Origin: a virus
DNA: 31,789 bases
Reading direction: 5' to 3' (one strand)
Virus record (IMG/VR): IMGVR_UViG_3300002138_000087
Coordinates: 1-31,789 of that record
Shown: positions 1 through 31,789 of the stretch, piece by piece
Numbering within the stretch: the first letter of the stretch is position 1
Layout: every line of letters starts with the position of its first letter
Notes under the pieces: model-generated
Told to the model about the DNA's origin: nothing
What the model saw: the letters and a program-made list of their open reading frames with translations, nothing else
The model's database searches: none
Translations under genes and position numbers: made by a program

Positions 1-114
1 TAACGAGGACGAATATAACGAGGACGAATATAACGAGGACGAATATAACGAGGACGAATATAACGAGGACGAATATAACGAGGACGAATATAACGAGGAC
101 GAATATAACGAGGA
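1..114 (+). repeat. 15-bp tandem repeat, about 7.6 copies, inside a CDS
   Basis: The 15-mer TAACGAGGACGAATA repeats head to tail seven times without a mismatch, followed by a partial copy. In the reading frame that continues downstream it encodes the pentapeptide Asn-Glu-Asp-Glu-Tyr over and over. The array begins at the window edge, so its real copy number is unknown. Perfect identity between units points to recent slippage or recombination. Confidence 0.97.
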
Positions 115-280
115 TAGTATACGGTGGTGTTATATGGATGGGCCATACAGTCTTGAAGGTTTAGGAAATGATGCATGGCTCACTGGTTGTCCTTTATGTG
201 GAGACAATTGTTGGGAGAAAGTTACTCCCAAACAGAAAGCCGAGGCAGAAGAATATTGGCGTGAGAATGAAAAGATTTGA
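2..280 (+). CDS. 3' end of a phage protein: acidic NEDEY repeats plus zinc-ribbon-like tail (partial)
   Basis: The frame is open from base 2 to a TGA at 278-280, and the start lies outside the window. The visible 92 residues are first an acidic (NEDEY)n repeat, then a short domain with a CPLCG knuckle and a further nearby Cys (GDNCWEK), which could bind zinc. A charged helix-like end (KAEAEEYWREN) closes the protein. Function is unknown. The stop codon lies inside the TTGACA of a promoter at 277-282, a pattern that recurs across the window. Confidence 0.8.
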   Translation, partial: NEDEYNEDEYNEDEYNEDEYNEDEYNEDEYNEDEYNEDSIRWCYMDGPYSLEGLGNDAWLTGCPLCGDNCWEKVTPKQKAEAEEYWRENEKI

Positions 281-304
281 CATTCCGCCAAACCCTGATA
301 GAGT
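277..304 (+). promoter_or_regulatory. Sigma70-type promoter ahead of the tRNA cluster
   Basis: TTGACA (277-282), 16-nt spacer, TAGAGT (299-304). No open frame follows (ATG TAA at 309), so it probably drives the tRNA genes starting at 380. Confidence 0.6.
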
Positions 305-379
305 TAGAAATGTAAGTGGTAGATGCAACTACTCCGAGAGACGGAATGGATTAAGGAATTAACCATCCCGAAATTTAAT

Positions 380-453
380 GGTCCTGTAGTTTAATAGTTT
401 AGAACGCAACGCTTTCATCGTTGATAATGTGGGTGCAACTCCCATCGGGACTA
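380..453 (+). tRNA. tRNA-Glu(TTC)
   Basis: A cloverleaf folds by eye. The acceptor GGTCCTG pairs with CGGGACT with two G-T pairs. The anticodon arm is CAACG-CTTTCAT-CGTTG, giving anticodon TTC. The T arm is GTGGG-TGCAACT-CCCAT and the discriminator is A453. Only CC follows, so CCA is not fully encoded. Confidence 0.85.
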
Positions 454-546
454 CCTTAGAGTAAAATGTAAGCATGAAACTAACGGGTTGGGACAATAAC
501 CATAAAGATTCCTGATATAGATACTTGTAACATTGCTCAACTAATT

Positions 547-617
547 GCGGGCGATTGTGTAAGTTATGCATAATTGGCTCATAACCAATTGGGAGTCGTG
601 CGATTCGGCTGCCCGCT
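547..617 (+). tRNA. tRNA with CAT anticodon (Met, fMet or Ile2), first of three
   Basis: The acceptor GCGGGCG pairs with TGCCCGC. The anticodon stem ATTGG/CCAAT holds loop CTCATAA (CAT), and the T arm is AGTCG-TGCGATT-CGGCT. The discriminator is T617, followed by ACA rather than CCA. Which of the three CAT tRNAs is initiator, elongator or lysidine-modified Ile cannot be decided by eye. Confidence 0.85.
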
Positions 618-722
618 ACAGATTAGTCATGGATTTCGGCATGACAATTAGCACAAAGAAGTTCACATTTAAGAACTTCTTCCGAAATTTGGGATTCAGT
701 ATAACTCCCAACTCCCCAAATG

Positions 723-809
723 ATGGAACTTGATAACAAGAAGAAATTTGTAATAGGTTGGATTAAATCTAAAGAAAAAATTCAGTGGCTACCAGAATAT
801 AATGCTTGA
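723..809 (+). CDS. Small hypothetical protein (28 aa)
   Basis: ATG 723 to TGA 807-809 encodes a 28-residue Lys/Trp-containing peptide (MELDNKKKFV...QWLPEYNA). It overlaps the next start at 802 by a few bases in another frame. It lies in the segment that splits the HNH gene. No promoter or domain was recognised. Confidence 0.4.
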   Translation: MELDNKKKFVIGWIKSKEKIQWLPEYNA

Positions 810-1008
810 ATTTCAAAAGCCAATACCTGTTATTGTAGAGGGTGAAAAAGAAGGTTACGCTATTTATGTTACAGATAGCGGACAATTTGAAAACGATATA
901 TGGTGCGTTGTTCATTGCGAAGGCGGAATTGTCAGACATTATCGAAGTGATCAAATTAAAATTCACATGAATGCAACTTTTGGAATAGATAAAAACAAGG
1001 CATTGTAG
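802..1008 (+). CDS. Small hypothetical phage protein (68 aa)
   Basis: The frame starts at ATG 802 and stops at 1006-1008. The middle (DIWCVVHCEGGIVRHYRSDQ) and the end (KIHMNATFGI) look like a genuine small beta-rich phage protein, and composition favours this strand over the antisense frame. It fills the segment separating the two halves of the HNH gene, so it is either the intruding sequence or a resident gene caught in a rearrangement. Function is unknown. Confidence 0.6.
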   Translation: MLEFQKPIPVIVEGEKEGYAIYVTDSGQFENDIWCVVHCEGGIVRHYRSDQIKIHMNATFGIDKNKAL

Positions 1009-1362
1009 GCAATTTGCAGAGGTTATTTCAAATAATTTTTGTGATGGGTCTTTGTGATGAAAGTGTAAAGCCTTGTTGGATTTTTTATATCCACAAATTT
1101 TACATTGACCACCTAGAATAGTTTGGTATTTTATTTTTAAGTTTTTACGGTGAGTAGTCTGACGACATTGTTTTTTTAATTTTACTTCTGGATTTAAGAA
1201 GTAAGAAATTGTTCCTTTAGAACAATTCAATTCGTTGGCAATCTGGTTATAGGAATAACCTTGGTCACGTAATTTATTTATTTGTATTTCAAGTGTCATA
1301 CACATGAATATGTTCAACTCATAAAAGAGTCGAACAAACTAAAAAATAATTTGAAAAAAGAA

Positions 1363-1398
1363 TTGACGAATTGAAAAGTGTCTGATATATATAGACAC
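1363..1398 (+). promoter_or_regulatory. Promoter overlapped by a perfect palindrome (candidate operator)
   Basis: TTGACG (1363-1368), 17-nt spacer, TATATA (1386-1391). A perfect 6-bp inverted repeat, GTGTCT (1378-1383) and AGACAC (1393-1398), brackets the -10 and reaches the expected start site near 1398. That is a typical position for a repressor operator. Confidence 0.6.
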
Positions 1399-1536
1399 AT
1401 AACAAGACATAATTGTATGATGACAACTAAACATAATTTTAATAATCGCAAGGATTGCCAAGGAGGCAACGGTTAAGAAGTCGTGTAAGTGTTAGAGATT
1501 TCAACCGTCACCTCCAAAAAGAAGTGACGGTTTTTT
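1398..1536 (+). ncRNA. Attenuator-like leader RNA with alternative hairpins
   Basis: The expected transcript runs from about 1398 to an intrinsic terminator. It contains a 19-codon frame (1417-1476). The strand 1503-1515 can pair with 1462-1474 (GGAGGCAACGGTT, 11 of 13 pairs) or with 1524-1532 (GTGACGGTT, 9 of 9). The second pairing is the terminator, so the two are mutually exclusive, as in attenuators. tRNA-Gln and tRNA-Cys follow. The ligand or signal, if any, is unknown. Confidence 0.5.
1503..1536 (+). terminator. Rho-independent terminator
   Basis: Perfect 9-bp stem AACCGTCAC (1503-1511) / GTGACGGTT (1524-1532) followed by a run of T to 1536. Confidence 0.85.
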
Positions 1537-1586
1537 GTTTTTGAAGTTTTAGAAAAAACTCCGTAGAGGCAGAGTGTAAATCACAG

Positions 1587-1668
1587 AGCCGGTTGATTCC
1601 GAAAGAATCAGTCACCAACGACAGGTCAAGCGGCTTTATCCACCGAAAAGAAAAGGATTTATCCGGCT
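1587..1668 (+). ncRNA. Structured RNA candidate upstream of tRNA-Gln
   Basis: A closing stem AGCCGG (1587-1592) / CCGGCT (1663-1668) encloses a perfect hairpin TGATTC-CGAAA-GAATCA (1594-1610) and a second small hairpin ATCC...GGAT. No reading frame of note is present. It could be a separate small RNA or a domain of the tRNA precursor. No known family was recognised. Confidence 0.4.
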
Positions 1669-1710
1669 GTAACATAGAAGTTTATGTGCTAGTCTGAAAA
1701 ACTAGATCAT

Positions 1711-1788
1711 TGAGATGTCGCATAGCGGCAATTGCGGGAGCCTTTGAAGCTCTGTCTATCGTTGGTTCGAGTCCAACCATCTCAGCCA
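1711..1788 (+). tRNA. tRNA-Gln(TTG)
   Basis: The acceptor TGAGATG/CATCTCA is perfect. The anticodon stem GGAGC/GCTCT holds loop CTTTGAA (TTG), and the T arm is GTTGG-TTCG AGT-CCAAC. The discriminator is G and CCA is encoded. Confidence 0.92.
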
Positions 1789-1800
1789 TTTTTAGTTAAC

Positions 1801-1883
1801 GCAATATTGGTCGATTGGGAAGGCAACTCTCTGCAAAAGAGTATGGTGAAAACCTAAAAGAAGTTCGATTCTTCTATATTGCT
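1801..1883 (+). tRNA. tRNA with GCA anticodon (Cys) and a long variable arm
   Basis: The acceptor GCAATAT/ATATTGC is perfect. The D stem is only 3 bp (GTC/GGC). The anticodon arm ACTCT-CTGCAAA-AGAGT gives GCA, and the T arm is AGAAG-TTCGATT-CTTCT. The discriminator is T, the usual CysRS identity base. The variable region is 16 nt and folds as GGT-GAAA-ACC, which is a class II feature normally confined to Leu, Ser and bacterial Tyr tRNAs. CCA is not encoded. Confidence 0.85.
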
Positions 1884-1938
1884 CATATTTTGAAAATTTG
1901 TTCGATTAACATAGTGATGAATGGTCTAAAAATAACCG

Positions 1939-1966
1939 TTGACAAAAATATAGAACAAGTTAATAT
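1939..1966 (+). promoter_or_regulatory. Promoter of tRNA-Ile, start site at the mature 5' end
   Basis: TTGACA (1939-1944), 16-nt spacer, TAATAT (1961-1966). The expected start, 7 nt after the -10, is 1973, the first base of the tRNA. Confidence 0.75.
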
Positions 1967-1972
1967 ACAAAT

Positions 1973-2047
1973 AGTGGTGTAGCTCAGAGGAAGAGCCTTC
2001 GACTGATAATCGAAAGGTCGGGATTTCAAAATTCCCCACCACTACCA
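1973..2047 (+). tRNA. tRNA-Ile(GAT)
   Basis: The acceptor AGTGGTG/CACCACT is perfect. The D arm is GCTC...GAGC and the anticodon arm TTCGA-CTGATAA-TCGAA gives GAT. The T stem GGGAT/TTCCC has one mismatch. The discriminator is A and CCA is encoded. Confidence 0.9.
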
Positions 2048-2052
2048 AATTT

Positions 2053-2178
2053 ATGAAAAAAGATTCAAAAGACTACAAATATCAAAAGTTTAACCAAAAG
2101 CAAAAAACTTGGAGTCGAAAGAATCGGTTCAAACAACGTGGTAAAAAGTTCGTTGACAAAGAGGTGGAGTTGTCATAA
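2053..2178 (+). CDS. Small basic hypothetical protein (41 aa)
   Basis: ATG 2053, TAA 2176-2178. It is very rich in Lys, Gln and Arg (KYQKFNQKQK...SRKNRFKQRGKK) with a short acidic end, which suggests nucleic-acid binding, but there is no fold to recognise. It sits 5 nt after the encoded CCA of tRNA-Ile and may share its transcript. Confidence 0.6.
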   Translation: MKKDSKDYKYQKFNQKQKTWSRKNRFKQRGKKFVDKEVELS

Positions 2179-2190
2179 TCTACTAAGAAT

Positions 2191-2313
2191 ATGAAAACGT
2201 GGTTGACGAATAAAGACGGTTGGATTCATCGTCACAACGAATATGGTGATGAACCTGAGTGGATTGGAATGATTCACAACACAGATGGTGAGAAATGGTT
2301 CAAAACCTCTTGA
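2191..2313 (+). CDS. Small hypothetical protein (40 aa)
   Basis: ATG 2191, TGA 2311-2313. It is Trp-rich (MKTWLTNKDGW, EPEWIGMIHN, EKWFKTS). It follows the basic 41-aa gene by 12 nt, so the two probably form one unit. Its stop codon is nested in the TTGACA of the promoter at 2310. Confidence 0.6.
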   Translation: MKTWLTNKDGWIHRHNEYGDEPEWIGMIHNTDGEKWFKTS

Positions 2314-2337
2314 CAATCAAAACGTTTCTGTTAGATT
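2310..2337 (+). promoter_or_regulatory. Promoter for the following tRNAs
   Basis: TTGACA (2310-2315), 16-nt spacer, TAGATT (2332-2337). The expected start near 2344 is about 6 nt ahead of the tRNA-Lys-like gene. Confidence 0.6.
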
Positions 2338-2349
2338 AAGAAACGTAAC

Positions 2350-2436
2350 GGGTCAGTAGCTCAATGGGATTGAAGCTTTAAAGTGAAGCAATTGCCTTTT
2401 AAGCAATTGAAGTCGGAGCGTTACCGACCAGTCCTA
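2350..2436 (+). tRNA. tRNA-Lys(TTT), divergent or decayed, with an insertion after the D arm
   Basis: The anticodon arm ATTGC-CTTTTAA-GCAAT gives TTT, and the T arm GTCGG-AGCGTTA-CCGAC is perfect. The acceptor GGGTCAG/CAGTCCT has two mismatches. About 13 extra bases, bounded by a GAAGC repeat, separate the D arm from the anticodon stem. It may be a pseudo-tRNA. Confidence 0.5.
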
Positions 2437-2461
2437 CTTTGGTTTTTAAACTTTTTTAATC

Positions 2462-2542
2462 GGGCCGGAAGCTTAAACCTTTGTATAAGCACTCGACTCA
2501 TAATCGAAAGATAGCCGGGACGATTGCCGGCGCGGCCCACCA
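2462..2542 (+). tRNA. tRNA with CAT anticodon, second of three
   Basis: The acceptor GGGCCGG pairs with GCGGCCC in six of seven positions. The D stem is GCTT/AAGC, the anticodon arm TCGA-CTCATAA-TCGA, and the T stem GCCGG/CCGGC. The discriminator is A and CCA is encoded. The HNH gene on the other strand ends immediately after it. Confidence 0.8.
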
Positions 2543-3079
2543 TTAATACTTATTTAAATGTGGGTGGTGATGTTCTCCGTGACAATTTCCACATAGAAGT
2601 TCACATTTATTTGCTTCATTTAATAAGATTTTCCAATTAAGTGCAGCTACGTGATGTGAATCTAAATTAAATGTTTTTTGTGTTGGGTCTTTGTGATGAA
2701 AGTGAAGAGATGCATAATTTCTATTATAACCACAGTTAATACACTTTCCACCATATAAATCAACCAGTTTCTTTTTTCGATTAACTCTACGAGTATTGTT
2801 GGTTTGTTGAGTGCTTTTATTAAAACAATTAATACACCAATGGTGAATACGATTATCGTTTCTTTTATAAAATTCACCGATAGATTTTTCAATATCACAT
2901 TTAGAACAAACTTGACTTTTGGTTGGTTGTTGGGGTTTGATAGTTTTTAATCCATGTTTTTTAAGCCAATAACGAACATTAGTTTGAGAACAGTTTAATT
3001 CTTTTGCAATTTCATAGGATGATAGATTTTTATTGACGAGTTCGGATAGTGTGTTAATATTCAACCAGAGGAAATACAT
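2543..3079 (-). CDS. HNH homing-type endonuclease with N-terminal HTH
   Basis: This 178-residue protein has three parts. A helix-turn-helix-like segment spans about residues 12-45 (SSYEIAKELNCSQTNVRYWL). A zinc knuckle pair follows at 58-85 (CSKC...CINC). The C-terminal HNH domain has CINCGY, LHFHHKDP and LLCGNCH. It should cut or nick DNA and spread its own gene. It abuts tRNA-Met and faces a truncated plus-strand gene, as expected for an inserted mobile gene. The same family is present in broken form at 623-1299. The base composition is AT-rich compared with the small phage genes. Confidence 0.9.
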   Translation of the reverse strand: MYFLWLNINTLSELVNKNLSSYEIAKELNCSQTNVRYWLKKHGLKTIKPQQPTKSQVCSKCDIEKSIGEFYKRNDNRIHHWCINCFNKSTQQTNNTRRVNRKKKLVDLYGGKCINCGYNRNYASLHFHHKDPTQKTFNLDSHHVAALNWKILLNEANKCELLCGNCHGEHHHPHLNKY

Positions 3080-3201
3080 TTATACGTGACTTCAAAGGAA
3101 CATTGTGCGGTCTGCTTAAACATGGATTTGAAATCGGTTATGAGATTTACGAATTTGACACCCAATCCGAGTTGTTTATTTGGTTGAGTCAAAAGGGTTA
3201 G
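3080..3201 (+). pseudogene. 3' remnant of an interrupted phage gene
   Basis: A convincing coding frame ends at TAG 3199-3201 (RDFKGTLCGLLKHG...QSELFIWLSQKG) but has no start. It begins directly next to the start of the HNH gene. The 5' half is not in the window, so the original gene was probably cut when the HNH gene and tRNAs were inserted or rearranged. Confidence 0.5.
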
Positions 3202-3209
3202 TGACGAAT

Positions 3210-3279
3210 TGCAGTGCCTTTAGTTAAGGACACGTGTTTCATAAGCACATGTAAGTGGGGGCAGTACCCACCACTGCAA
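3210..3279 (+). tRNA. tRNA with CAT anticodon, third of three
   Basis: The acceptor TGCAGTG/CACTGCA is perfect. The D arm is CCTT/AAGG. The anticodon stem GTGT/GCAC holds loop TTCATAA, with one mismatched pair at the base. The T arm is GTGGG-GGCAGTA-CCCAC. The discriminator is A and only CC follows. Confidence 0.85.
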
Positions 3280-3281
3280 CC

Positions 3282-3436
3282 TTAATCAAGATAGACGAGA
3301 TCAGTCTCTATATAACGGATGGAGATATAACAACTCGGAATTGGTTTGTTAATAAAAATATTGGCGTTACTCATGTATCCGTAAAATATTTTCCAGTGAA
3401 ATCCTTAAAATGATTAAAATTTAATGGGTATGTAAT
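3282..3436 (+). other. Spacer between tRNAs, no gene seen
   Basis: This 155-nt AT-rich stretch has a GAGAT...GAGATATAAC repeat around 3298-3330. I see no convincing frame, promoter or tRNA in it. Confidence 0.5.
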
Positions 3437-3519
3437 GCTCACATAGTCGAGCCTGTCTTCGAAACAGGTAATCGTAATTGGAACTGAAATTGGCGGTTCG
3501 AGTCCGTCTGTGAGCACCA
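3437..3519 (+). tRNA. tRNA-like gene with TCG anticodon (Arg), D arm missing, long variable region
   Basis: The acceptor GCTCACA/TGTGAGC is perfect, with discriminator A and encoded CCA. The anticodon arm CCTGT-CTTCGAA-ACAGG and the T arm GGCGG-TTCGAGT-CCGTC are sound. Only 8 nt lie between the acceptor and the anticodon stem, so no D arm fits. The variable region is 23 nt. It may be a rearranged pseudo-tRNA or a specialised tRNA-like RNA. Confidence 0.6.
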
Positions 3520-3651
3520 AAATAATTCATCGTTACTTGAACCTGCGTGCTTGGAAAAGTATCTAAAATTTTAGATATTACACATACTCAAACAAAAAGA
3601 TTCATTAAGAAACATTACAACGGTGAGTATTTGACTCACAAAAGAAAAGTT

Positions 3652-3723
3652 GCCTCCAAAGCATAGAAAGCGATGCACTACATTGGTAATGTAGATAGCA
3701 GGGTGCATGTCCCTGTGTTGGCT
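3652..3723 (+). tRNA. tRNA-Thr(GGT), acceptor stem imperfect
   Basis: The D stem is GCAT/ATGC. The anticodon arm CTACA-TTGGTAA-TGTAG (GGT) and the T arm CAGGG-TGCATGT-CCCTG are perfect. The acceptor GCCTCCA/TGTTGGC mispairs at two central positions. The discriminator is T, with no CCA. It may need repair or be decayed. Confidence 0.7.
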
Positions 3724-3732
3724 CATAGTCGT

Positions 3733-3818
3733 GCCGGTGTAACCATAACAGAAATGGCCCTGTTTCGTAAACAGGTGGTGTAAACCAATTGTAGGTGCAA
3801 GTCCTATCACCGGCTCCA
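3733..3818 (+). tRNA. tRNA with CGT anticodon (Thr) and a long variable arm
   Basis: The acceptor GCCGGTG/CACCGGC is perfect. The D stem is CCAT/ATGG and the anticodon arm CCTGT-TTCGTAA-ACAGG gives CGT. The T stem is GTAGG/CCTAT. The 15-nt variable region folds as TGGT-GTAA-ACCA, a class II trait not expected in a Thr tRNA. The discriminator is T and CCA is encoded. Confidence 0.8.
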
Positions 3819-3841
3819 TTTAGATTGTTCAAATAGAAAGG

Positions 3842-3875
3842 CTCTTCATATTTATAAAGTATGAAGAGTTTTTTT
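3842..3875 (+). terminator. Rho-independent terminator after the tRNA cluster
   Basis: Perfect 9-bp stem CTCTTCATA (3842-3850) / TATGAAGAG (3860-3868) followed by seven T. The start codon of the next small gene comes directly after the T run. Confidence 0.88.
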
Positions 3876-3977
3876 ATGTACCTAAGTCGTAAGTGTTTGA
3901 GATGTTTTGAAGAAGATATTCCAGACTCCATTAGATTTTGCGACAAGTGTTGGAAAGACATCTTTGGACCAAAATAA
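3876..3977 (+). CDS. 33-aa zinc-knuckle miniprotein
   Basis: ATG 3876, TAA 3975-3977. The sequence has two Cys pairs (CLRCFEE...FCDKCWK) spaced like a treble-clef or zinc-ribbon knuckle. It starts right behind a terminator, so it must be read from readthrough or an unseen promoter. Function is unknown; it could be a small regulator or adaptor. Confidence 0.55.
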   Translation: MYLSRKCLRCFEEDIPDSIRFCDKCWKDIFGPK

Positions 3978-3979
3978 AA

Positions 3980-4009
3980 ATGAGCACCGATATTTCTACC
4001 GGTGCTCAT
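3980..4009 (-). terminator. Terminator of the minus-strand block
   Basis: The inverted repeat GAGCACCG (3982-3989) / CGGTGCTC (4000-4007), extended by ATG/CAT, is followed on the minus strand by ATTTTTATTTT. It lies downstream of the last minus-strand gene. Confidence 0.75.
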
Positions 4010-4116
4010 GGTCCATTCACCACCACTAACAGTTGAATGGTTGTTAGCACCATTGGGACCGTCTGTCAAACAGAGGCGCCTCCACCACCAAGTTTGGATT
4101 TAAACTTGGAAAGAAC
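4010..4116. other. Structured spacer, possible decayed tRNA
   Basis: The segment contains GGTCC...GGGACC, CTAAC...GTTAG, a TCTG-TCAAA-CAGA hairpin, and ends in CACCACCA before a perfect CCAAGTTT/AAACTTGG hairpin. It has tRNA-like pieces, but I could not fold a cloverleaf on either strand. Confidence 0.3.
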
Positions 4117-4437
4117 TTATGTCACGACACTTACAGTTCGTTGATTCGCCTCATTGAGTACCCGACCCAAGGCAATTTTAACACCCAACGCTTTGTTGTA
4201 ACCCTCACTCTTGGAACAACGTGACTCTGCGACAATATCAACGCCGGTTGTAGTTGTCAACCTAATTTCCGTGACACCACCACGGGGATCAGCCGTCACG
4301 AATGAAGGAATCGCCGACAAATCACGTTGATATTGGGTCAACAGTTCCCAACGACGATTCACTGGATTGAAGTAACGACGCTTGTGCAGAACCATTACCT
4401 TGTTACCAGCCTTACGGAGTGAATGAATTGTAATCAT
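4117..4437 (-). CDS. Hypothetical protein (106 aa), leaderless
   Basis: The -35 TTGACT (4469-4474) and -10 TATATT (4447-4452) lie just before ATG 4437, leaving 9 nt between -10 and start. The protein is basic. Its C-terminal half (TEIRLTTTTGVDIVAES...SEGYNKALGVKIALGRVL) looks like one beta sheet plus a helix. No family was recognised. It is the last gene of the minus-strand block before the terminator at 3980-4009. Confidence 0.8.
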   Translation of the reverse strand: MITIHSLRKAGNKVMVLHKRRYFNPVNRRWELLTQYQRDLSAIPSFVTADPRGGVTEIRLTTTTGVDIVAESRCSKSEGYNKALGVKIALGRVLNEANQRTVSVVT

Positions 4438-4477
4438 ATTGGAGTTAATATATTCGAGGTTTATAGAAAGTCAACGG

Positions 4478-4684
4478 TTATTTGATGATGTTGATTGCGG
4501 AAATGTCTTCAATACGAATGTAAAGAGGACTGTTGGAAGGATGAATGCCATCCATCTCATAACTTTGAAGGACATTGTTTTTGTGCGTGTAGGAGATATT
4601 CTTGCACTTGACTTTGACAATCGAACCACCCTTGAGGTGAAATTCAACCAAAATATGCGTTTTCCAGAAAGAAGAAAGATTCAT
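4478..4684 (-). CDS. Hypothetical protein (68 aa)
   Basis: The chosen ATG (4684) comes 5 nt after the stop of the upstream gene, so the two form an operon. Starting earlier would require a TTG and overlap that gene. The protein is beta-rich (THILVEFHLKGGSIVKVKCKN) and could be a small Sm-like or OB-type barrel, but that is a guess. There is no Shine-Dalgarno sequence. Confidence 0.65.
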   Translation of the reverse strand: MNLSSFWKTHILVEFHLKGGSIVKVKCKNISYTHKNNVLQSYEMDGIHPSNSPLYIRIEDISAINIIK

Positions 4685-4689
4685 ACGAT

Positions 4690-4890
4690 TTACTTGACCC
4701 AATTGATTTTGACGATGGAAACTTCATTCAACTCGTTCGTTTTATAGTCCGCAGTCACCTTGTAACCCTGCAGAACTTTCTTTGCTGCGTCACTATCACC
4801 ATTTGCACGCCCAATGGAGTATGTCAATAGTGAAACAGTTGTGGTGAACAGTAGAAATGAGAATAAAAGTCCGGGTATTCCTGAATTCAT
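4690..4890 (-). CDS. Small membrane protein (66 aa), leaderless
   Basis: The promoter is TTGACT (4921-4926), 16 nt, TAATAT (4899-4904), with ATG 8 nt later at 4890. Residues 5-26 are a hydrophobic segment (GLLFSFLLFTTTVSLLTYS), followed by a soluble charged tail. It is a single-pass inner-membrane protein or has an uncleaved signal anchor. Function is unknown. The 68-aa gene follows in the same transcript. Confidence 0.75.
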   Translation of the reverse strand: MNSGIPGLLFSFLLFTTTVSLLTYSIGRANGDSDAAKKVLQGYKVTADYKTNELNEVSIVKINWVK

Positions 4891-4932
4891 ATAGATGGAT
4901 ATTACCGTGGTTTGATAAAAAGTCAACCGGTT

Positions 4933-5256
4933 TTAGATTTTTTCTACATTCGTCAACTTGATTTCATCTCTCCAAGTTTCGTAGAGTTTAATTTTAGCGT
5001 TGAGATAAACATGAAATGATTTGTCATTCTCAGTCAATTGTGACTCATCTGGGTGTTGAACCTCCCAACGGCCTAACATTCGATACAAGCCACTTAGTGC
5101 ATCAACGAATAGAGAATCCACTCTATCTCTCACTAATGCATCTGGGCCAAATTGGGGGTCAATGGTTGCCCCTTCGCCGAATGCTTTTGCGGCATTGTCG
5201 TCGGTTGGTAACAATCCCACTAGGGAAATTGAATAGGTAAATTTTGCGGTGTCCAT
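4933..5256 (-). CDS. Hypothetical protein (107 aa)
   Basis: ATG 5256 lies 4 nt after the stop of the upstream membrane-protein gene, so they are co-transcribed. The middle is helical (DRVDSLFVDALSGLYRMLGRW) and the C-terminus mixed (VYLNAKIKLYETWRDEIKL). It resembles small phage proteins that follow membrane-protein genes, but no domain was identified. Confidence 0.75.
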   Translation of the reverse strand: MDTAKFTYSISLVGLLPTDDNAAKAFGEGATIDPQFGPDALVRDRVDSLFVDALSGLYRMLGRWEVQHPDESQLTENDKSFHVYLNAKIKLYETWRDEIKLTNVEKI

Positions 5257-5260
5257 GGTA

Positions 5261-5413
5261 TCAGTCTTTCTTCACGCACATTCCAAGTCCAACGAATATG
5301 ACACCAGCTTGAATAAGCATACCACTACTTTTTGTTTCGGTAAACAACGCAAAACAAATGTCCACCACAATCCACACCACGCCGAGGATATACAACATTT
5401 TCTTGTCTAACAT
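5261..5413 (-). CDS. Small two-helix membrane protein (50 aa), leaderless
   Basis: ATG 5413, TGA 5261-5263. The promoter is TTGACA (5444-5449), 16 nt, TATAAC (5422-5427), with 8 nt from -10 to ATG. There are two hydrophobic stretches, at about residues 6-24 (MLYILGVVWIVVDICFALF) and 32-45, with a short Thr/Lys turn between and a Lys end. It is a small integral membrane protein of unknown role, first gene of a two-gene operon. Confidence 0.75.
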   Translation of the reverse strand: MLDKKMLYILGVVWIVVDICFALFTETKSSGMLIQAGVIFVGLGMCVKKD

Positions 5414-5463
5414 AGTTTTAAGTTATAGAAGATTTTTATGGAATGTCAATTTTAATTTTAAGG

Positions 5464-5586
5464 TGGGCATGGCCGGACTCGAACCGGCACGGGTTTTAAG
5501 GCCCTGCAGATTTTGAACTGCGGATAAAACCCATCTTTATCCGCAGATGACGAAGTCTGCTGCGTCTTCCGTTTCGCCACATGCCC
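5464..5586 (-). tRNA. tRNA-Leu(CAA) with a 38-nt hairpin insertion in the anticodon arm
   Basis: The acceptor GGGCATG/CATGCCC is perfect. The D arm is GCG/CGC. A class II variable arm (GGG...CCC) and the T arm GCCGG-TTCGAGT-CCGGC are all sound. Between the 5' anticodon stem GCAGA and the loop TTCAAAA lie 38 extra bases (5518-5555). Removing exactly these restores a canonical arm GCAGA-TTCAAAA-TCTGC with anticodon CAA. The insert contains an 11-bp perfect hairpin (5518-5528 / 5536-5546). It is too short for a group I intron, so it is an unusual intervening sequence or a decayed tRNA. Confidence 0.8.
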
Positions 5587-5591
5587 ATTAT

Positions 5592-6017
5592 TTATCGTTT
5601 TTTGTTTCGCCAGTTTTTTGTCAATGCGTGACAATTACAACATACTAATTGAAGATTGTCAACATTGTTATTCGTTCTATCACCATCAATATGATGAACT
5701 TCCAATGGAATATTTATATCTAACCACGTTTTTAACTTACAGTTTTCACATTGATGACCACGTAAGATTATCAAGTGTTTTTTTAAGTGTTCTACTTTGG
5801 TGTATTTGGACCAATCTTTTAGTTGTTGACCACGATTCCAAGCTTGTCCAGTCCAATGTGATGTATCGACATTGAGGTTCTGTAAGAGCCTCTTCATATT
5901 CGCATAATTCCCCCCAGCTTGAACAAGGTTTAATTTCCTTAATAATCCAGCAAGGGAGGATACGGCTTTTGCTGCTTGAATTACATCGTCATTGGTATAG
6001 TCTCTGTATTTTCTCAT
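5592..6017 (-). CDS. HNH homing-type endonuclease (141 aa)
   Basis: The N-terminal half is helical (DVIQAAKAVSSLAGLLRKLN), a DNA-binding region seen in phage HNH nucleases. The catalytic HNH motif is complete, with C90xxC93, LEVHHIDGDRTNNNVDNLQ at about 105-123, and C126xxC129-H. It should nick or cut DNA in a metal-dependent way. It sits just upstream of tRNA-Leu on the same strand, so tRNA-adjacent insertion is likely. No promoter is visible; it probably depends on readthrough. Confidence 0.92.
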   Translation of the reverse strand: MRKYRDYTNDDVIQAAKAVSSLAGLLRKLNLVQAGGNYANMKRLLQNLNVDTSHWTGQAWNRGQQLKDWSKYTKVEHLKKHLIILRGHQCENCKLKTWLDINIPLEVHHIDGDRTNNNVDNLQLVCCNCHALTKNWRNKKR

Positions 6018-6040
6018 ACAGAGATAAGTATCTAATAGGA

Positions 6041-6068
6041 AGACGAAAAGATAAAAATTCTTTCGTCT
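6041..6068. terminator. Inverted repeat between minus-strand genes (probable terminator)
   Basis: AGACGAAA (6041-6048) and TTTCGTCT (6061-6068) form a perfect 8-bp stem, located between the stop of the bL12-like gene and the HNH start. The T run after it is weak. Confidence 0.5.
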
Positions 6069-6077
6069 CCCTATCTC

Positions 6078-6389
6078 TCAGTAGTTCGTCATTGGACAAC
6101 CATTCGTGACGAAATACATCATAGCCCGGTCAGGCTGTTCCACTGCGGCTTTGGCTCCGGCCAGACCCAATCCACCAACCAACTCACGCATACGCTTGAT
6201 TGCCGGAATCTTGTGGGAACTTGCGTAGGTATTGGGGAATTCCAGTCGAGTGACACGATAGATGGCTTCGACGTAATTCATTCCAGGGGTGGTAGGGGTG
6301 GTTTCGATGACTACATCCGTCACACCACTACAGGATTTACGAATCATTTCCGCTGCTTCAGCGAGGTTACATTGCAAGGTCATTTTCAT
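6078..6389 (-). CDS. bL12 (ribosomal protein L7/L12) C-terminal-like phage protein (103 aa)
   Basis: Residues about 60-85 (KIPAIKRMREL, GGLGLAGAKAAVEQ) match the signature helix-turn-helix of the bL12 C-terminal domain, which recruits GTPase factors to the ribosome. The region before it could supply the first strand and helix. The bL12 hinge and N-terminal dimerisation domain are absent. Phage-encoded bL12 is known from some viral genomes. By inference the protein may alter translation-factor binding. The promoter is TTGACA (6419-6424), 17 nt, TACATT (6396-6401), with 6 nt to ATG 6389. Confidence 0.7.
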   Translation of the reverse strand: MKMTLQCNLAEAAEMIRKSCSGVTDVVIETTPTTPGMNYVEAIYRVTRLEFPNTYASSHKIPAIKRMRELVGGLGLAGAKAAVEQPDRAMMYFVTNGCPMTNY

Positions 6390-6427
6390 TTTTATAATGT
6401 ATCAGTTGTTTGGGTAAATGTCAACGG

Positions 6428-6676
6428 TTAAACGGTAATTTTTGGTTTTCTCAATTCGAGTGGAATGAATTCGTCATTCACACATCCGCATGCGGTGCAG
6501 ATAAATACGGGAATGGGAACGTAAGAATCTTTTGCTGCTCCAGTAACAATACGGGAAACTTTCCGCATCATTACTGCTTCGCTGAAAGTAGTAGAATGAC
6601 ATTCGTCGCAAGATACTTCGGTGGTTGAGTCTAGTGTTACGCCAGCTTGTGGTGGTTTGTTATTTAATAAATCCAT
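6428..6676 (-). CDS. Zinc-ribbon phage protein (82 aa), leaderless
   Basis: Two Cys pairs, CDEC at about 23-26 and CTAC at about 60-63, bracket a helix-strand core (MMRKVSRIVTG, VPIPVFICTACG), a typical zinc ribbon. I have the impression of similar proteins in T4-like cyanophages, unverified. Role is unknown. The promoter is TTGACA (6709-6714), 17 nt, TAGTAT (6686-6691), with 9 nt to ATG 6676. That -35 contains the stop codon of the upstream gene. Confidence 0.82.
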   Translation of the reverse strand: MDLLNNKPPQAGVTLDSTTEVSCDECHSTTFSEAVMMRKVSRIVTGAAKDSYVPIPVFICTACGCVNDEFIPLELRKPKITV

Positions 6677-6710
6677 AGACCACCAATACTAACTCAACCA
6701 CCGAGGTTTG

Positions 6711-6911
6711 TCAAGAAGGTTGAACCATATCAAATGGCAGATAGGATTCATCTGCACCTTCCAAGTCGCCACCATCTTCATCAAACTGTTCACTATCGGC
6801 ATTTTCATAGACAGTCTCATCGCTTGCTATAAACTCTTGAGACACCCACTTGCCAGTTTCGGTATCAAACGTCTGAATAACGAATCCGAGTGTAATCTTT
6901 TTAACTTGCAT
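6711..6911 (-). CDS. Hypothetical acidic protein (66 aa), leaderless
   Basis: The promoter is TTGACT (6940-6945), 16 nt, TACTCT (6918-6923), with 6 nt to ATG 6911. The N-terminus is a beta hairpin-like KKITLGFVIQTFD followed by a strongly acidic tail (SEQFDEDGGDLEGADES). Its TGA is embedded in the promoter of the next gene. Function is unknown. Confidence 0.78.
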   Translation of the reverse strand: MQVKKITLGFVIQTFDTETGKWVSQEFIASDETVYENADSEQFDEDGGDLEGADESYLPFDMVQPS

Positions 6912-6962
6912 AAATGAAGAGTATATCTGTTCTATAAAAAGTCAACGGTTATTTCGTTTCTA

Positions 6963-6981
6963 GGAGGGGGTACCCCTCCCC
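6963..6981. repeat. GGTACC-type G-tract/C-tract palindrome, copy 1
   Basis: GGAGGGG-GTA-CCCCTCC lies between a stop codon (6986) and the next minus-strand promoter. It may act as a terminator or insulator. Related copies are at 7801, 8515 and 8869. Confidence 0.65.
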
Positions 6982-6985
6982 TGTT

Positions 6986-7165
6986 TTACTTTTTGTACTG
7001 CCACACCCCATTGGTTGAATTGTATTCAGCCACCCCTCGTTCAACCAACTCTGTCTTGAACTTTTTGGTGGCCGACTCTTCTCCAGCTCGGAAACCCACG
7101 AAGGTTCCTATGAAGAAAAGACCGAGTATTAAACACACAAGCAATCCATCAGTATCAATTTTCAT
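6986..7165 (-). CDS. Small membrane-anchored protein (59 aa)
   Basis: ATG 7165, TAA 6986-6988. Residues 8-25 are hydrophobic (LLVCLILGLFFIGTFVGF), followed by a charged helix and a YNSTNGVWQYKK end typical of very small phage membrane proteins. It starts 9 nt after the stop of the upstream lipoprotein-like gene and is probably co-transcribed with it. The topology is likely N-in or signal-anchored. Confidence 0.72.
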   Translation of the reverse strand: MKIDTDGLLVCLILGLFFIGTFVGFRAGEESATKKFKTELVERGVAEYNSTNGVWQYKK

Positions 7166-7174
7166 ATCTTTGTT

Positions 7175-7437
7175 TTATTCAGCCACGTAAATCTTTTCAC
7201 CAACAGACGTGTGGTTGTACACACCCTCACTAACCACGTAACTATTTGTTTCGACGATGGTTACATAGAAATATTCAATTCTTCCAGCACGGGAATAGAC
7301 GGATTTAACACTCTTTTCCAGAACCACCCCGGATATGTGTTCGGGATGATTCTTACCCACTGGCTTGCTGCACCCATCCAAAACGGGCAAGTAATGATAA
7401 CGATAAACAGAAACGAAAGAGTCACGAAAATCTTCAT
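7175..7437 (-). pseudogene. Lipoprotein-like gene with a one-base frameshift
   Basis: The promoter is TTGACT (7466-7471), 16 nt, TATTCT (7444-7449), 6 nt before ATG 7437. From that ATG the frame gives a signal peptide (MKIFVTLSFLFIVIITCPF), but the frame then drifts. The conserved-looking mature part (LDGCSKPVGKNHPEH...VGEKIYVAE, stop 7175) is in another frame. Adding one T to the T4 run (7380-7383 on the plus strand, as AAAA) joins the two and puts a Cys at a lipobox position. This could be a mutation, a sequencing indel or a programmed shift. Confidence 0.55.
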
Positions 7438-7480
7438 AAATTGAGAATATTTCAGATTTATAAAAAGTCAACGAAAATTT

Positions 7481-7750
7481 TCAATAACCCACGTTTTTTT
7501 CACCAAAAAGTTTGATGAATATTTCCGTTGGTCCAAAGGTGCTGAATGAGTTAAACTGATAACCGCCTTTGTAATCCCAAATGCCACAACGGACGCCATC
7601 GACGGTGAAACCCCAACTGTATTTCACCTTGTCGGGATCATCCTCACAGTTTGCGGGAAAGCCTAACACCTTTTCAATATCCTCGACAGAAAGGCCTGAC
7701 AATGAACCTGTACGAGAATCACCAACTTTATTTACTGCTTGAATCTTCAT
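7481..7750 (-). CDS. Hypothetical protein (89 aa), leaderless
   Basis: The promoter is TTGACA (7782-7787), 16 nt, TAACAT (7760-7765), with 9 nt to ATG 7750. The sequence (SVEDIEKVLGFPANCEDDPDKVKYSWGF followed by VRCGIWDYKGG) looks like a compact mixed alpha/beta fold, with the start of a helix that could dock a partner. No family is certain. Confidence 0.78.
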   Translation of the reverse strand: MKIQAVNKVGDSRTGSLSGLSVEDIEKVLGFPANCEDDPDKVKYSWGFTVDGVRCGIWDYKGGYQFNSFSTFGPTEIFIKLFGEKNVGY

Positions 7751-7800
7751 ATATACCTTATGTTATTTGATTGTGATAAAATGTCAATCCCTTTCGGGAA

Positions 7801-7816
7801 GGGGGTACCACCCCTC
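7801..7816. repeat. GGTACC-type palindrome, copy 2
   Basis: GGGGGTACCACCCCTC lies at the end of the HNH gene and just ahead of the next minus-strand promoter. Confidence 0.6.
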
Positions 7817-8090
7817 AAGTGGATTTATGGTTGACCACTAACCGACAGTTTTCTAAAAACGTGGCATCATCATATGCTAACTTCATCCGATTTATATCCA
7901 CATGTACAAGCCTGATATTATCAATTTCATTCTTACCACCATTAGATAAAGCCACGATGTGATCCACCGAGATAGTATTGGCTTTTAATTTTTGACCTGT
8001 TAATGCACATCGACATTTTTGTTTTTTGACGACATGATACAAATCCATCGCCGTTATTTTAGTGAAGTGTGTGAACTTTTTACGTTTCAT
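7815..8090 (-). CDS. HNH endonuclease (91 aa)
   Basis: This is a minimal HNH domain. CRCALTGQKL supplies the first strand, ISVDHIVALSNGGKNEIDNIR contains the catalytic DH and the metal-binding Asn, and HVDINRMK supplies the closing part. It lacks the DNA-binding extensions of the larger HNH proteins here. ATG 8090 was chosen over the upstream GTG. The gene follows the gp88-like gene by about 30 nt and shares its promoter. It may be a homing or defence nuclease. Confidence 0.85.
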   Translation of the reverse strand: MKRKKFTHFTKITAMDLYHVVKKQKCRCALTGQKLKANTISVDHIVALSNGGKNEIDNIRLVHVDINRMKLAYDDATFLENCRLVVNHKST

Positions 8091-8121
8091 CACTTTTTTT
8101 GCATTACCATAATTGAATAAT

Positions 8122-8823
8122 TTATGGTGAAACTACAAATCCAGACGTATCCGTTCTAGCTTTCCCTTTCGCAGTCAGTCCTACAATAACATTACTCGAA
8201 TCCAAAAATCGCAAATCCGTTTCATCTCCATCAATGACGGGATAACCCAAGTATGTATCTGGTAAATTTTTGAATACAACAGCAACATTACCACCAGCTT
8301 TCAAAACTCGCATCACAGATTCATCATTAGATTCACTTTTAGAAAATGTCAGATGATAGTTTTTAGGAAAATCACCGGTTAGAAATTTCATCATTCGTTT
8401 TTCTGATTTACTATAATCATAAAACTGGATATTAGGAAACATATCCATGACGTTTTTACCATCCACCAGTTGATCTTCCCAAGCAATGTCGCTGGTTCCA
8501 TTGATACGTATACACGGGGTGGTACCCCCCTTGGTACTGTCTTTGACGAGCTTGTTAATGTCAAAAATCAGACGTTTCATCCACAAATCGGTATTTTCAA
8601 AGAAAGACACCGTTTTATAAATTCGAGCCTTTTTGACGTTGGAGAAATTACCCATACCAGCGGTAAAGAGACACGCCTTGCGACAACCTTTCGACGCATT
8701 TGGACAAGTATTGTAACCAGATTCATCACTTGGAGCCAGATATGCTATCGCGGTTGAGTATCCTAGCTTATCACCCTTCACCGTTTTGGTATTCGTACCG
8801 ACGTTCAAAATTGGATTTTTCAT
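8122..8823 (-). CDS. gp88-family phage protein (233 aa)
   Basis: The N-terminal motif CPNASKGCRKACLFTAG, the AR-Y-T helix and the RINGTSDIAWED block match my recollection of the phage gene-product-88 family (Pfam GP88), whose function is not established. The three closely spaced Cys could bind metal. ATG 8823 is fixed by the promoter TTGACT (8854-8859), 16 nt, TAATCT (8832-8837), 8 nt before it. A longer frame runs back to 8892 but is an artefact of the promoter and a repeat. A GGTACC-type repeat inserts STKGGTTP before the RINGTSD block. Confidence 0.8.
   Translation of the reverse strand: MKNPILNVGTNTKTVKGDKLGYSTAIAYLAPSDESGYNTCPNASKGCRKACLFTAGMGNFSNVKKARIYKTVSFFENTDLWMKRLIFDINKLVKDSTKGGTTPCIRINGTSDIAWEDQLVDGKNVMDMFPNIQFYDYSKSEKRMMKFLTGDFPKNYHLTFSKSESNDESVMRVLKAGGNVAVVFKNLPDTYLGYPVIDGDETDLRFLDSSNVIVGLTAKGKARTDTSGFVVSP
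8515..8534. repeat. GGTACC-type palindrome, copy 3, inside the gp88-like CDS
   Basis: CGGGGTGGTACCCCCCTTGG is read in frame on the minus strand as a Gly-Gly-Thr-Thr-Pro loop. Confidence 0.55.
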
Positions 8824-8868
8824 ATACAAAGAGATTACAGGAAATTTATAAAAAGTCAACTGCCTATT

Positions 8869-8890
8869 TGGGAGGTACCACCCCCCACCC
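8869..8890. repeat. GGTACC-type palindrome, copy 4
   Basis: TGGGAGGTACCACCCCCC followed by ACCC lies between the 8902-8933 hairpin and the gp88 promoter. Confidence 0.6.
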
Positions 8891-8901
8891 ACAAAGTATT
8901 A

Positions 8902-8933
8902 GGGAGAGTGCTCGTAACCAACTGCACTCTCCC
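8902..8933. terminator. Strong hairpin after the 182-aa gene
   Basis: A perfect 10-bp stem GGGAGAGTGC (8902-8911) / GCACTCTCCC (8924-8933) lies just beyond the stop at 8948. No long T run follows, so it could stabilise the 3' end as well as terminate. Confidence 0.6.
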
Positions 8934-8947
8934 CGTATTAGAACGAC

Positions 8948-9496
8948 TTAGATCTCGAACGTCGTGCCGTTCACCTTCACCGTCTCCAACTGCGACAGGT
9001 CCATCGCGAACTCACGGAAATTGCTAATGCTCAACTGCTTACGGACCTTGTTCTTAGCAATCGTCATAGGGGCCGACTTGACGGCCTTGAAAACACCCGG
9101 CGTAATGGAAACCTTGGTGTGCAACAGACCAAACAACTGCACCGTATTGTCAACGGTGTTAATGTTCACACCATTAGCCACCGGAATGTATTGGTCTTTC
9201 TTGGTGTAATCAGCATTCTGCTGACCGTTCTTGTGAGCTTCCAAGGTCTTTTTCAGACTGTCCATCACTTCGACAGACGCGGCCTTTTCCAACTCACCCC
9301 AAACCTCAGCATTCTCAGCCATGAGAATCTCCAATTCCGTCACACTCTTTTCCACAAGGGTATTGTAGGAAAAACCGAGGTTGACGGTGTAACGAGCAGT
9401 TTCGCCCGTTTTCTTAGTGGTGTAAACCAGAGATGCGAATTGGCAACCCTGAATACCTGCGACTTGTTTTGCAACTTTAGCAATGACGTTTTCCAT
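8948..9496 (-). CDS. Conserved hypothetical phage protein (182 aa), leaderless
   Basis: The promoter is TTGACT (9529-9534), 17 nt, TAGTAT (9506-9511), with 9 nt to ATG 9496. The N-terminal part is helix plus strand (VIAKVAKQVAGIQGCQFASL, TARYTVNLGFSYN). The middle has a charged helix, and the C-terminal part (TIAKNKVRKQLSISNFREFAM) is basic. GC content is higher than in the neighbouring nuclease genes, so it looks resident. Similar proteins occur in other phages by my recollection. Role is unknown; the own strong promoter and hairpin terminator suggest high expression. Confidence 0.82.
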   Translation of the reverse strand: MENVIAKVAKQVAGIQGCQFASLVYTTKKTGETARYTVNLGFSYNTLVEKSVTELEILMAENAEVWGELEKAASVEVMDSLKKTLEAHKNGQQNADYTKKDQYIPVANGVNINTVDNTVQLFGLLHTKVSITPGVFKAVKSAPMTIAKNKVRKQLSISNFREFAMDLSQLETVKVNGTTFEI

Positions 9497-9557
9497 ATTG
9501 ATCAAATACTACTTTAGGTTTAATAAAAAGTCAACGGTTATTTTATAGAAATTGAAA

Positions 9558-9899
9558 TTATTTCGTTTCAACCAAGGATTTTTCAACCAAGGCCAACAGC
9601 GTATCCTCCGGTATGAGGGAAGCAATTTGCTTGTGGTAACGAACCATTTTCCGGCGGAGCAGGTCCATTTGCTTTGGAGAAAGACTGCCACGGGAATTGT
9701 ATTGAACGGCGAATGAAGAAAGAATTTCCGCATCGCAACCACTAAACCCGATACCGTTTAGATTGTGAGTGCGACCAACGGCTTGCTCGTCCGCAGTCTG
9801 AAATTCATAGATACGAACCAAACCCCGCAATGTCCATGCATCGTTGTGGGCCAGTTGGTTTTTCACAAACTCAACAACTTGTTTCTTAGTGATTTTCAC
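9558..9899 (-). CDS. Conserved hypothetical phage protein (113 aa), GTG start
   Basis: The promoter is TTGACT (9929-9934), 16 nt, TAACTT (9907-9912), and 7 nt later comes GTG 9899. No ATG is near, so GTG is the start. The motifs RGLVRIYEFQTADEQ, GIGFSGCDAEILSSFA and SLSPKQMDLLRRKM recall a phage family that I have seen but whose role is not known. It is entirely soluble and mostly helical. Confidence 0.82.
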   Translation of the reverse strand: MKITKKQVVEFVKNQLAHNDAWTLRGLVRIYEFQTADEQAVGRTHNLNGIGFSGCDAEILSSFAVQYNSRGSLSPKQMDLLRRKMVRYHKQIASLIPEDTLLALVEKSLVETK

Positions 9900-9980
9900 A
9901 ATCAGTAAGTTATTAAATTTCTATAAAAAGTCAATAGGTAATACAAATTATTTTAACATTCTACGTTACCGTTAAAGTGA

Positions 9981-10056
9981 TTAGATCAGCCTCCGGTCCC
10001 CTATCCTTTGCGGCTTATCGCTAGTCTGACCGGCTATGTCTTTCACTTACGAAGTG
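9981..10056 (-). ncRNA. Small promoter-driven structured RNA, or leaderless 21-aa ORF
   Basis: A minus-strand promoter, TTGACT (10079-10084), 16 nt, TATTCT (10057-10062), drives this segment. The transcript starts in a CACTT-ACG-AAGTG hairpin. CCGGTC and GACCGG then enclose nested CTA/TAG and GCG/CGC pairs. A GTG frame (10046 to 9981, 21 aa) is also placed as expected for a leaderless gene. RNA or peptide cannot be decided here. Confidence 0.45.
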
Positions 10057-10145
10057 AGAATATCATAAAATGCTTCGGAGTCAACGGTTATTTTATACAA
10101 AGTGATTATTGACAATTTATAAAAAACCGGTAATGTAATCCCGGT

Positions 10146-10358
10146 ATGAATGCACATAATCTTGAAGAACTGAAAAACGACGATACTGGTTTTCTGGAAT
10201 CGTGCGACAAGTGCAATGCATTCATCTACAATTGGTATTGGATGGGTAGGTCGTTTGTCACCTATGACAATCTGATTGTGTGCAACGTCTGTCGCACTCA
10301 GGTGGTGATTGAAACCATTGCAAATCGTGAGCTTCATAAGTTAGGGGTAATTCGATAA
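10146..10358 (+). CDS. Zinc-ribbon protein (70 aa), leaderless
   Basis: First gene of the plus-strand block. The promoter is TTGACA (10109-10114), 16 nt, TAATGT (10131-10136), with 9 nt to ATG 10146. Two Cys pairs, CDKC (about 20-23) and CNVC (about 47-50), flank a Trp/Tyr-rich strand pair, as in treble-clef or rubredoxin-like zinc ribbons. The C-terminus is a short helix. It is probably a nucleic-acid or protein adaptor; function is unknown. Confidence 0.82.
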   Translation: MNAHNLEELKNDDTGFLESCDKCNAFIYNWYWMGRSFVTYDNLIVCNVCRTQVVIETIANRELHKLGVIR

Positions 10359-10422
10359 ATTAAAATAACCATTGACTTTTGTTTGGAGTGATATAAAGTG
10401 ACTTCGTAATCTTAAAAAATCT

Positions 10423-10878
10423 ATGAACATTAACACTCTGTCCGCAGACATCGACGCCATTAACAATGTGCGTGCTTATCGTCAATCCATTGGAGCCACG
10501 CAAAGTGCTTCCTATCCTTACAACTGGTGGCAGGCCTCTTTGGTGGTCCTCACCTATATGAGCGAACCGACACCCACTGCGGTTGTCGAGGGCATTCTCA
10601 AAGATGAACTGGGCATCACATTGACCGTCCGCGGCACCCTGTTGGCGAACGCCGTGGGTGGTGTGAAGCCGAGTAAGGTTCGTCGTGAATACACCAAGTC
10701 CCTACCTGCTCTCGCCAAGGCTTTGGGTTTGACTATTGGTAAAGAAAAACGTAATCGTGGGCTGAGTGCCAATACATTCTACCTCCGTAACCGTGACAAA
10801 GCTCGTGCTACTTTGCTCGCCCAACACCCCCACCTCATGCCCCTCTTCGTGGAATGTGATCGTATCGTCCGTTCCTAA
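10423..10878 (+). CDS. Hypothetical protein (151 aa)
   Basis: ATG 10423, TAA at 10876-10878. The sequence is helical with a basic stretch (KPSKVRREYTKSLPALAKALG, GKEKRNRG), compatible with nucleic-acid binding. Codon use is rich in C-ending codons, unlike the AT-rich nucleases. A weak promoter (TTGACT 10372-10377, TATAAA 10392-10397, 14-nt spacer) would give a leader of about 20 nt, an exception in this window. A strong hairpin terminator follows. Confidence 0.8.
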   Translation: MNINTLSADIDAINNVRAYRQSIGATQSASYPYNWWQASLVVLTYMSEPTPTAVVEGILKDELGITLTVRGTLLANAVGGVKPSKVRREYTKSLPALAKALGLTIGKEKRNRGLSANTFYLRNRDKARATLLAQHPHLMPLFVECDRIVRS

Positions 10879-10905
10879 TTCTTAACGGTCTTCCAAAAGG
10901 TTCAA

Positions 10906-10943
10906 AAGCCCTTCCGGTGAAAGCTGGAAGGGCTTGACTTTTT
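10906..10943 (+). terminator. Terminator fused to the next promoter
   Basis: A perfect 10-bp stem AAGCCCTTCC (10906-10915) / GGAAGGGCTT (10926-10935) overlaps the TTGACT (10934-10939) of the following promoter, whose TTTTT (10939-10943) would serve as the U tract. Confidence 0.8.
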
Positions 10944-10970
10944 ATAGAATTCCATTATATTTTAACCACG

Positions 10971-11225
10971 ATGACACCTGAACAGATACGAGAATTCAAT
11001 CGAGTTGCAAAAGGAACACCGATGAGTAAGACGCATGATGTATCCACACTTGGTTGGATTGTCGTCATAATCTTCTCATGCATCATGGTTTACTGTGTTG
11101 TCAACTCCGAAGATGGCGCAGTGACGCGAGTGGATGGTTGCCAGTATCTGCGATTTTATACGGGTCGGGGATTCGATTACACCCATAAAGGTGACTGTGA
11201 TAATCCTATCCACTATAAAAAGTAA
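10971..11225 (+). CDS. Single-pass membrane protein with Cys-containing C-terminal domain (84 aa)
   Basis: The promoter is TTGACT (10934-10939), 16 nt, TATATT (10956-10961), with 9 nt to ATG 10971. Residues 29-45 form a transmembrane helix (WIVVIIFSCIMVYCVV). The C-terminal part (RVDGCQYLRFY, YTHKGDCDNPIHY) is a motif that I recall from many small phage membrane proteins, probably exposed outside the membrane with its two Cys paired. Function is unknown. Confidence 0.82.
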   Translation: MTPEQIREFNRVAKGTPMSKTHDVSTLGWIVVIIFSCIMVYCVVNSEDGAVTRVDGCQYLRFYTGRGFDYTHKGDCDNPIHYKK

Positions 11226-11264
11226 TGGTTGACTTTTGATAAATGACTGATAATCTTTAACCAC

Positions 11265-11459
11265 ATGAATATAACCTATCTCCAACTCCTTGAACGTCTC
11301 AAGAAAATGTCCGGTGAAGAATTGAATCAAAATGTCAGTATCGCCATGGACGACAGCGAAGAAGTTTTGCCTGTCAAAAAGGTTGACACAACCACCAAGG
11401 GTGATTGGACCGATGATATTTTGGACCGTGGACATATCGTGTTACGTGTGAACTTTTAA
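11265..11459 (+). CDS. Hypothetical protein (64 aa), leaderless
   Basis: The promoter is TTGACT (11229-11234), 16 nt, TAATCT (11251-11256), with 8 nt to ATG 11265. An N-terminal helix (YLQLLERLKKMSGEELNQ) precedes strands (VSIAMDDSEEVLPVKKV and HIVLRVNF). This pattern is common in small phage proteins that modify or mask host factors, but nothing specific can be claimed. Confidence 0.8.
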   Translation: MNITYLQLLERLKKMSGEELNQNVSIAMDDSEEVLPVKKVDTTTKGDWTDDILDRGHIVLRVNF

Positions 11460-11477
11460 CCAAGAAAGAACTATTTT

Positions 11478-11879
11478 ATGCCTTGCAGATGTGATTATAT
11501 GGAACCAACGGGACTTTAACGGGAAAGCAAACTCACGTGCGAATTCATCTACCACCTTGGTAAAAAGATGAAGTGTGGCTTTCCAGCTTGGGCCAAAACC
11601 GGTGCGGAATATTACTATGGTGATAAAGATAGGGCCGACGAAGCCACCGTGTATCTCTGTCAGACAATTCGTTTCATGTCGAAGAAAGACCGTGAAAAGT
11701 ATGTCTATGATGCACATGACCCCGTGGCCCGTCAACTGGCTACTTGGTGGGAAAAACATCAGGATGAGGACAAAGCTCGAATCATAGAAGAAAACAAAGT
11801 CAAGGTTTTATTGAAGAAAACTGTGGGAAGTCTTACTGCAGAGGAAAAGTCCCTGTTGAAGAAATATAAACATTTGTGA
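11478..11879 (+). pseudogene. Conserved phage protein interrupted by an in-frame TAA (134 codons)
   Basis: ATG 11478 begins MPCRCDYMEPT, a start that I recognise from a conserved phage family. The same frame then meets TAA at 11517-11519 (codon 14) and continues without a break through RESKLTCEF to the family-like end (YDAHDPVARQLATWWEKHQ). Internal ATG 11568 would give 103 aa lacking the Cys-rich start. The reading frame is intact on both sides, so this is a single-base nonsense change or a readthrough site. It lies 18 nt after the previous gene and has no promoter of its own. Confidence 0.7.
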
Positions 11880-11926
11880 AATTAGTAATTGACTTTTTAT
11901 AACAACTCAGGTAGTCTTTGATCATA

Positions 11927-12289
11927 ATGAAAAACACCTCCAATCTCCCGGTTTATCACAAGACTCGCACCGCAACGTATCTCGACAATGGTGATGGAAG
12001 TCTTACCACCGTCTATCACGGTAAACAGACGGTTGAAAAGACAATTCTACGCGTCAAGAATGACCGTCAAGGTGAGGAATTTCTGAAAATGTGGAAGTTG
12101 TCCAATCGTCGTAGTGTGTCTCCCGTCACCACCTATCAGTTGTATCGTTGTCCGGTGGGTGGTAAGAAGTATGACGAAGTGACGAATCCTCATGTGCGGA
12201 TTTCCTCCACGGGTCGTCGTTTCGTTCTCTCCCGTCGTGGAAGTATTTCCAAGAAAAATGCACTGGTTATCTGTCTCTTGAAAAAGTAA
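11927..12289 (+). CDS. Hypothetical protein (120 aa), leaderless
   Basis: The promoter is TTGACT (11889-11894), 17 nt, TAGTCT (11912-11917), with 9 nt to ATG 11927. The protein is basic and beta-rich (TATYLDNGDGSLTTVYHGKQ, PHVRISSTGRRFVLSRRGSIS). An upstream in-frame TTG at 11918 falls on the expected transcription start and is unlikely to be used. Function is unknown. Confidence 0.8.
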   Translation: MKNTSNLPVYHKTRTATYLDNGDGSLTTVYHGKQTVEKTILRVKNDRQGEEFLKMWKLSNRRSVSPVTTYQLYRCPVGGKKYDEVTNPHVRISSTGRRFVLSRRGSISKKNALVICLLKK

Positions 12290-12327
12290 ACGGTTGACAT
12301 TTACACAACCGCATACACAATACACCT

Positions 12328-12645
12328 ATGAAATACACCGAAACGTCAGAACATAAACGCATTCTGGAATTGAATGCGTCTCTGGAAAAGTTGCACATGG
12401 GTGCAACTAAAACGGCGTTTGTTCACTGTCTGATTGCAATGTTTGTCGTCACAGTTTTGGGTATCATATCTATCTTTTCAACCGATTGGGTGTTGGAAAC
12501 CATGCGTCATCTAAACATGGTTTTTGGCGGAACGTGTGTGACGTGGATGTTTGAATCCCAACGGTTGATTGAAAGTGATAAACTTCGTTTTCAAGAGTAT
12601 TTGAATGCGATGGAAAAAATAGAGAAAATTGATACAAACGCTTGA
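12328..12645 (+). CDS. Two-helix membrane protein (105 aa)
   Basis: There are hydrophobic helices at about 29-50 (FVHCLIAMFVVTVLGIISIF) and about 62-77, flanked by an N-terminal amphipathic segment and a C-terminal helix (KLRFQEYLNAMEKIEKI). The promoter TTGACA (12294-12299) has only a weak -10 (CACAAT, 12316-12321). The stop TGA lies inside the next TTGACG (12642). It is a small inner-membrane protein; holin-like is possible but unproven. Confidence 0.8.
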   Translation: MKYTETSEHKRILELNASLEKLHMGATKTAFVHCLIAMFVVTVLGIISIFSTDWVLETMRHLNMVFGGTCVTWMFESQRLIESDKLRFQEYLNAMEKIEKIDTNA

Positions 12646-12677
12646 CGTTTTATAAATAACTGATAGTATTTATTTAT

Positions 12678-12818
12678 ATGAAACAACGAATGACACAAAT
12701 CGAAGCGATGCACTCTGTGAGAAAATCGTATGATTTCAATCCATCATCGCGGGTTGTACAGAGTAAGAAGTTATTCAAACGACATGATAAATTTAAGAAG
12801 ACGTGGAAGGATGAGTAA
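12678..12818 (+). CDS. Small basic protein (46 aa), leaderless
   Basis: The promoter is TTGACG (12642-12647), 16 nt, TAGTAT (12664-12669), with 8 nt to ATG 12678; stop TAA 12816-12818. It is rich in Lys and Arg (MKQRMTQIEAMHSVRKSYDF, SKKLFKRHDKFKKTWKDE). It overlaps the tail of the opposing GIY-YIG remnant by 26 bp. Possibly nucleic-acid binding; otherwise unknown. Confidence 0.72.
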   Translation: MKQRMTQIEAMHSVRKSYDFNPSSRVVQSKKLFKRHDKFKKTWKDE

Positions 12819-13341
12819 GTGACCATCCTTTATAGGATTTTCTTCTACCATTGACAATCCTATCCACCTGTTGTTGAATACAACCGAGTTTAGTATAAAA
12901 CTCTTTTCGTGTTCCGTTAAAAGTTTCTCCGTTAATGTGTTGAAAAGAAAATTGAGTTTCGTCTGGTGGTAAACCACCATTACGAAATTCTTTTCCATGA
13001 AAGAAGTTCTTGACACCGGAGTTTTTTCCTATCAATCGTTTTGATATGAGAGACTTAGTAACCTCATTATGTTTGCGTCCTAACATTGGACTGGATGAAC
13101 TGAATGCAACGTTGTAACAATTTTCTTTGTTCAATTGACAAAAATCTAAATATTTTTGTTCTATCAATAGTAAATCATCAACCAATCGTTCAATAATCAC
13201 AAATTCAAAATTGTCAATACCATATTTGTCTATTGCATGTTGTAATTTTTCGGAATCATGATTGTTGGTTTTCAAACAGTGTCGGTGGGAATTCCATCGC
13301 TTAGTAAAAATGTTTTGACATATCAGTAAACATTGATATAT
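12793..13341 (-). pseudogene. GIY-YIG endonuclease, N-terminus missing
   Basis: The open frame from 13341 contains RWNSHRHCLKTNNHDSEKL, then the GIY-YIG core (HAIDKYGIDNFEFVIIE, LLIEQKYLDF, CYNVA). NUMOD-type repeats (SSPMLGRKHNEVTKSLIS) and a C-terminal DNA-binding domain (GTRKEFYTKLGCIQQQVDRIV) follow. The GIY and YIG strands at the N-terminus are absent. No start codon exists where the frame opens, and the missing part is replaced by the promoter of the plus-strand gene at 13351. It is probably a dead remnant. Confidence 0.75.
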
Positions 13342-13350
13342 TTATTTTAT

Positions 13351-13551
13351 ATGAGTCAACCTATTAAACTTACCGCCAGTCGTTACGAACTCGCCTTTCA
13401 AAAGGCCCTCAGTGATTTGCCTGAATGGAAACGTAAGGCCGTAAAAGAGGATATGGAGAACAAAGTCGCTGACAGTCGATTGCTTTCGGAATTCAGTAAA
13501 CGAGTGATTGAACTCGCTGAAAATAACGAAGAAATCTTCTTGACTTGCTAA
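13351..13551 (+). CDS. Hypothetical helical protein (66 aa), leaderless
   Basis: The promoter is TTGACA (13315-13320), 16 nt, TATATT (13337-13342), with 8 nt to ATG 13351. The protein is almost entirely helical (YELAFQKALSDLPEWKRKAV, EFSKRVIELAENNEE). It is the first gene of a pair; the next ATG comes one base after its TAA. Function is unknown. Confidence 0.8.
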   Translation: MSQPIKLTASRYELAFQKALSDLPEWKRKAVKEDMENKVADSRLLSEFSKRVIELAENNEEIFLTC

Positions 13552-13552
13552 C

Positions 13553-13780
13553 ATGACCAATATCAATAACCGAATCAAACGTATTGCGAATGCGATTGAT
13601 GAACGTGGTGGTGAAAACCTTCCCCGGTTCACCATGTATCGCAGTCCAACCACCATTCACATTAAGCTTGATGGTTGGGACGTGGCCACGTATGATTCCA
13701 AGAGTGAAACGTCTGGATACAATTCCGCACAAGTGTTGTTGTCTGAACAATTGCTTGACATTCCTGCTACCGTAGAATAA
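13553..13780 (+). CDS. Hypothetical protein (75 aa)
   Basis: ATG 13553 follows the previous stop by one base, so translation is probably coupled, again without a Shine-Dalgarno sequence. It has a basic N-terminal helix (NRIKRIANAIDERGG), strands with IHIKLDGWDVATYD, and an amphipathic helix at the end. Unknown function. Confidence 0.8.
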   Translation: MTNINNRIKRIANAIDERGGENLPRFTMYRSPTTIHIKLDGWDVATYDSKSETSGYNSAQVLLSEQLLDIPATVE

Positions 13781-13843
13781 TCTCCCTCCACCAACGGAAC
13801 ACCCTTTTCGACGTTTCGGGTTGTTTGCGAATGTGGAAGGAGA
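13781..13843 (+). terminator. Long hairpin after the 13351-13780 operon
   Basis: TCTCCCTCCAC (13781-13791) pairs with GTGGAAGGAGA (13833-13843) with one mismatch, with an inner CCC/GGG stem. It lacks a clear T run; it may be a 3'-end structure or small RNA. Confidence 0.5.
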
Positions 13844-13923
13844 ACGTATTGACACAACATTCGACGTTGGTTTTAATAAAACTTTGAGTTGACTTTTTCT
13901 AAATCGGTTATATCATCCAAAAC

Positions 13924-13995
13924 ATGAGATTACTCAAATATCTTGCAGTTGACGTAACAACTTTGATTGATTCCCCAAAACAAATAACTGAATAA
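13924..13995 (+). CDS. Leaderless 23-aa peptide
   Basis: The promoter is TTGACT (13889-13894), 16 nt, TATCAT (13911-13916), with 7 nt to ATG 13924. The peptide is MRLLKYLAVDVTTLIDSPKQ plus three residues. It ends 5 nt before the next gene, so it could be a leader or coupling peptide for the 135-aa membrane protein. Confidence 0.5.
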   Translation: MRLLKYLAVDVTTLIDSPKQITE

Positions 13996-14000
13996 GAACT

Positions 14001-14408
14001 ATGTCTGTATTATCCACAAACTTTCTCGGAACTGTAAACAACATCACTGCAGAGGTTTACGAAATTGGTAAGACCAATGTCAGCAAAGCCGTTGACATGG
14101 TATCCGAACAAGCTCCCCAAGTCGCCAATGAGTATCTCACTTGGATGTTTTGGGATCACGCATTCAGTGCGAGTTATTCATTGATTATACTCGCTTTAAT
14201 TGTAATTCCAACCACTATTGCGTTGTTTAAGAGTCGTAACTGTGAGGATGAGACTAAGTTTTTCATAAGGTTATACAGCATTATTCCGATACTTTTGGCT
14301 ATGGTAATCCTCTATGACGGAGTGATTGAACACGTGAAAGAGTGCGTCAGGATTAAAGTCACTCCCCGTGTCGTTCTCATCGAAAAAGCAGTCACGTTGT
14401 TCAAATAA
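14001..14408 (+). CDS. Membrane protein (135 aa)
   Basis: Two transmembrane helices lie at about 55-73 (SYSLIILALIVIPTTIALF) and 87-103 (LYSIIPILLAMVILYDG). The N-terminal part is amphipathic and Ser/Val-rich. The C-terminus is basic (VKECVRIKVTPRVVLIEKAV). The C-terminal pattern recurs in small phage membrane proteins that I have seen. A holin-like or envelope-modifying role is possible but unproven. Confidence 0.8.
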   Translation: MSVLSTNFLGTVNNITAEVYEIGKTNVSKAVDMVSEQAPQVANEYLTWMFWDHAFSASYSLIILALIVIPTTIALFKSRNCEDETKFFIRLYSIIPILLAMVILYDGVIEHVKECVRIKVTPRVVLIEKAVTLFK

Positions 14409-14411
14409 CGG

Positions 14412-14439
14412 TTGACTTCTTATAGAACTGATATACTCT
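14412..14439 (+). promoter_or_regulatory. Promoter without an adjacent start codon
   Basis: TTGACT (14412-14417), 16 nt, TACTCT (14434-14439). No ATG follows within 100 nt; three hairpins do, so it probably makes an RNA. Confidence 0.65.
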
Positions 14440-14446
14440 ACTTAAA

Positions 14447-14511
14447 GATTTGGGAACAATAGCCAAAATCCCTCAGTAACCAGACTGACGACTAGGGCCA
14501 CGATAAGGTCC
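14447..14511 (+). ncRNA. Three-hairpin RNA behind a promoter (candidate)
   Basis: Successive hairpins are GATTTGG/CCAAAATC (14447-14470, one bulge), CAGT/ACTG (14474-14487) and GGGCC/GGTCC (14495-14511). They start about 8 nt after the promoter. Either a small RNA or a structured leader for the ORFs at 14565 and 14635. Confidence 0.4.
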
Positions 14512-14564
14512 ACCACTTTTGCCCATTAACGATTGCCTTATGGCCTGATAGTTGGTATGCTGTG

Positions 14565-14675
14565 ATGAGTCAGCAAGGAAAGACCGTAATAGCGGACGAT
14601 TGGGTGGTCGCGATAAACCCAATAACAGGCGCGGTTGAGTATCAAACTTGGTCGTATTCTCAACGGTGGACCTAA
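14565..14675 (+). CDS. Small hypothetical protein (36 aa)
   Basis: ATG 14565, TAA 14673-14675. A plausible beta-rich sequence (KTVIADDWVVAINPITGAVE). It overlaps the start region of the next ORF in another frame, so one of the two may be spurious or both may be parts of a frameshifted gene. Confidence 0.4.
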   Translation: MSQQGKTVIADDWVVAINPITGAVEYQTWSYSQRWT

Positions 14676-14817
14676 CATCGAATTCTTCAAATCAAAAGGA
14701 ATGGTGGCTGATGAAGTCCGGGCCAGAGAAATGGTTGATAGTGCTCTTCTCCAATTGGGAATCAAAACCGGTGTAAAATATTCACTAGATGAGTTGACAT
14801 TTCTAGAATGGAAGTAA
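14635..14817 (+). CDS. Hypothetical protein (about 60 aa), start uncertain
   Basis: The coding-like frame (GGPNIEFFKSKGMVADEVRA, LLQLGIKTGVKYSLDELTFL) ends at TAA 14815-14817. Its only early start is TTG 14635; the first ATG is 14701. It precedes the Vsr-like nuclease gene. No promoter directly upstream and no family recognised. Confidence 0.5.
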   Translation: MSIKLGRILNGGPNIEFFKSKGMVADEVRAREMVDSALLQLGIKTGVKYSLDELTFLEWK

Positions 14818-14833
14818 AATAAGCGAGGCTTTA

Positions 14834-15514
14834 TTGAATAAATCTCCAGACGAACGTTTTTTGATTGAATCTAAAAAACAAAATACTAATCTGGAAAAAT
14901 ACGGCGTAGAATATCCATCCACTTTACCAAATAATAGAAAAAAGTCAAAAATTAAAATGGTAAAGTTTTGGGAAAGTTTGAATGATGATGAAAGAACTGA
15001 TTTGATATTGAGTTTTCAACATGCGTGGACGGAAGAACGACGCAACGATAAAAGTCTTGATATGAAAGTGTTGTGGGCTTCTCTAACCGATGAGGAAAAA
15101 CAATTCCGGTTATCTCGGTTACATGCTGGAATAAAATCCACATCTTCACTAGAAACGAGAATTCAAAAAATATTCAATACGTGGAAATCATATTCATCAT
15201 TTGAGTATATACCACACTTTTATATTAAGTCAACAAATTACGATTTTTTGATAAACGAGTCGTTTATATTGGAAGTAAATGGTGATTACTGGCACGCAAA
15301 TCCAAAAATTTATAAATCAGATGATGTTTTTCAATTTTCATGGGGTCGAATGACCTCATCTGACATTTGGAATAAAGACGAAACAAAGCGAAAATTGGCC
15401 GTTGACAATAACTATAAAATTGGTTATATTTGGGAATCGGATATGAATAAGTTGTCCGACATTGATTTGGAGTCTCTTTTAATCGACATAATAAATGAAA
15501 ATTTCACTTGGTAA
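14834..15514 (+). CDS. Vsr-like PD-(D/E)XK homing endonuclease (226 aa)
   Basis: The C-terminal domain (about 105-226) has the layout of Vsr-type homing nucleases: SLETRIQKIF, YDFLINESFILEVNGDYWH, then DETKRKLAVDNNYKIGYIWE. The Glu-Val-Asn-Gly-Asp-Tyr-Trp-His block is the metal-binding core. The N-terminal half is a DNA-binding region (TNLEKYGVEYPS, LNDDERTDLI). The start used here is TTG 14834. The frame is open slightly further 5' without ATG, so the N-terminus may be truncated. Its end overlaps the RNA ligase start by 20 bp. AT-rich, hence likely acquired. Confidence 0.8.
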   Translation: MNKSPDERFLIESKKQNTNLEKYGVEYPSTLPNNRKKSKIKMVKFWESLNDDERTDLILSFQHAWTEERRNDKSLDMKVLWASLTDEEKQFRLSRLHAGIKSTSSLETRIQKIFNTWKSYSSFEYIPHFYIKSTNYDFLINESFILEVNGDYWHANPKIYKSDDVFQFSWGRMTSSDIWNKDETKRKLAVDNNYKIGYIWESDMNKLSDIDLESLLIDIINENFTW

Positions 15515-16580
15515 TATTGACCGAGAAATCTTCTATGTAAACGAACATGTTTTACATGGTGAGGTGATGTATTTGGTTACACCGAAACATATCGGTGTCA
15601 AGTGGACCAATGATAACAAAATTTTCCGATCAAGTCTTTGGAATTCTGATGGTGAGTTGGTTTCTGCATCATTTCCAAAATTTACGAATTGGGGAGAAAA
15701 TCCAGAAAATTTTCCTGTTCCAAATTCTCTAACCAATACCACAGTCATTGAGAAAATGGATGGAAGTTTGTTATGCATCTCGAAAAATCGTGGCCATTTC
15801 ATACTTCGTACCCGTGGAACGGTTGACGCAACCAAGTTGGACAATGGCGCAGAACTGGCTGCCTTTCAACCTATTCTGGATGATTTGAAGGAACGATACA
15901 ATTCAAACACTTGGGACTTCTCTCTGTTGTTTGAATGGTTGTCACCAACGAATGTTATCGTGATTAACTATGGTAATGAACCACTGTTTTCTTTGATTGG
16001 TTGCATTGACCATGATGATTACTCATTGACTCCACAATCTATCTTGGATTCTTGGGCTGCGGTCTGGAAGGTCGCACGGCCTCAGTCCTATACTTTCAAG
16101 TCAACCGAGGATTTGTTGTCTATGGTGGACTTGTGGAAGGGCAAAGAGGGTGTCTGCGTTTACTCCAAGAATCAACAAATGATTCATAAGGTGAAGTCCG
16201 CTGATTATCTTGTGAAGCATCGTTTCAAGTCAGAAGCTACGCTTGAAAACACTCTTGAGTTATATTTTCAATTAAATTGTCCAACCTATGTTGAGTTTGA
16301 AACCAAACTTGTGGAACTGTTTGATTGGGAATGTTTTGAGATGGTTCGTGGATACGCATCTTCTATTTGTGATGCGGCCAAACAGGTCAATCAAATAATC
16401 GCAGGAATTACTGCGTTTGTCGAGCCATTGAAGATAAAACCACGTAAAGATGCGGCCATAGCTATTACATCGTCTTACGGTGAAACAGGCAGAAGTGGCA
16501 TGGCATTTACATTGTTAGATTCAAAACCTCTAACAAATGACCAACATAAGAAATTGTTTTGGCAGGTTCTCAAGAAATAA
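15495..16580 (+). CDS. RNA ligase, T4 Rnl1-type nucleotidyltransferase (361 aa)
   Basis: All core motifs of covalent nucleotidyltransferases are visible. Motif I is EKMDGS with adenylated Lys87. A SFPKFTNWGE block precedes it, as in Rnl1. LLFEWLSP (about 144-151) is motif IIIa, KEGVCVY (217-223) motif IV, and HKVKS (231-235) motif V. The enzyme should join 3'-OH and 5'-phosphate RNA ends with ATP; in T4 it repairs tRNAs cut by host anticodon nucleases. That fits the tRNA cluster and the interrupted tRNA-Leu here. Translation may be coupled to the overlapping nuclease gene. Confidence 0.88.
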   Translation: MKISLGNIDREIFYVNEHVLHGEVMYLVTPKHIGVKWTNDNKIFRSSLWNSDGELVSASFPKFTNWGENPENFPVPNSLTNTTVIEKMDGSLLCISKNRGHFILRTRGTVDATKLDNGAELAAFQPILDDLKERYNSNTWDFSLLFEWLSPTNVIVINYGNEPLFSLIGCIDHDDYSLTPQSILDSWAAVWKVARPQSYTFKSTEDLLSMVDLWKGKEGVCVYSKNQQMIHKVKSADYLVKHRFKSEATLENTLELYFQLNCPTYVEFETKLVELFDWECFEMVRGYASSICDAAKQVNQIIAGITAFVEPLKIKPRKDAAIAITSSYGETGRSGMAFTLLDSKPLTNDQHKKLFWQVLKK

Positions 16581-16626
16581 GATTAGATACTTGGTCGTTT
16601 TGACTTTATGAATAATATTTATATTC

Positions 16627-17418
16627 ATGATAATATACAAAACGACCAATTTACTTAACAATAAAGTTTATATAGGCAAAGACACAATCAACAATCCTAC
16701 CTATTATGGGTCTGGATTGTTGATTCGTGCTGCTATCAAAAAATATGGTAAGGAAAATTTTAAAAAAGAAATTATTGAAACCTGTCCGGCAACTGATATT
16801 TTAAATGAAAGAGAAAAATATTGGATTGACTTTTTCAAATCTACTGATAGAATTATTGGGTATAACTTAACAGATGGAGGAACAGGCGGCCAAACGTGGA
16901 ATGAAAATAATAGAGAAAAGAATCTCAATAAATTGAGAGACGGGTGTAAAAAATGGTGGCAAGTAGAAGAAAACAGAAAATTACATTCATTTAAATTAAA
17001 AGAAAGATGGAAAACAAAAGAGTTTAGTGAATATATGAAAGACATGCTTGGTGGCAGGGAAATAGCATGGAAAGATAAAATATCCAAATCGGTAAAAAAC
17101 TGGTATGACAATCATCCACATCCCCAAGATGAAAAAACCAGAAAAAGAATAGCTGATGAAAATAGAATACGATTCACGGGTAAGGAATTTAAATCGGTTT
17201 CCAAAGAAACGGAATTAACTGTAATTAAACTTTATCAAACAATTGGTCCGAGATTGATTGCTAAAGAAACGGGATTAAGTCAATATATTGTCATACGTGT
17301 TCTCAAAAAAGCCGGAGTATATCAAAAATGGCAAAAGGGAATAGGTGATACGAAATCCAAACAGTGTTCTATTTCAAGGTGTGGTGATGGAAATCCAATG
17401 TTCAAAAGTAAGTGTTGA
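16627..17418 (+). CDS. GIY-YIG homing endonuclease (263 aa)
   Basis: The catalytic domain is intact: IIYKTTNLLNNKVYIGKD carries the two strands, followed by the helix AAIKKYGKENFKKEIIE with the conserved Arg/Glu region (LNEREKYWID) and YNLTDGGTGG. The C-terminal part has NUMOD-like and HTH segments (LYQTIGPRLIAKETGLSQ, GDGNPMFKSK) for site recognition. AT-rich. ATG 16627 lies 46 nt after the RNA ligase. Its TGA sits inside the next TTGACA (17415). Confidence 0.93.
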   Translation: MIIYKTTNLLNNKVYIGKDTINNPTYYGSGLLIRAAIKKYGKENFKKEIIETCPATDILNEREKYWIDFFKSTDRIIGYNLTDGGTGGQTWNENNREKNLNKLRDGCKKWWQVEENRKLHSFKLKERWKTKEFSEYMKDMLGGREIAWKDKISKSVKNWYDNHPHPQDEKTRKRIADENRIRFTGKEFKSVSKETELTVIKLYQTIGPRLIAKETGLSQYIVIRVLKKAGVYQKWQKGIGDTKSKQCSISRCGDGNPMFKSKC

Positions 17419-17449
17419 CATTTTATAAAACTCCGGTATTGTAAATCAA

Positions 17450-17737
17450 ATGAAAACAATCTCTCTTGCAGAATCTTTCTCACGTCTTGAACAGGCTGCG
17501 GCTGTAATCGTGGATGATACAGTCCTTACGTATCCGGGCCTTTCTGACTTAGATGGTGAAGATACCAACGAATTTCTTTGTGTGAATTGGACGGATGAGG
17601 ATGGTTGGGATTATTCCATCGTCGCAAACGAAGCTGACAACAGGGAAGTGATTGTCAACGATGTGGGTCAACTGGTTTTTATGGGTGGGGATGACCAAGC
17701 TTTCACTGTCACACTCTTGACAAATTGGAAGTTGTAA
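17450..17737 (+). CDS. Hypothetical acidic protein (95 aa), leaderless
   Basis: The promoter is TTGACA (17415-17420), 16 nt, TATTGT (17437-17442), with 7 nt to ATG 17450. It has an N-terminal helix, then an acidic beta-rich body (NEFLCVNWTDEDGWDYSIVA, REVIVNDVGQLVFMGGDD). Unknown function; the net negative charge could suggest a DNA-mimic role, but no evidence supports that beyond composition. Confidence 0.8.
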   Translation: MKTISLAESFSRLEQAAAVIVDDTVLTYPGLSDLDGEDTNEFLCVNWTDEDGWDYSIVANEADNREVIVNDVGQLVFMGGDDQAFTVTLLTNWKL

Positions 17738-17753
17738 GGTATATGTGACCTAT

Positions 17754-18017
17754 ATGAATAAACTCTTTATCGTTCTCTCACTCGCCCTCGTTTTGGTTGG
17801 TTGCACCGAAAATCAACGTGCTCGTAACTTTGGTGGGTCGGCCACCGAGAAGTTGCCACCGGGCCGCAAGTTGGTGAATGTCACTTGGAAACAAGACAAC
17901 ATGTGGCTTCTCACTCGACCAATGACAACCAACGATGTGGCAGAGACATACAAGTTTGCGGAATCATCCTCGTTTGGTTTGGTGCAAGGTGACGTCACGA
18001 TTATTGAATCAAAGTAA
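17754..18017 (+). CDS. Small lipoprotein (87 aa)
   Basis: ATG 17754 opens a classic lipoprotein signal (MNKLFIVLSLALVLVGC) with lipobox LVGC, Cys at 17. The mature part (RNFGGSATEKLPPGRKLVNVTW) continues to VAETYKFAES...FGLVQGDVTI, a pattern I recall from other phages, and should face the periplasm. That implies a host that lipidates exported proteins. An upstream ATG at 17745 would spoil the signal peptide. Confidence 0.85.
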   Translation: MNKLFIVLSLALVLVGCTENQRARNFGGSATEKLPPGRKLVNVTWKQDNMWLLTRPMTTNDVAETYKFAESSSFGLVQGDVTIIESK

Positions 18018-18020
18018 TTG

Positions 18021-18036
18021 TTGACTTTGTGTGAAC
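18021..18036 (+). promoter_or_regulatory. Promoter half left of the TnpB element
   Basis: TTGACT (18021-18026) with the usual spacing to the previous stop, but its -10 and gene are replaced by the TnpB element, which starts at about 18036. The gene remnant lies at 19355-19512. Confidence 0.55.
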
Positions 18037-19238
18037 TACCCACCCACAGCAAAGCTGATGGGATGGGCTTCGGAGGTCATAGACTCACCTAATGGTAACG
18101 CCTTACTCCGTTTTTGTTTTACATCCGAGTTAGTTCCTAAACCAGATAGTATTTTTAAACCTTGTTTTTTAATATTCACGCTTGCATTAAAATCTCTGTC
18201 GTGTACAGTATTACAACTTTTACAAGTCCATTCTCTATCTTTTAGAGTTAGGTCTTGATTTATGTAATTACAAACATTACAGGTTTTACTACTTGGAAAG
18301 AATCGGTCAATCTTAACAACCGTCTTATCGTTCCAATTAGCTTTATATTCAAGCATAGTGTAAAAAGTACCCAACGAAACATCAGAAAAGGCTTGTGCTA
18401 ATTTATGATTCTTCATCATATTTTTCACAGCTAAATCTTCAATACAAATTACATCGTGGTTTTTGATGATTTCTGTACTAACTTTATGCAAATAGTCTTT
18501 TCTGATATTGGTTACTTTTTCGTGTATTGTTGCAAGTTTTGATTTTTGTTTTAATCTGGAATTGCTTCCTTTTACTTTTTTAGATAATTGTCTTTGTTCA
18601 TATTTTAACTTCTTTAAGTTGGTTTTTAGTGTCTTTATGTTTTCATACACCTTACCATCTGAAAGTATAGCTAAATCCTTAATTCCCGTATCAATACCTA
18701 CCTTTGTGTTTGTTTTTTCAAATGGAATATATTCTACTTCACAAGTGATGCTTACATAATACTTTCCTGTTGTTGATTTTGATATTGTTGCAAAAAGAAG
18801 TTTGCCTTCAATTTCTCTATGTAAATTTATTTCAATACCTTTTTTGAATTTAGGTATCTGTAATTTACCATCTTCAATATACACCGATTGTGGTATTGTA
18901 AAACTTTGTTTGTCAAACTTGTTTTTAAATCTTGGAAATTTAGTTTGCTTTCTAAAAAACTTATTGTAAGCAGTATCTAAATTTCTAAGTGATGATTGTA
19001 AACTTTGAGAGTTAATTTCTTTAAGCCAAACAAACTGTTCATCTTTTTTCAGAACAGTCAAGTCATTTGCATTATCATAGTAATTGAGTGATTTCTTTTC
19101 TTCAAGATATGTTTCTTTTCTACTATTCAAGTAACGATTAAACACAAATCTACAAGCCCCAAAATGTTTTGCAAGCAATTCAATCTGCTCTTTGTCAGGA
19201 GTGATTCTAAACTTGTATGACTTATGTATTAACTTCAT
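18036..19238 (-). CDS. tnpB: TnpB (IS200/IS605-type RNA-guided nuclease)
   Basis: This 400-residue protein carries the full RuvC set: GIDTGIKDLA (Asp183), ICIEDLAVKNM (Glu267) and DRDFNAS (Asp349). A zinc finger (C320xxC323 ... C339xxC342) and an N-terminal helical domain (HKSYKFRITPDKEQIELL) complete it. TnpB proteins cut DNA with a guide RNA made from the element's right end. ATG 19238 begins the conserved KSYKFRI region; a longer frame to 19337 is not supported. No TnpA is present, so mobility would need help in trans. Confidence 0.93.
   Translation of the reverse strand: MKLIHKSYKFRITPDKEQIELLAKHFGACRFVFNRYLNSRKETYLEEKKSLNYYDNANDLTVLKKDEQFVWLKEINSQSLQSSLRNLDTAYNKFFRKQTKFPRFKNKFDKQSFTIPQSVYIEDGKLQIPKFKKGIEINLHREIEGKLLFATISKSTTGKYYVSITCEVEYIPFEKTNTKVGIDTGIKDLAILSDGKVYENIKTLKTNLKKLKYEQRQLSKKVKGSNSRLKQKSKLATIHEKVTNIRKDYLHKVSTEIIKNHDVICIEDLAVKNMMKNHKLAQAFSDVSLGTFYTMLEYKANWNDKTVVKIDRFFPSSKTCNVCNYINQDLTLKDREWTCKSCNTVHDRDFNASVNIKKQGLKILSGLGTNSDVKQKRSKALPLGESMTSEAHPISFAVGG
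18039..18067 (-). other. IS right-end hairpin with bulged bases (likely omega-RNA end)
   Basis: CCCACCCACAGC (18039-18050) pairs with GCTG-A-TGGG-A-TGGG (18054-18067), 12 pairs with two bulged A (T on the other strand). Imperfect hairpins with bulged bases are what TnpA recognises at IS200/IS605 ends; in TnpB systems this end also yields the guide RNA scaffold. Confidence 0.7.
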
Positions 19239-19292
19239 TCTAATATTAAATAGTCTAAACTTTTGTAAAATTACAATATTTTTTACAAATAC

Positions 19293-19348
19293 GCGATTTT
19301 TTTGTAAATATTTCCATCGAGTTTGAGAAACATTCACAAAAAAATCGC
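19293..19348. repeat. 13-bp perfect inverted repeat next to the TnpB element
   Basis: GCGATTTTTTTGT (19293-19305) and ACAAAAAAATCGC (19336-19348) with a 30-nt loop. It may be a bidirectional terminator or part of the element's left end. Confidence 0.65.
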
Positions 19349-19354
19349 TCCATT

Positions 19355-19512
19355 ATGTCTAAAGAATTGATAAACCGGAGTATATCAGACAGTTGCAGAA
19401 CTTGACCAATGCGAAAGAAGTTGACTTTCCATGTTTTGTGGAACATGATACGACTTGTGGTGACGATGATGTATTCATTCACCCGAAGGTTGAACCAGCT
19501 AACCATTTCTAA
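19355..19512 (+). pseudogene. Remnant of the gene separated from its promoter by the TnpB element
   Basis: A strong coding frame (DKPEYIRQLQNLTNAKEVDF...DDDVFIHPKVEPANHF, stop 19510-19512) has no start in frame. ATG 19355 (MSKEL) is out of frame by one near 19370. It is probably a damaged phage gene whose promoter is now at 18021, on the far side of the insertion. Confidence 0.55.
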
Positions 19513-19513
19513 A

Positions 19514-19720
19514 ATGAAATTTACCGAAGACAACGACGACATTAATCCAGTCAAACTGGCCACTCCGTTTCATATTCTTTCTCTCATTCGCAAGAATAAT
19601 GGATTGACAATGGAACAGATTATGAATATGGGTTACGTGTTGGTTGACGTTCCCCTGAATGAACTGCTTCGCAACGATACGGTGTTTTTGCATGGTGACG
19701 TGTATCTCCCTAACGATTAA
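19514..19720 (+). CDS. Hypothetical protein (68 aa)
   Basis: ATG 19514 is one base after the stop of the upstream remnant, indicating that they were one operon. A helix-turn-helix-like stretch (HILSLIRKNNGLTMEQIMNMG) could be a small DNA-binding or adaptor domain, but the sequence is too short to be sure. With its promoter displaced by the TnpB element its expression may be low. Confidence 0.7.
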   Translation: MKFTEDNDDINPVKLATPFHILSLIRKNNGLTMEQIMNMGYVLVDVPLNELLRNDTVFLHGDVYLPND

Positions 19721-19762
19721 CTACTTATTAAGATTCGTTTTCTTAAACCACGGAAGTTGCCG

Positions 19763-19906
19763 ATGCGTAAAGAGAAAGAACTACCGAACGGCGAGATAGT
19801 GTGGACTCCATTCGCACTCAGGAAAATATCCCTTGACAAGACGTATCGTGAGATTGAATTCAATCTCAATCTGTTGCAGGAAAAAGTGGACTACCAATAC
19901 GTCTAA
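19763..19906 (+). CDS. Small hypothetical protein (47 aa)
   Basis: ATG 19763, TAA 19904-19906. The sequence (LPNGEIVWTPFALRKISLDK, then REIEFNLNLLQEKVDYQYV) is charged and helical toward the C-terminus. It begins 42 nt after the previous gene and ends just before the next promoter. No domain recognised. Confidence 0.6.
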   Translation: MRKEKELPNGEIVWTPFALRKISLDKTYREIEFNLNLLQEKVDYQYV

Positions 19907-19972
19907 ACTTTTTTCATAAAAAGGCCGATTGACTGTTGACTTTTTCTAAATGTGTAGTAATCTTTTTTCACA

Positions 19973-20197
19973 ATGAATAACAAAACGAACCTCTCCACGA
20001 ATCTGAAACTCTCCATCAACGAACGTCTGACCTTGGACCAGCGCCAGTCGCTGCAAGAGTATGACGCCAAGATGGATTTGCTTCACTCCATTCACGCGGA
20101 AATCGAAAAGGCCAATCCCAAGACGGATGGTTTCGATAACTCTGACATCGACGGAAACACCACCCGTTATGTCGGTTTCTACAATTTCACCGAATAA
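19973..20197 (+). CDS. Hypothetical protein (74 aa), leaderless, first of an operon
   Basis: The promoter is TTGACT (19936-19941), 16 nt, TAATCT (19958-19963), with 9 nt to ATG 19973. A polar N-terminus precedes a helix (RLTLDQRQSLQEYDAKMDLL) and a short acidic end. Genes at 20201, 20464 and 20898 follow at 3, 11 and 26 nt, so four genes probably share this promoter. Confidence 0.8.
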   Translation: MNNKTNLSTNLKLSINERLTLDQRQSLQEYDAKMDLLHSIHAEIEKANPKTDGFDNSDIDGNTTRYVGFYNFTE

Positions 20198-20200
20198 CCA

Positions 20201-20452
20201 ATGAACCTACTAAATGGTGCCTTGTGGGGTTTTTCGGGAACACCGTCAATCCTGAAAAACCCCTTTGAAAAGAGTAAAATCGACCGTATATTCGTTCACT
20301 GTTACCCCGATGTGTGGAGCAAAGTTGGTGCGTGGAAGTTTGAAGCCACCCTTAGCTTTACCAATGGGGATACCAAAGGTGAACAAAAAATCCACGGTAC
20401 ATCCTATCCAGACCTTATGAATAAGGTTGACAGTTTTATCAAAACCGTGTAA
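20201..20452 (+). CDS. Hypothetical protein (83 aa)
   Basis: ATG 20201 lies 3 nt after the previous stop. Strand-rich middle (IDRIFVHCYPDVWSKVGAWK, FEATLSFTNGDTKGEQKIHG) and a C-terminal helix (YPDLMNKVDSFIKTV). Looks like a small alpha/beta sandwich; no family recognised. Confidence 0.8.
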   Translation: MNLLNGALWGFSGTPSILKNPFEKSKIDRIFVHCYPDVWSKVGAWKFEATLSFTNGDTKGEQKIHGTSYPDLMNKVDSFIKTV

Positions 20453-20463
20453 TCTCCGTTTCT

Positions 20464-20871
20464 ATGAAAATCAATCAAGATAATCTCGCAGACGTATCCA
20501 TCAAAGTCAAAAACCAACGGGAAAATGACTTGGCCATTCTATTCCTCTCACAAATTGTTGGTGCCAAGGTTCCCGATACCTTGCAAAAAGGTGGTGATTT
20601 GTATGAGTTTACTAGGGAATATCCATATCTCGCCGTGGTGGAAGGATTCAATAAAATAGATGGTCATAAATATGCCCGAGCAAAGACCTTCACCGTGGCT
20701 CGTTTGGGTGAGTTGCTCGAGTTCCTGCTTGAACCTTCCGATGAATCCGTTGACGTTGGAAATGGTTATCAGGCCATTGTATCCGCTGACGGTGTGACGG
20801 TTGAGGGAATCACCTTCTCCCATGACGGCGTGTTGAATCTGACCAATGTCGTTAACAAGTTCAAGAAGTAA
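20464..20871 (+). CDS. Hypothetical protein (135 aa), paralogue of 21320-21729
   Basis: It starts ATG 20464. The segment VSIKVKNQRENDLAILFLSQ and later blocks (YPYLAVVEGFNKIDGHKYAR, VGNGYQAIVSADGVTVEGIT) align block by block with the frame at 21320-21729 (IKVNNQVEKLAALTILSNL, SYTAIVSKDTVKVGCQTF). The pair therefore arose by duplication. Role unknown; likely a compact beta-rich fold with a regular helix pair. Confidence 0.82.
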   Translation: MKINQDNLADVSIKVKNQRENDLAILFLSQIVGAKVPDTLQKGGDLYEFTREYPYLAVVEGFNKIDGHKYARAKTFTVARLGELLEFLLEPSDESVDVGNGYQAIVSADGVTVEGITFSHDGVLNLTNVVNKFKK

Positions 20872-20897
20872 ACAAACAACAAATCAATAAAATAATT

Positions 20898-21113
20898 ATG
20901 GAAAAAATCTTTGCTGCAATCGGTATTCTTTTGGGTGGCGTCATTCTCATCGTGGTATTCAGTGCTCTACTGGCCCTTCCGGTGATGTGGTTGTGGGATT
21001 GGATTATGCCAATTCTGTTTGGACTGGGCACAATCACTTGGGCTCAGGCTTGGGGATTGATGGTGCTCTGTGGCTTCTTGTTTAAGTCCACTACCACCGT
21101 CAAAAAGGACTAA
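20898..21113 (+). CDS. Two-helix membrane protein (71 aa)
   Basis: There are hydrophobic helices at about 4-30 (IFAAIGILLGGVILIVVFSA) and 45-64 (ITWAQAWGLMVLCGFLF), linked by PVMWLWDWIMPILFGLG. This Pro/Trp-rich linker is a pattern that I recall from small phage and bacterial membrane proteins. A basic tail ends in VKKD. Likely inner membrane; function unknown. Last gene of the operon from 19973. Confidence 0.82.
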   Translation: MEKIFAAIGILLGGVILIVVFSALLALPVMWLWDWIMPILFGLGTITWAQAWGLMVLCGFLFKSTTTVKKD

Positions 21114-21132
21114 ATAAAAAGTCGAAAGATAG

Positions 21133-21160
21133 TTGACAATTAAAAGAAGTTTGGTAAGGT
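21133..21160 (+). promoter_or_regulatory. Promoter of the pseudoknot leader
   Basis: TTGACA (21133-21138), 16 nt, TAAGGT (21155-21160). The transcript would start near 21167 and include the pseudoknot. Confidence 0.6.
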
Positions 21161-21184
21161 GATGGTGTTGAGGGAATATGAAGT

Positions 21185-21223
21185 AAGGTTTGGGGTAAAC
21201 CTTCGATAATCCGAAAAAACCCC
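21185..21223 (+). ncRNA. H-type pseudoknot in the leader of a 35-aa membrane peptide gene
   Basis: AAGGTTT (21185-21191) pairs with AAACCTT (21197-21203). The loop GGGGT (21192-21196) can pair with ACCCC (21219-21223) after an A-rich strand. The overall plan (short hairpin, loop paired to a tail, A-rich linker) recalls preQ1-type mini riboswitches, but the core bases differ. It could also be a translation-control element. Confidence 0.45.
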
Positions 21224-21241
21224 AATGCTTTTTGAATTATC

Positions 21242-21349
21242 ATGGAACCATTCAACGAAGAAAAAGTCAGAATCGTCGCAACCTTCTTTACAATCCTCAT
21301 TCTGATTGTGGGAATGACTGTGAATGGTTGTAATCCCTACGTGAAATAA
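21242..21349 (+). CDS. Small membrane/lipoprotein-like peptide (35 aa)
   Basis: ATG 21242, TAA 21347-21349. A charged start (MEPFNEEKVRIVA) leads into a hydrophobic stretch (TFFTILILIVGMTV) and ends NGCNPYVK, so the Cys is near a lipobox-like site but the signal is atypical. It sits behind the pseudoknot leader, so its expression may be controlled by it. Confidence 0.6.
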   Translation: MEPFNEEKVRIVATFFTILILIVGMTVNGCNPYVK

Positions 21350-21729
21350 CCCTTGACATCAAAGTCAACAACCAAGTTGAAAAACTGGCTGCACTCACCA
21401 TCCTTTCCAATCTAACTGGTATCCCCATTGGCCCAAAGGCATTGACTGAAACCATGGAGGGAAATGGAGTTTCGGCATATCCTTACGTCATTTTTGACGT
21501 CAATGTTATCTCCGGTAGGCGCACATTGGAAGATAGAAAGGAATTCAGCCTCGCTGAAGTCTCCAATCTCAAGGATTATTTGAAAAATGGTGATTCGGTG
21601 GAAGTGGTCTTGAATGATTCATACACCGCGATTGTTTCCAAGGATACCGTCAAAGTTGGTTGTCAGACGTTTCCTATCACCGTTCTCAAGGCACTGGTTG
21701 CGGCTCATAAAAAGTTGAACAAAAAGTAA
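21320..21729 (+). pseudogene. Paralogue of the 20464 protein, start codon missing
   Basis: The frame opens at about 21320 after a TAA and contains DIKVNNQVEKLAALTILSNL, PKALTETMEG, FDVNVISGRR and SYTAIVSKDTVKVGCQTF, ending at TAA 21727-21729. The similarity to the 20464-20871 protein begins within about 10 codons of the frame opening, but there is no ATG, GTG or TTG there. The first TTG is 21442. It overlaps the end of the 35-aa gene. It may be truncated or use a rare start. Confidence 0.6.
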
Positions 21730-21771
21730 ATGGTCTATTGACTTTTTATAAACCACTGGTAATCTACTCAC

Positions 21772-22359
21772 ATGATTTCACTTGAAACGGAATTCGTTAG
21801 TGGTGCTGGTGGTTACAGTGCCAATCCTCTGACCTACAAACAGGTTACTCGCACCGAGACGGTGGCTCTCTATGCTCGTCATCGTGAGGATGGCACCTTG
21901 AAGGATCACGAAGTGTTTCGTATCAAACTCTTAAAGAAGGGTCATCAAATCTTCAAGCAGACCTTGGAGGACGATACCGAACAGTATCCCTCGAATGAGA
22001 AGTTTGGTCGCACTGCATGGAGTTTCCTCCGATTGGGTGCCGCAATGGTGAAGTATCAGGAATTGGTTGAAGGCAAAGTCGCCACGGTGGATACAAGCGA
22101 TGATGGTGATGAAACGGAAGTTGCACCCCGTCCGGTTGGTCGGGCTCGTAATGAAAGGCCTGAGTTGGTCTATCCTGCTACCGAGCGATTCACCATGAAA
22201 GACTTGGCCTTGGTGAACAGTGTTGGTTGGAATCCCGCACTCATCTACAACCATATCAAAAAGGAAATGGAGGGTGGTGTGCTCGTCGAAGTTGCTCGAG
22301 TCAAGACTGATTCGGGTCGGGGTAAGCCGAGTGTGGTTTACTCGTTGGTTAACCGTTAA
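21772..22359 (+). CDS. Hypothetical protein with C-terminal winged-helix-like region (195 aa), leaderless
   Basis: The promoter is TTGACT (21738-21743), 16 nt, TAATCT (21760-21765), with 6 nt to ATG 21772. The N-terminal half is a mixed domain (VSGAGGYSANPLTYK, FRIKLLKKGHQIFKQ). A flexible acidic linker (DTSDDGDETEVAPRPVGRAR) follows. The C-terminal part (RFTMKDLALVNS, HIKKEMEGGVLVEVAR, GRGKPSVVYSL) reads like a small winged helix and probably binds DNA. Likely a regulator; not proven. Confidence 0.8.
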   Translation: MISLETEFVSGAGGYSANPLTYKQVTRTETVALYARHREDGTLKDHEVFRIKLLKKGHQIFKQTLEDDTEQYPSNEKFGRTAWSFLRLGAAMVKYQELVEGKVATVDTSDDGDETEVAPRPVGRARNERPELVYPATERFTMKDLALVNSVGWNPALIYNHIKKEMEGGVLVEVARVKTDSGRGKPSVVYSLVNR

Positions 22360-22364
22360 AATTT

Positions 22365-22568
22365 ATGCTTATTTCAAACGAAAAGTTGGCGAAGATTGTC
22401 GCCCTCATCACCGAAACCGCTGCAAAAAAGGTTGGTCCAGACCGTGAGGATTTTCTACCCGATGATGCGGCGGGTGGTAACATTGACGATGCCTACTATG
22501 CGGGCATCGAAACCGGGGAAGTGTATTTCGCACGCACACTTGAAGCCATCTTGGAAGAAAAGAATTAA
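22365..22568 (+). CDS. Hypothetical protein (67 aa)
   Basis: ATG 22365, five bases after the previous stop, no Shine-Dalgarno. Acidic and helical (KLAKIVALITETAAKKVG, GNIDDAYYAGIETGEVYFAR). Probably translated with the 195-aa gene. Function unknown. Confidence 0.78.
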   Translation: MLISNEKLAKIVALITETAAKKVGPDREDFLPDDAAGGNIDDAYYAGIETGEVYFARTLEAILEEKN

Positions 22569-22607
22569 TTGTTGACATTCGATAATAACTGACATACTCT
22601 AAAACCC

Positions 22608-22784
22608 ATGACACACCAAGCCTTTCTTATCGGCGCATTCGTCATTGGTGCCCTTGCTTCAATGTTTGGGTATCCAATCTATGACTTCGATACCAAGAAG
22701 TTTAGTCTTGCCAATTTTGGATTGATAGTGGTGCTCATGATTGCATGGACCATTATTTTTCTCCACACGTACGAAAGTCGTTGA
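22608..22784 (+). CDS. Two-helix membrane protein (58 aa), leaderless
   Basis: The promoter is TTGACA (22572-22577), 17 nt, TACTCT (22595-22600), with 7 nt to ATG 22608. There are helices at about 5-19 (AFLIGAFVIGALASMF) and 38-53 (GLIVVLMIAWTIIFL), with a polar loop. Its TGA (22782-22784) lies inside the -35 of the next gene. Confidence 0.78.
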   Translation: MTHQAFLIGAFVIGALASMFGYPIYDFDTKKFSLANFGLIVVLMIAWTIIFLHTYESR

Positions 22785-22815
22785 CTTTTTATAAATATCC
22801 AGTAATCTATTTCCA

Positions 22816-23067
22816 ATGAAACCAATGATTACTTGGAAACGAGTCACCAACAAAACTAGCAGCATTCCAAACCTGTTTGTTATCAGTATCTTTGGTGATG
22901 AAAGTGGATTCATAACCAAACCAAATGATTCTTCGACTGACAAAAACGCATGGAGAATCTATACGGGGATTGGTGATACGTGTCATTTCATCGGTCATGA
23001 GTATGACAAAAAGAAAGCCATGAAGAAATTGGAACAAATCTTTGTTCACTCGACGATTGTGGGTTGA
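22816..23067 (+). CDS. Hypothetical protein (83 aa), leaderless
   Basis: The promoter is TTGACT (22781-22786), 16 nt, TAATCT (22803-22808), with 7 nt to ATG 22816. A beta-rich N-terminus (ITWKRVTNKTSSIPNLFVIS) precedes a C-terminal helix (KKKAMKKLEQIFVHS). The stop TGA is part of the next TTGACA. Unknown role. Confidence 0.8.
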   Translation: MKPMITWKRVTNKTSSIPNLFVISIFGDESGFITKPNDSSTDKNAWRIYTGIGDTCHFIGHEYDKKKAMKKLEQIFVHSTIVG

Positions 23068-23098
23068 CATTTTATAAAACAATAGTAGTCTATTAAGT

Positions 23099-23329
23099 AT
23101 GAAAATCAAACTGACTTCTACTGTCTGGTGTGCGGTTCTTGGTGTTGAAGTTATTGACCCCGATGGTTGGAATCGTAAAAACCTCCAATCCTCTTGGGAT
23201 GAGGAAATCACCTTTGGGGTTTTCATGGACCGTTACGAGAACTCCACCGTTCGTGACCTCCAGAACAAGAGTGGATTGCCCGGAAACCGTTGGACGACAT
23301 TCCAACGTGCAATACAAGCACTCCAGTAA
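23099..23329 (+). CDS. Conserved small phage protein (76 aa), leaderless
   Basis: The promoter is TTGACA (23064-23069), 16 nt, TAGTCT (23086-23091), with 7 nt to ATG 23099. The block DPDGWNRKNLQSSWDEEITF, followed by FMDRYENSTV, matches a pattern that I recall from many tiny phage proteins. Likely a single alpha/beta domain. Function unknown. Confidence 0.8.
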   Translation: MKIKLTSTVWCAVLGVEVIDPDGWNRKNLQSSWDEEITFGVFMDRYENSTVRDLQNKSGLPGNRWTTFQRAIQALQ

Positions 23330-23334
23330 CCAAT

Positions 23335-23404
23335 TTGCATAGCGTCCACAATTTAAGCCGTGGAGAATAGCGAAAAAGAGCCGTAACCAGTAGCTACTAT
23401 GCAA
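23335..23404 (+). ncRNA. Closed-stem structured RNA (70 nt)
   Basis: The outer stem TTGCATAG (23335-23342) / CTATGCAA (23397-23404) is perfect. Inside it is TCCAC/GTGGA (23345-23349 / 23360-23364) and a palindromic GTAGCTAC near the end. It fills the space between a stop codon and the next promoter. It could be a stable small RNA or a 3'-end element. Confidence 0.45.
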
Positions 23405-23464
23405 TTATTTTTACTTTCTATAAACAAATGTTGACAAATTAGATATTTCTACTATATTATCACA

Positions 23465-23602
23465 ATGAACGGAAAAATCTACTTCAACGACCTGAACGAA
23501 CTGGCAAAGTTCCTCATTGATTTCACTGGTTCAACGGCGACCTTTGAGGTCAAGCAGGACGGTAATGCAAGATGGGTCTTGACATTCCTTGGTGGATTCT
23601 AA
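23465..23602 (+). CDS. Small hypothetical phage protein (45 aa), leaderless
   Basis: The promoter is TTGACA (23431-23436), 16 nt, TATATT (23453-23458), with 6 nt to ATG 23465; stop TAA 23600-23602. One helix (FNDLNELAKFLIDFTG) followed by strands (TFEVKQ, RWVLTFLGGF), a compact fold often seen in tiny phage proteins. Role unknown. Confidence 0.72.
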   Translation: MNGKIYFNDLNELAKFLIDFTGSTATFEVKQDGNARWVLTFLGGF

Positions 23603-23621
23603 AACCATGTGATGTGGCACG

Positions 23622-23668
23622 AATCATCTCGTCAAGTGATAATTTTCATGTGATTAGATGATTTTTTT
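23622..23668 (+). terminator. Rho-independent terminator
   Basis: AATCATCT (23622-23629) pairs with AGATGATT (23656-23663) across a structured loop and is followed by a T run to 23668. Confidence 0.7.
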
Positions 23669-23697
23669 GATATAATATCTCTGGTAATTTATATCCA

Positions 23698-23973
23698 ATG
23701 AAAACAGTTTCAGAATCAAAACAAATTGCTGGATGGCCAAGTGATTTGAAAAAAATGCATGGTGAAGCGCAAACAGCTTGTTGGCAACGTCATAACCACG
23801 CTCGTAATATCGCTCATGCCGATTATTCTAATCCTAAGTATATCTACAATAGATTGAAAGCAGATAACGATTGGGAAAAGGAAAGTGATTTGATTTTTGA
23901 AGGTTTCCAGAAAAAGTTTGGTGATATATCTGCAAGAAGTGGATTGACAACCAATAAAAATCTGATAAAGTAA
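23698..23973 (+). CDS. Hypothetical protein (91 aa)
   Basis: ATG 23698 with TAATTT (23683-23688) 9 nt upstream; no good -35 is found because the terminator T run occupies that place. The protein is helical and basic (HGEAQTACWQRHNHARNIAH, YIYNRLKADNDWEKESDLIF). Looks genuine from codon pattern; no family recognised. Confidence 0.75.
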   Translation: MKTVSESKQIAGWPSDLKKMHGEAQTACWQRHNHARNIAHADYSNPKYIYNRLKADNDWEKESDLIFEGFQKKFGDISARSGLTTNKNLIK

Positions 23974-23979
23974 TCGCAT

Positions 23980-24183
23980 ATGGAAGCTACTTGGACAATT
24001 GAAGATTTTACAACGGCAACGGGTCGTGCGCCTGAACAGGATGACTTGGAGCGGTGCAACTGCCCTGATGCTGGTCAACTTGCTCATCAATCTTGTGGCG
24101 TCTGCAAAGAACATAAGATGCCGGTGTTCATGTGCCGAGTATGTTTCAGCAAATGCTTCAAGCCGGGATTTGAACGACTGTAA
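23980..24183 (+). CDS. Zinc-binding protein (67 aa)
   Basis: ATG 23980 is 6 nt after the previous stop. The family-like block DDLERCNCPDAGQLAHQSCG, then VCKEHKMPVFMCRVCFSKCF, contains eight Cys and two His in knuckle spacing and probably binds one or two zinc ions. I recall related proteins in other phages. Likely a structural zinc protein; target unknown. Confidence 0.82.
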   Translation: MEATWTIEDFTTATGRAPEQDDLERCNCPDAGQLAHQSCGVCKEHKMPVFMCRVCFSKCFKPGFERL

Positions 24184-24227
24184 AATAATCGTTGACATTC
24201 CAAACAAATCAAGTATAGTCATTACAT

Positions 24228-24422
24228 ATGAAACACAAGCTCATCAACTTCAAGACCAAGCAAGAAGTTCAAATCGGTGACACGGTGACAGATTTTCGTG
24301 GTGACAATAGCAAGGTGACTGACTTTGCCGCTCCAAAACATTCCGCCAGCACCGGACGAATCTACACAGAGCATGGCGCATTCTTTCCGTCTGTGTATGG
24401 CTGCGAGATTGTTGCGGCCTAA
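24228..24422 (+). CDS. Conserved small phage protein (64 aa), leaderless
   Basis: The promoter is TTGACA (24192-24197), 16 nt, TATAGT (24214-24219), with 8 nt to ATG 24228. The pattern TVTDFRGDNSKVTDFAAPKH, then SASTGRIYTEHG and FFPSVYG, is one that I recognise from a widespread phage family of unknown function, probably a small beta barrel. Followed after 12 nt by a Cys-rich gene. Confidence 0.85.
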   Translation: MKHKLINFKTKQEVQIGDTVTDFRGDNSKVTDFAAPKHSASTGRIYTEHGAFFPSVYGCEIVAA

Positions 24423-24434
24423 CCTTTCAAACAT

Positions 24435-24587
24435 ATGCCTGAGAAATCATTCACCGATGACGATGAACCGGGCTGTCATATCTGTGGCGTTTGCACCGAT
24501 GGTGAGTGTTCTTTTGACAAGGACATGAATCCACATAGTGAGCCTCGTCCCTGCTGTGGACATCATGGTTGTGCAGAAGATGTATAA
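24435..24587 (+). CDS. Cys/His-rich miniprotein (50 aa)
   Basis: ATG 24435, TAA 24585-24587. It holds seven Cys and four His in 50 residues (CHICGVCTDGEC, CCGHHGC), so tight metal binding is likely. It is the second gene of a two-gene unit with the 64-aa protein. No fold can be named. Confidence 0.72.
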   Translation: MPEKSFTDDDEPGCHICGVCTDGECSFDKDMNPHSEPRPCCGHHGCAEDV

Positions 24588-24630
24588 AAACCTGTTGACA
24601 ACCTGAATATCTTTGATAACATGTTCCCAT

Positions 24631-24747
24631 ATGAAAGACCTACCTAAGTACATCAACGTTCGTGTGAAACGAATCATCACGGCAAAGTTTGGTGTAACTC
24701 TTTACCCTAACCGGGTTTATGAAGCCGAACGAGACGGGCCGAACTAA
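24631..24747 (+). CDS. Leaderless small protein ending RDGPN (38 aa)
   Basis: The promoter is TTGACA (24595-24600), 16 nt, TAACAT (24617-24622), with 8 nt to ATG 24631. The body is basic (KYINVRVKRIITAKFGVTLY), and the end ERDGPN-stop recurs at 29837-29872 in a shorter ORF with synonymous codon changes. The ORF 3' end is part of a structured RNA. It may be a leader peptide whose translation affects that RNA. Confidence 0.6.
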   Translation: MKDLPKYINVRVKRIITAKFGVTLYPNRVYEAERDGPN

Positions 24748-24867
24748 ACGGAAGCCCCGCCCACTCTACTAGGGAATGGGGGCACGGCCGAACAGGATGA
24801 GGCCATTCACCGAAGTCCGAGGTGGGTGGTAATGAAATGATGGGGAGAAAACCCCAGCAAATCTCGG
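24733..24867 (+). ncRNA. Repeated structured RNA, copy 1
   Basis: Four helices are visible: GGCC/GGCC (24737-24740 / 24801-24804), GCCCC/GGGGC (24754-24758 / 24779-24783), CACC/GGTG (24808-24811 / 24821-24824) and GGGG/CCCC (24842-24845 / 24852-24855). CCGAG (24817-24821) can also pair with CTCGG (24863-24867), forming a pseudoknot. Between helices, GGTAATGAAATGAT and AGCAAATCT are identical to copy 2 (29857-29992), while paired bases differ in compensatory ways. It ends just before a promoter. Family unknown. Confidence 0.7.
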
Positions 24868-24912
24868 CAAATCCCTTGACTTTTTATCAACTTTTGGTAG
24901 TCTATTTTCACA

Positions 24913-25194
24913 ATGAATATCAACATGGACGACGCAAACCGTTTGAATGAACTCCACAATGAAATGATGGAGATACTCAACGAATTCAAGGACATCTGCC
25001 GTGGTGCTATGACGCCACGGGAATATGAAATGTTTCGGTATAAGACGTTGGCTCACTTGGAACCGGGACTTGAACGTGATTGTGAGTGGGTGACAACCTT
25101 TTCCGCAATCACTCCCTTGGACGCAGTTGTGGAATTGGCTCAAGATTCGGTGGTGGAAGATGAGAATGAAGACAGTGAAGATGAAGCCAACTAA
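24913..25194 (+). CDS. Hypothetical acidic helical protein (93 aa), leaderless
   Basis: The promoter is TTGACT (24876-24881), 16 nt, TAGTCT (24898-24903), with 9 nt to ATG 24913. A long N-terminal helix (DANRLNELHNEMMEILNEFK) is followed by helix pairs and an acidic tail (EDENEDSEDEAN). Sits right behind the structured RNA. Function unknown. Confidence 0.8.
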   Translation: MNINMDDANRLNELHNEMMEILNEFKDICRGAMTPREYEMFRYKTLAHLEPGLERDCEWVTTFSAITPLDAVVELAQDSVVEDENEDSEDEAN

Positions 25195-25235
25195 GGCTTG
25201 ACGTTTCGATAATAATCAAGTAATCTCTTACCACA

Positions 25236-25445
25236 ATGAATAACAACCCAATCGTCAAAGGTTCAGTGGTCAAATACAAGGATGGTTACCAACGGGTGAC
25301 TACCTTGTTCAAGAAGACCGCAAACATCGGTGGTATCTTCAACGGGAAGATTTATCACAAGGGCGTTCCTCTTTCGGAGTTGACAGAAGCTCATGAAGAG
25401 TGGTATGCTATGTGGCAACAGTCGGAAACGTATCAATCAATGTAA
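25236..25445 (+). CDS. Conserved small phage protein (69 aa), leaderless
   Basis: The promoter is TTGACG (25198-25203), 17 nt, TAATCT (25221-25226), with 9 nt to ATG 25236. A KOW/SH3-like beta arrangement (IVKGSVVKYKDGYQRVTTLF, IFNGKIYHKGVPLSEL) and a C-terminal helix. I recall this pattern from other phages. Function unknown. Confidence 0.8.
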   Translation: MNNNPIVKGSVVKYKDGYQRVTTLFKKTANIGGIFNGKIYHKGVPLSELTEAHEEWYAMWQQSETYQSM

Positions 25446-25658
25446 TTTCTCTTGGTAGTCGTACTAAAGGTTGTGGGTTAACCTGAAACCCTCACGATTT
25501 TTCTCGGCGGAGAACAGGGTTAGTGAAGTGTCCATTAAATAAAAACTTGACAGGTGGCAACTATCCCTTAAATGTTGTGGTTTTTTGGTGCTTTATAACA
25601 CCTTTTGTAACCGAACAAAATACAATTTGGACCTATACCACTCTCCCTGAGTGCTTAA
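25446..25658. other. Intergenic structured region
   Basis: About 210 nt without a convincing gene. AACCCTCAC (around 25486) can pair with AGGGTTAGTG (around 25516), forming a hairpin of about 40 nt. A TTGACA at 25547-25552 has only a poor -10 (TAAATG). GGTG...CACC with a short T run lies near 25590-25610. Confidence 0.4.
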
Positions 25659-26332
25659 TCATTGTCCGTTTTCCAGTGTAACGGGGTCAAGACACTGGAC
25701 TTTTTTTCCTATCCAAGTAGAATGTTTGGATTGACATATTCGTTTGACAGTTGATTTAGACACGTTGAATTTCAATTCAAATTCATTCTTAGTGCCACAA
25801 AATTCTTCTTGAGTTTTGATATTTGAGAAGTTATATTGTTGAGTCGAGGTTTTACCTTTATTCCAAGCGGTTTGACAATTTTTTAATCCCTTATTCCACG
25901 CAACTTGTGTGGCTTTAGTTAAACCAGTCAATCCTTTGTTCCAAGGAATATTTCCCACACGAAATCCTCTATTGGAATTATTTTGATATGATTGCCGTGT
26001 TGATTCTCTTAATTTTTGTCGTGTAACAGCACTGACTACACGATTGGCATATCCTCCGGTTGTGAGATTGTAACCACCTTCATTCCAATCTCTAAAAGAA
26101 CGTTGATTGGCTATATGTTTGATTTCCAACTCATCAAGTAACAAATCGTTATCCGTTGTTTCTAGTATAGAGAATGTAAAATTGTCAAGGCCATATTTTC
26201 GGAATGCATTGTATAAGGGAGCATTTCGTTTACATCGTTTATGAACTTGCCATCTCTTTTCAACTCGTTGATTGGTCTGACCAACATAACGGTCACCGGT
26301 AATATTATTGACTGTTTGATGTTTTCTGATAA
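25659..26332 (-). pseudogene. GIY-YIG endonuclease, N-terminus replaced by a promoter
   Basis: The open frame from 26332 contains VNNITGDRYVGQTNQRVEKR (the YIG strand), PLYNAFRKYGLDNFTFSILE, LLLDELEIKHIA and GYNLTTGGYANR. A series of NUMOD-like repeats with WNKG follows. The first strand (GIY) and a start codon are missing. That DNA instead holds the promoter (26308-26335) of the plus-strand gene at 26342. A shorter TTG-started product from 26144 would lack the catalytic core. Probably inactive. Confidence 0.75.
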
Positions 26333-26341
26333 TCTTGTTTT

Positions 26342-26569
26342 ATGAATCATATCTTGGAAGAAACTGCACGAGAGTATCTTAGAACGAATCTGGTTAAGAT
26401 GCCAGAGGGTTGGCAGTTTGTCTTTCGTATGATGTATGGTCGTAAAAATGGTAAACGGAGTGTGGAAGATACCGTGGCTATGGATATAAATGAAGTGCCA
26501 AGGGAGAAGTTGGATTGGGCCATGCAACAGGCGGAAAATAGTTTGAAAAAACTAGAGAAAGTAAGTTGA
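26342..26569 (+). CDS. Hypothetical helical protein (75 aa), leaderless
   Basis: The promoter is TTGACT (26308-26313), 16 nt, TAATCT (26330-26335), with 6 nt to ATG 26342. Helix (HILEETAREYLRTNLVKMPE), strand (WQFVFRMMYGRK) and helix (REKLDWAMQQAENSLKKLEK). The stop TGA is nested in the next TTGACA. Its promoter is antisense inside the GIY-YIG remnant. Confidence 0.8.
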   Translation: MNHILEETAREYLRTNLVKMPEGWQFVFRMMYGRKNGKRSVEDTVAMDINEVPREKLDWAMQQAENSLKKLEKVS

Positions 26570-26602
26570 CATTTTATCGTTTTGGTGTAGTCTTTTTTCA
26601 CA

Positions 26603-26866
26603 ATGAACAAAGAACCAAATACCGAAGTCAACGCACGTATTAAGCAATCGCTGTCGAACTACATCAGCGAAGTGAAGAAGTCCAAGAACGGAAGCTACTC
26701 CGGCTTTATTTGCGGTGGTTCAATCACATGGTCGGTTACCACCACGGACACCATCAACTTCGTCATCACGATTGACGGTCAACGGAAAAATGTAATCAGC
26801 ATCGAGAGCAGTGAAGGTGGTCTGACCTACGCGCTCAAGTCCGTCATTGCGATTGTAGAAGAATAG
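26603..26866 (+). CDS. Hypothetical protein (87 aa), leaderless
   Basis: The promoter is TTGACA (26566-26571), 16 nt, TAGTCT (26588-26593), with 9 nt to ATG 26603. An N-terminal helix (NARIKQSLSNYISEVKKSKN) and four strands (SITWSVTTTDTINFVITIDG, KNVISIESSEGG) with a final helix suggest a compact alpha/beta fold. No family recognised. Confidence 0.8.
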   Translation: MNKEPNTEVNARIKQSLSNYISEVKKSKNGSYSGFICGGSITWSVTTTDTINFVITIDGQRKNVISIESSEGGLTYALKSVIAIVEE

Positions 26867-26877
26867 GAACGACGAAA

Positions 26878-26960
26878 CGCGGGATTCTCCCGCGTCTGCT
26901 GGTTTCTCCAGCACTGACGAGTCGAGTGGCACCAAAGCCGCAGTTCGCAGAACCTCAACA
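26878..26960 (+). ncRNA. Hairpin series between genes
   Basis: CGCGGGA-TTC-TCCCGCG (26878-26894) and TGCTGG/CCAGCA (26897-26913) are perfect hairpins in tandem, followed by smaller pairings (GACGAGTC, GGCACCAAAGCC). No T run follows. Possibly a small RNA, or a termination/processing signal for the 87-aa gene. Confidence 0.4.
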
Positions 26961-26977
26961 CAGCACAAAACAAAATT

Positions 26978-27157
26978 ATGCCTAAATCATCCATCAACAT
27001 CACCGAAGTCGCTGCACTGATTTACTTTGACAAACACGTTACCAAAGAACGTGTTGAGAAGTGGGTTGCGAAGTTGAAAGAACAAGGTCATGCTACATCA
27101 GCCGTGGTTGGGGAATATGATACAAATATTGGTGCTCCCGTTTGGTATATTCCTTGA
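26978..27157 (+). CDS. Hypothetical protein (59 aa)
   Basis: ATG 26978, TGA 27155-27157 inside TTGACA 27154-27159. A helix-turn-helix-like N-terminus (INITEVAALIYFDKHVTKER, VEKWVAKLKEQ) resembles a small DNA-binding module and ends in strands (APVWYIP). No promoter nearby; probably expressed with the upstream gene through the hairpins. Confidence 0.68.
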   Translation: MPKSSINITEVAALIYFDKHVTKERVEKWVAKLKEQGHATSAVVGEYDTNIGAPVWYIP

Positions 27158-27248
27158 CAATTCAACGGTGTCAAGATAGTCAGCAATCTGGCCGACAATC
27201 CATCCGATAACCAAATCAGAAAATATAGCAAAGGTTTGCTGTTTCTGA

Positions 27249-27332
27249 TTGACTACGGTTGAAGTGGTTATCTCCGATGACGATTTGAAACGTCTGGATG
27301 AAGTCGGAATTAAGTATAAAATCAAGTATTGA
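27249..27332 (+). CDS. Small ORF with TTG start (27 aa), uncertain
   Basis: TTG 27249 opens a coding-like frame (TTVEVVISDDDLKRLDEVGI) that ends at the TGA inside the next TTGACA. It could be a real small protein or the tail of a decayed gene. Upstream, 27158-27264 holds another start-less frame with protein-like composition (GVKIVSNLADNPSDNQIRKY). Confidence 0.4.
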   Translation: MTTVEVVISDDDLKRLDEVGIKYKIKY

Positions 27333-27366
27333 CAATCGGCGCAACTTAATATAATGTATTTACACA

Positions 27367-27711
27367 ATGAACACTATCACTTGCACAACGATTCGTGAGT
27401 TGAACTTCGCCAAGGCCGCAACTCCGGTGGTTATCCCCATGGGCACCACCATTCAACTCTACTTCAAGACAGAGAAGCCTGCTCGTGCTTATTTCATGCA
27501 CAACGGCATTGAACGTCCGTTGTCTGTGTCTCATCTTCACCTCACCGTCAAGAGTTCATCCGTCAAGTTTCGCAAGGCTCCGAGTCTCCGAGCCATGGAA
27601 AAGGCCAATGACGCTGGTGTTATGACAACGGTGACAGGTGCGAAGGTTGAACCGGATGGTCACGACGAATACGGTGCGGCCAGTTGGTTGTTGGTAATGG
27701 GATTGATTTAA
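27367..27711 (+). CDS. Conserved phage protein (114 aa), leaderless
   Basis: The promoter is TTGACA (27329-27334), 15 nt, consensus TATAAT (27350-27355), with 11 nt to ATG 27367. An N-terminal strand-rich part (PVVIPMGTTIQLYFKT) is followed by the block KAPSLRAMEKANDAGVMTTV, VEPDGHDEYGAASWLL. I recognise that block from a widespread phage family of unknown function that ends SWLLxxGLI. Confidence 0.85.
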   Translation: MNTITCTTIRELNFAKAATPVVIPMGTTIQLYFKTEKPARAYFMHNGIERPLSVSHLHLTVKSSSVKFRKAPSLRAMEKANDAGVMTTVTGAKVEPDGHDEYGAASWLLVMGLI

Positions 27712-27751
27712 TAGTTGACAATTCAACGACTTAATATAACCCGTTTTCACA

Positions 27752-27988
27752 ATGAACGAATACTTCGCCGTTAGCACCGAACAAATCGAAACTCTCATGA
27801 ATGAGACGTTGTGTAACTACTCTAATGCCAAGAACTTGAATGAAATGGGTGTATTTGGTGGAACGGCTCTTGGAATTATAACGGTGATTGTCAATATCCC
27901 CGGTTATCCACAAGCAAAGATTGATGAGTATCGTTTGCGCATCGAAGGTCTTAGTGACTTACTTCGTAACACAAACTTCCACTCTTGA
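27752..27988 (+). CDS. Hypothetical protein (78 aa), leaderless
   Basis: A promoter of the array type, TTGACA (27715-27720), has TATAAC at 27735-27740 (14-nt spacer) and 11 nt to ATG 27752. Helical N-terminus (STEQIETLMNETLCNYSNAK), hydrophobic middle (GTALGIITVIVNIP) and C-terminal helix. The hydrophobic part may be buried or membrane-associated. The stop TGA lies in the next TTGACA. Confidence 0.78.
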   Translation: MNEYFAVSTEQIETLMNETLCNYSNAKNLNEMGVFGGTALGIITVIVNIPGYPQAKIDEYRLRIEGLSDLLRNTNFHS

Positions 27989-28019
27989 CAACCGGCCCAT
28001 CGGTGTTATTTTAACTTTA

Positions 28020-28397
28020 ATGGATACAGAACCAACAAAACCAGTAGAACAACCAACCGAAATCAGTTACGAATCACAGGTTCGTAGAGATGCTCTGATG
28101 CTCGTCGCATTGGGGGCGATTCTTCATCGAGTAGTCGAGTTCGACGGCCAACCCAAAGATGAGGAACTACATATATTAACTCAAATAAGTGGTTATCTGA
28201 ATGGTCAGTTAGAGGATGACGATGATGAAGATGAAGATGAAGATGAAGTGGAAAGTGATGTGGAAACACTCAATATGGAGATTCACCAATTGCAACTTCA
28301 AGTAGCTAGGTTGGAGACATCTTTGGCTCAAGAACGGTTGGCAACAGAAAGAGAAAGAGAAAGAACAAGAGAAGCTGAGAAACGGTGGTGGAAGTAA
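28020..28397 (+). CDS. Acidic coiled-coil protein (125 aa), leaderless
   Basis: The promoter is TTGACA (27985-27990), 16 nt, TATTTT (28007-28012), with 7 nt to ATG 28020. A helical region (VRRDALMLVALGAILHRVVE) and an acidic run (EDDDDEDEDEDEVESD) lead into a long heptad-type helix (LNMEIHQLQLQVARLETSL) that ends very basic. The layout suggests an oligomer with a charged hinge. Role unknown. Confidence 0.78.
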   Translation: MDTEPTKPVEQPTEISYESQVRRDALMLVALGAILHRVVEFDGQPKDEELHILTQISGYLNGQLEDDDDEDEDEDEVESDVETLNMEIHQLQLQVARLETSLAQERLATERERERTREAEKRWWK

Positions 28398-28399
28398 TT

Positions 28400-28573
28400 A
28401 TGAATATCAAATTTCAAGGCAAGAATCTCGAAAACGTGCCCAATCCGTTTATCTGGGCAGGCAAGACAGATGGAGCCATGCTTTGTATTACTGTCTGGCT
28501 TGAGCCAGGCAAGGTCCAACAAGCAGAAACCATGAGTGTGTATGAGTTCGGTCAATACATGGGTGGAAACTAA
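28400..28573 (+). CDS. Small hypothetical protein (57 aa)
   Basis: ATG 28400, two bases after the previous stop. Beta-rich (AMLCITVWLEPGKVQQAETM) with a helix (SVYEFGQYMGG). Probably co-translated with the coiled-coil gene. No family recognised. Confidence 0.72.
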   Translation: MNIKFQGKNLENVPNPFIWAGKTDGAMLCITVWLEPGKVQQAETMSVYEFGQYMGGN

Positions 28574-28626
28574 AAATAAATAAACGAGATCGTTGACATT
28601 TTATAAAACTGGTATAGTCTTTGGTC

Positions 28627-29157
28627 ATGAACTTGACCAAAGACCTTATCACTCGTTTGGAAAACAAAATAGTCGAAACCCTGTTACTGGCTCAAAAACG
28701 ATATAATCGTGTATTTGATATTCCCACGATAGAGTTTGGTGATATGGGAAACATCGCGGGAAAGGCGTTTCGTTACGGTAACAAAGTGGCTTTCTCTCCC
28801 ACACTTTATTCACAGAACATTGAAACTTTTCTTAACCGGACGGTTCCTCACGAAGTCGCACACCTCGTTTGTTTTCAGGTGTATCCTTTCGCAAAACAAG
28901 GTCATGGTCCTGAATGGCGGAGTGTGATGCGTAATCTGGAAGTTGCGGATATTGGCCGTTGTCATTCCTACGACACTACATCGGTTAAGAAACGGATTTT
29001 CAAGAAATTTGCGTTGGATTGTAGGTGTGGTGTTGGACACATCAAAGTCACGGCGAAAATCAAGAACAAAATTGAAAAAGGTGTAATTTATACCTGTCGG
29101 ACATGCAAATCGGTGATTGGTAATCCACCGAAAAAAACAAACTATCTCTACCAATAG
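28627..29157 (+). CDS. SprT-like zinc metalloprotease (176 aa)
   Basis: The catalytic motif is H75-E-V-A-H79, with a third ligand in QGHGPEW (His93), as in SprT/Spartan proteins. The C-terminal zinc ribbon has CRC (132-134) and CRTC (157-160). Family members degrade proteins crosslinked to DNA; here it may protect phage DNA or remodel host nucleoprotein. The promoter is TTGACA (28593-28598), 16 nt, TAGTCT (28615-28620), with 6 nt to ATG 28627, so it is leaderless. An upstream TTG at 28621 is unlikely. About full length for a phage member. Confidence 0.9.
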   Translation: MNLTKDLITRLENKIVETLLLAQKRYNRVFDIPTIEFGDMGNIAGKAFRYGNKVAFSPTLYSQNIETFLNRTVPHEVAHLVCFQVYPFAKQGHGPEWRSVMRNLEVADIGRCHSYDTTSVKKRIFKKFALDCRCGVGHIKVTAKIKNKIEKGVIYTCRTCKSVIGNPPKKTNYLYQ

Positions 29158-29195
29158 TGGTTGACATTTTATAAAATTAACATAATATCACTCAC

Positions 29196-29345
29196 ATGAC
29201 AAACAAAGAGAAATTTGACACGTTGAACGAGGCCATTTTCAAACTCCGTGAGGATTGGAGTTTACCCTTCTGGCAACTTCCACCAGATGAACGATTGAAT
29301 CGGAAAATTGAGTTGGTGGACAATGTTGGCTCTGTAAACTGTTGA
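29196..29345 (+). CDS. Small helical protein (49 aa), leaderless
   Basis: The promoter is TTGACA (29161-29166), 16 nt, TAATAT (29183-29188), with 7 nt to ATG 29196. One long helix (KEKFDTLNEAIFKLREDW), a Trp-Pro turn and a second helix. The stop TGA is inside the next TTGACT. Unknown role. Confidence 0.7.
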   Translation: MTNKEKFDTLNEAIFKLREDWSLPFWQLPPDERLNRKIELVDNVGSVNC

Positions 29346-29376
29346 CTTTCTAAAAAACTTCTATATTATCTCAAAT

Positions 29377-29799
29377 ATGAATCACAAACAATATATCACC
29401 GAGGGAACAATCATCGTTGTCAACACCAACAGTTACCGAAACTCGTTTAATGAAACTGGAAAACACGTTGGTTTCGATAGTGCTGGCTTTCTCGCACTTT
29501 TGGCCGCACCCAAGCTCGGCGGTTTTGATTGGCATCGAGTGGACAAGGATGGTTCAGTGCATATCAATCAATTTGCAGGTCATGACTTGCATACAATTGG
29601 CAAGTTCACCAAGACCGGTGACTGGAAAATTCTCACCGAGAAAGAACTTGATGCGATGGTTAAAGAAAACGTCAAGGTGAGATACACCATTTCCGTGGAG
29701 TGTGAAGACGGCGATATTCCGCTGCAAAATTTGGGTGATATTCTTTCTGGTATCAACTACAAAACTCTGACGGTTAAAAGTATTCAGAGGGTTTCTTAA
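29377..29799 (+). CDS. Hypothetical protein (140 aa), leaderless
   Basis: The promoter is TTGACT (29342-29347), 16 nt, TATTAT (29364-29369), with 7 nt to ATG 29377. Strand-rich N-terminus (ITEGTIIVVNTNSYRNSFNE), a body with GGFDWHRVDKDGSVHINQF, and a C-terminal ferredoxin-like strand (KVRYTISVECEDGD). Looks like a two-domain alpha/beta protein. No family recognised. Confidence 0.8.
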   Translation: MNHKQYITEGTIIVVNTNSYRNSFNETGKHVGFDSAGFLALLAAPKLGGFDWHRVDKDGSVHINQFAGHDLHTIGKFTKTGDWKILTEKELDAMVKENVKVRYTISVECEDGDIPLQNLGDILSGINYKTLTVKSIQRVS

Positions 29800-29836
29800 T
29801 TGTTGACAATTGTATAATAACTGGTAAATTAATTAT

Positions 29837-29872
29837 ATGAAACTAAGAAACGCTCGTGACGGTCCTAACTGA
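29837..29872 (+). CDS. Leaderless 11-aa peptide ending RDGPN
   Basis: The promoter is TTGACA (29803-29808), 16 nt, TAAATT (29825-29830), with 6 nt to ATG 29837. The peptide MKLRNARDGPN has the same last five residues as the 38-aa protein at 24631, with different third bases, and is followed by copy 2 of the structured RNA. Confidence 0.5.
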   Translation: MKLRNARDGPN

Positions 29873-29992
29873 ACGGAAACTCCCATCACCCTGTTAGTGA
29901 GGGAGTAACGCCGAACGTGAGCAGGGACTACTCGTTGAAATCCAAGACGAGTGGTAATGAAATGATAGGGAGAAAACCCTAGCAAATCTTGG
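29857..29992 (+). ncRNA. Repeated structured RNA, copy 2
   Basis: The same plan as 24733-24867 is seen. The pairs are GTCC/GGAC (29862-29865 / 29925-29928), ACTCCC/GGGAGT (29879-29884 / 29901-29906), ACTCGT/ACGAGT (29930-29935 / 29947-29952) and AGGG/CCCT (29967-29970 / 29977-29980), plus the pseudoknot pairing CCAAG (29942-29946) with CTTGG (29988-29992). Unpaired GGTAATGAAATGAT and AGCAAATCT are unchanged. It ends 2 nt before the next promoter. Confidence 0.7.
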
Positions 29993-30031
29993 TATTGACT
30001 TTTTATAAATGTTTGGTAATCTATTTTCAAT

Positions 30032-30235
30032 ATGAACGACGAAATTGAACTTACCACCGAATCCGAAGAATCTGACTTTGGTTTTGAAGATAGTCACTTG
30101 GAATCGGCTTACGAAGAACGAACGGAGATTGACGAAGAACCGTATGATGGTGGTGGATGGTCGGGTGATGGTTCGGGAATGGATGACTTGGCCGATTACA
30201 ACGCAAACGAGGCGGATGACTATTGTGACGAATAA
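30032..30235 (+). CDS. Highly acidic protein (67 aa), leaderless
   Basis: The promoter is TTGACT (29995-30000), 16 nt, TAATCT (30017-30022), with 9 nt to ATG 30032. Roughly a third of residues are Asp or Glu, with almost no Lys or Arg, and a Gly-rich turn (YDGGGWSGDGSG). Probably disordered; a DNA-mimic or RNA-polymerase-binding role is possible but untested. Confidence 0.75.
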   Translation: MNDEIELTTESEESDFGFEDSHLESAYEERTEIDEEPYDGGGWSGDGSGMDDLADYNANEADDYCDE

Positions 30236-30274
30236 TTGTTGACTTCCTATAAATCCTACGATAATATCTCACAT

Positions 30275-30622
30275 ATGAACGTAACTGTATCACAAGTTTC
30301 CAACGATTCCATTCGTTTTAGCAATGGGTAATCTCTTTATTCTGAACACCGACAAGATTGTTGTGAACATCACTGGTTGTCATTTGAACATCTGACCATT
30401 GCGGATTTCGTGGGGATGGAGTTTGACCTTGACGGCGACTTCTTTGAAAAGGTGGATGGTTACGGCATTCGATTGAAGCCCGTCAATGGTCATCCGGTTG
30501 CGGTTCCCGGTTATGGTTCTAACAACGGGTATTACAGTTCGGATTTGACTCTTACGTTGTGTGGTGGAGAGAAGCCATCAAGGGAGTTTGATATATCCGA
30601 GTGTCAGGAAATTTCAGGTTAA
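30275..30622 (+). pseudogene. Conserved phage protein interrupted by an in-frame TAA (116 codons)
   Basis: The promoter is TTGACT (30239-30244), 17 nt, TAATAT (30262-30267), with 7 nt to ATG 30275. The frame reads MNVTVSQVSNDSIRFSNG, then TAA at 30329-30331 (codon 19). It continues in phase through SLYSEHRQDCCEHHW and GVGM-like core blocks (DFVGMEFDLDG, GYGSNNGYYSSDLTL) to TAA 30620-30622. The whole reading frame matches a family that I recall with NG...LYSxHxQDCCE near its start. The stop is therefore a nonsense change or a readthrough site. Confidence 0.7.
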
Positions 30623-30664
30623 AAGGTTGTTGACTTTTTATAAACCCTTGGTATCGTGACTCAT

Positions 30665-30991
30665 ATGTGTATCATCTCCGAAGGCGTAACCAATGAAGAA
30701 GTCTTGACTCAACTGCAGAGTGAGTTGAAGAAGGCCGAGGGTGTTATCTTCGCAACCTCAGAAACCCTCGCATACAAACGTAACCTGTTGCAAGGCATTC
30801 GTATTGTCGAGACGGTGATTGACTACAACCGCATGGAAAAGGAACTGGCTGACTTGAGAAAGGCCGCCGCAGGTCTGTTGAGTGATTGGGAAGATCAGTT
30901 CGGTGAAGGTCAATGTGACTGTCGCCCGGAGCCAGAGAATGATGGTCACGTATGCAACTCGTGCCGAGTTCACGCATTGGTGAATAATTAA
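30665..30991 (+). CDS. Coiled-coil protein with C-terminal Cys motif (108 aa), leaderless
   Basis: The promoter is TTGACT (30630-30635), 16 nt, TATCGT (30652-30657), with 7 nt to ATG 30665. Long helices (LTQLQSELKKAEGVIFATSE, NRMEKELADLRKAAAGLLSD) suggest a helical hairpin or dimer. The C-terminus has CDC...CNSC, a possible zinc site. Function unknown. Confidence 0.78.
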   Translation: MCIISEGVTNEEVLTQLQSELKKAEGVIFATSETLAYKRNLLQGIRIVETVIDYNRMEKELADLRKAAAGLLSDWEDQFGEGQCDCRPEPENDGHVCNSCRVHALVNN

Positions 30992-31055
30992 ATGAATATT
31001 AATAATGTTCAAGTAATCGTTGACATTTTATAATAACCAAGTAGAGTTCATTCAC

Positions 31056-31241
31056 ATGACTAAACAATACGACACTGAATTCTACCGCGCAGATGTTACC
31101 GTTCGTGATGAAGATGGTGTGATGCATGTGAATCACCCCGCACCGGTTGAAGCTCGTAGTCGTCAGGAAGCGTGGGAAATCTTCTACTACGGTCAGTTCT
31201 ACGGTAACGTGACGGTTTTGAATGTCGAAGTTCACGGTTAA
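31056..31241 (+). CDS. Small hypothetical protein (61 aa), leaderless
   Basis: The promoter is TTGACA (31020-31025), 16 nt, TAGAGT (31042-31047), with 8 nt to ATG 31056. The sequence (FYRADVTVRDEDGVMHVNHP, EAWEIFYYGQFYGNVTVLNV) suggests a small beta-alpha-beta fold. A longer frame starting inside the -35 is an artefact. Unknown role. Confidence 0.75.
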   Translation: MTKQYDTEFYRADVTVRDEDGVMHVNHPAPVEARSRQEAWEIFYYGQFYGNVTVLNVEVHG

Positions 31242-31258
31242 TACTTTCAATTAGATTT

Positions 31259-31624
31259 ATGAATAAAAAACTAAAAGTCGGAGATGAAGTCGTATTTACT
31301 AGGGTTCCCAAGAAGAACGAATACTTTGATGGGTTTGATAACTCTATCAACGCGGATATGTCAACCTTGGCAAGAAAACATAAGAAGAACAAGACTGTTT
31401 TTGTTATTCAAGCTATCAATTCTTCGGGTATCTCTATTCGTGGAGAGGAATGGTATTGGCCCGCGCAAGTGTTTGCATTGACAAATGAATCGTCGATTGA
31501 CTTGGGAGTTGAATTCACCACGTTGAAAGCCACTCACCAAAAGCGAGGGAAACTTATTGCACAAATCGAGTCGGGTAAAGAAAATTTGGAAAGTCTCTTG
31601 GCTGAGTTGAAAAGTCTCAAGTAA
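31259..31624 (+). CDS. Hypothetical protein (121 aa)
   Basis: ATG 31259, 17 nt after the previous stop, so co-transcribed. The N-terminal half is beta-rich and KOW-like (KVGDEVVFTRVPKKNEYFDG, VFVIQAINSSGISIRGEEWY). The C-terminal half is a long charged helix (HQKRGKLIAQIESGKENLES). No Shine-Dalgarno. Function unknown. Confidence 0.78.
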   Translation: MNKKLKVGDEVVFTRVPKKNEYFDGFDNSINADMSTLARKHKKNKTVFVIQAINSSGISIRGEEWYWPAQVFALTNESSIDLGVEFTTLKATHQKRGKLIAQIESGKENLESLLAELKSLK

Positions 31625-31661
31625 TGGTTGACTTTCTATAAATTTAACGTAGAGTTTTCCC

Positions 31662-31789
31662 ATGAAAGCAAACTTTAATGATGTGGTAATGTTTCGGTTG
31701 GATGGGAGTGTGGAAGGAATTGGTATAGTGACGGAAGTCCATTCACACTCCTATCACGTTCTCTTGACTGAACCATGTAAGGAGTTTGA
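31662..31789 (+). CDS. 5' part of a hypothetical gene (cut by the window end)
   Basis: The promoter is TTGACT (31628-31633), 16 nt, TAGAGT (31650-31655), with 6 nt to ATG 31662. The visible 42 codons (NDVVMFRLDGSVEGIGIVTE, YHVLLTEPCKEF) look like an SH3-like beta barrel start. The frame is still open at the last base. Confidence 0.65.
   Translation, partial: MKANFNDVVMFRLDGSVEGIGIVTEVHSHSYHVLLTEPCKEF

Follow-up and report, generated by a model that had tools for sequence, protein, structure and literature searches.

A group of T4-like jumbo phages very probably expresses both its early and its late genes as leaderless or near-leaderless mRNAs. The window analyzed here, a stretch of 31,789 nucleotides, in all likelihood comes from a T4-like jumbo myovirus of this kind, as yet uncultured, and represents its (presumed) early-gene region. 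The majority of the small genes there appear to possess their own strong sigma70-type promoter (-35 TTGAC[A/T], 15-18 nt, -10 TAnnnT, sometimes preceded by TGn). Computation shows a recurrent motif, its fixed geometry, an A anchored to the promoter and an absence of Shine-Dalgarno cores, as well as conservation of the array in a set of large phages and its absence from cultured relatives.

Promoter array in the window and in related phages

The initial annotation claimed more than 40 near-identical promoters adjoining ATGs and proposed a comparison with shuffled sequence. On both strands of the window, the pattern TTGACN{16,18}TANNNTN{6,9}ATG has 43 matches versus one for the reversed control, and a near-identical pattern occurs 44 times versus 0.4 expected in first-order Markov (dinucleotide) shuffles, which confirms the claim. 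Among 60 TTGAC...TAnnnT pairs, the first ATG lies 5-10 nt downstream in 43, and 39 of these 43 ATGs begin ORFs 25 or more codons long. Gene starts were taken from pattern scans and a simple in-house caller; in about 34 of 47 window genes, a count resting on unbiased calls with no promoter term, TAnnnT ends 6-9 nt before the ATG (background 0.55 per position). As in sigma70-type promoters, TTGACA-like and TAnnnT hexamers stand about 17 nt apart; the gap between them is 15-18 nt, nearly always 16-17, which corrects the earlier figure of 14-17. The distance from the -10 hexamer to the ATG (d) is short, as had been proposed, with a range in the window of 6-9 nt instead of 6-11. The extended -10 element TGn is present in 11 of 32 window sites and in 51 of 75 sites of the relative G008. 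The sites (Table 1), at a density of over one per kb, occupy the interval 4117-31789 assigned to the array initially but are not confined to it, since the array begins slightly outside, at 2153-2193, and extends past the window into G001, a sequence of the same virus.

Table 1. Sites in the window, running from the promoter to the ATG unless otherwise indicated; d, distance in nt from the -10 hexamer to the start codon.
Positions	Strand	d	Gene or ORF	Remark
2153..2193	+	9		
4435..4474	-	9	gene 4117-4437	
4888..4926	-	8	gene 4690-4890	
5411..5449	-	6	gene 5261-5413	18-nt spacer
6387..6424	-	6	gene 6078-6389	
6674..6714	-	9	gene 6428-6676	
6909..6945	-	6	gene 6711-6911	
7435..7471	-	6	ORF 7261-7437	
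7748..7787	-	9	gene 7481-7750	
8821..8859	-	8	gene 8122-8823	GP88 family
9494..9534	-	9	gene 8948-9496	
9897..9934	-	7	gene 9558-9899	promoter to GTG; GTG start read from sequence
10109..10148	+	9	gene 10146-10358	
10934..10973	+	9	gene 10971-11225	
11229..11267	+	8	gene 11265-11459	
11889..11929	+	9	gene 11927-12289	
12642..12680	+	8	gene 12678-12818	
13315..13353	+	8	gene 13351-13551	
13889..13926	+	7	ORF 13924-13995	
16613..16629	+		ORF 16627-17418, GIY-YIG-like	late-type motif (A)TATTTAT just before ATG; motif read from sequence
17415..17452	+	7	gene 17450-17737	G013 homologue also promoter-led
19936..19975	+	9	gene 19973-20197	
20427..20466	+	8	gene 20464-20871	
21738..21774	+	6	gene 21772-22359	homologues in G002 (d=6) and G018 (d=9) also promoter-led
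22572..22610	+	7	gene 22608-22784	
22781..22818	+	7	gene 22816-23067	overlaps preceding gene's end
23064..23101	+	7	gene 23099-23329	
23431..23467	+	6	gene 23465-23602	G008 homologue also d=6
23944..23982	+	8	gene 23980-24183	
24192..24230	+	8	gene 24228-24422	G013 homologue also d=8
24595..24633	+	8	gene 24631-24747	
24876..24915	+	9	gene 24913-25194	
25198..25238	+	9	gene 25236-25445	
26308..26344	+	6	gene 26342-26569	
26566..26605	+	9	gene 26603-26866	
27329..27369	+	9 or 11	gene 27367-27711	
27716..27754	+		gene 27752-27988	imperfect -10; from sequence
27985..28022	+	7	gene 28020-28397	
28593..28629	+	6	gene 28627-29157	SprT-like
29161..29198	+	7	gene 29196-29345	
29342..29379	+	7	gene 29377-29799	
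29803..29839	+	6	very short ORF	runs into structured RNA; from scan and sequence
29995..30034	+	9	gene 30032-30235	
30239..30277	+	7	short ORF from 30275	
30630..30667	+	7	gene 30665-30991	
31020..31058	+	8	gene 31056-31241	
31628..31664	+	6	gene from 31662	

G001 encodes T4-like head proteins of the gp23/gp20 type, namely a major head protein (phrog_138, 4e-69) and a portal protein (phrog_213, 2e-59). Named phages gave no near nucleotide match to the window; by portal protein (53% identity), the closest cultured relatives are Flavobacterium phage immuto and Microcystis phage Mel-JY01. The array is also present in G001, in the 279-kb relative G002 and in about 20 further large contigs. Matches to the pattern and to its control number 57 and 1 in G002, which like the window, G001 and G003 was not selected by the pattern, and 88 and 0 in G008, 98 and 4 in G006, and 84 and 3 in G005, which belong to a set (G005-G026) biased by the discovery of several members through the promoter pattern itself. 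In the distance statistics, from which exact query matches were removed for the sequenced pattern-found relatives, values pile up at 6-9 nt and fall at 10 and beyond; d is exactly 6 in 40 of 57 near sites in G002 and in 57 of 85 in G008, so that the position-fixed distance suggested for checking was indeed found. Homologues in relatives that align from residue 1 are promoter-led in 7 of 11 pairs, with differing promoter sequences. No TTGAC/TAnnnT/ATG array was detected in immuto or Mel-JY01 (1 versus 6 and 3 versus 3 control matches), and almost all GP88 homologues of other phages, used as controls (L011-L051), lack the motif, L045 and L046 having only three sites each.

For their late genes, this virus and its relatives would rely on another promoter, TATTTAT(A), which likewise lies a few nucleotides from the AUG, and the design thus appears genome-wide. 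TATTTAT lies 3-8 nt before the ATG in 107 of 182 cases in array phages versus 4 of 60 in cultured relatives (P=1.4e-13; an average over genomes). The motif itself is enriched and is shared with immuto and Mel-JY01; these two phages differ in having no array and in carrying TATTTAT at dispersed distances, and Mel-JY01 uses Shine-Dalgarno sites.

The host was sought by several routes. A promoter-pattern search of 84,980 genomes returned 109 scattered single matches and no array. Ribosomal protein S21, a possible host clue, had no match in 25 records, and the comparison of TnpB DNA with 395 Bacteroidota genomes, which had no positive control and is uninformative, also gave none. The Bacteroidota-type -7 element TAnnTTTG occurs 0 times in the window (1.4 expected) and 8 times in G002 (9.8 expected). 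Bacteroidota were rejected as hosts: the leaderless geometry is not in excess in their genomes, and the type of promoter argues against them. Many WOR-3 genomes contain tens of such sites each, and Verrucomicrobiota/Lentisphaerota fewer; given that Shine-Dalgarno sites are also in use in one WOR-3 genome (27% versus 4%), no host was assigned.

Predicted transcription starts and alternative explanations

Seven nt past the -10 hexamer, nine phage sequences have an A whatever the value of d, a base that follows the promoter rather than the ATG (63 of 78 versus 106 of 297 at d=9, P=7e-13; 40 of 61 versus 121 of 314 at d=8, P=1e-4). An A anchored at this position, as expected of a start site, supports leaderless or near-leaderless mRNAs, with window transcripts predicted to start at the AUG or at most 3 nt from it. 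The initiating A would be that of the AUG when d=6 and would lie 1-3 nt upstream when d=7-9, typically in the context C-A-C-A-AUG, which yields a 3-nt ACA leader. Since d varies from 6 to 9 in the window, many mRNAs would carry leaders of 1-3 nt, not zero. Leaders of 0-5 nt had been proposed: their near-absence is upheld, and the predicted range becomes 0-3. Shine-Dalgarno cores at positions -4 to -18 were found in 0 of 27 promoter-led and 0 of 19 other called window genes, as the initial annotation had stated for both groups, and in none of the promoter-led genes of G006, G008, G016 and G018, the figure for Mel-JY01 being 31%; G003 has them in two of its promoter-led genes, of which there are only eight. 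The ribosome would then recognize a 5'-terminal AUG with no Shine-Dalgarno contact, probably by 70S-type leaderless translation, on messages presumably made by host RNA polymerase of the sigma70 family. The placement of starts at or next to the ATG in an array of tiny genes, as proposed at the outset, is supported by the geometry, the missing Shine-Dalgarno cores and the promoter-anchored A, as well as by a spacing of mostly exactly 6 nt where relatives have diverged and by the lack of the array in cultured ones.

It is very improbable that these are ordinary leadered genes with an incidental downstream TAnnnT. Under that reading, TTTTATAAA, conserved in the spacer, would be the true -10 or else a TATAAATA box of the T4-late kind, and transcripts would begin about 15-18 nt ahead of the AUG. 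The window spacer TTTTTATAAA shows strong conservation (11.4 bits) and resembles a TATAAA hexamer; however, the spacer consensus lacks TATAAA in G002, G006 and G008, which nevertheless keep TTGAC, TAnnnT and the short distance. The A anchored 7 nt past TAnnnT also marks that element's start site, the would-be leader has no Shine-Dalgarno site, and TATAAATA, the mark of T4-like late promoters, is not generally enriched upstream of genes (in G006, 8 versus 10.7 expected). Just as little probability attaches to a by-product of compaction, by which promoters would adjoin ATGs merely through short intergenic gaps and the start-to-AUG distance would not be selected. Genes are tightly packed in phages, and many promoters take up the whole intergenic space, yet d is still nearly always 6-9 in promoter-led genes with upstream gaps of more than 100 nt (15 in the window, 22 in G002 and 23 in G008); some of these gaps may look longer than they are because small genes escaped detection. 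Compaction predicts neither the exact 6-nt peaks nor the promoter-anchored A, and the cultured relatives have TATTTAT at dispersed distances.

Two further proposals concern the conserved spacer, whose consensus is lineage-specific: TTTTTATAAA in the window and G013 (9.5 bits in the latter), others in G002, G006 and G008. Copying or gene conversion of promoters, which is compatible with leaderless expression and would make uniformity a product of copying instead of selection, is possible although rather doubtful. It would explain the spacer, and the spread of promoters inside each lineage should give a lineage-specific consensus; T4-like phages are known to have mobile early promoters. However, the 15 nt upstream of window promoters hold little information (3.7 bits, mostly A/T), so that copied units would have to be short, and copying alone does not predict the -35/-10/ATG geometry, which is constant across lineages whose spacers differ. 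The same constancy leaves the extra factor, of which the initial annotation saw a hint in the conserved spacer, not established. A phage- or host-encoded factor that recognizes the spacer, much as MotA acts on T4 middle promoters, and defines a factor-dependent class is unlikely: the spacer conservation and the sigma-like proteins encoded by some relatives (G003, G009, G010 and G025) speak for it, but a near-consensus -35 with a -10 ought to work without an activator, the window, G001 and G002 (records that may be fragments) yielded no sigma-like protein, and no candidate factor was identified.

Relation to known systems and significance

The leaderless reading places these viruses beside several described systems. 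They resemble T4-like phages in their virion genes (phrog_138, phrog_213) and an AT-rich late-type box. T4 genes carry leaders with Shine-Dalgarno sites, and the T4 late box TATAAATA contrasts with TATTTAT(A) here, a few nucleotides from the AUG. Leaderless mRNA is already known, also in Thermus phage phiYS40, most middle and late mRNAs of which are leaderless (review PMC3594737). Both are tailed phages with a large transcript class devoid of leaders, here predicted from sequence; the phiYS40 class is middle and late, whereas here sigma70-type promoters with a full -35 precede dozens of small, presumably early genes, and, unlike in phiYS40, a second, late-type motif is also start-proximal. The phiYS40 strategy involves an infection that raises IF2 and lowers IF3. 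In the TA-led leaderless genes of Actinobacteria and Deinococcus-Thermus, TANNNT stands about 12 bp ahead of the start codon (Zheng et al. 2011, PMC3160421), a position equal to d=6 here. The dominant 6-nt gap of G002 and G008 and the 6-9 nt of the window agree with that spacing, and both groups of window genes (27 and 19) agree with the lack of Shine-Dalgarno sites; TA-led genes are scattered through cellular genomes, whereas here they form a phage array with a near-consensus -35 and a conserved spacer. AR9, likewise a giant phage, with promoters mapped genome-wide, has leaders of 26-491 nt and encodes its own multisubunit RNA polymerases (PMC5312081).

It is an evenly poised question whether the entire expression programme of a widespread uncultured group of T4-like jumbo phages, with its early sigma70-type and late TATTTAT-type promoters, has been reset to make transcription begin at the start codon itself. 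If so, infection would by default rely on leaderless translation, probably together with a host or phage-modified ribosome that prefers 5'-AUG mRNAs. Most work on leaderless translation deals with single genes or a few host groups; phages delivering dozens of leaderless messages together would offer a natural system for learning how the choice of leaderless mRNA depends on ribosomes, initiation factors and the state of the host, and would let one ask whether phages use it to avoid competing with Shine-Dalgarno translation or being hit by its shut-off. A promoter 6-9 nt from the ATG would also provide a sharp rule for locating tiny phage genes and their starts, and for recognizing this T4-like jumbo phage group in metagenomes.

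A start-proximal promoter array and its geometry

A mechanical scan for TTGAC-N16-18-TAnnnT-N6-9-ATG returned 43 sites in the window versus 1 for the reversed pattern, and a slightly different pattern gave 44 versus 0.4 in first-order Markov shuffles, which bears out the array of near-identical start-proximal promoters proposed in the initial annotation; in a few extra copies, one element is weaker or the start codon is GTG. The first ATG lies at 5-10 nt in 43 of the 60 -35/-10 pairs of the window, 39 of these 43 beginning an ORF of 25 codons or more. In a promoter-blind gene call, ~34/47 genes have a TAnnnT whose end lies 6-9 nt ahead of the start codon (background ~0.55 per position). The short promoter-ATG distance noted earlier was retained; the gap between hexamers was corrected from 14-17 to 15-18 nt (nearly always 16-17), and the predicted leader length was narrowed from 0-5 to 0-3 nt.

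Four tests were applied to the short distance: position, start base, ribosome-binding sites and available space. In a pool of nine phage sequences, from which exact copies of the search pattern were dropped where the pattern had found the record, ORF-opening ATGs occur 6 (153), 7 (68), 8 (59), 9 (78) and 10 (14) nt from the -10 element. It is exactly 6 nt at 40/57 near sites in the large relative G002 and at 57/85 in another relative, G008. In the usual geometry, the base 7 nt after the -10 element is the first to be transcribed. This base is A in 63/78 sites with a distance of 9, versus 106/297 at ATG -3 in sites with other distances (P=7e-13), and in 40/61 sites with a distance of 8, versus 121/314 at the corresponding ATG-relative place (P=1e-4); at a distance of 6, it is the A of the ATG itself. 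The A tracks the promoter rather than the ATG, which is the behaviour expected of a transcription start. A Shine-Dalgarno core, already noted as absent in the initial annotation, precedes 0/27 promoter-led and 0/19 other window genes, compared with 31% in Microcystis phage Mel-JY01 under the same treatment. Finally, genes with upstream gaps above 100 nt (possibly overstated, as the simple home-made gene caller may miss small genes) still keep distances of 6-9 nt, so lack of space is no explanation. By all four tests, the short distance is real biology.

Relatives, conservation and a late-type motif

The window is an IMG/VR record of 31,789 bases. A contig of the same virus, G001 (IMGVR_UViG_3300002143_000079, 80,335 bases), overlaps the window from 5863 to its end with 98-99.9% identity and reaches ~54 kb past its right end. 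This extension encodes T4-like virion proteins, including the major head protein (phrog_138, 4e-69), portal (phrog_213, 2e-59), terminase and baseplate wedge; by portal protein, the closest cultured phages are Flavobacterium phage immuto and Mel-JY01 (53% identity). One window protein led to two larger relatives, G002 (279 kb), with 62% identity, and G003 (194 kb), with 50%. The array is present in G001, G002, G003 and ~20 more contigs, several over 200-350 kb and many with tens of sites at near-zero controls; several relatives, excluding the window, G001, G002 and G003, were located with the promoter pattern itself. The same scan found no array in Mel-JY01, immuto, Rhodothermus phage RM378 or one 484-kb phage genome, and the array is nearly missing from loci with GP88 homologues of unrelated phages.

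In the window (11.4 bits), as in the relative G013 (9.5 bits), the spacer consensus is TTTTTATAAA; it is different in G002, G006 and G008. Both members are promoter-led in 7/11 homologue pairs aligned from residue 1, with equal distance in five. Across lineages, the geometry is thus kept while the spacer drifts. A conserved ACGC immediately upstream of TTGAC was observed in the array promoters of G008 (L319-L329).

The structural genes of G001 mostly lack TTGAC and often have TATTTAT right before the ATG. This motif is common to immuto, Mel-JY01 and the array phages; in counts pooling many genomes, it ends 3-8 nt before the ATG in 107/182 upstream copies in array phages versus 4/60 in the two cultured phages (P=1.4e-13). 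It is read as a putative late promoter that would likewise give leaderless or near-leaderless mRNAs, its timing being judged from gene content. Another start-proximal motif, (A)GTGTAAT, was seen in G003 (L071-L080), mostly 7-10 nt before the ATG (~18/188 genes versus 1 expected).

Structured RNAs and other features

The hammerhead, located in the gap preceding the gene at 26978, contains the core pieces GAAA, GUC and CUGACGA, and folding reproduces its three stems. Both ~140-nt RNA copies, which have no Rfam match, start within the end of a leaderless ORF finishing ...RDGPN-stop and are directly followed by an array promoter. The tmRNAs listed below for array phages have unusual tag peptides, two being long (e.g. 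AKPNRLSTLDFSFEVNPAMEVTSMEAEFAMA). The CUA-anticodon tRNA of G002 is a possible amber suppressor.

Features of the window and of array phages
Feature	Location	Strand	Remarks
Type II hammerhead ribozyme	window 26872-26927	+	complete-looking; 27.6 bits, below Rfam cut-off 37
CyVA-1 RNA	window 13791-13870	+	sub-threshold match; 37.6 bits vs cut-off 41.4, E 4e-5
Structured RNA, ~140 nt	window 24734-24876, 29859-29996	+	two copies, ~72% identical
tRNA-like gene	window 5464-5586	-	~42 extra bases in anticodon arm, could form hairpin
TnpB-like protein	window 18036-19238	-	no obvious TnpA
HNH- and GIY-YIG-like ORFs	window 2543-3079, 5592-6017, 16627-17418, 25659-26144		several, judged by eye
Tandem 15-base repeat	window 1-115		left end; taacgaggacgaata
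Phage-encoded tmRNAs	L064 6390-6804, L208 12887-13278, L086 6991-7366		array phages
tRNA, CUA anticodon	G002 240539-240614, in L064	-	called tRNA-Pyl; one among 38 tRNA genes

Proposed expression mechanism and possible hosts

Most likely, the host housekeeping RNA polymerase would read the near-consensus promoters once the DNA enters, each small gene would give its own mRNA, beginning either on the AUG or 1-3 nt upstream of it, and translation would initiate with ribosomes on this 5'-terminal AUG. Since some promoterless genes closely trail a promoter-led one, short operons are suggested, their inner genes likewise having no Shine-Dalgarno cores. Promoter copying, a host preference or an extra factor could each account for the spacer conservation. 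Sigma-like proteins are present in G003 and three other relatives (G009, G010, G025), and none was found in the window, G001 or G002.

Bacteroidota genomes have no excess of the leaderless promoter geometry, and the Bacteroidota TAnnTTTG element is not enriched in these phages. In the candidate phylum WOR-3, many genomes (G038, G046-G104) contain tens of TTGAC-N17-TAnnnT-N6/7-ATG sites versus few in controls, with 166 versus 0 in G088; Verrucomicrobiota/Lentisphaerota have a weaker excess. These counts show that hosts with such sites exist and do not point to the infected one. WOR-3 itself apparently makes wide use of leaderless genes.

Bacterial leaderless genes with a TANNNT ~12 bp upstream have been described (PMC3160421), and most middle and late mRNAs of Thermus phage phiYS40 are leaderless (PMC3594737). 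Giant phage AR9, in contrast, has leaders of 26-491 nt (PMC5312081), compared with the 0-3 nt predicted here. In a limited search of the open-access literature, neither a leaderless array of many early promoters nor a leaderless layout spanning the whole genome was found described for T4-like jumbo phages.

Follow-up and report, generated by a model that had tools for sequence, protein, structure and literature searches.

A 38-nt hairpin insert in the anticodon loop of a phage tRNA-Leu gene and its possible origin in tRNA-Leu homing

How could a 38-nt insert have come to split the anticodon loop of a phage tRNA-Leu gene, and what becomes of it in the RNA? The window analysed here is a whole IMG/VR record, a fragment of 31,789 bases with 40% GC, and the interrupted class II tRNA-Leu gene lies at 5586-5464 on its minus strand. 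The best single answer, at roughly even odds, is that tRNA-Leu homing gave rise to the insert. The locus joins three subjects that are usually treated apart: small phage tRNA inserts, group I introns in phage tRNA-Leu, and an HNH endonuclease family that follows tRNA-Leu. Splicing of the insert would mean that phages can splice tRNAs by a route that uses neither group I/II introns nor EndA; if the insert stays in the RNA, homing can leave an occupied, non-splicing site.

The window contains a tRNA cluster (380-3815) and several genes for homing endonucleases; it also encodes a TnpB of the IS605 type and an RNA ligase 1 of the T4 type. No annotated phage matched it at the DNA level. A bacterial host was assumed because some of the window proteins are related to those of bacterial phages. 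A second HNH endonuclease gene is located in the tRNA-rich region (2543-3079, minus strand), and a search with the neighbouring 107-aa protein gave no relative. Some other features were also observed. In a tRNA-Arg(UCG)-like gene (3437-3519, plus strand), an 8-nt stretch takes the place of the D arm, the variable region has 23 nt, and the CCA is encoded. A structured element that lacks annotation occurs twice (24700-24875 and 29845-29992, plus strand), with a 56-nt core that is 86% identical between the copies, and ends just before TTGAC...TATAAA promoters; the second copy had no Rfam match. Promoter-like repeats of the form TTGAC(A/T)TTTTATAAA stand before genes on both strands at many window sites (17414, 19936, 22780, 29995).

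The interrupted tRNA-Leu gene and its insert

The Rfam model RF00005 matched the gene at 5464-5586 on the minus strand with 44.6 bits, despite a 42-nt gap stretch in the anticodon loop. The gene was not called by ARAGORN without the intron option; with the option -i, it reported c[5462,5586] as a tRNA-Leu(caa) that is interrupted after position 31 by an intron of 38 nt. These two results confirm the insert that the initial annotation had described. The 5' exon half (5556-5586, minus strand; 5' end at 5586) includes the acceptor strand, the D arm, and the anticodon 5' strand GCAGA. The 3' exon half (5464-5514, minus strand, starting at 5514 under the 34/35 reading) includes AAAATCTGC, the variable arm, the T arm, and the acceptor 3' strand. 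The discriminator A at 5464 is followed by CC at 5463-5462, and the full CCA is not encoded.

After excision of the insert, all of the stems are Watson-Crick: the acceptor stem (7/7), the anticodon stem (5/5, GCAGA/TCTGC), the T stem (5/5), and the variable arm (GGG/CCC). The cloverleaf, the long variable arm, and the Leu anticodon place the product among the class II tRNA-Leu, as had been claimed from the letters. When the region between the D and T arms was shuffled 5,000 times, an equally good class II Leu arm was restored once. The T arm matches that of known bacterial Leu(CAA) tRNAs. Over its full length, the excised tRNA-Leu aligns at 74-76% identity with intronless tRNA-Leu genes of jumbo phages (GAP32, CBB, RAS14, LucasX, and Kaldavass), and none of the aligned genes carries an insert. 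The jumbo-phage Leu(CAA) loops are mostly CTCAAAA (GAP32, CBB, BF, pEa_SNUABM_50, and LucasX), with TTCAAAA in others. A comparison with related phages had been suggested for this gene; it yielded these intronless relatives, but pattern scans, over a collection that may lack records close to the window, found no direct relatives of the insert-bearing form. The intact exons would favour a recent insertion and continued function equally.

The junction can be placed in four equivalent registers within 5515-5555 (minus strand), each with five anticodon-stem pairs and U33. The 31/32 register (insert 5518-5555) gives the loop TTCAAAA and the anticodon CAA; the 32/33 and 33/34 registers (the latter with the insert at 5516-5553) give CTCAAAA and again CAA; the 34/35 register (insert 5515-5552) gives CTTAAAA and the anticodon UAA. 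The described position exactly between the anticodon stem and loop is therefore valid at 31/32, but it is one register among four. Likewise, the assignment as tRNA-Leu(CAA) is correct from 31/32 to 33/34 but not at 34/35.

The insert contains an 11-bp perfect hairpin with a 7-nt loop, CTGCGGATAAA-GATGGGT-TTTATCCGCAG (5518-5546, minus strand). When the insert was shuffled 200,000 times, 11 bp were reached once, and in the whole window only one other hairpin combines at least 11 bp with a 3-12-nt loop. Both the hairpin and the GCAG/TCTGC repeats around it are as first described. The restored anticodon arm together with the 11-bp hairpin is far beyond chance. Because of the GCAG...CTGC repeats, the pre-tRNA is able to fold with one extended arm or with two tandem arms; the minimum is -50.0 kcal/mol, and the two folds reach -49.8 and -47.0 kcal/mol, respectively. 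The insert is single-copy in the virus record, and no further copies of at least 20 nt were reported in the window. A mobile palindrome with other copies was rejected, as no exact match to the arms TGCGGATAAA-N7-TTTATCCGCA was found in viral contigs.

Two explanations bear directly on these features. An assembly or sequencing artefact is conceivable in a metagenome-derived fragment, where palindromes can cause misassembly, but the insert is single-copy and the flanking exons together make one tRNA, and we regard this as extremely unlikely. The tRNA might also stay unspliced, its anticodon arm extended, and serve as a decoy that draws off the anticodon nucleases of the host, or have some other role outside translation. 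Phage tRNAs have been proposed to counter anticodon nucleases (PMC10264068), and the extended-arm cloverleaf differs from the minimum only as -49.8 from -50.0 kcal/mol. However, the hairpin has no sign of mimicking an anticodon loop and nothing similar is conserved, and such a role seems highly unlikely.

The known intron classes were then compared with the insert. Group I introns have a conserved catalytic core (P3-P8), take up at least some 200 nt of RNA, end in G, and follow a 5' exon that ends in U. The insert is 38 nt long and lacks such a core, and a search for Intron_gpI with E values up to 10 gave no match, which agrees with the earlier statement that it is far too small for a group I or II intron. 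The termini do not fit either: under the 34/35 reading the exon ends in T but the insert ends in C, and under the 31/32 reading the insert ends in G but the exon ends in A. Without the catalytic core and the terminal G, the insert therefore cannot self-splice as a group I intron. In tRNA introns of the bulge-helix-bulge (BHB) type, a 4-bp helix lies between two bulges of 3 nt each. No BHB was found in any register; the central helix would have 1 of 4 pairs at 33/34, 1 at 32/33, 2 at 34/35, and 3 with a mismatch at 31/32. No PF01974 match for an EndA-type endonuclease was found in the window record.

The neighbouring HNH endonuclease and the insertion site

An HNH homing endonuclease gene (5592-6017, minus strand; 141 aa; phrog_10822, E=3e-30) ends 5 bp upstream of the tRNA-Leu on the same strand. 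The protein has the HNH motif and a family match, with 31-43% identity to homologues in phage genomes and up to 67% in viral contigs. A scan of viral contigs for this family gave 73 distinct loci. The HNH gene lies inside a tRNA-Leu(UAA) intron at 16 of them and within 130 nt of an intact tRNA-Leu at 37; it is near other tRNAs only at 2, and no tRNA was found nearby at 18. Among the tRNAs farther from the HNH loci, the Leu share is 33/251. In annotated phage genomes, 9 of the 13 inspected homologues are in or beside tRNA-Leu, including those of GodonK (Gordonia), Atu_ph07 (Agrobacterium), Francesca (Rhodococcus), S-CRM01 (Synechococcus), LR745208, Salmonella phage Munch, and Vibrio phage D69. 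Two annotated genomes, LR756511 and Dulem virus 42, have the homologue inside the tRNA-Leu anticodon loop. The best annotated homologue is that of the 595-kb phage LR756511, within a 700-nt tRNA-Leu(UAA) intron for which the Rfam support is weak. The link of this HNH family to tRNA-Leu is established. In Dulem virus 42 (L269:1395-2010), the HNH gene is directly within the anticodon loop with about 60 nt of extra sequence, its stop codon lies within the loop, and the Rfam group I match is absent.

Group I introns of tRNA-Leu(UAA) are of the cyanobacterial/plastid type. The HNH-bearing introns in phage tRNA-Leu(UAA) split the loop between GACTT and AAAATC (34/35), are 688-945 nt long, and mostly end in G; two of them score above the Intron_gpI cut-off in Rfam (L303 with 63.3 bits, and L289 with 55.6 bits). 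Such group I-type introns with an HNH reading frame were found in the contigs L277-L279, L289, L298, L303, L304, L307, L311, L325, L327, L334, L338, L341, and L343, and at L257:2813-3610. According to a 2014 review, all phage introns then known lay in protein genes (PMC3984707).

In the viral contig L277, the exons CAGCAGACTT and AAAATCTGC are separated by 688 nt; in the window, the same CAGCAGACTT and AAAATCTGC are separated by 38 nt. Since these exons are equal, the insert occupies the position of the group I intron that carries this HNH family in relatives. The group I site (34/35, GACTT followed by AAAATC) is an available register in the window, and the anticodon arm is identical in L277. 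The coincidence of the two sites is established, although the 34/35 reading is only one of the four registers.

Because the HNH family is tied to tRNA-Leu and the L277 intron splits the same arm, the insert may be read as a scar, relic, or protective insertion left at a tRNA-Leu homing site by an HNH-based homing system (probability about 0.5). The HNH protein encoded upstream would be the endonuclease of the system that brought the insert. In related phages, members of the same family are encoded within the group I intron between positions 34 and 35 of tRNA-Leu(UAA); in the window, the HNH gene is free-standing, and a short non-catalytic hairpin stands at that place in the tRNA gene. The insert could be a deletion relic of an HNH-bearing intron, or could come from the repair of an endonuclease cut. 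An uninterrupted tRNA-Leu would be cut at the insert site, within the putative target arms GCAGACTTAAAATCTGC and GCAGACTCAAAATCTGC. Because the insert splits this target, the HNH of the phage would no longer cut its own allele, which would thus be protected. In co-infecting phages, intact alleles of tRNA-Leu could be cut, and the HNH-tRNA cassette could take their place. The RNA might remain unspliced, with a tolerated loss of the tRNA, or the insert might be removed by proteins. The initial annotation had left a choice between protein splicing and a dead or repurposed tRNA. These options are still considered here, but the adjacent HNH gene, with its relatives in group I introns at the site or beside tRNA-Leu, had been overlooked.

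The pairing of a free-standing homing endonuclease with an intron located at the target of that enzyme is well established and is known as collaborative homing (PMC3984707, PMC10448857). The adjacency of that pattern is seen in the window, with the 5-bp gap and the shared strand. A parallel for a mobile HNH-tRNA cassette was found in the Serratia phage BF and the Erwinia phage pEa_SNUABM_50 (L252/L253, ~3000-3800). Their flanks are mostly ~99% identical, whereas the tRNA-Lys gene is only ~74% identical; in pEa_SNUABM_50 an HNH gene directly follows the intron-bearing tRNA-Lys. This tRNA-Lys region was read as a co-conversion tract.

Several observations count against the homing reading. The exons have no decay, the T arm is Leu(CAA)-like while the 34/35 reading gives UAA, and a comparison of the 38 nt with the insertions that carry the HNH gene in LR756511 and in Dulem virus 42 gave only chance matches of 6-7 nt. 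No small inserts were found in the intact tRNA-Leu next to free-standing HNH relatives, and thus the insert is not needed for their co-existence.

The gene may instead be dead or decaying, with a functionless palindrome inserted by chance and unrelated to homing. Phage tRNAs are often dispensable, and the insert has no conserved motif and no relatives that carry it were found. But all of the exon stems are Watson-Crick, and a chance insertion exactly at the homing/intron site, beside a matching HNH gene, would be a rare event. We consider a dead gene quite unlikely.

Small tRNA inserts in other phages and removal by proteins

A scan of class I tRNA genes for 16-46-nt inserts gave at least 120 loci; among the matches listed, 83 have intact acceptor and T stems. 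Excision restores a near-perfect anticodon arm in 26 of these 83 listed genes, against 0.16 expected from shuffled middles. One mini-intron family, here called F1, has an insert of ~40-53 nt, mostly at 28/29-29/30, with a covarying 7-bp hairpin followed by ACAGCAA. All 7 pairs of the hairpin show changes on both sides. Excision restores the anticodon arms, and a compensatory change is also seen across the intron, with CG paired to CG in BF but GG paired to CC in pEa_SNUABM_50. Two to four copies occur per complete genome in GAP32 (Cronobacter), CBB (Pectobacterium), BF (Serratia), D479 (Vibrio), and the Erwinia phages pEa_SNUABM_50 and Kaldavass. The loci include L248:1991-2117 and 296-410 (GAP32), L251:2307-2420 and 4008-4129 (CBB), L252:3003-3127 (BF), L253:1354-1469 and 3003-3124 (pEa_SNUABM_50), L254:3692-4097 and 5007-5126 (Vibrio D479), and many in IMG/VR. 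As these jumbo phages are culturable, phage tRNA splicing is open to direct testing. The F1-bearing genes in cultured jumbo phages, which include tRNA-Lys and tRNA-Glu genes, are annotated as odd or pseudo tRNAs. The F1 covariance model gave no window match at default filters, and membership of the insert in this family was rejected.

The first report of phage tRNA introns described 'enigmatic' conserved introns in Lak megaphages (Devoto et al. 2019, PMC6784885). Together with the F1 family, they contradict the initial statement that group I and II introns are the only tRNA introns known in phages.

Other RNAs were met in the scans. Three contigs, L031 (362 kb), L067 (147 kb), and L096 (424 kb), each have several tRNA genes with differing small inserts; all three encode a T4-type RNA ligase 1, and L096 also encodes RtcB. 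Most matches of the class II insert scan were rejected as introns, because they represent a different kind of tRNA-like RNA. These RNAs (L125-L244, e.g. L135, L143, L180, and L004) have the acceptor AGTCAGG/CCTGACT, a Leu-type D arm, and no recognisable anticodon arm. In the class I tRNA-like RNAs of L005, L035, L091, L110, L113, and L118, a conserved core CCTCATGGTGAAGG(A/G)CC... replaces the anticodon arm, and excision restores none.

The insert might also be a protein-spliced mini-intron. The loop would be cut on either side of the hairpin by a nuclease, close to U33/N34, which is also the cutting site of anticodon nucleases of the PrrC type. The tRNA-Leu halves would then be sealed by the T4-type RNA ligase 1 of the phage, acting together with a kinase/phosphatase. 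The intact exons are consistent with this reading, as are the textbook class II product of excision, 74-76% identical end to end to the intronless genes, and the abundance of small phage tRNA inserts, with the Lak introns as precedent. One junction register, 33/34, coincides with the known PrrC cut position, and removal by nuclease and ligase at 33/34 is possible. The window encodes a possible sealing enzyme, a predicted T4 RNA ligase 1-type (Rnl1) tRNA-repair ligase (15495-16580, plus strand; 361 aa) with the nucleotidyl-transfer motif KMDGS (PF09511, E=1e-10; phrog_562, E=3e-30); a sequence search against the PDB gave no match.

Against protein splicing, the insert is outside the covarying mini-intron family, the scans found no relatives of it, and Pnkp was not found among the scanned ORFs of the 31,789-nt fragment. 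We know of no splicing endonuclease for such an insert. Rnl1 was found in 10 of the 12 phage genomes tested, with or without F1 introns, and therefore does not decide the matter; it is widespread in jumbo phages irrespective of tRNA introns, and its association with them is suggestive in metagenome contigs but not discriminating in complete genomes. Protein splicing is considered less likely than not. The two ideas might also be combined, such that a functional protein-dependent mini-intron, cut by an anticodon nuclease at the wobble position and sealed by the ligase, would at the same time make up the resistant part of a homing unit whose other part is the HNH gene; we consider this combination somewhat unlikely.

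Comparison with known systems

The tRNA family, the 34/35 site, and the HNH family are common to the window and to the group I introns found in tRNA-Leu(UAA) genes of LR756511 and of the phage contigs L277-L346. The window insert differs in its length of only 38 nt, in lacking a catalytic core and, at that site, a terminal G, and in having the HNH gene outside. The archaeal/eukaryal BHB introns are likewise small intervening sequences of tRNA genes, but the window insert is not at 37/38, has no bulge-helix-bulge, and is accompanied by no EndA match in the record.

The F1 family also places a hairpin-bearing insert in the anticodon arm of jumbo-phage tRNAs. It differs in its loop TTG(A/T), its ACAGCAA motif, and the 28/29-29/30 position of most members; with the filters off, the best local scores in the window are 1.2 and 0.8 bits. 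The Lak introns, compared by description only, are likewise small, break up the anticodon arm of the phage tRNAs that carry them, and are unclassified by Rfam, but they are conserved across cohorts, whereas no relatives of the window insert were found.

In T4 tRNA repair, Pnkp and Rnl1 act after PrrC cleavage. The window has an Rnl1-type ligase and a candidate junction at 33/34, but here the joining would be across two cuts, with loss of the intervening RNA, and is only proposed. The collaborative homing of T7-like phages and a cyanophage likewise has a free-standing endonuclease gene beside a gene interrupted at the presumed target. In the window, the target is a tRNA gene, the insert is not self-splicing, and the cleavage is presumed.

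Follow-up and report, generated by a model that had tools for sequence, protein, structure and literature searches.

Two Diverged Copies of One Element

Why does this T4-like environmental phage carry, at two sites, a stretch of DNA with the look of one structured RNA, and what might that RNA do? The window, by which we mean the whole virus record of 31,789 bases, contains copy 1 of the element at 24730..24867 and copy 2 at 29855..29992 (both on the + strand), as delimited by alignment and examined by pair counts and null models. An earlier note on this DNA had described two copies sharing the blocks GGTAATGAAATGAT and AGCAAATCT, and copies, ends, and blocks all lie where it placed them. The alignable range extends from CG(A/T)GACGG to CT(C/T)GG, and 38 of about 139 positions (27%) differ between the copies. 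The element is very likely a real two-copy structured RNA of no known family that is fused to the conserved end of a mini-ORF.

A relative in IMG/VR (L001/G001, 80 kb) is 98–99.95% identical to the record in the blocks compared and contains both elements unchanged. Because the copies differ by 27% and the strains are identical within the element, its duplication or independent acquisition is ancient compared with the divergence of the strains. Between the elements, a stretch of about 0.9 kb (27257-28383) is absent or replaced in this relative. The major capsid, portal, and baseplate genes of L001/G001 are T4-like, and the closest named relatives of the capsid are those of Microcystis phage Mel-JY01 and the Flavobacterium immuto phages (approximately 52%).

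Several other features of the window deserve mention in their own right. A perfect 15-bp tandem repeat of 7.6 copies occupies the end of the record (1-114), and one of its frames reads (NEDEY)n. At 5464-5586 on the - strand lies a phage tRNA gene of Leu-like type (Rfam tRNA, 44.6 bits) whose anticodon loop is enlarged by approximately 37 nucleotides, including the long perfect hairpin CTGCGGATAAA/TTTATCCGCAG; the extra segment resembles either a tRNA intron of very small size or an insertion that inactivates the gene. A T4-type RNA ligase is encoded at 15495-16580. A TnpB/OrfB gene of the IS605 type with a Cas12f1-like zinc domain is located at 18036-19337 on the - strand, and its end, GTGGGTGGGTAGTTCAC, resembles the end of a guide RNA. 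We rejected TnpB guide RNA (reRNA), in which a scaffold at the 3' end of tnpB precedes the guide, as an identity for the elements, as the phage tnpB ends in the unrelated GTAGTTCAC, the elements are far off, and the bases following them differ in register.

Covariation and the Shared Fold

The structured part of the element is approximately 120 nt long and comprises three hairpins and a pseudoknot, namely hairpin P2, hairpin P3, a pseudoknot in which the P3 loop pairs with the 3' end, and the small hairpin P4 enclosed by the pseudoknot. Counting the helices that both copies can form, the fold occupies alignment columns 28-32/53-57 (P2), 78-87/97-106 (P3), 117-121/128-132 (P4), and 93-96/140-143 (pseudoknot); the pseudoknot can gain one further pair in competition with P3. 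On the + strand of copy 1, P2 lies at 24754-24758/24779-24783, P3 at 24802-24811/24821-24830, P4 at 24841-24845/24852-24856, and the pseudoknot at 24817-24821/24863-24867. The corresponding + strand positions in copy 2 are 29879-29883/29902-29906 for P2, 29927-29936/29946-29955 for P3, 29966-29970/29977-29981 for P4, and 29942-29946/29988-29992 for the pseudoknot.

All 24 pairs are retained in both copies, six of them with changes on both sides and five with a change on one side. P3, a hairpin of 10 bp, shows consistent changes on both sides of two pairs and on one side of five, and P2, which is GCCCC/GGGGC in copy 1 and ACTCC/GGAGT in copy 2, has two double changes and is among the best supported helices. 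The helices listed in the earlier note fared unequally: its pseudoknot (CCGAG/CTCGG versus CCAAG/CTTGG) and its hairpin GGGG/CCCC versus AGGG/CCCT are borne out, each with one pair changed on both sides, but GGCC/GGCC versus GTCC/GGAC needs a register shift of one base, competes with P3, and was dropped, as its pairing probability is 0.00 in both copies, and P2 had been overlooked. With the helix partners slid by 1-3 columns, pairing is only 30-52% and 0-2 double changes remain.

When substitutions of the same kind were placed at random, all pairs were retained in 4 of 20,000 trials and six double changes arose in none of 20,000; this test is optimistic because its fixed structure was chosen using both rows. 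Under a null model in which the helices were rediscovered each time, the observed values for pairs kept and double changes were reached in 9 and 3 of 400 trials, respectively, and in a column-permutation null they were reached in 1 and 0 of 500. Because column shuffles have little power with two rows only, we relied on the substitution and permutation nulls, which agree that the covariation is above chance, although two sequences are few and the structure was selected using these same two. Within the domain of the pseudoknot, changes affect 13 of 39 paired columns and 1 of 27 unpaired columns (Fisher p = 0.005), and such avoidance of unpaired positions is typical of RNA with functional loops. 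Folding of the single strands gave an unremarkable z of -1.7 for copy 1 and a moderately strong z of -2.7 for copy 2. The fold is thus very probably real, as judged from covariation between one independent pair of sequences, in keeping with the selected fold that had been proposed from the two copies: every pair is kept, six change doubly, and the nulls rarely match this.

The Element Begins inside a Mini-ORF

The earlier note had placed each element between a tiny ORF and a promoter. The promoter does follow, but the ORF is more than a neighbor: in both copies the 5' end of the element is the last six codons of a mini-ORF, stop included. The mini-ORF of copy 1 (24631..24747, +) has 38 codons and TAA, encodes MKDLPKYINVRVKRIITAKFGVTLYPNRVYEAERDGPN-TAA, and ends in ERDGPN-stop; that of copy 2 (29837..29872, +) has 11 codons and reads MKLRNARDGPN-TGA. 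Both assignments are based on translation and promoter geometry. Both products terminate in Arg-Asp-Gly-Pro-Asn-stop, encoded at 24730-24747 and 29855-29872 (+), and the spacer ACGGAA follows at 24748-24753 and 29873-29878 (+), so that 6 nt separate the stop codon, and 12 nt the Pro codon, from the start of P2 in either copy. The four nucleotide differences within the RDGPN-stop stretch are all silent or stop-to-stop, an outcome reached in 0.05% of random-substitution trials (p ~5e-4). Past the stop, identity is 6 of 9 residues, which is not significant (p = 0.10), and coding constraint is thus visible only up to the stop codon. Because coding is conserved across the ORF end and stop, we regard the mini-ORFs as part of the element, which is probably partly coding; constraint on the RNA could account for part of the codon conservation. 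R-x-[GP]-P does not occur elsewhere in the 31,563 residues of the phage's longer ATG frames, and no hydrophobic signal is visible in the sequence of the 11- and 38-codon ORFs.

In a promoter survey covering positions 4437-31789 of the window on both strands, approximately 40 genes were preceded by TTGACW-N16/17-TANNNT, their ATG lying 6-9 nt past the -10 box. Both mini-ORFs have this usual geometry: the promoter of copy 1 (24595..24622, +) is TTGACA-N16-TAACAT with the ATG 8 nt on, and that of copy 2 (29803..29830, +) is TTGACA-N16-TAAATT with the ATG 6 nt on. This geometry puts the start of transcription at the ATG, from which we infer leaderless mRNAs, and most genes between 4437 and 31789 seem to be served by a promoter of their own and to have leaderless mRNAs. 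The same survey identified the promoters of the genes after the elements, at 24876..24903 (+), 8 nt past copy 1 (ATG 24913), and at 29995..30022 (+), 2 nt past copy 2 (ATG 30032). These two genes encode short acidic phage proteins without a Pfam match, and we found no recognizable likeness between them. An interrupted longer gene was set aside, as there is no coding continuation between element and next promoter.

Searches for Homologs

A search of both copies against the Rfam 15 covariance models gave only chance-level matches (E up to 10), so that the family is as unrecognized as had been supposed. The fold recalls the preQ1-II riboswitch, an HLout pseudoknot in which a hairpin loop pairs with the 3' strand and an extra hairpin occupies the last loop, burying the Shine-Dalgarno sequence of the gene that follows; in contrast to preQ1-II, the 3' strand here (CTCGG/CTTGG) is not a Shine-Dalgarno sequence, there is an additional P2 domain, and the Rfam match is absent. 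Exact and degenerate patterns over IMG/VR retrieved nothing beyond the near-identical strain L001, and no homolog was found by pattern search over GTDB contigs or by blastn against PLSDB; blastn against INPHARED gave only a 29-base chance match. The earlier note had suggested building a covariance model from both copies. The resulting model, R1, identified no additional member among the phage sequences scanned, so that the proposal falls short on the homolog part of the test set for it in that note: no homolog was detected in 45 related contigs of T4-like phages and 1.19 Mb of retrieved DNA, at the pattern loci, or in Microcystis, Flavobacterium, and Rhodothermus phages and two uncultured phages, and the weak R1 matches shown among those phages lacked P2/P3 pairing or were terminator-like. 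An intergenic structured stretch of another viral contig (L196:4290-4560) reads AACGGAA-[9-bp UUCG hairpin]-GUGCCGAAC and has a terminator-like hairpin at its end. It was rejected as a chance resemblance, as R1 gives it only 5.4 bits and it shares two motif blocks with the element here but little else, the rest being unalignable; judged from its acidic proteins, L196 is perhaps a haloarchaeal virus.

Neighboring genes used as probes in IMG/VR did not identify another phage, and one related contig (L168) has a partial relative of the gene after copy 2 without an element upstream. Because the neighboring genes are nearly as restricted in distribution as the element, its absence elsewhere may reflect sparse sampling of a fast-changing region of the phage.

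Possible Functions

As a tentative best guess, the mini-ORF and the fold would have an arrest-coupled function. Each copy would be a self-contained mini-gene, in which a phage promoter produces a leaderless mRNA with a short ORF running into a compact fold, and the shared C-terminal Arg-Asp-Gly-Pro would act as an arrest module of the RAPP/SecM type, stopping the ribosome when Gly occupies the P site and Pro the A site. The usual toeprint distance is approximately 16 nt from the P-site codon. Assuming this distance, Gly in the P site would put the ribosome front at alignment column 25-26, and P2 starts at 28; with the ribosome at the stop codon, the front would be at column 31-32, within P2. 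The front edge of an arrested ribosome would thus lie 1-3 nt short of P2 and leave the fold intact, and a ribosome reaching the stop codon would melt P2. The state of translation would then set the RNA structure, the outcome being either a stable RNA capped by a ribosome or a switch that affects its own transcript. Leaderless transcription, translation, arrest, and a downstream effect are all steps that we infer. It is a doubtful, though specific, proposition that an arrest motif in a leaderless mini-ORF parks the ribosome at the edge of a pseudoknotted RNA, position and fold making one unit, and it is just as speculative that such a phage-encoded unit of ribosome and RNA serves as a ribosome-capped RNA or a sensor of translation.

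The arrest ORFs of the RAPP/SecM-like kind (SecM, ApdA, ApdP, ApcA, and the RQH family) are similarly short, with a near-terminal R-x-G-P followed by mRNA structure, and both copies have a C-terminal RAPP-like motif, RDGPN-stop, with constrained codons. The critical residues of SecM are the Arg and Pro of R-A-G-P (PMC10951299), and RDGP is listed, in the sections of PMC10987492 on candidate arrest uORFs, among the motifs that recur at their C-termini, where it is a search motif and not a proven arrest. Unlike those ORFs, the candidate arrest ORFs here are leaderless phage mini-ORFs of 11 or 38 codons without a signal sequence, have no secA/secDF/yidC downstream, and precede a fold that is a pseudoknotted domain. 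The same sections of PMC10987492 report that RAPP-like motifs alone often fail to stall and need upstream residues, and that most RAPP-like sequences from other proteins gave no stall, yet the residues upstream of RDGP differ between the copies, only six preceding it in copy 2, and this argues against arrest. Modeled ribosome occupancy favored P2 in copy 1 and not consistently in copy 2, and no conserved two-state switch or alternative fold emerged under modeled occupancy, the folds being inconsistent between the two copies. With a separate promoter in front of the next gene, a target in cis is not obvious.

A free-standing RNA, trans-acting or a scaffold and possibly a protein-binding decoy, ranks close behind arrest-coupled function and is a conceivable account in which the ORFs would be incidental or a minor second function. 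An own promoter, a compact fold, invariant joining segments, and the presence of two copies all suit such an RNA, but it leaves aside that RDGPN-stop has changed only silently, no terminator or processing signal was recognized at the 3' end, and there is no known target or protein. Rather unlikely is a riboswitch-like or attenuator leader for the next gene, carried on a read-through transcript from the upstream promoter. The element is directly 5' of a gene in both copies, and a short leader ORF with structure is the usual layout of a regulator; against this, the promoter of the next gene begins 2-8 nt past the element, the two next genes have no recognizable likeness, and the fold contains neither a terminator nor a Shine-Dalgarno sequence.

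We consider it unlikely that the element acts in cis by binding RNA polymerase and suppressing pausing or termination, as HK022 put RNA does through the zinc-binding domain of the enzyme. Like putL and putR, which PMC9378689 describes in its passages on these sites, the elements are two similar, diverged structured RNAs shortly 3' of phage promoters, and a long same-direction gene array lies downstream. However, the put RNAs of those passages are approximately 70 nt long, V-shaped, and composed of two stem-loops with no pseudoknot described, whereas the element is twice as long, has a different fold, and overlaps an ORF, and its polymerase binding would be putative. The region has 11 terminator-like sites versus 10.7 expected, a chance-level number, so that there is little visible need for antitermination, and conservation of the stop codon would go unexplained.

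Programmed recoding, by read-through or frameshifting stimulated by P2, is very improbable: recoding stimulators typically sit at a spacing like the 6 nt between stop and P2, but the post-stop identity (6 of 9 residues, p = 0.10) is not significant, the read-through frames end differently (30 versus 11 codons), and the stop is UAA in copy 1 but UGA in copy 2. A self-cleaving ribozyme is equally improbable, as its general look (size, compact pseudoknot, invariant A-rich joining segments) is accompanied by no match to ribozyme families at E up to 10 and by a helix order that we take to differ from that of HDV-like ribozymes, which were set aside on this ground; nothing positive favors the ribozyme or the decoy that the earlier note had floated.

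Implications

Few structured RNAs are known from phages, and most of them lack an explanation. In the present case, a covariation-backed fold, now including P2, is attached to a conserved peptide C-terminus resembling known ribosome-arrest motifs, and the start of the element inside the tiny ORF is, like P2, new relative to the earlier note. The pair of elements may represent an unrecognized translation-coupled RNA device, and if the link is true, this would be a case of nascent-chain arrest employed by a phage, outside the Sec/YidC regulators known so far.
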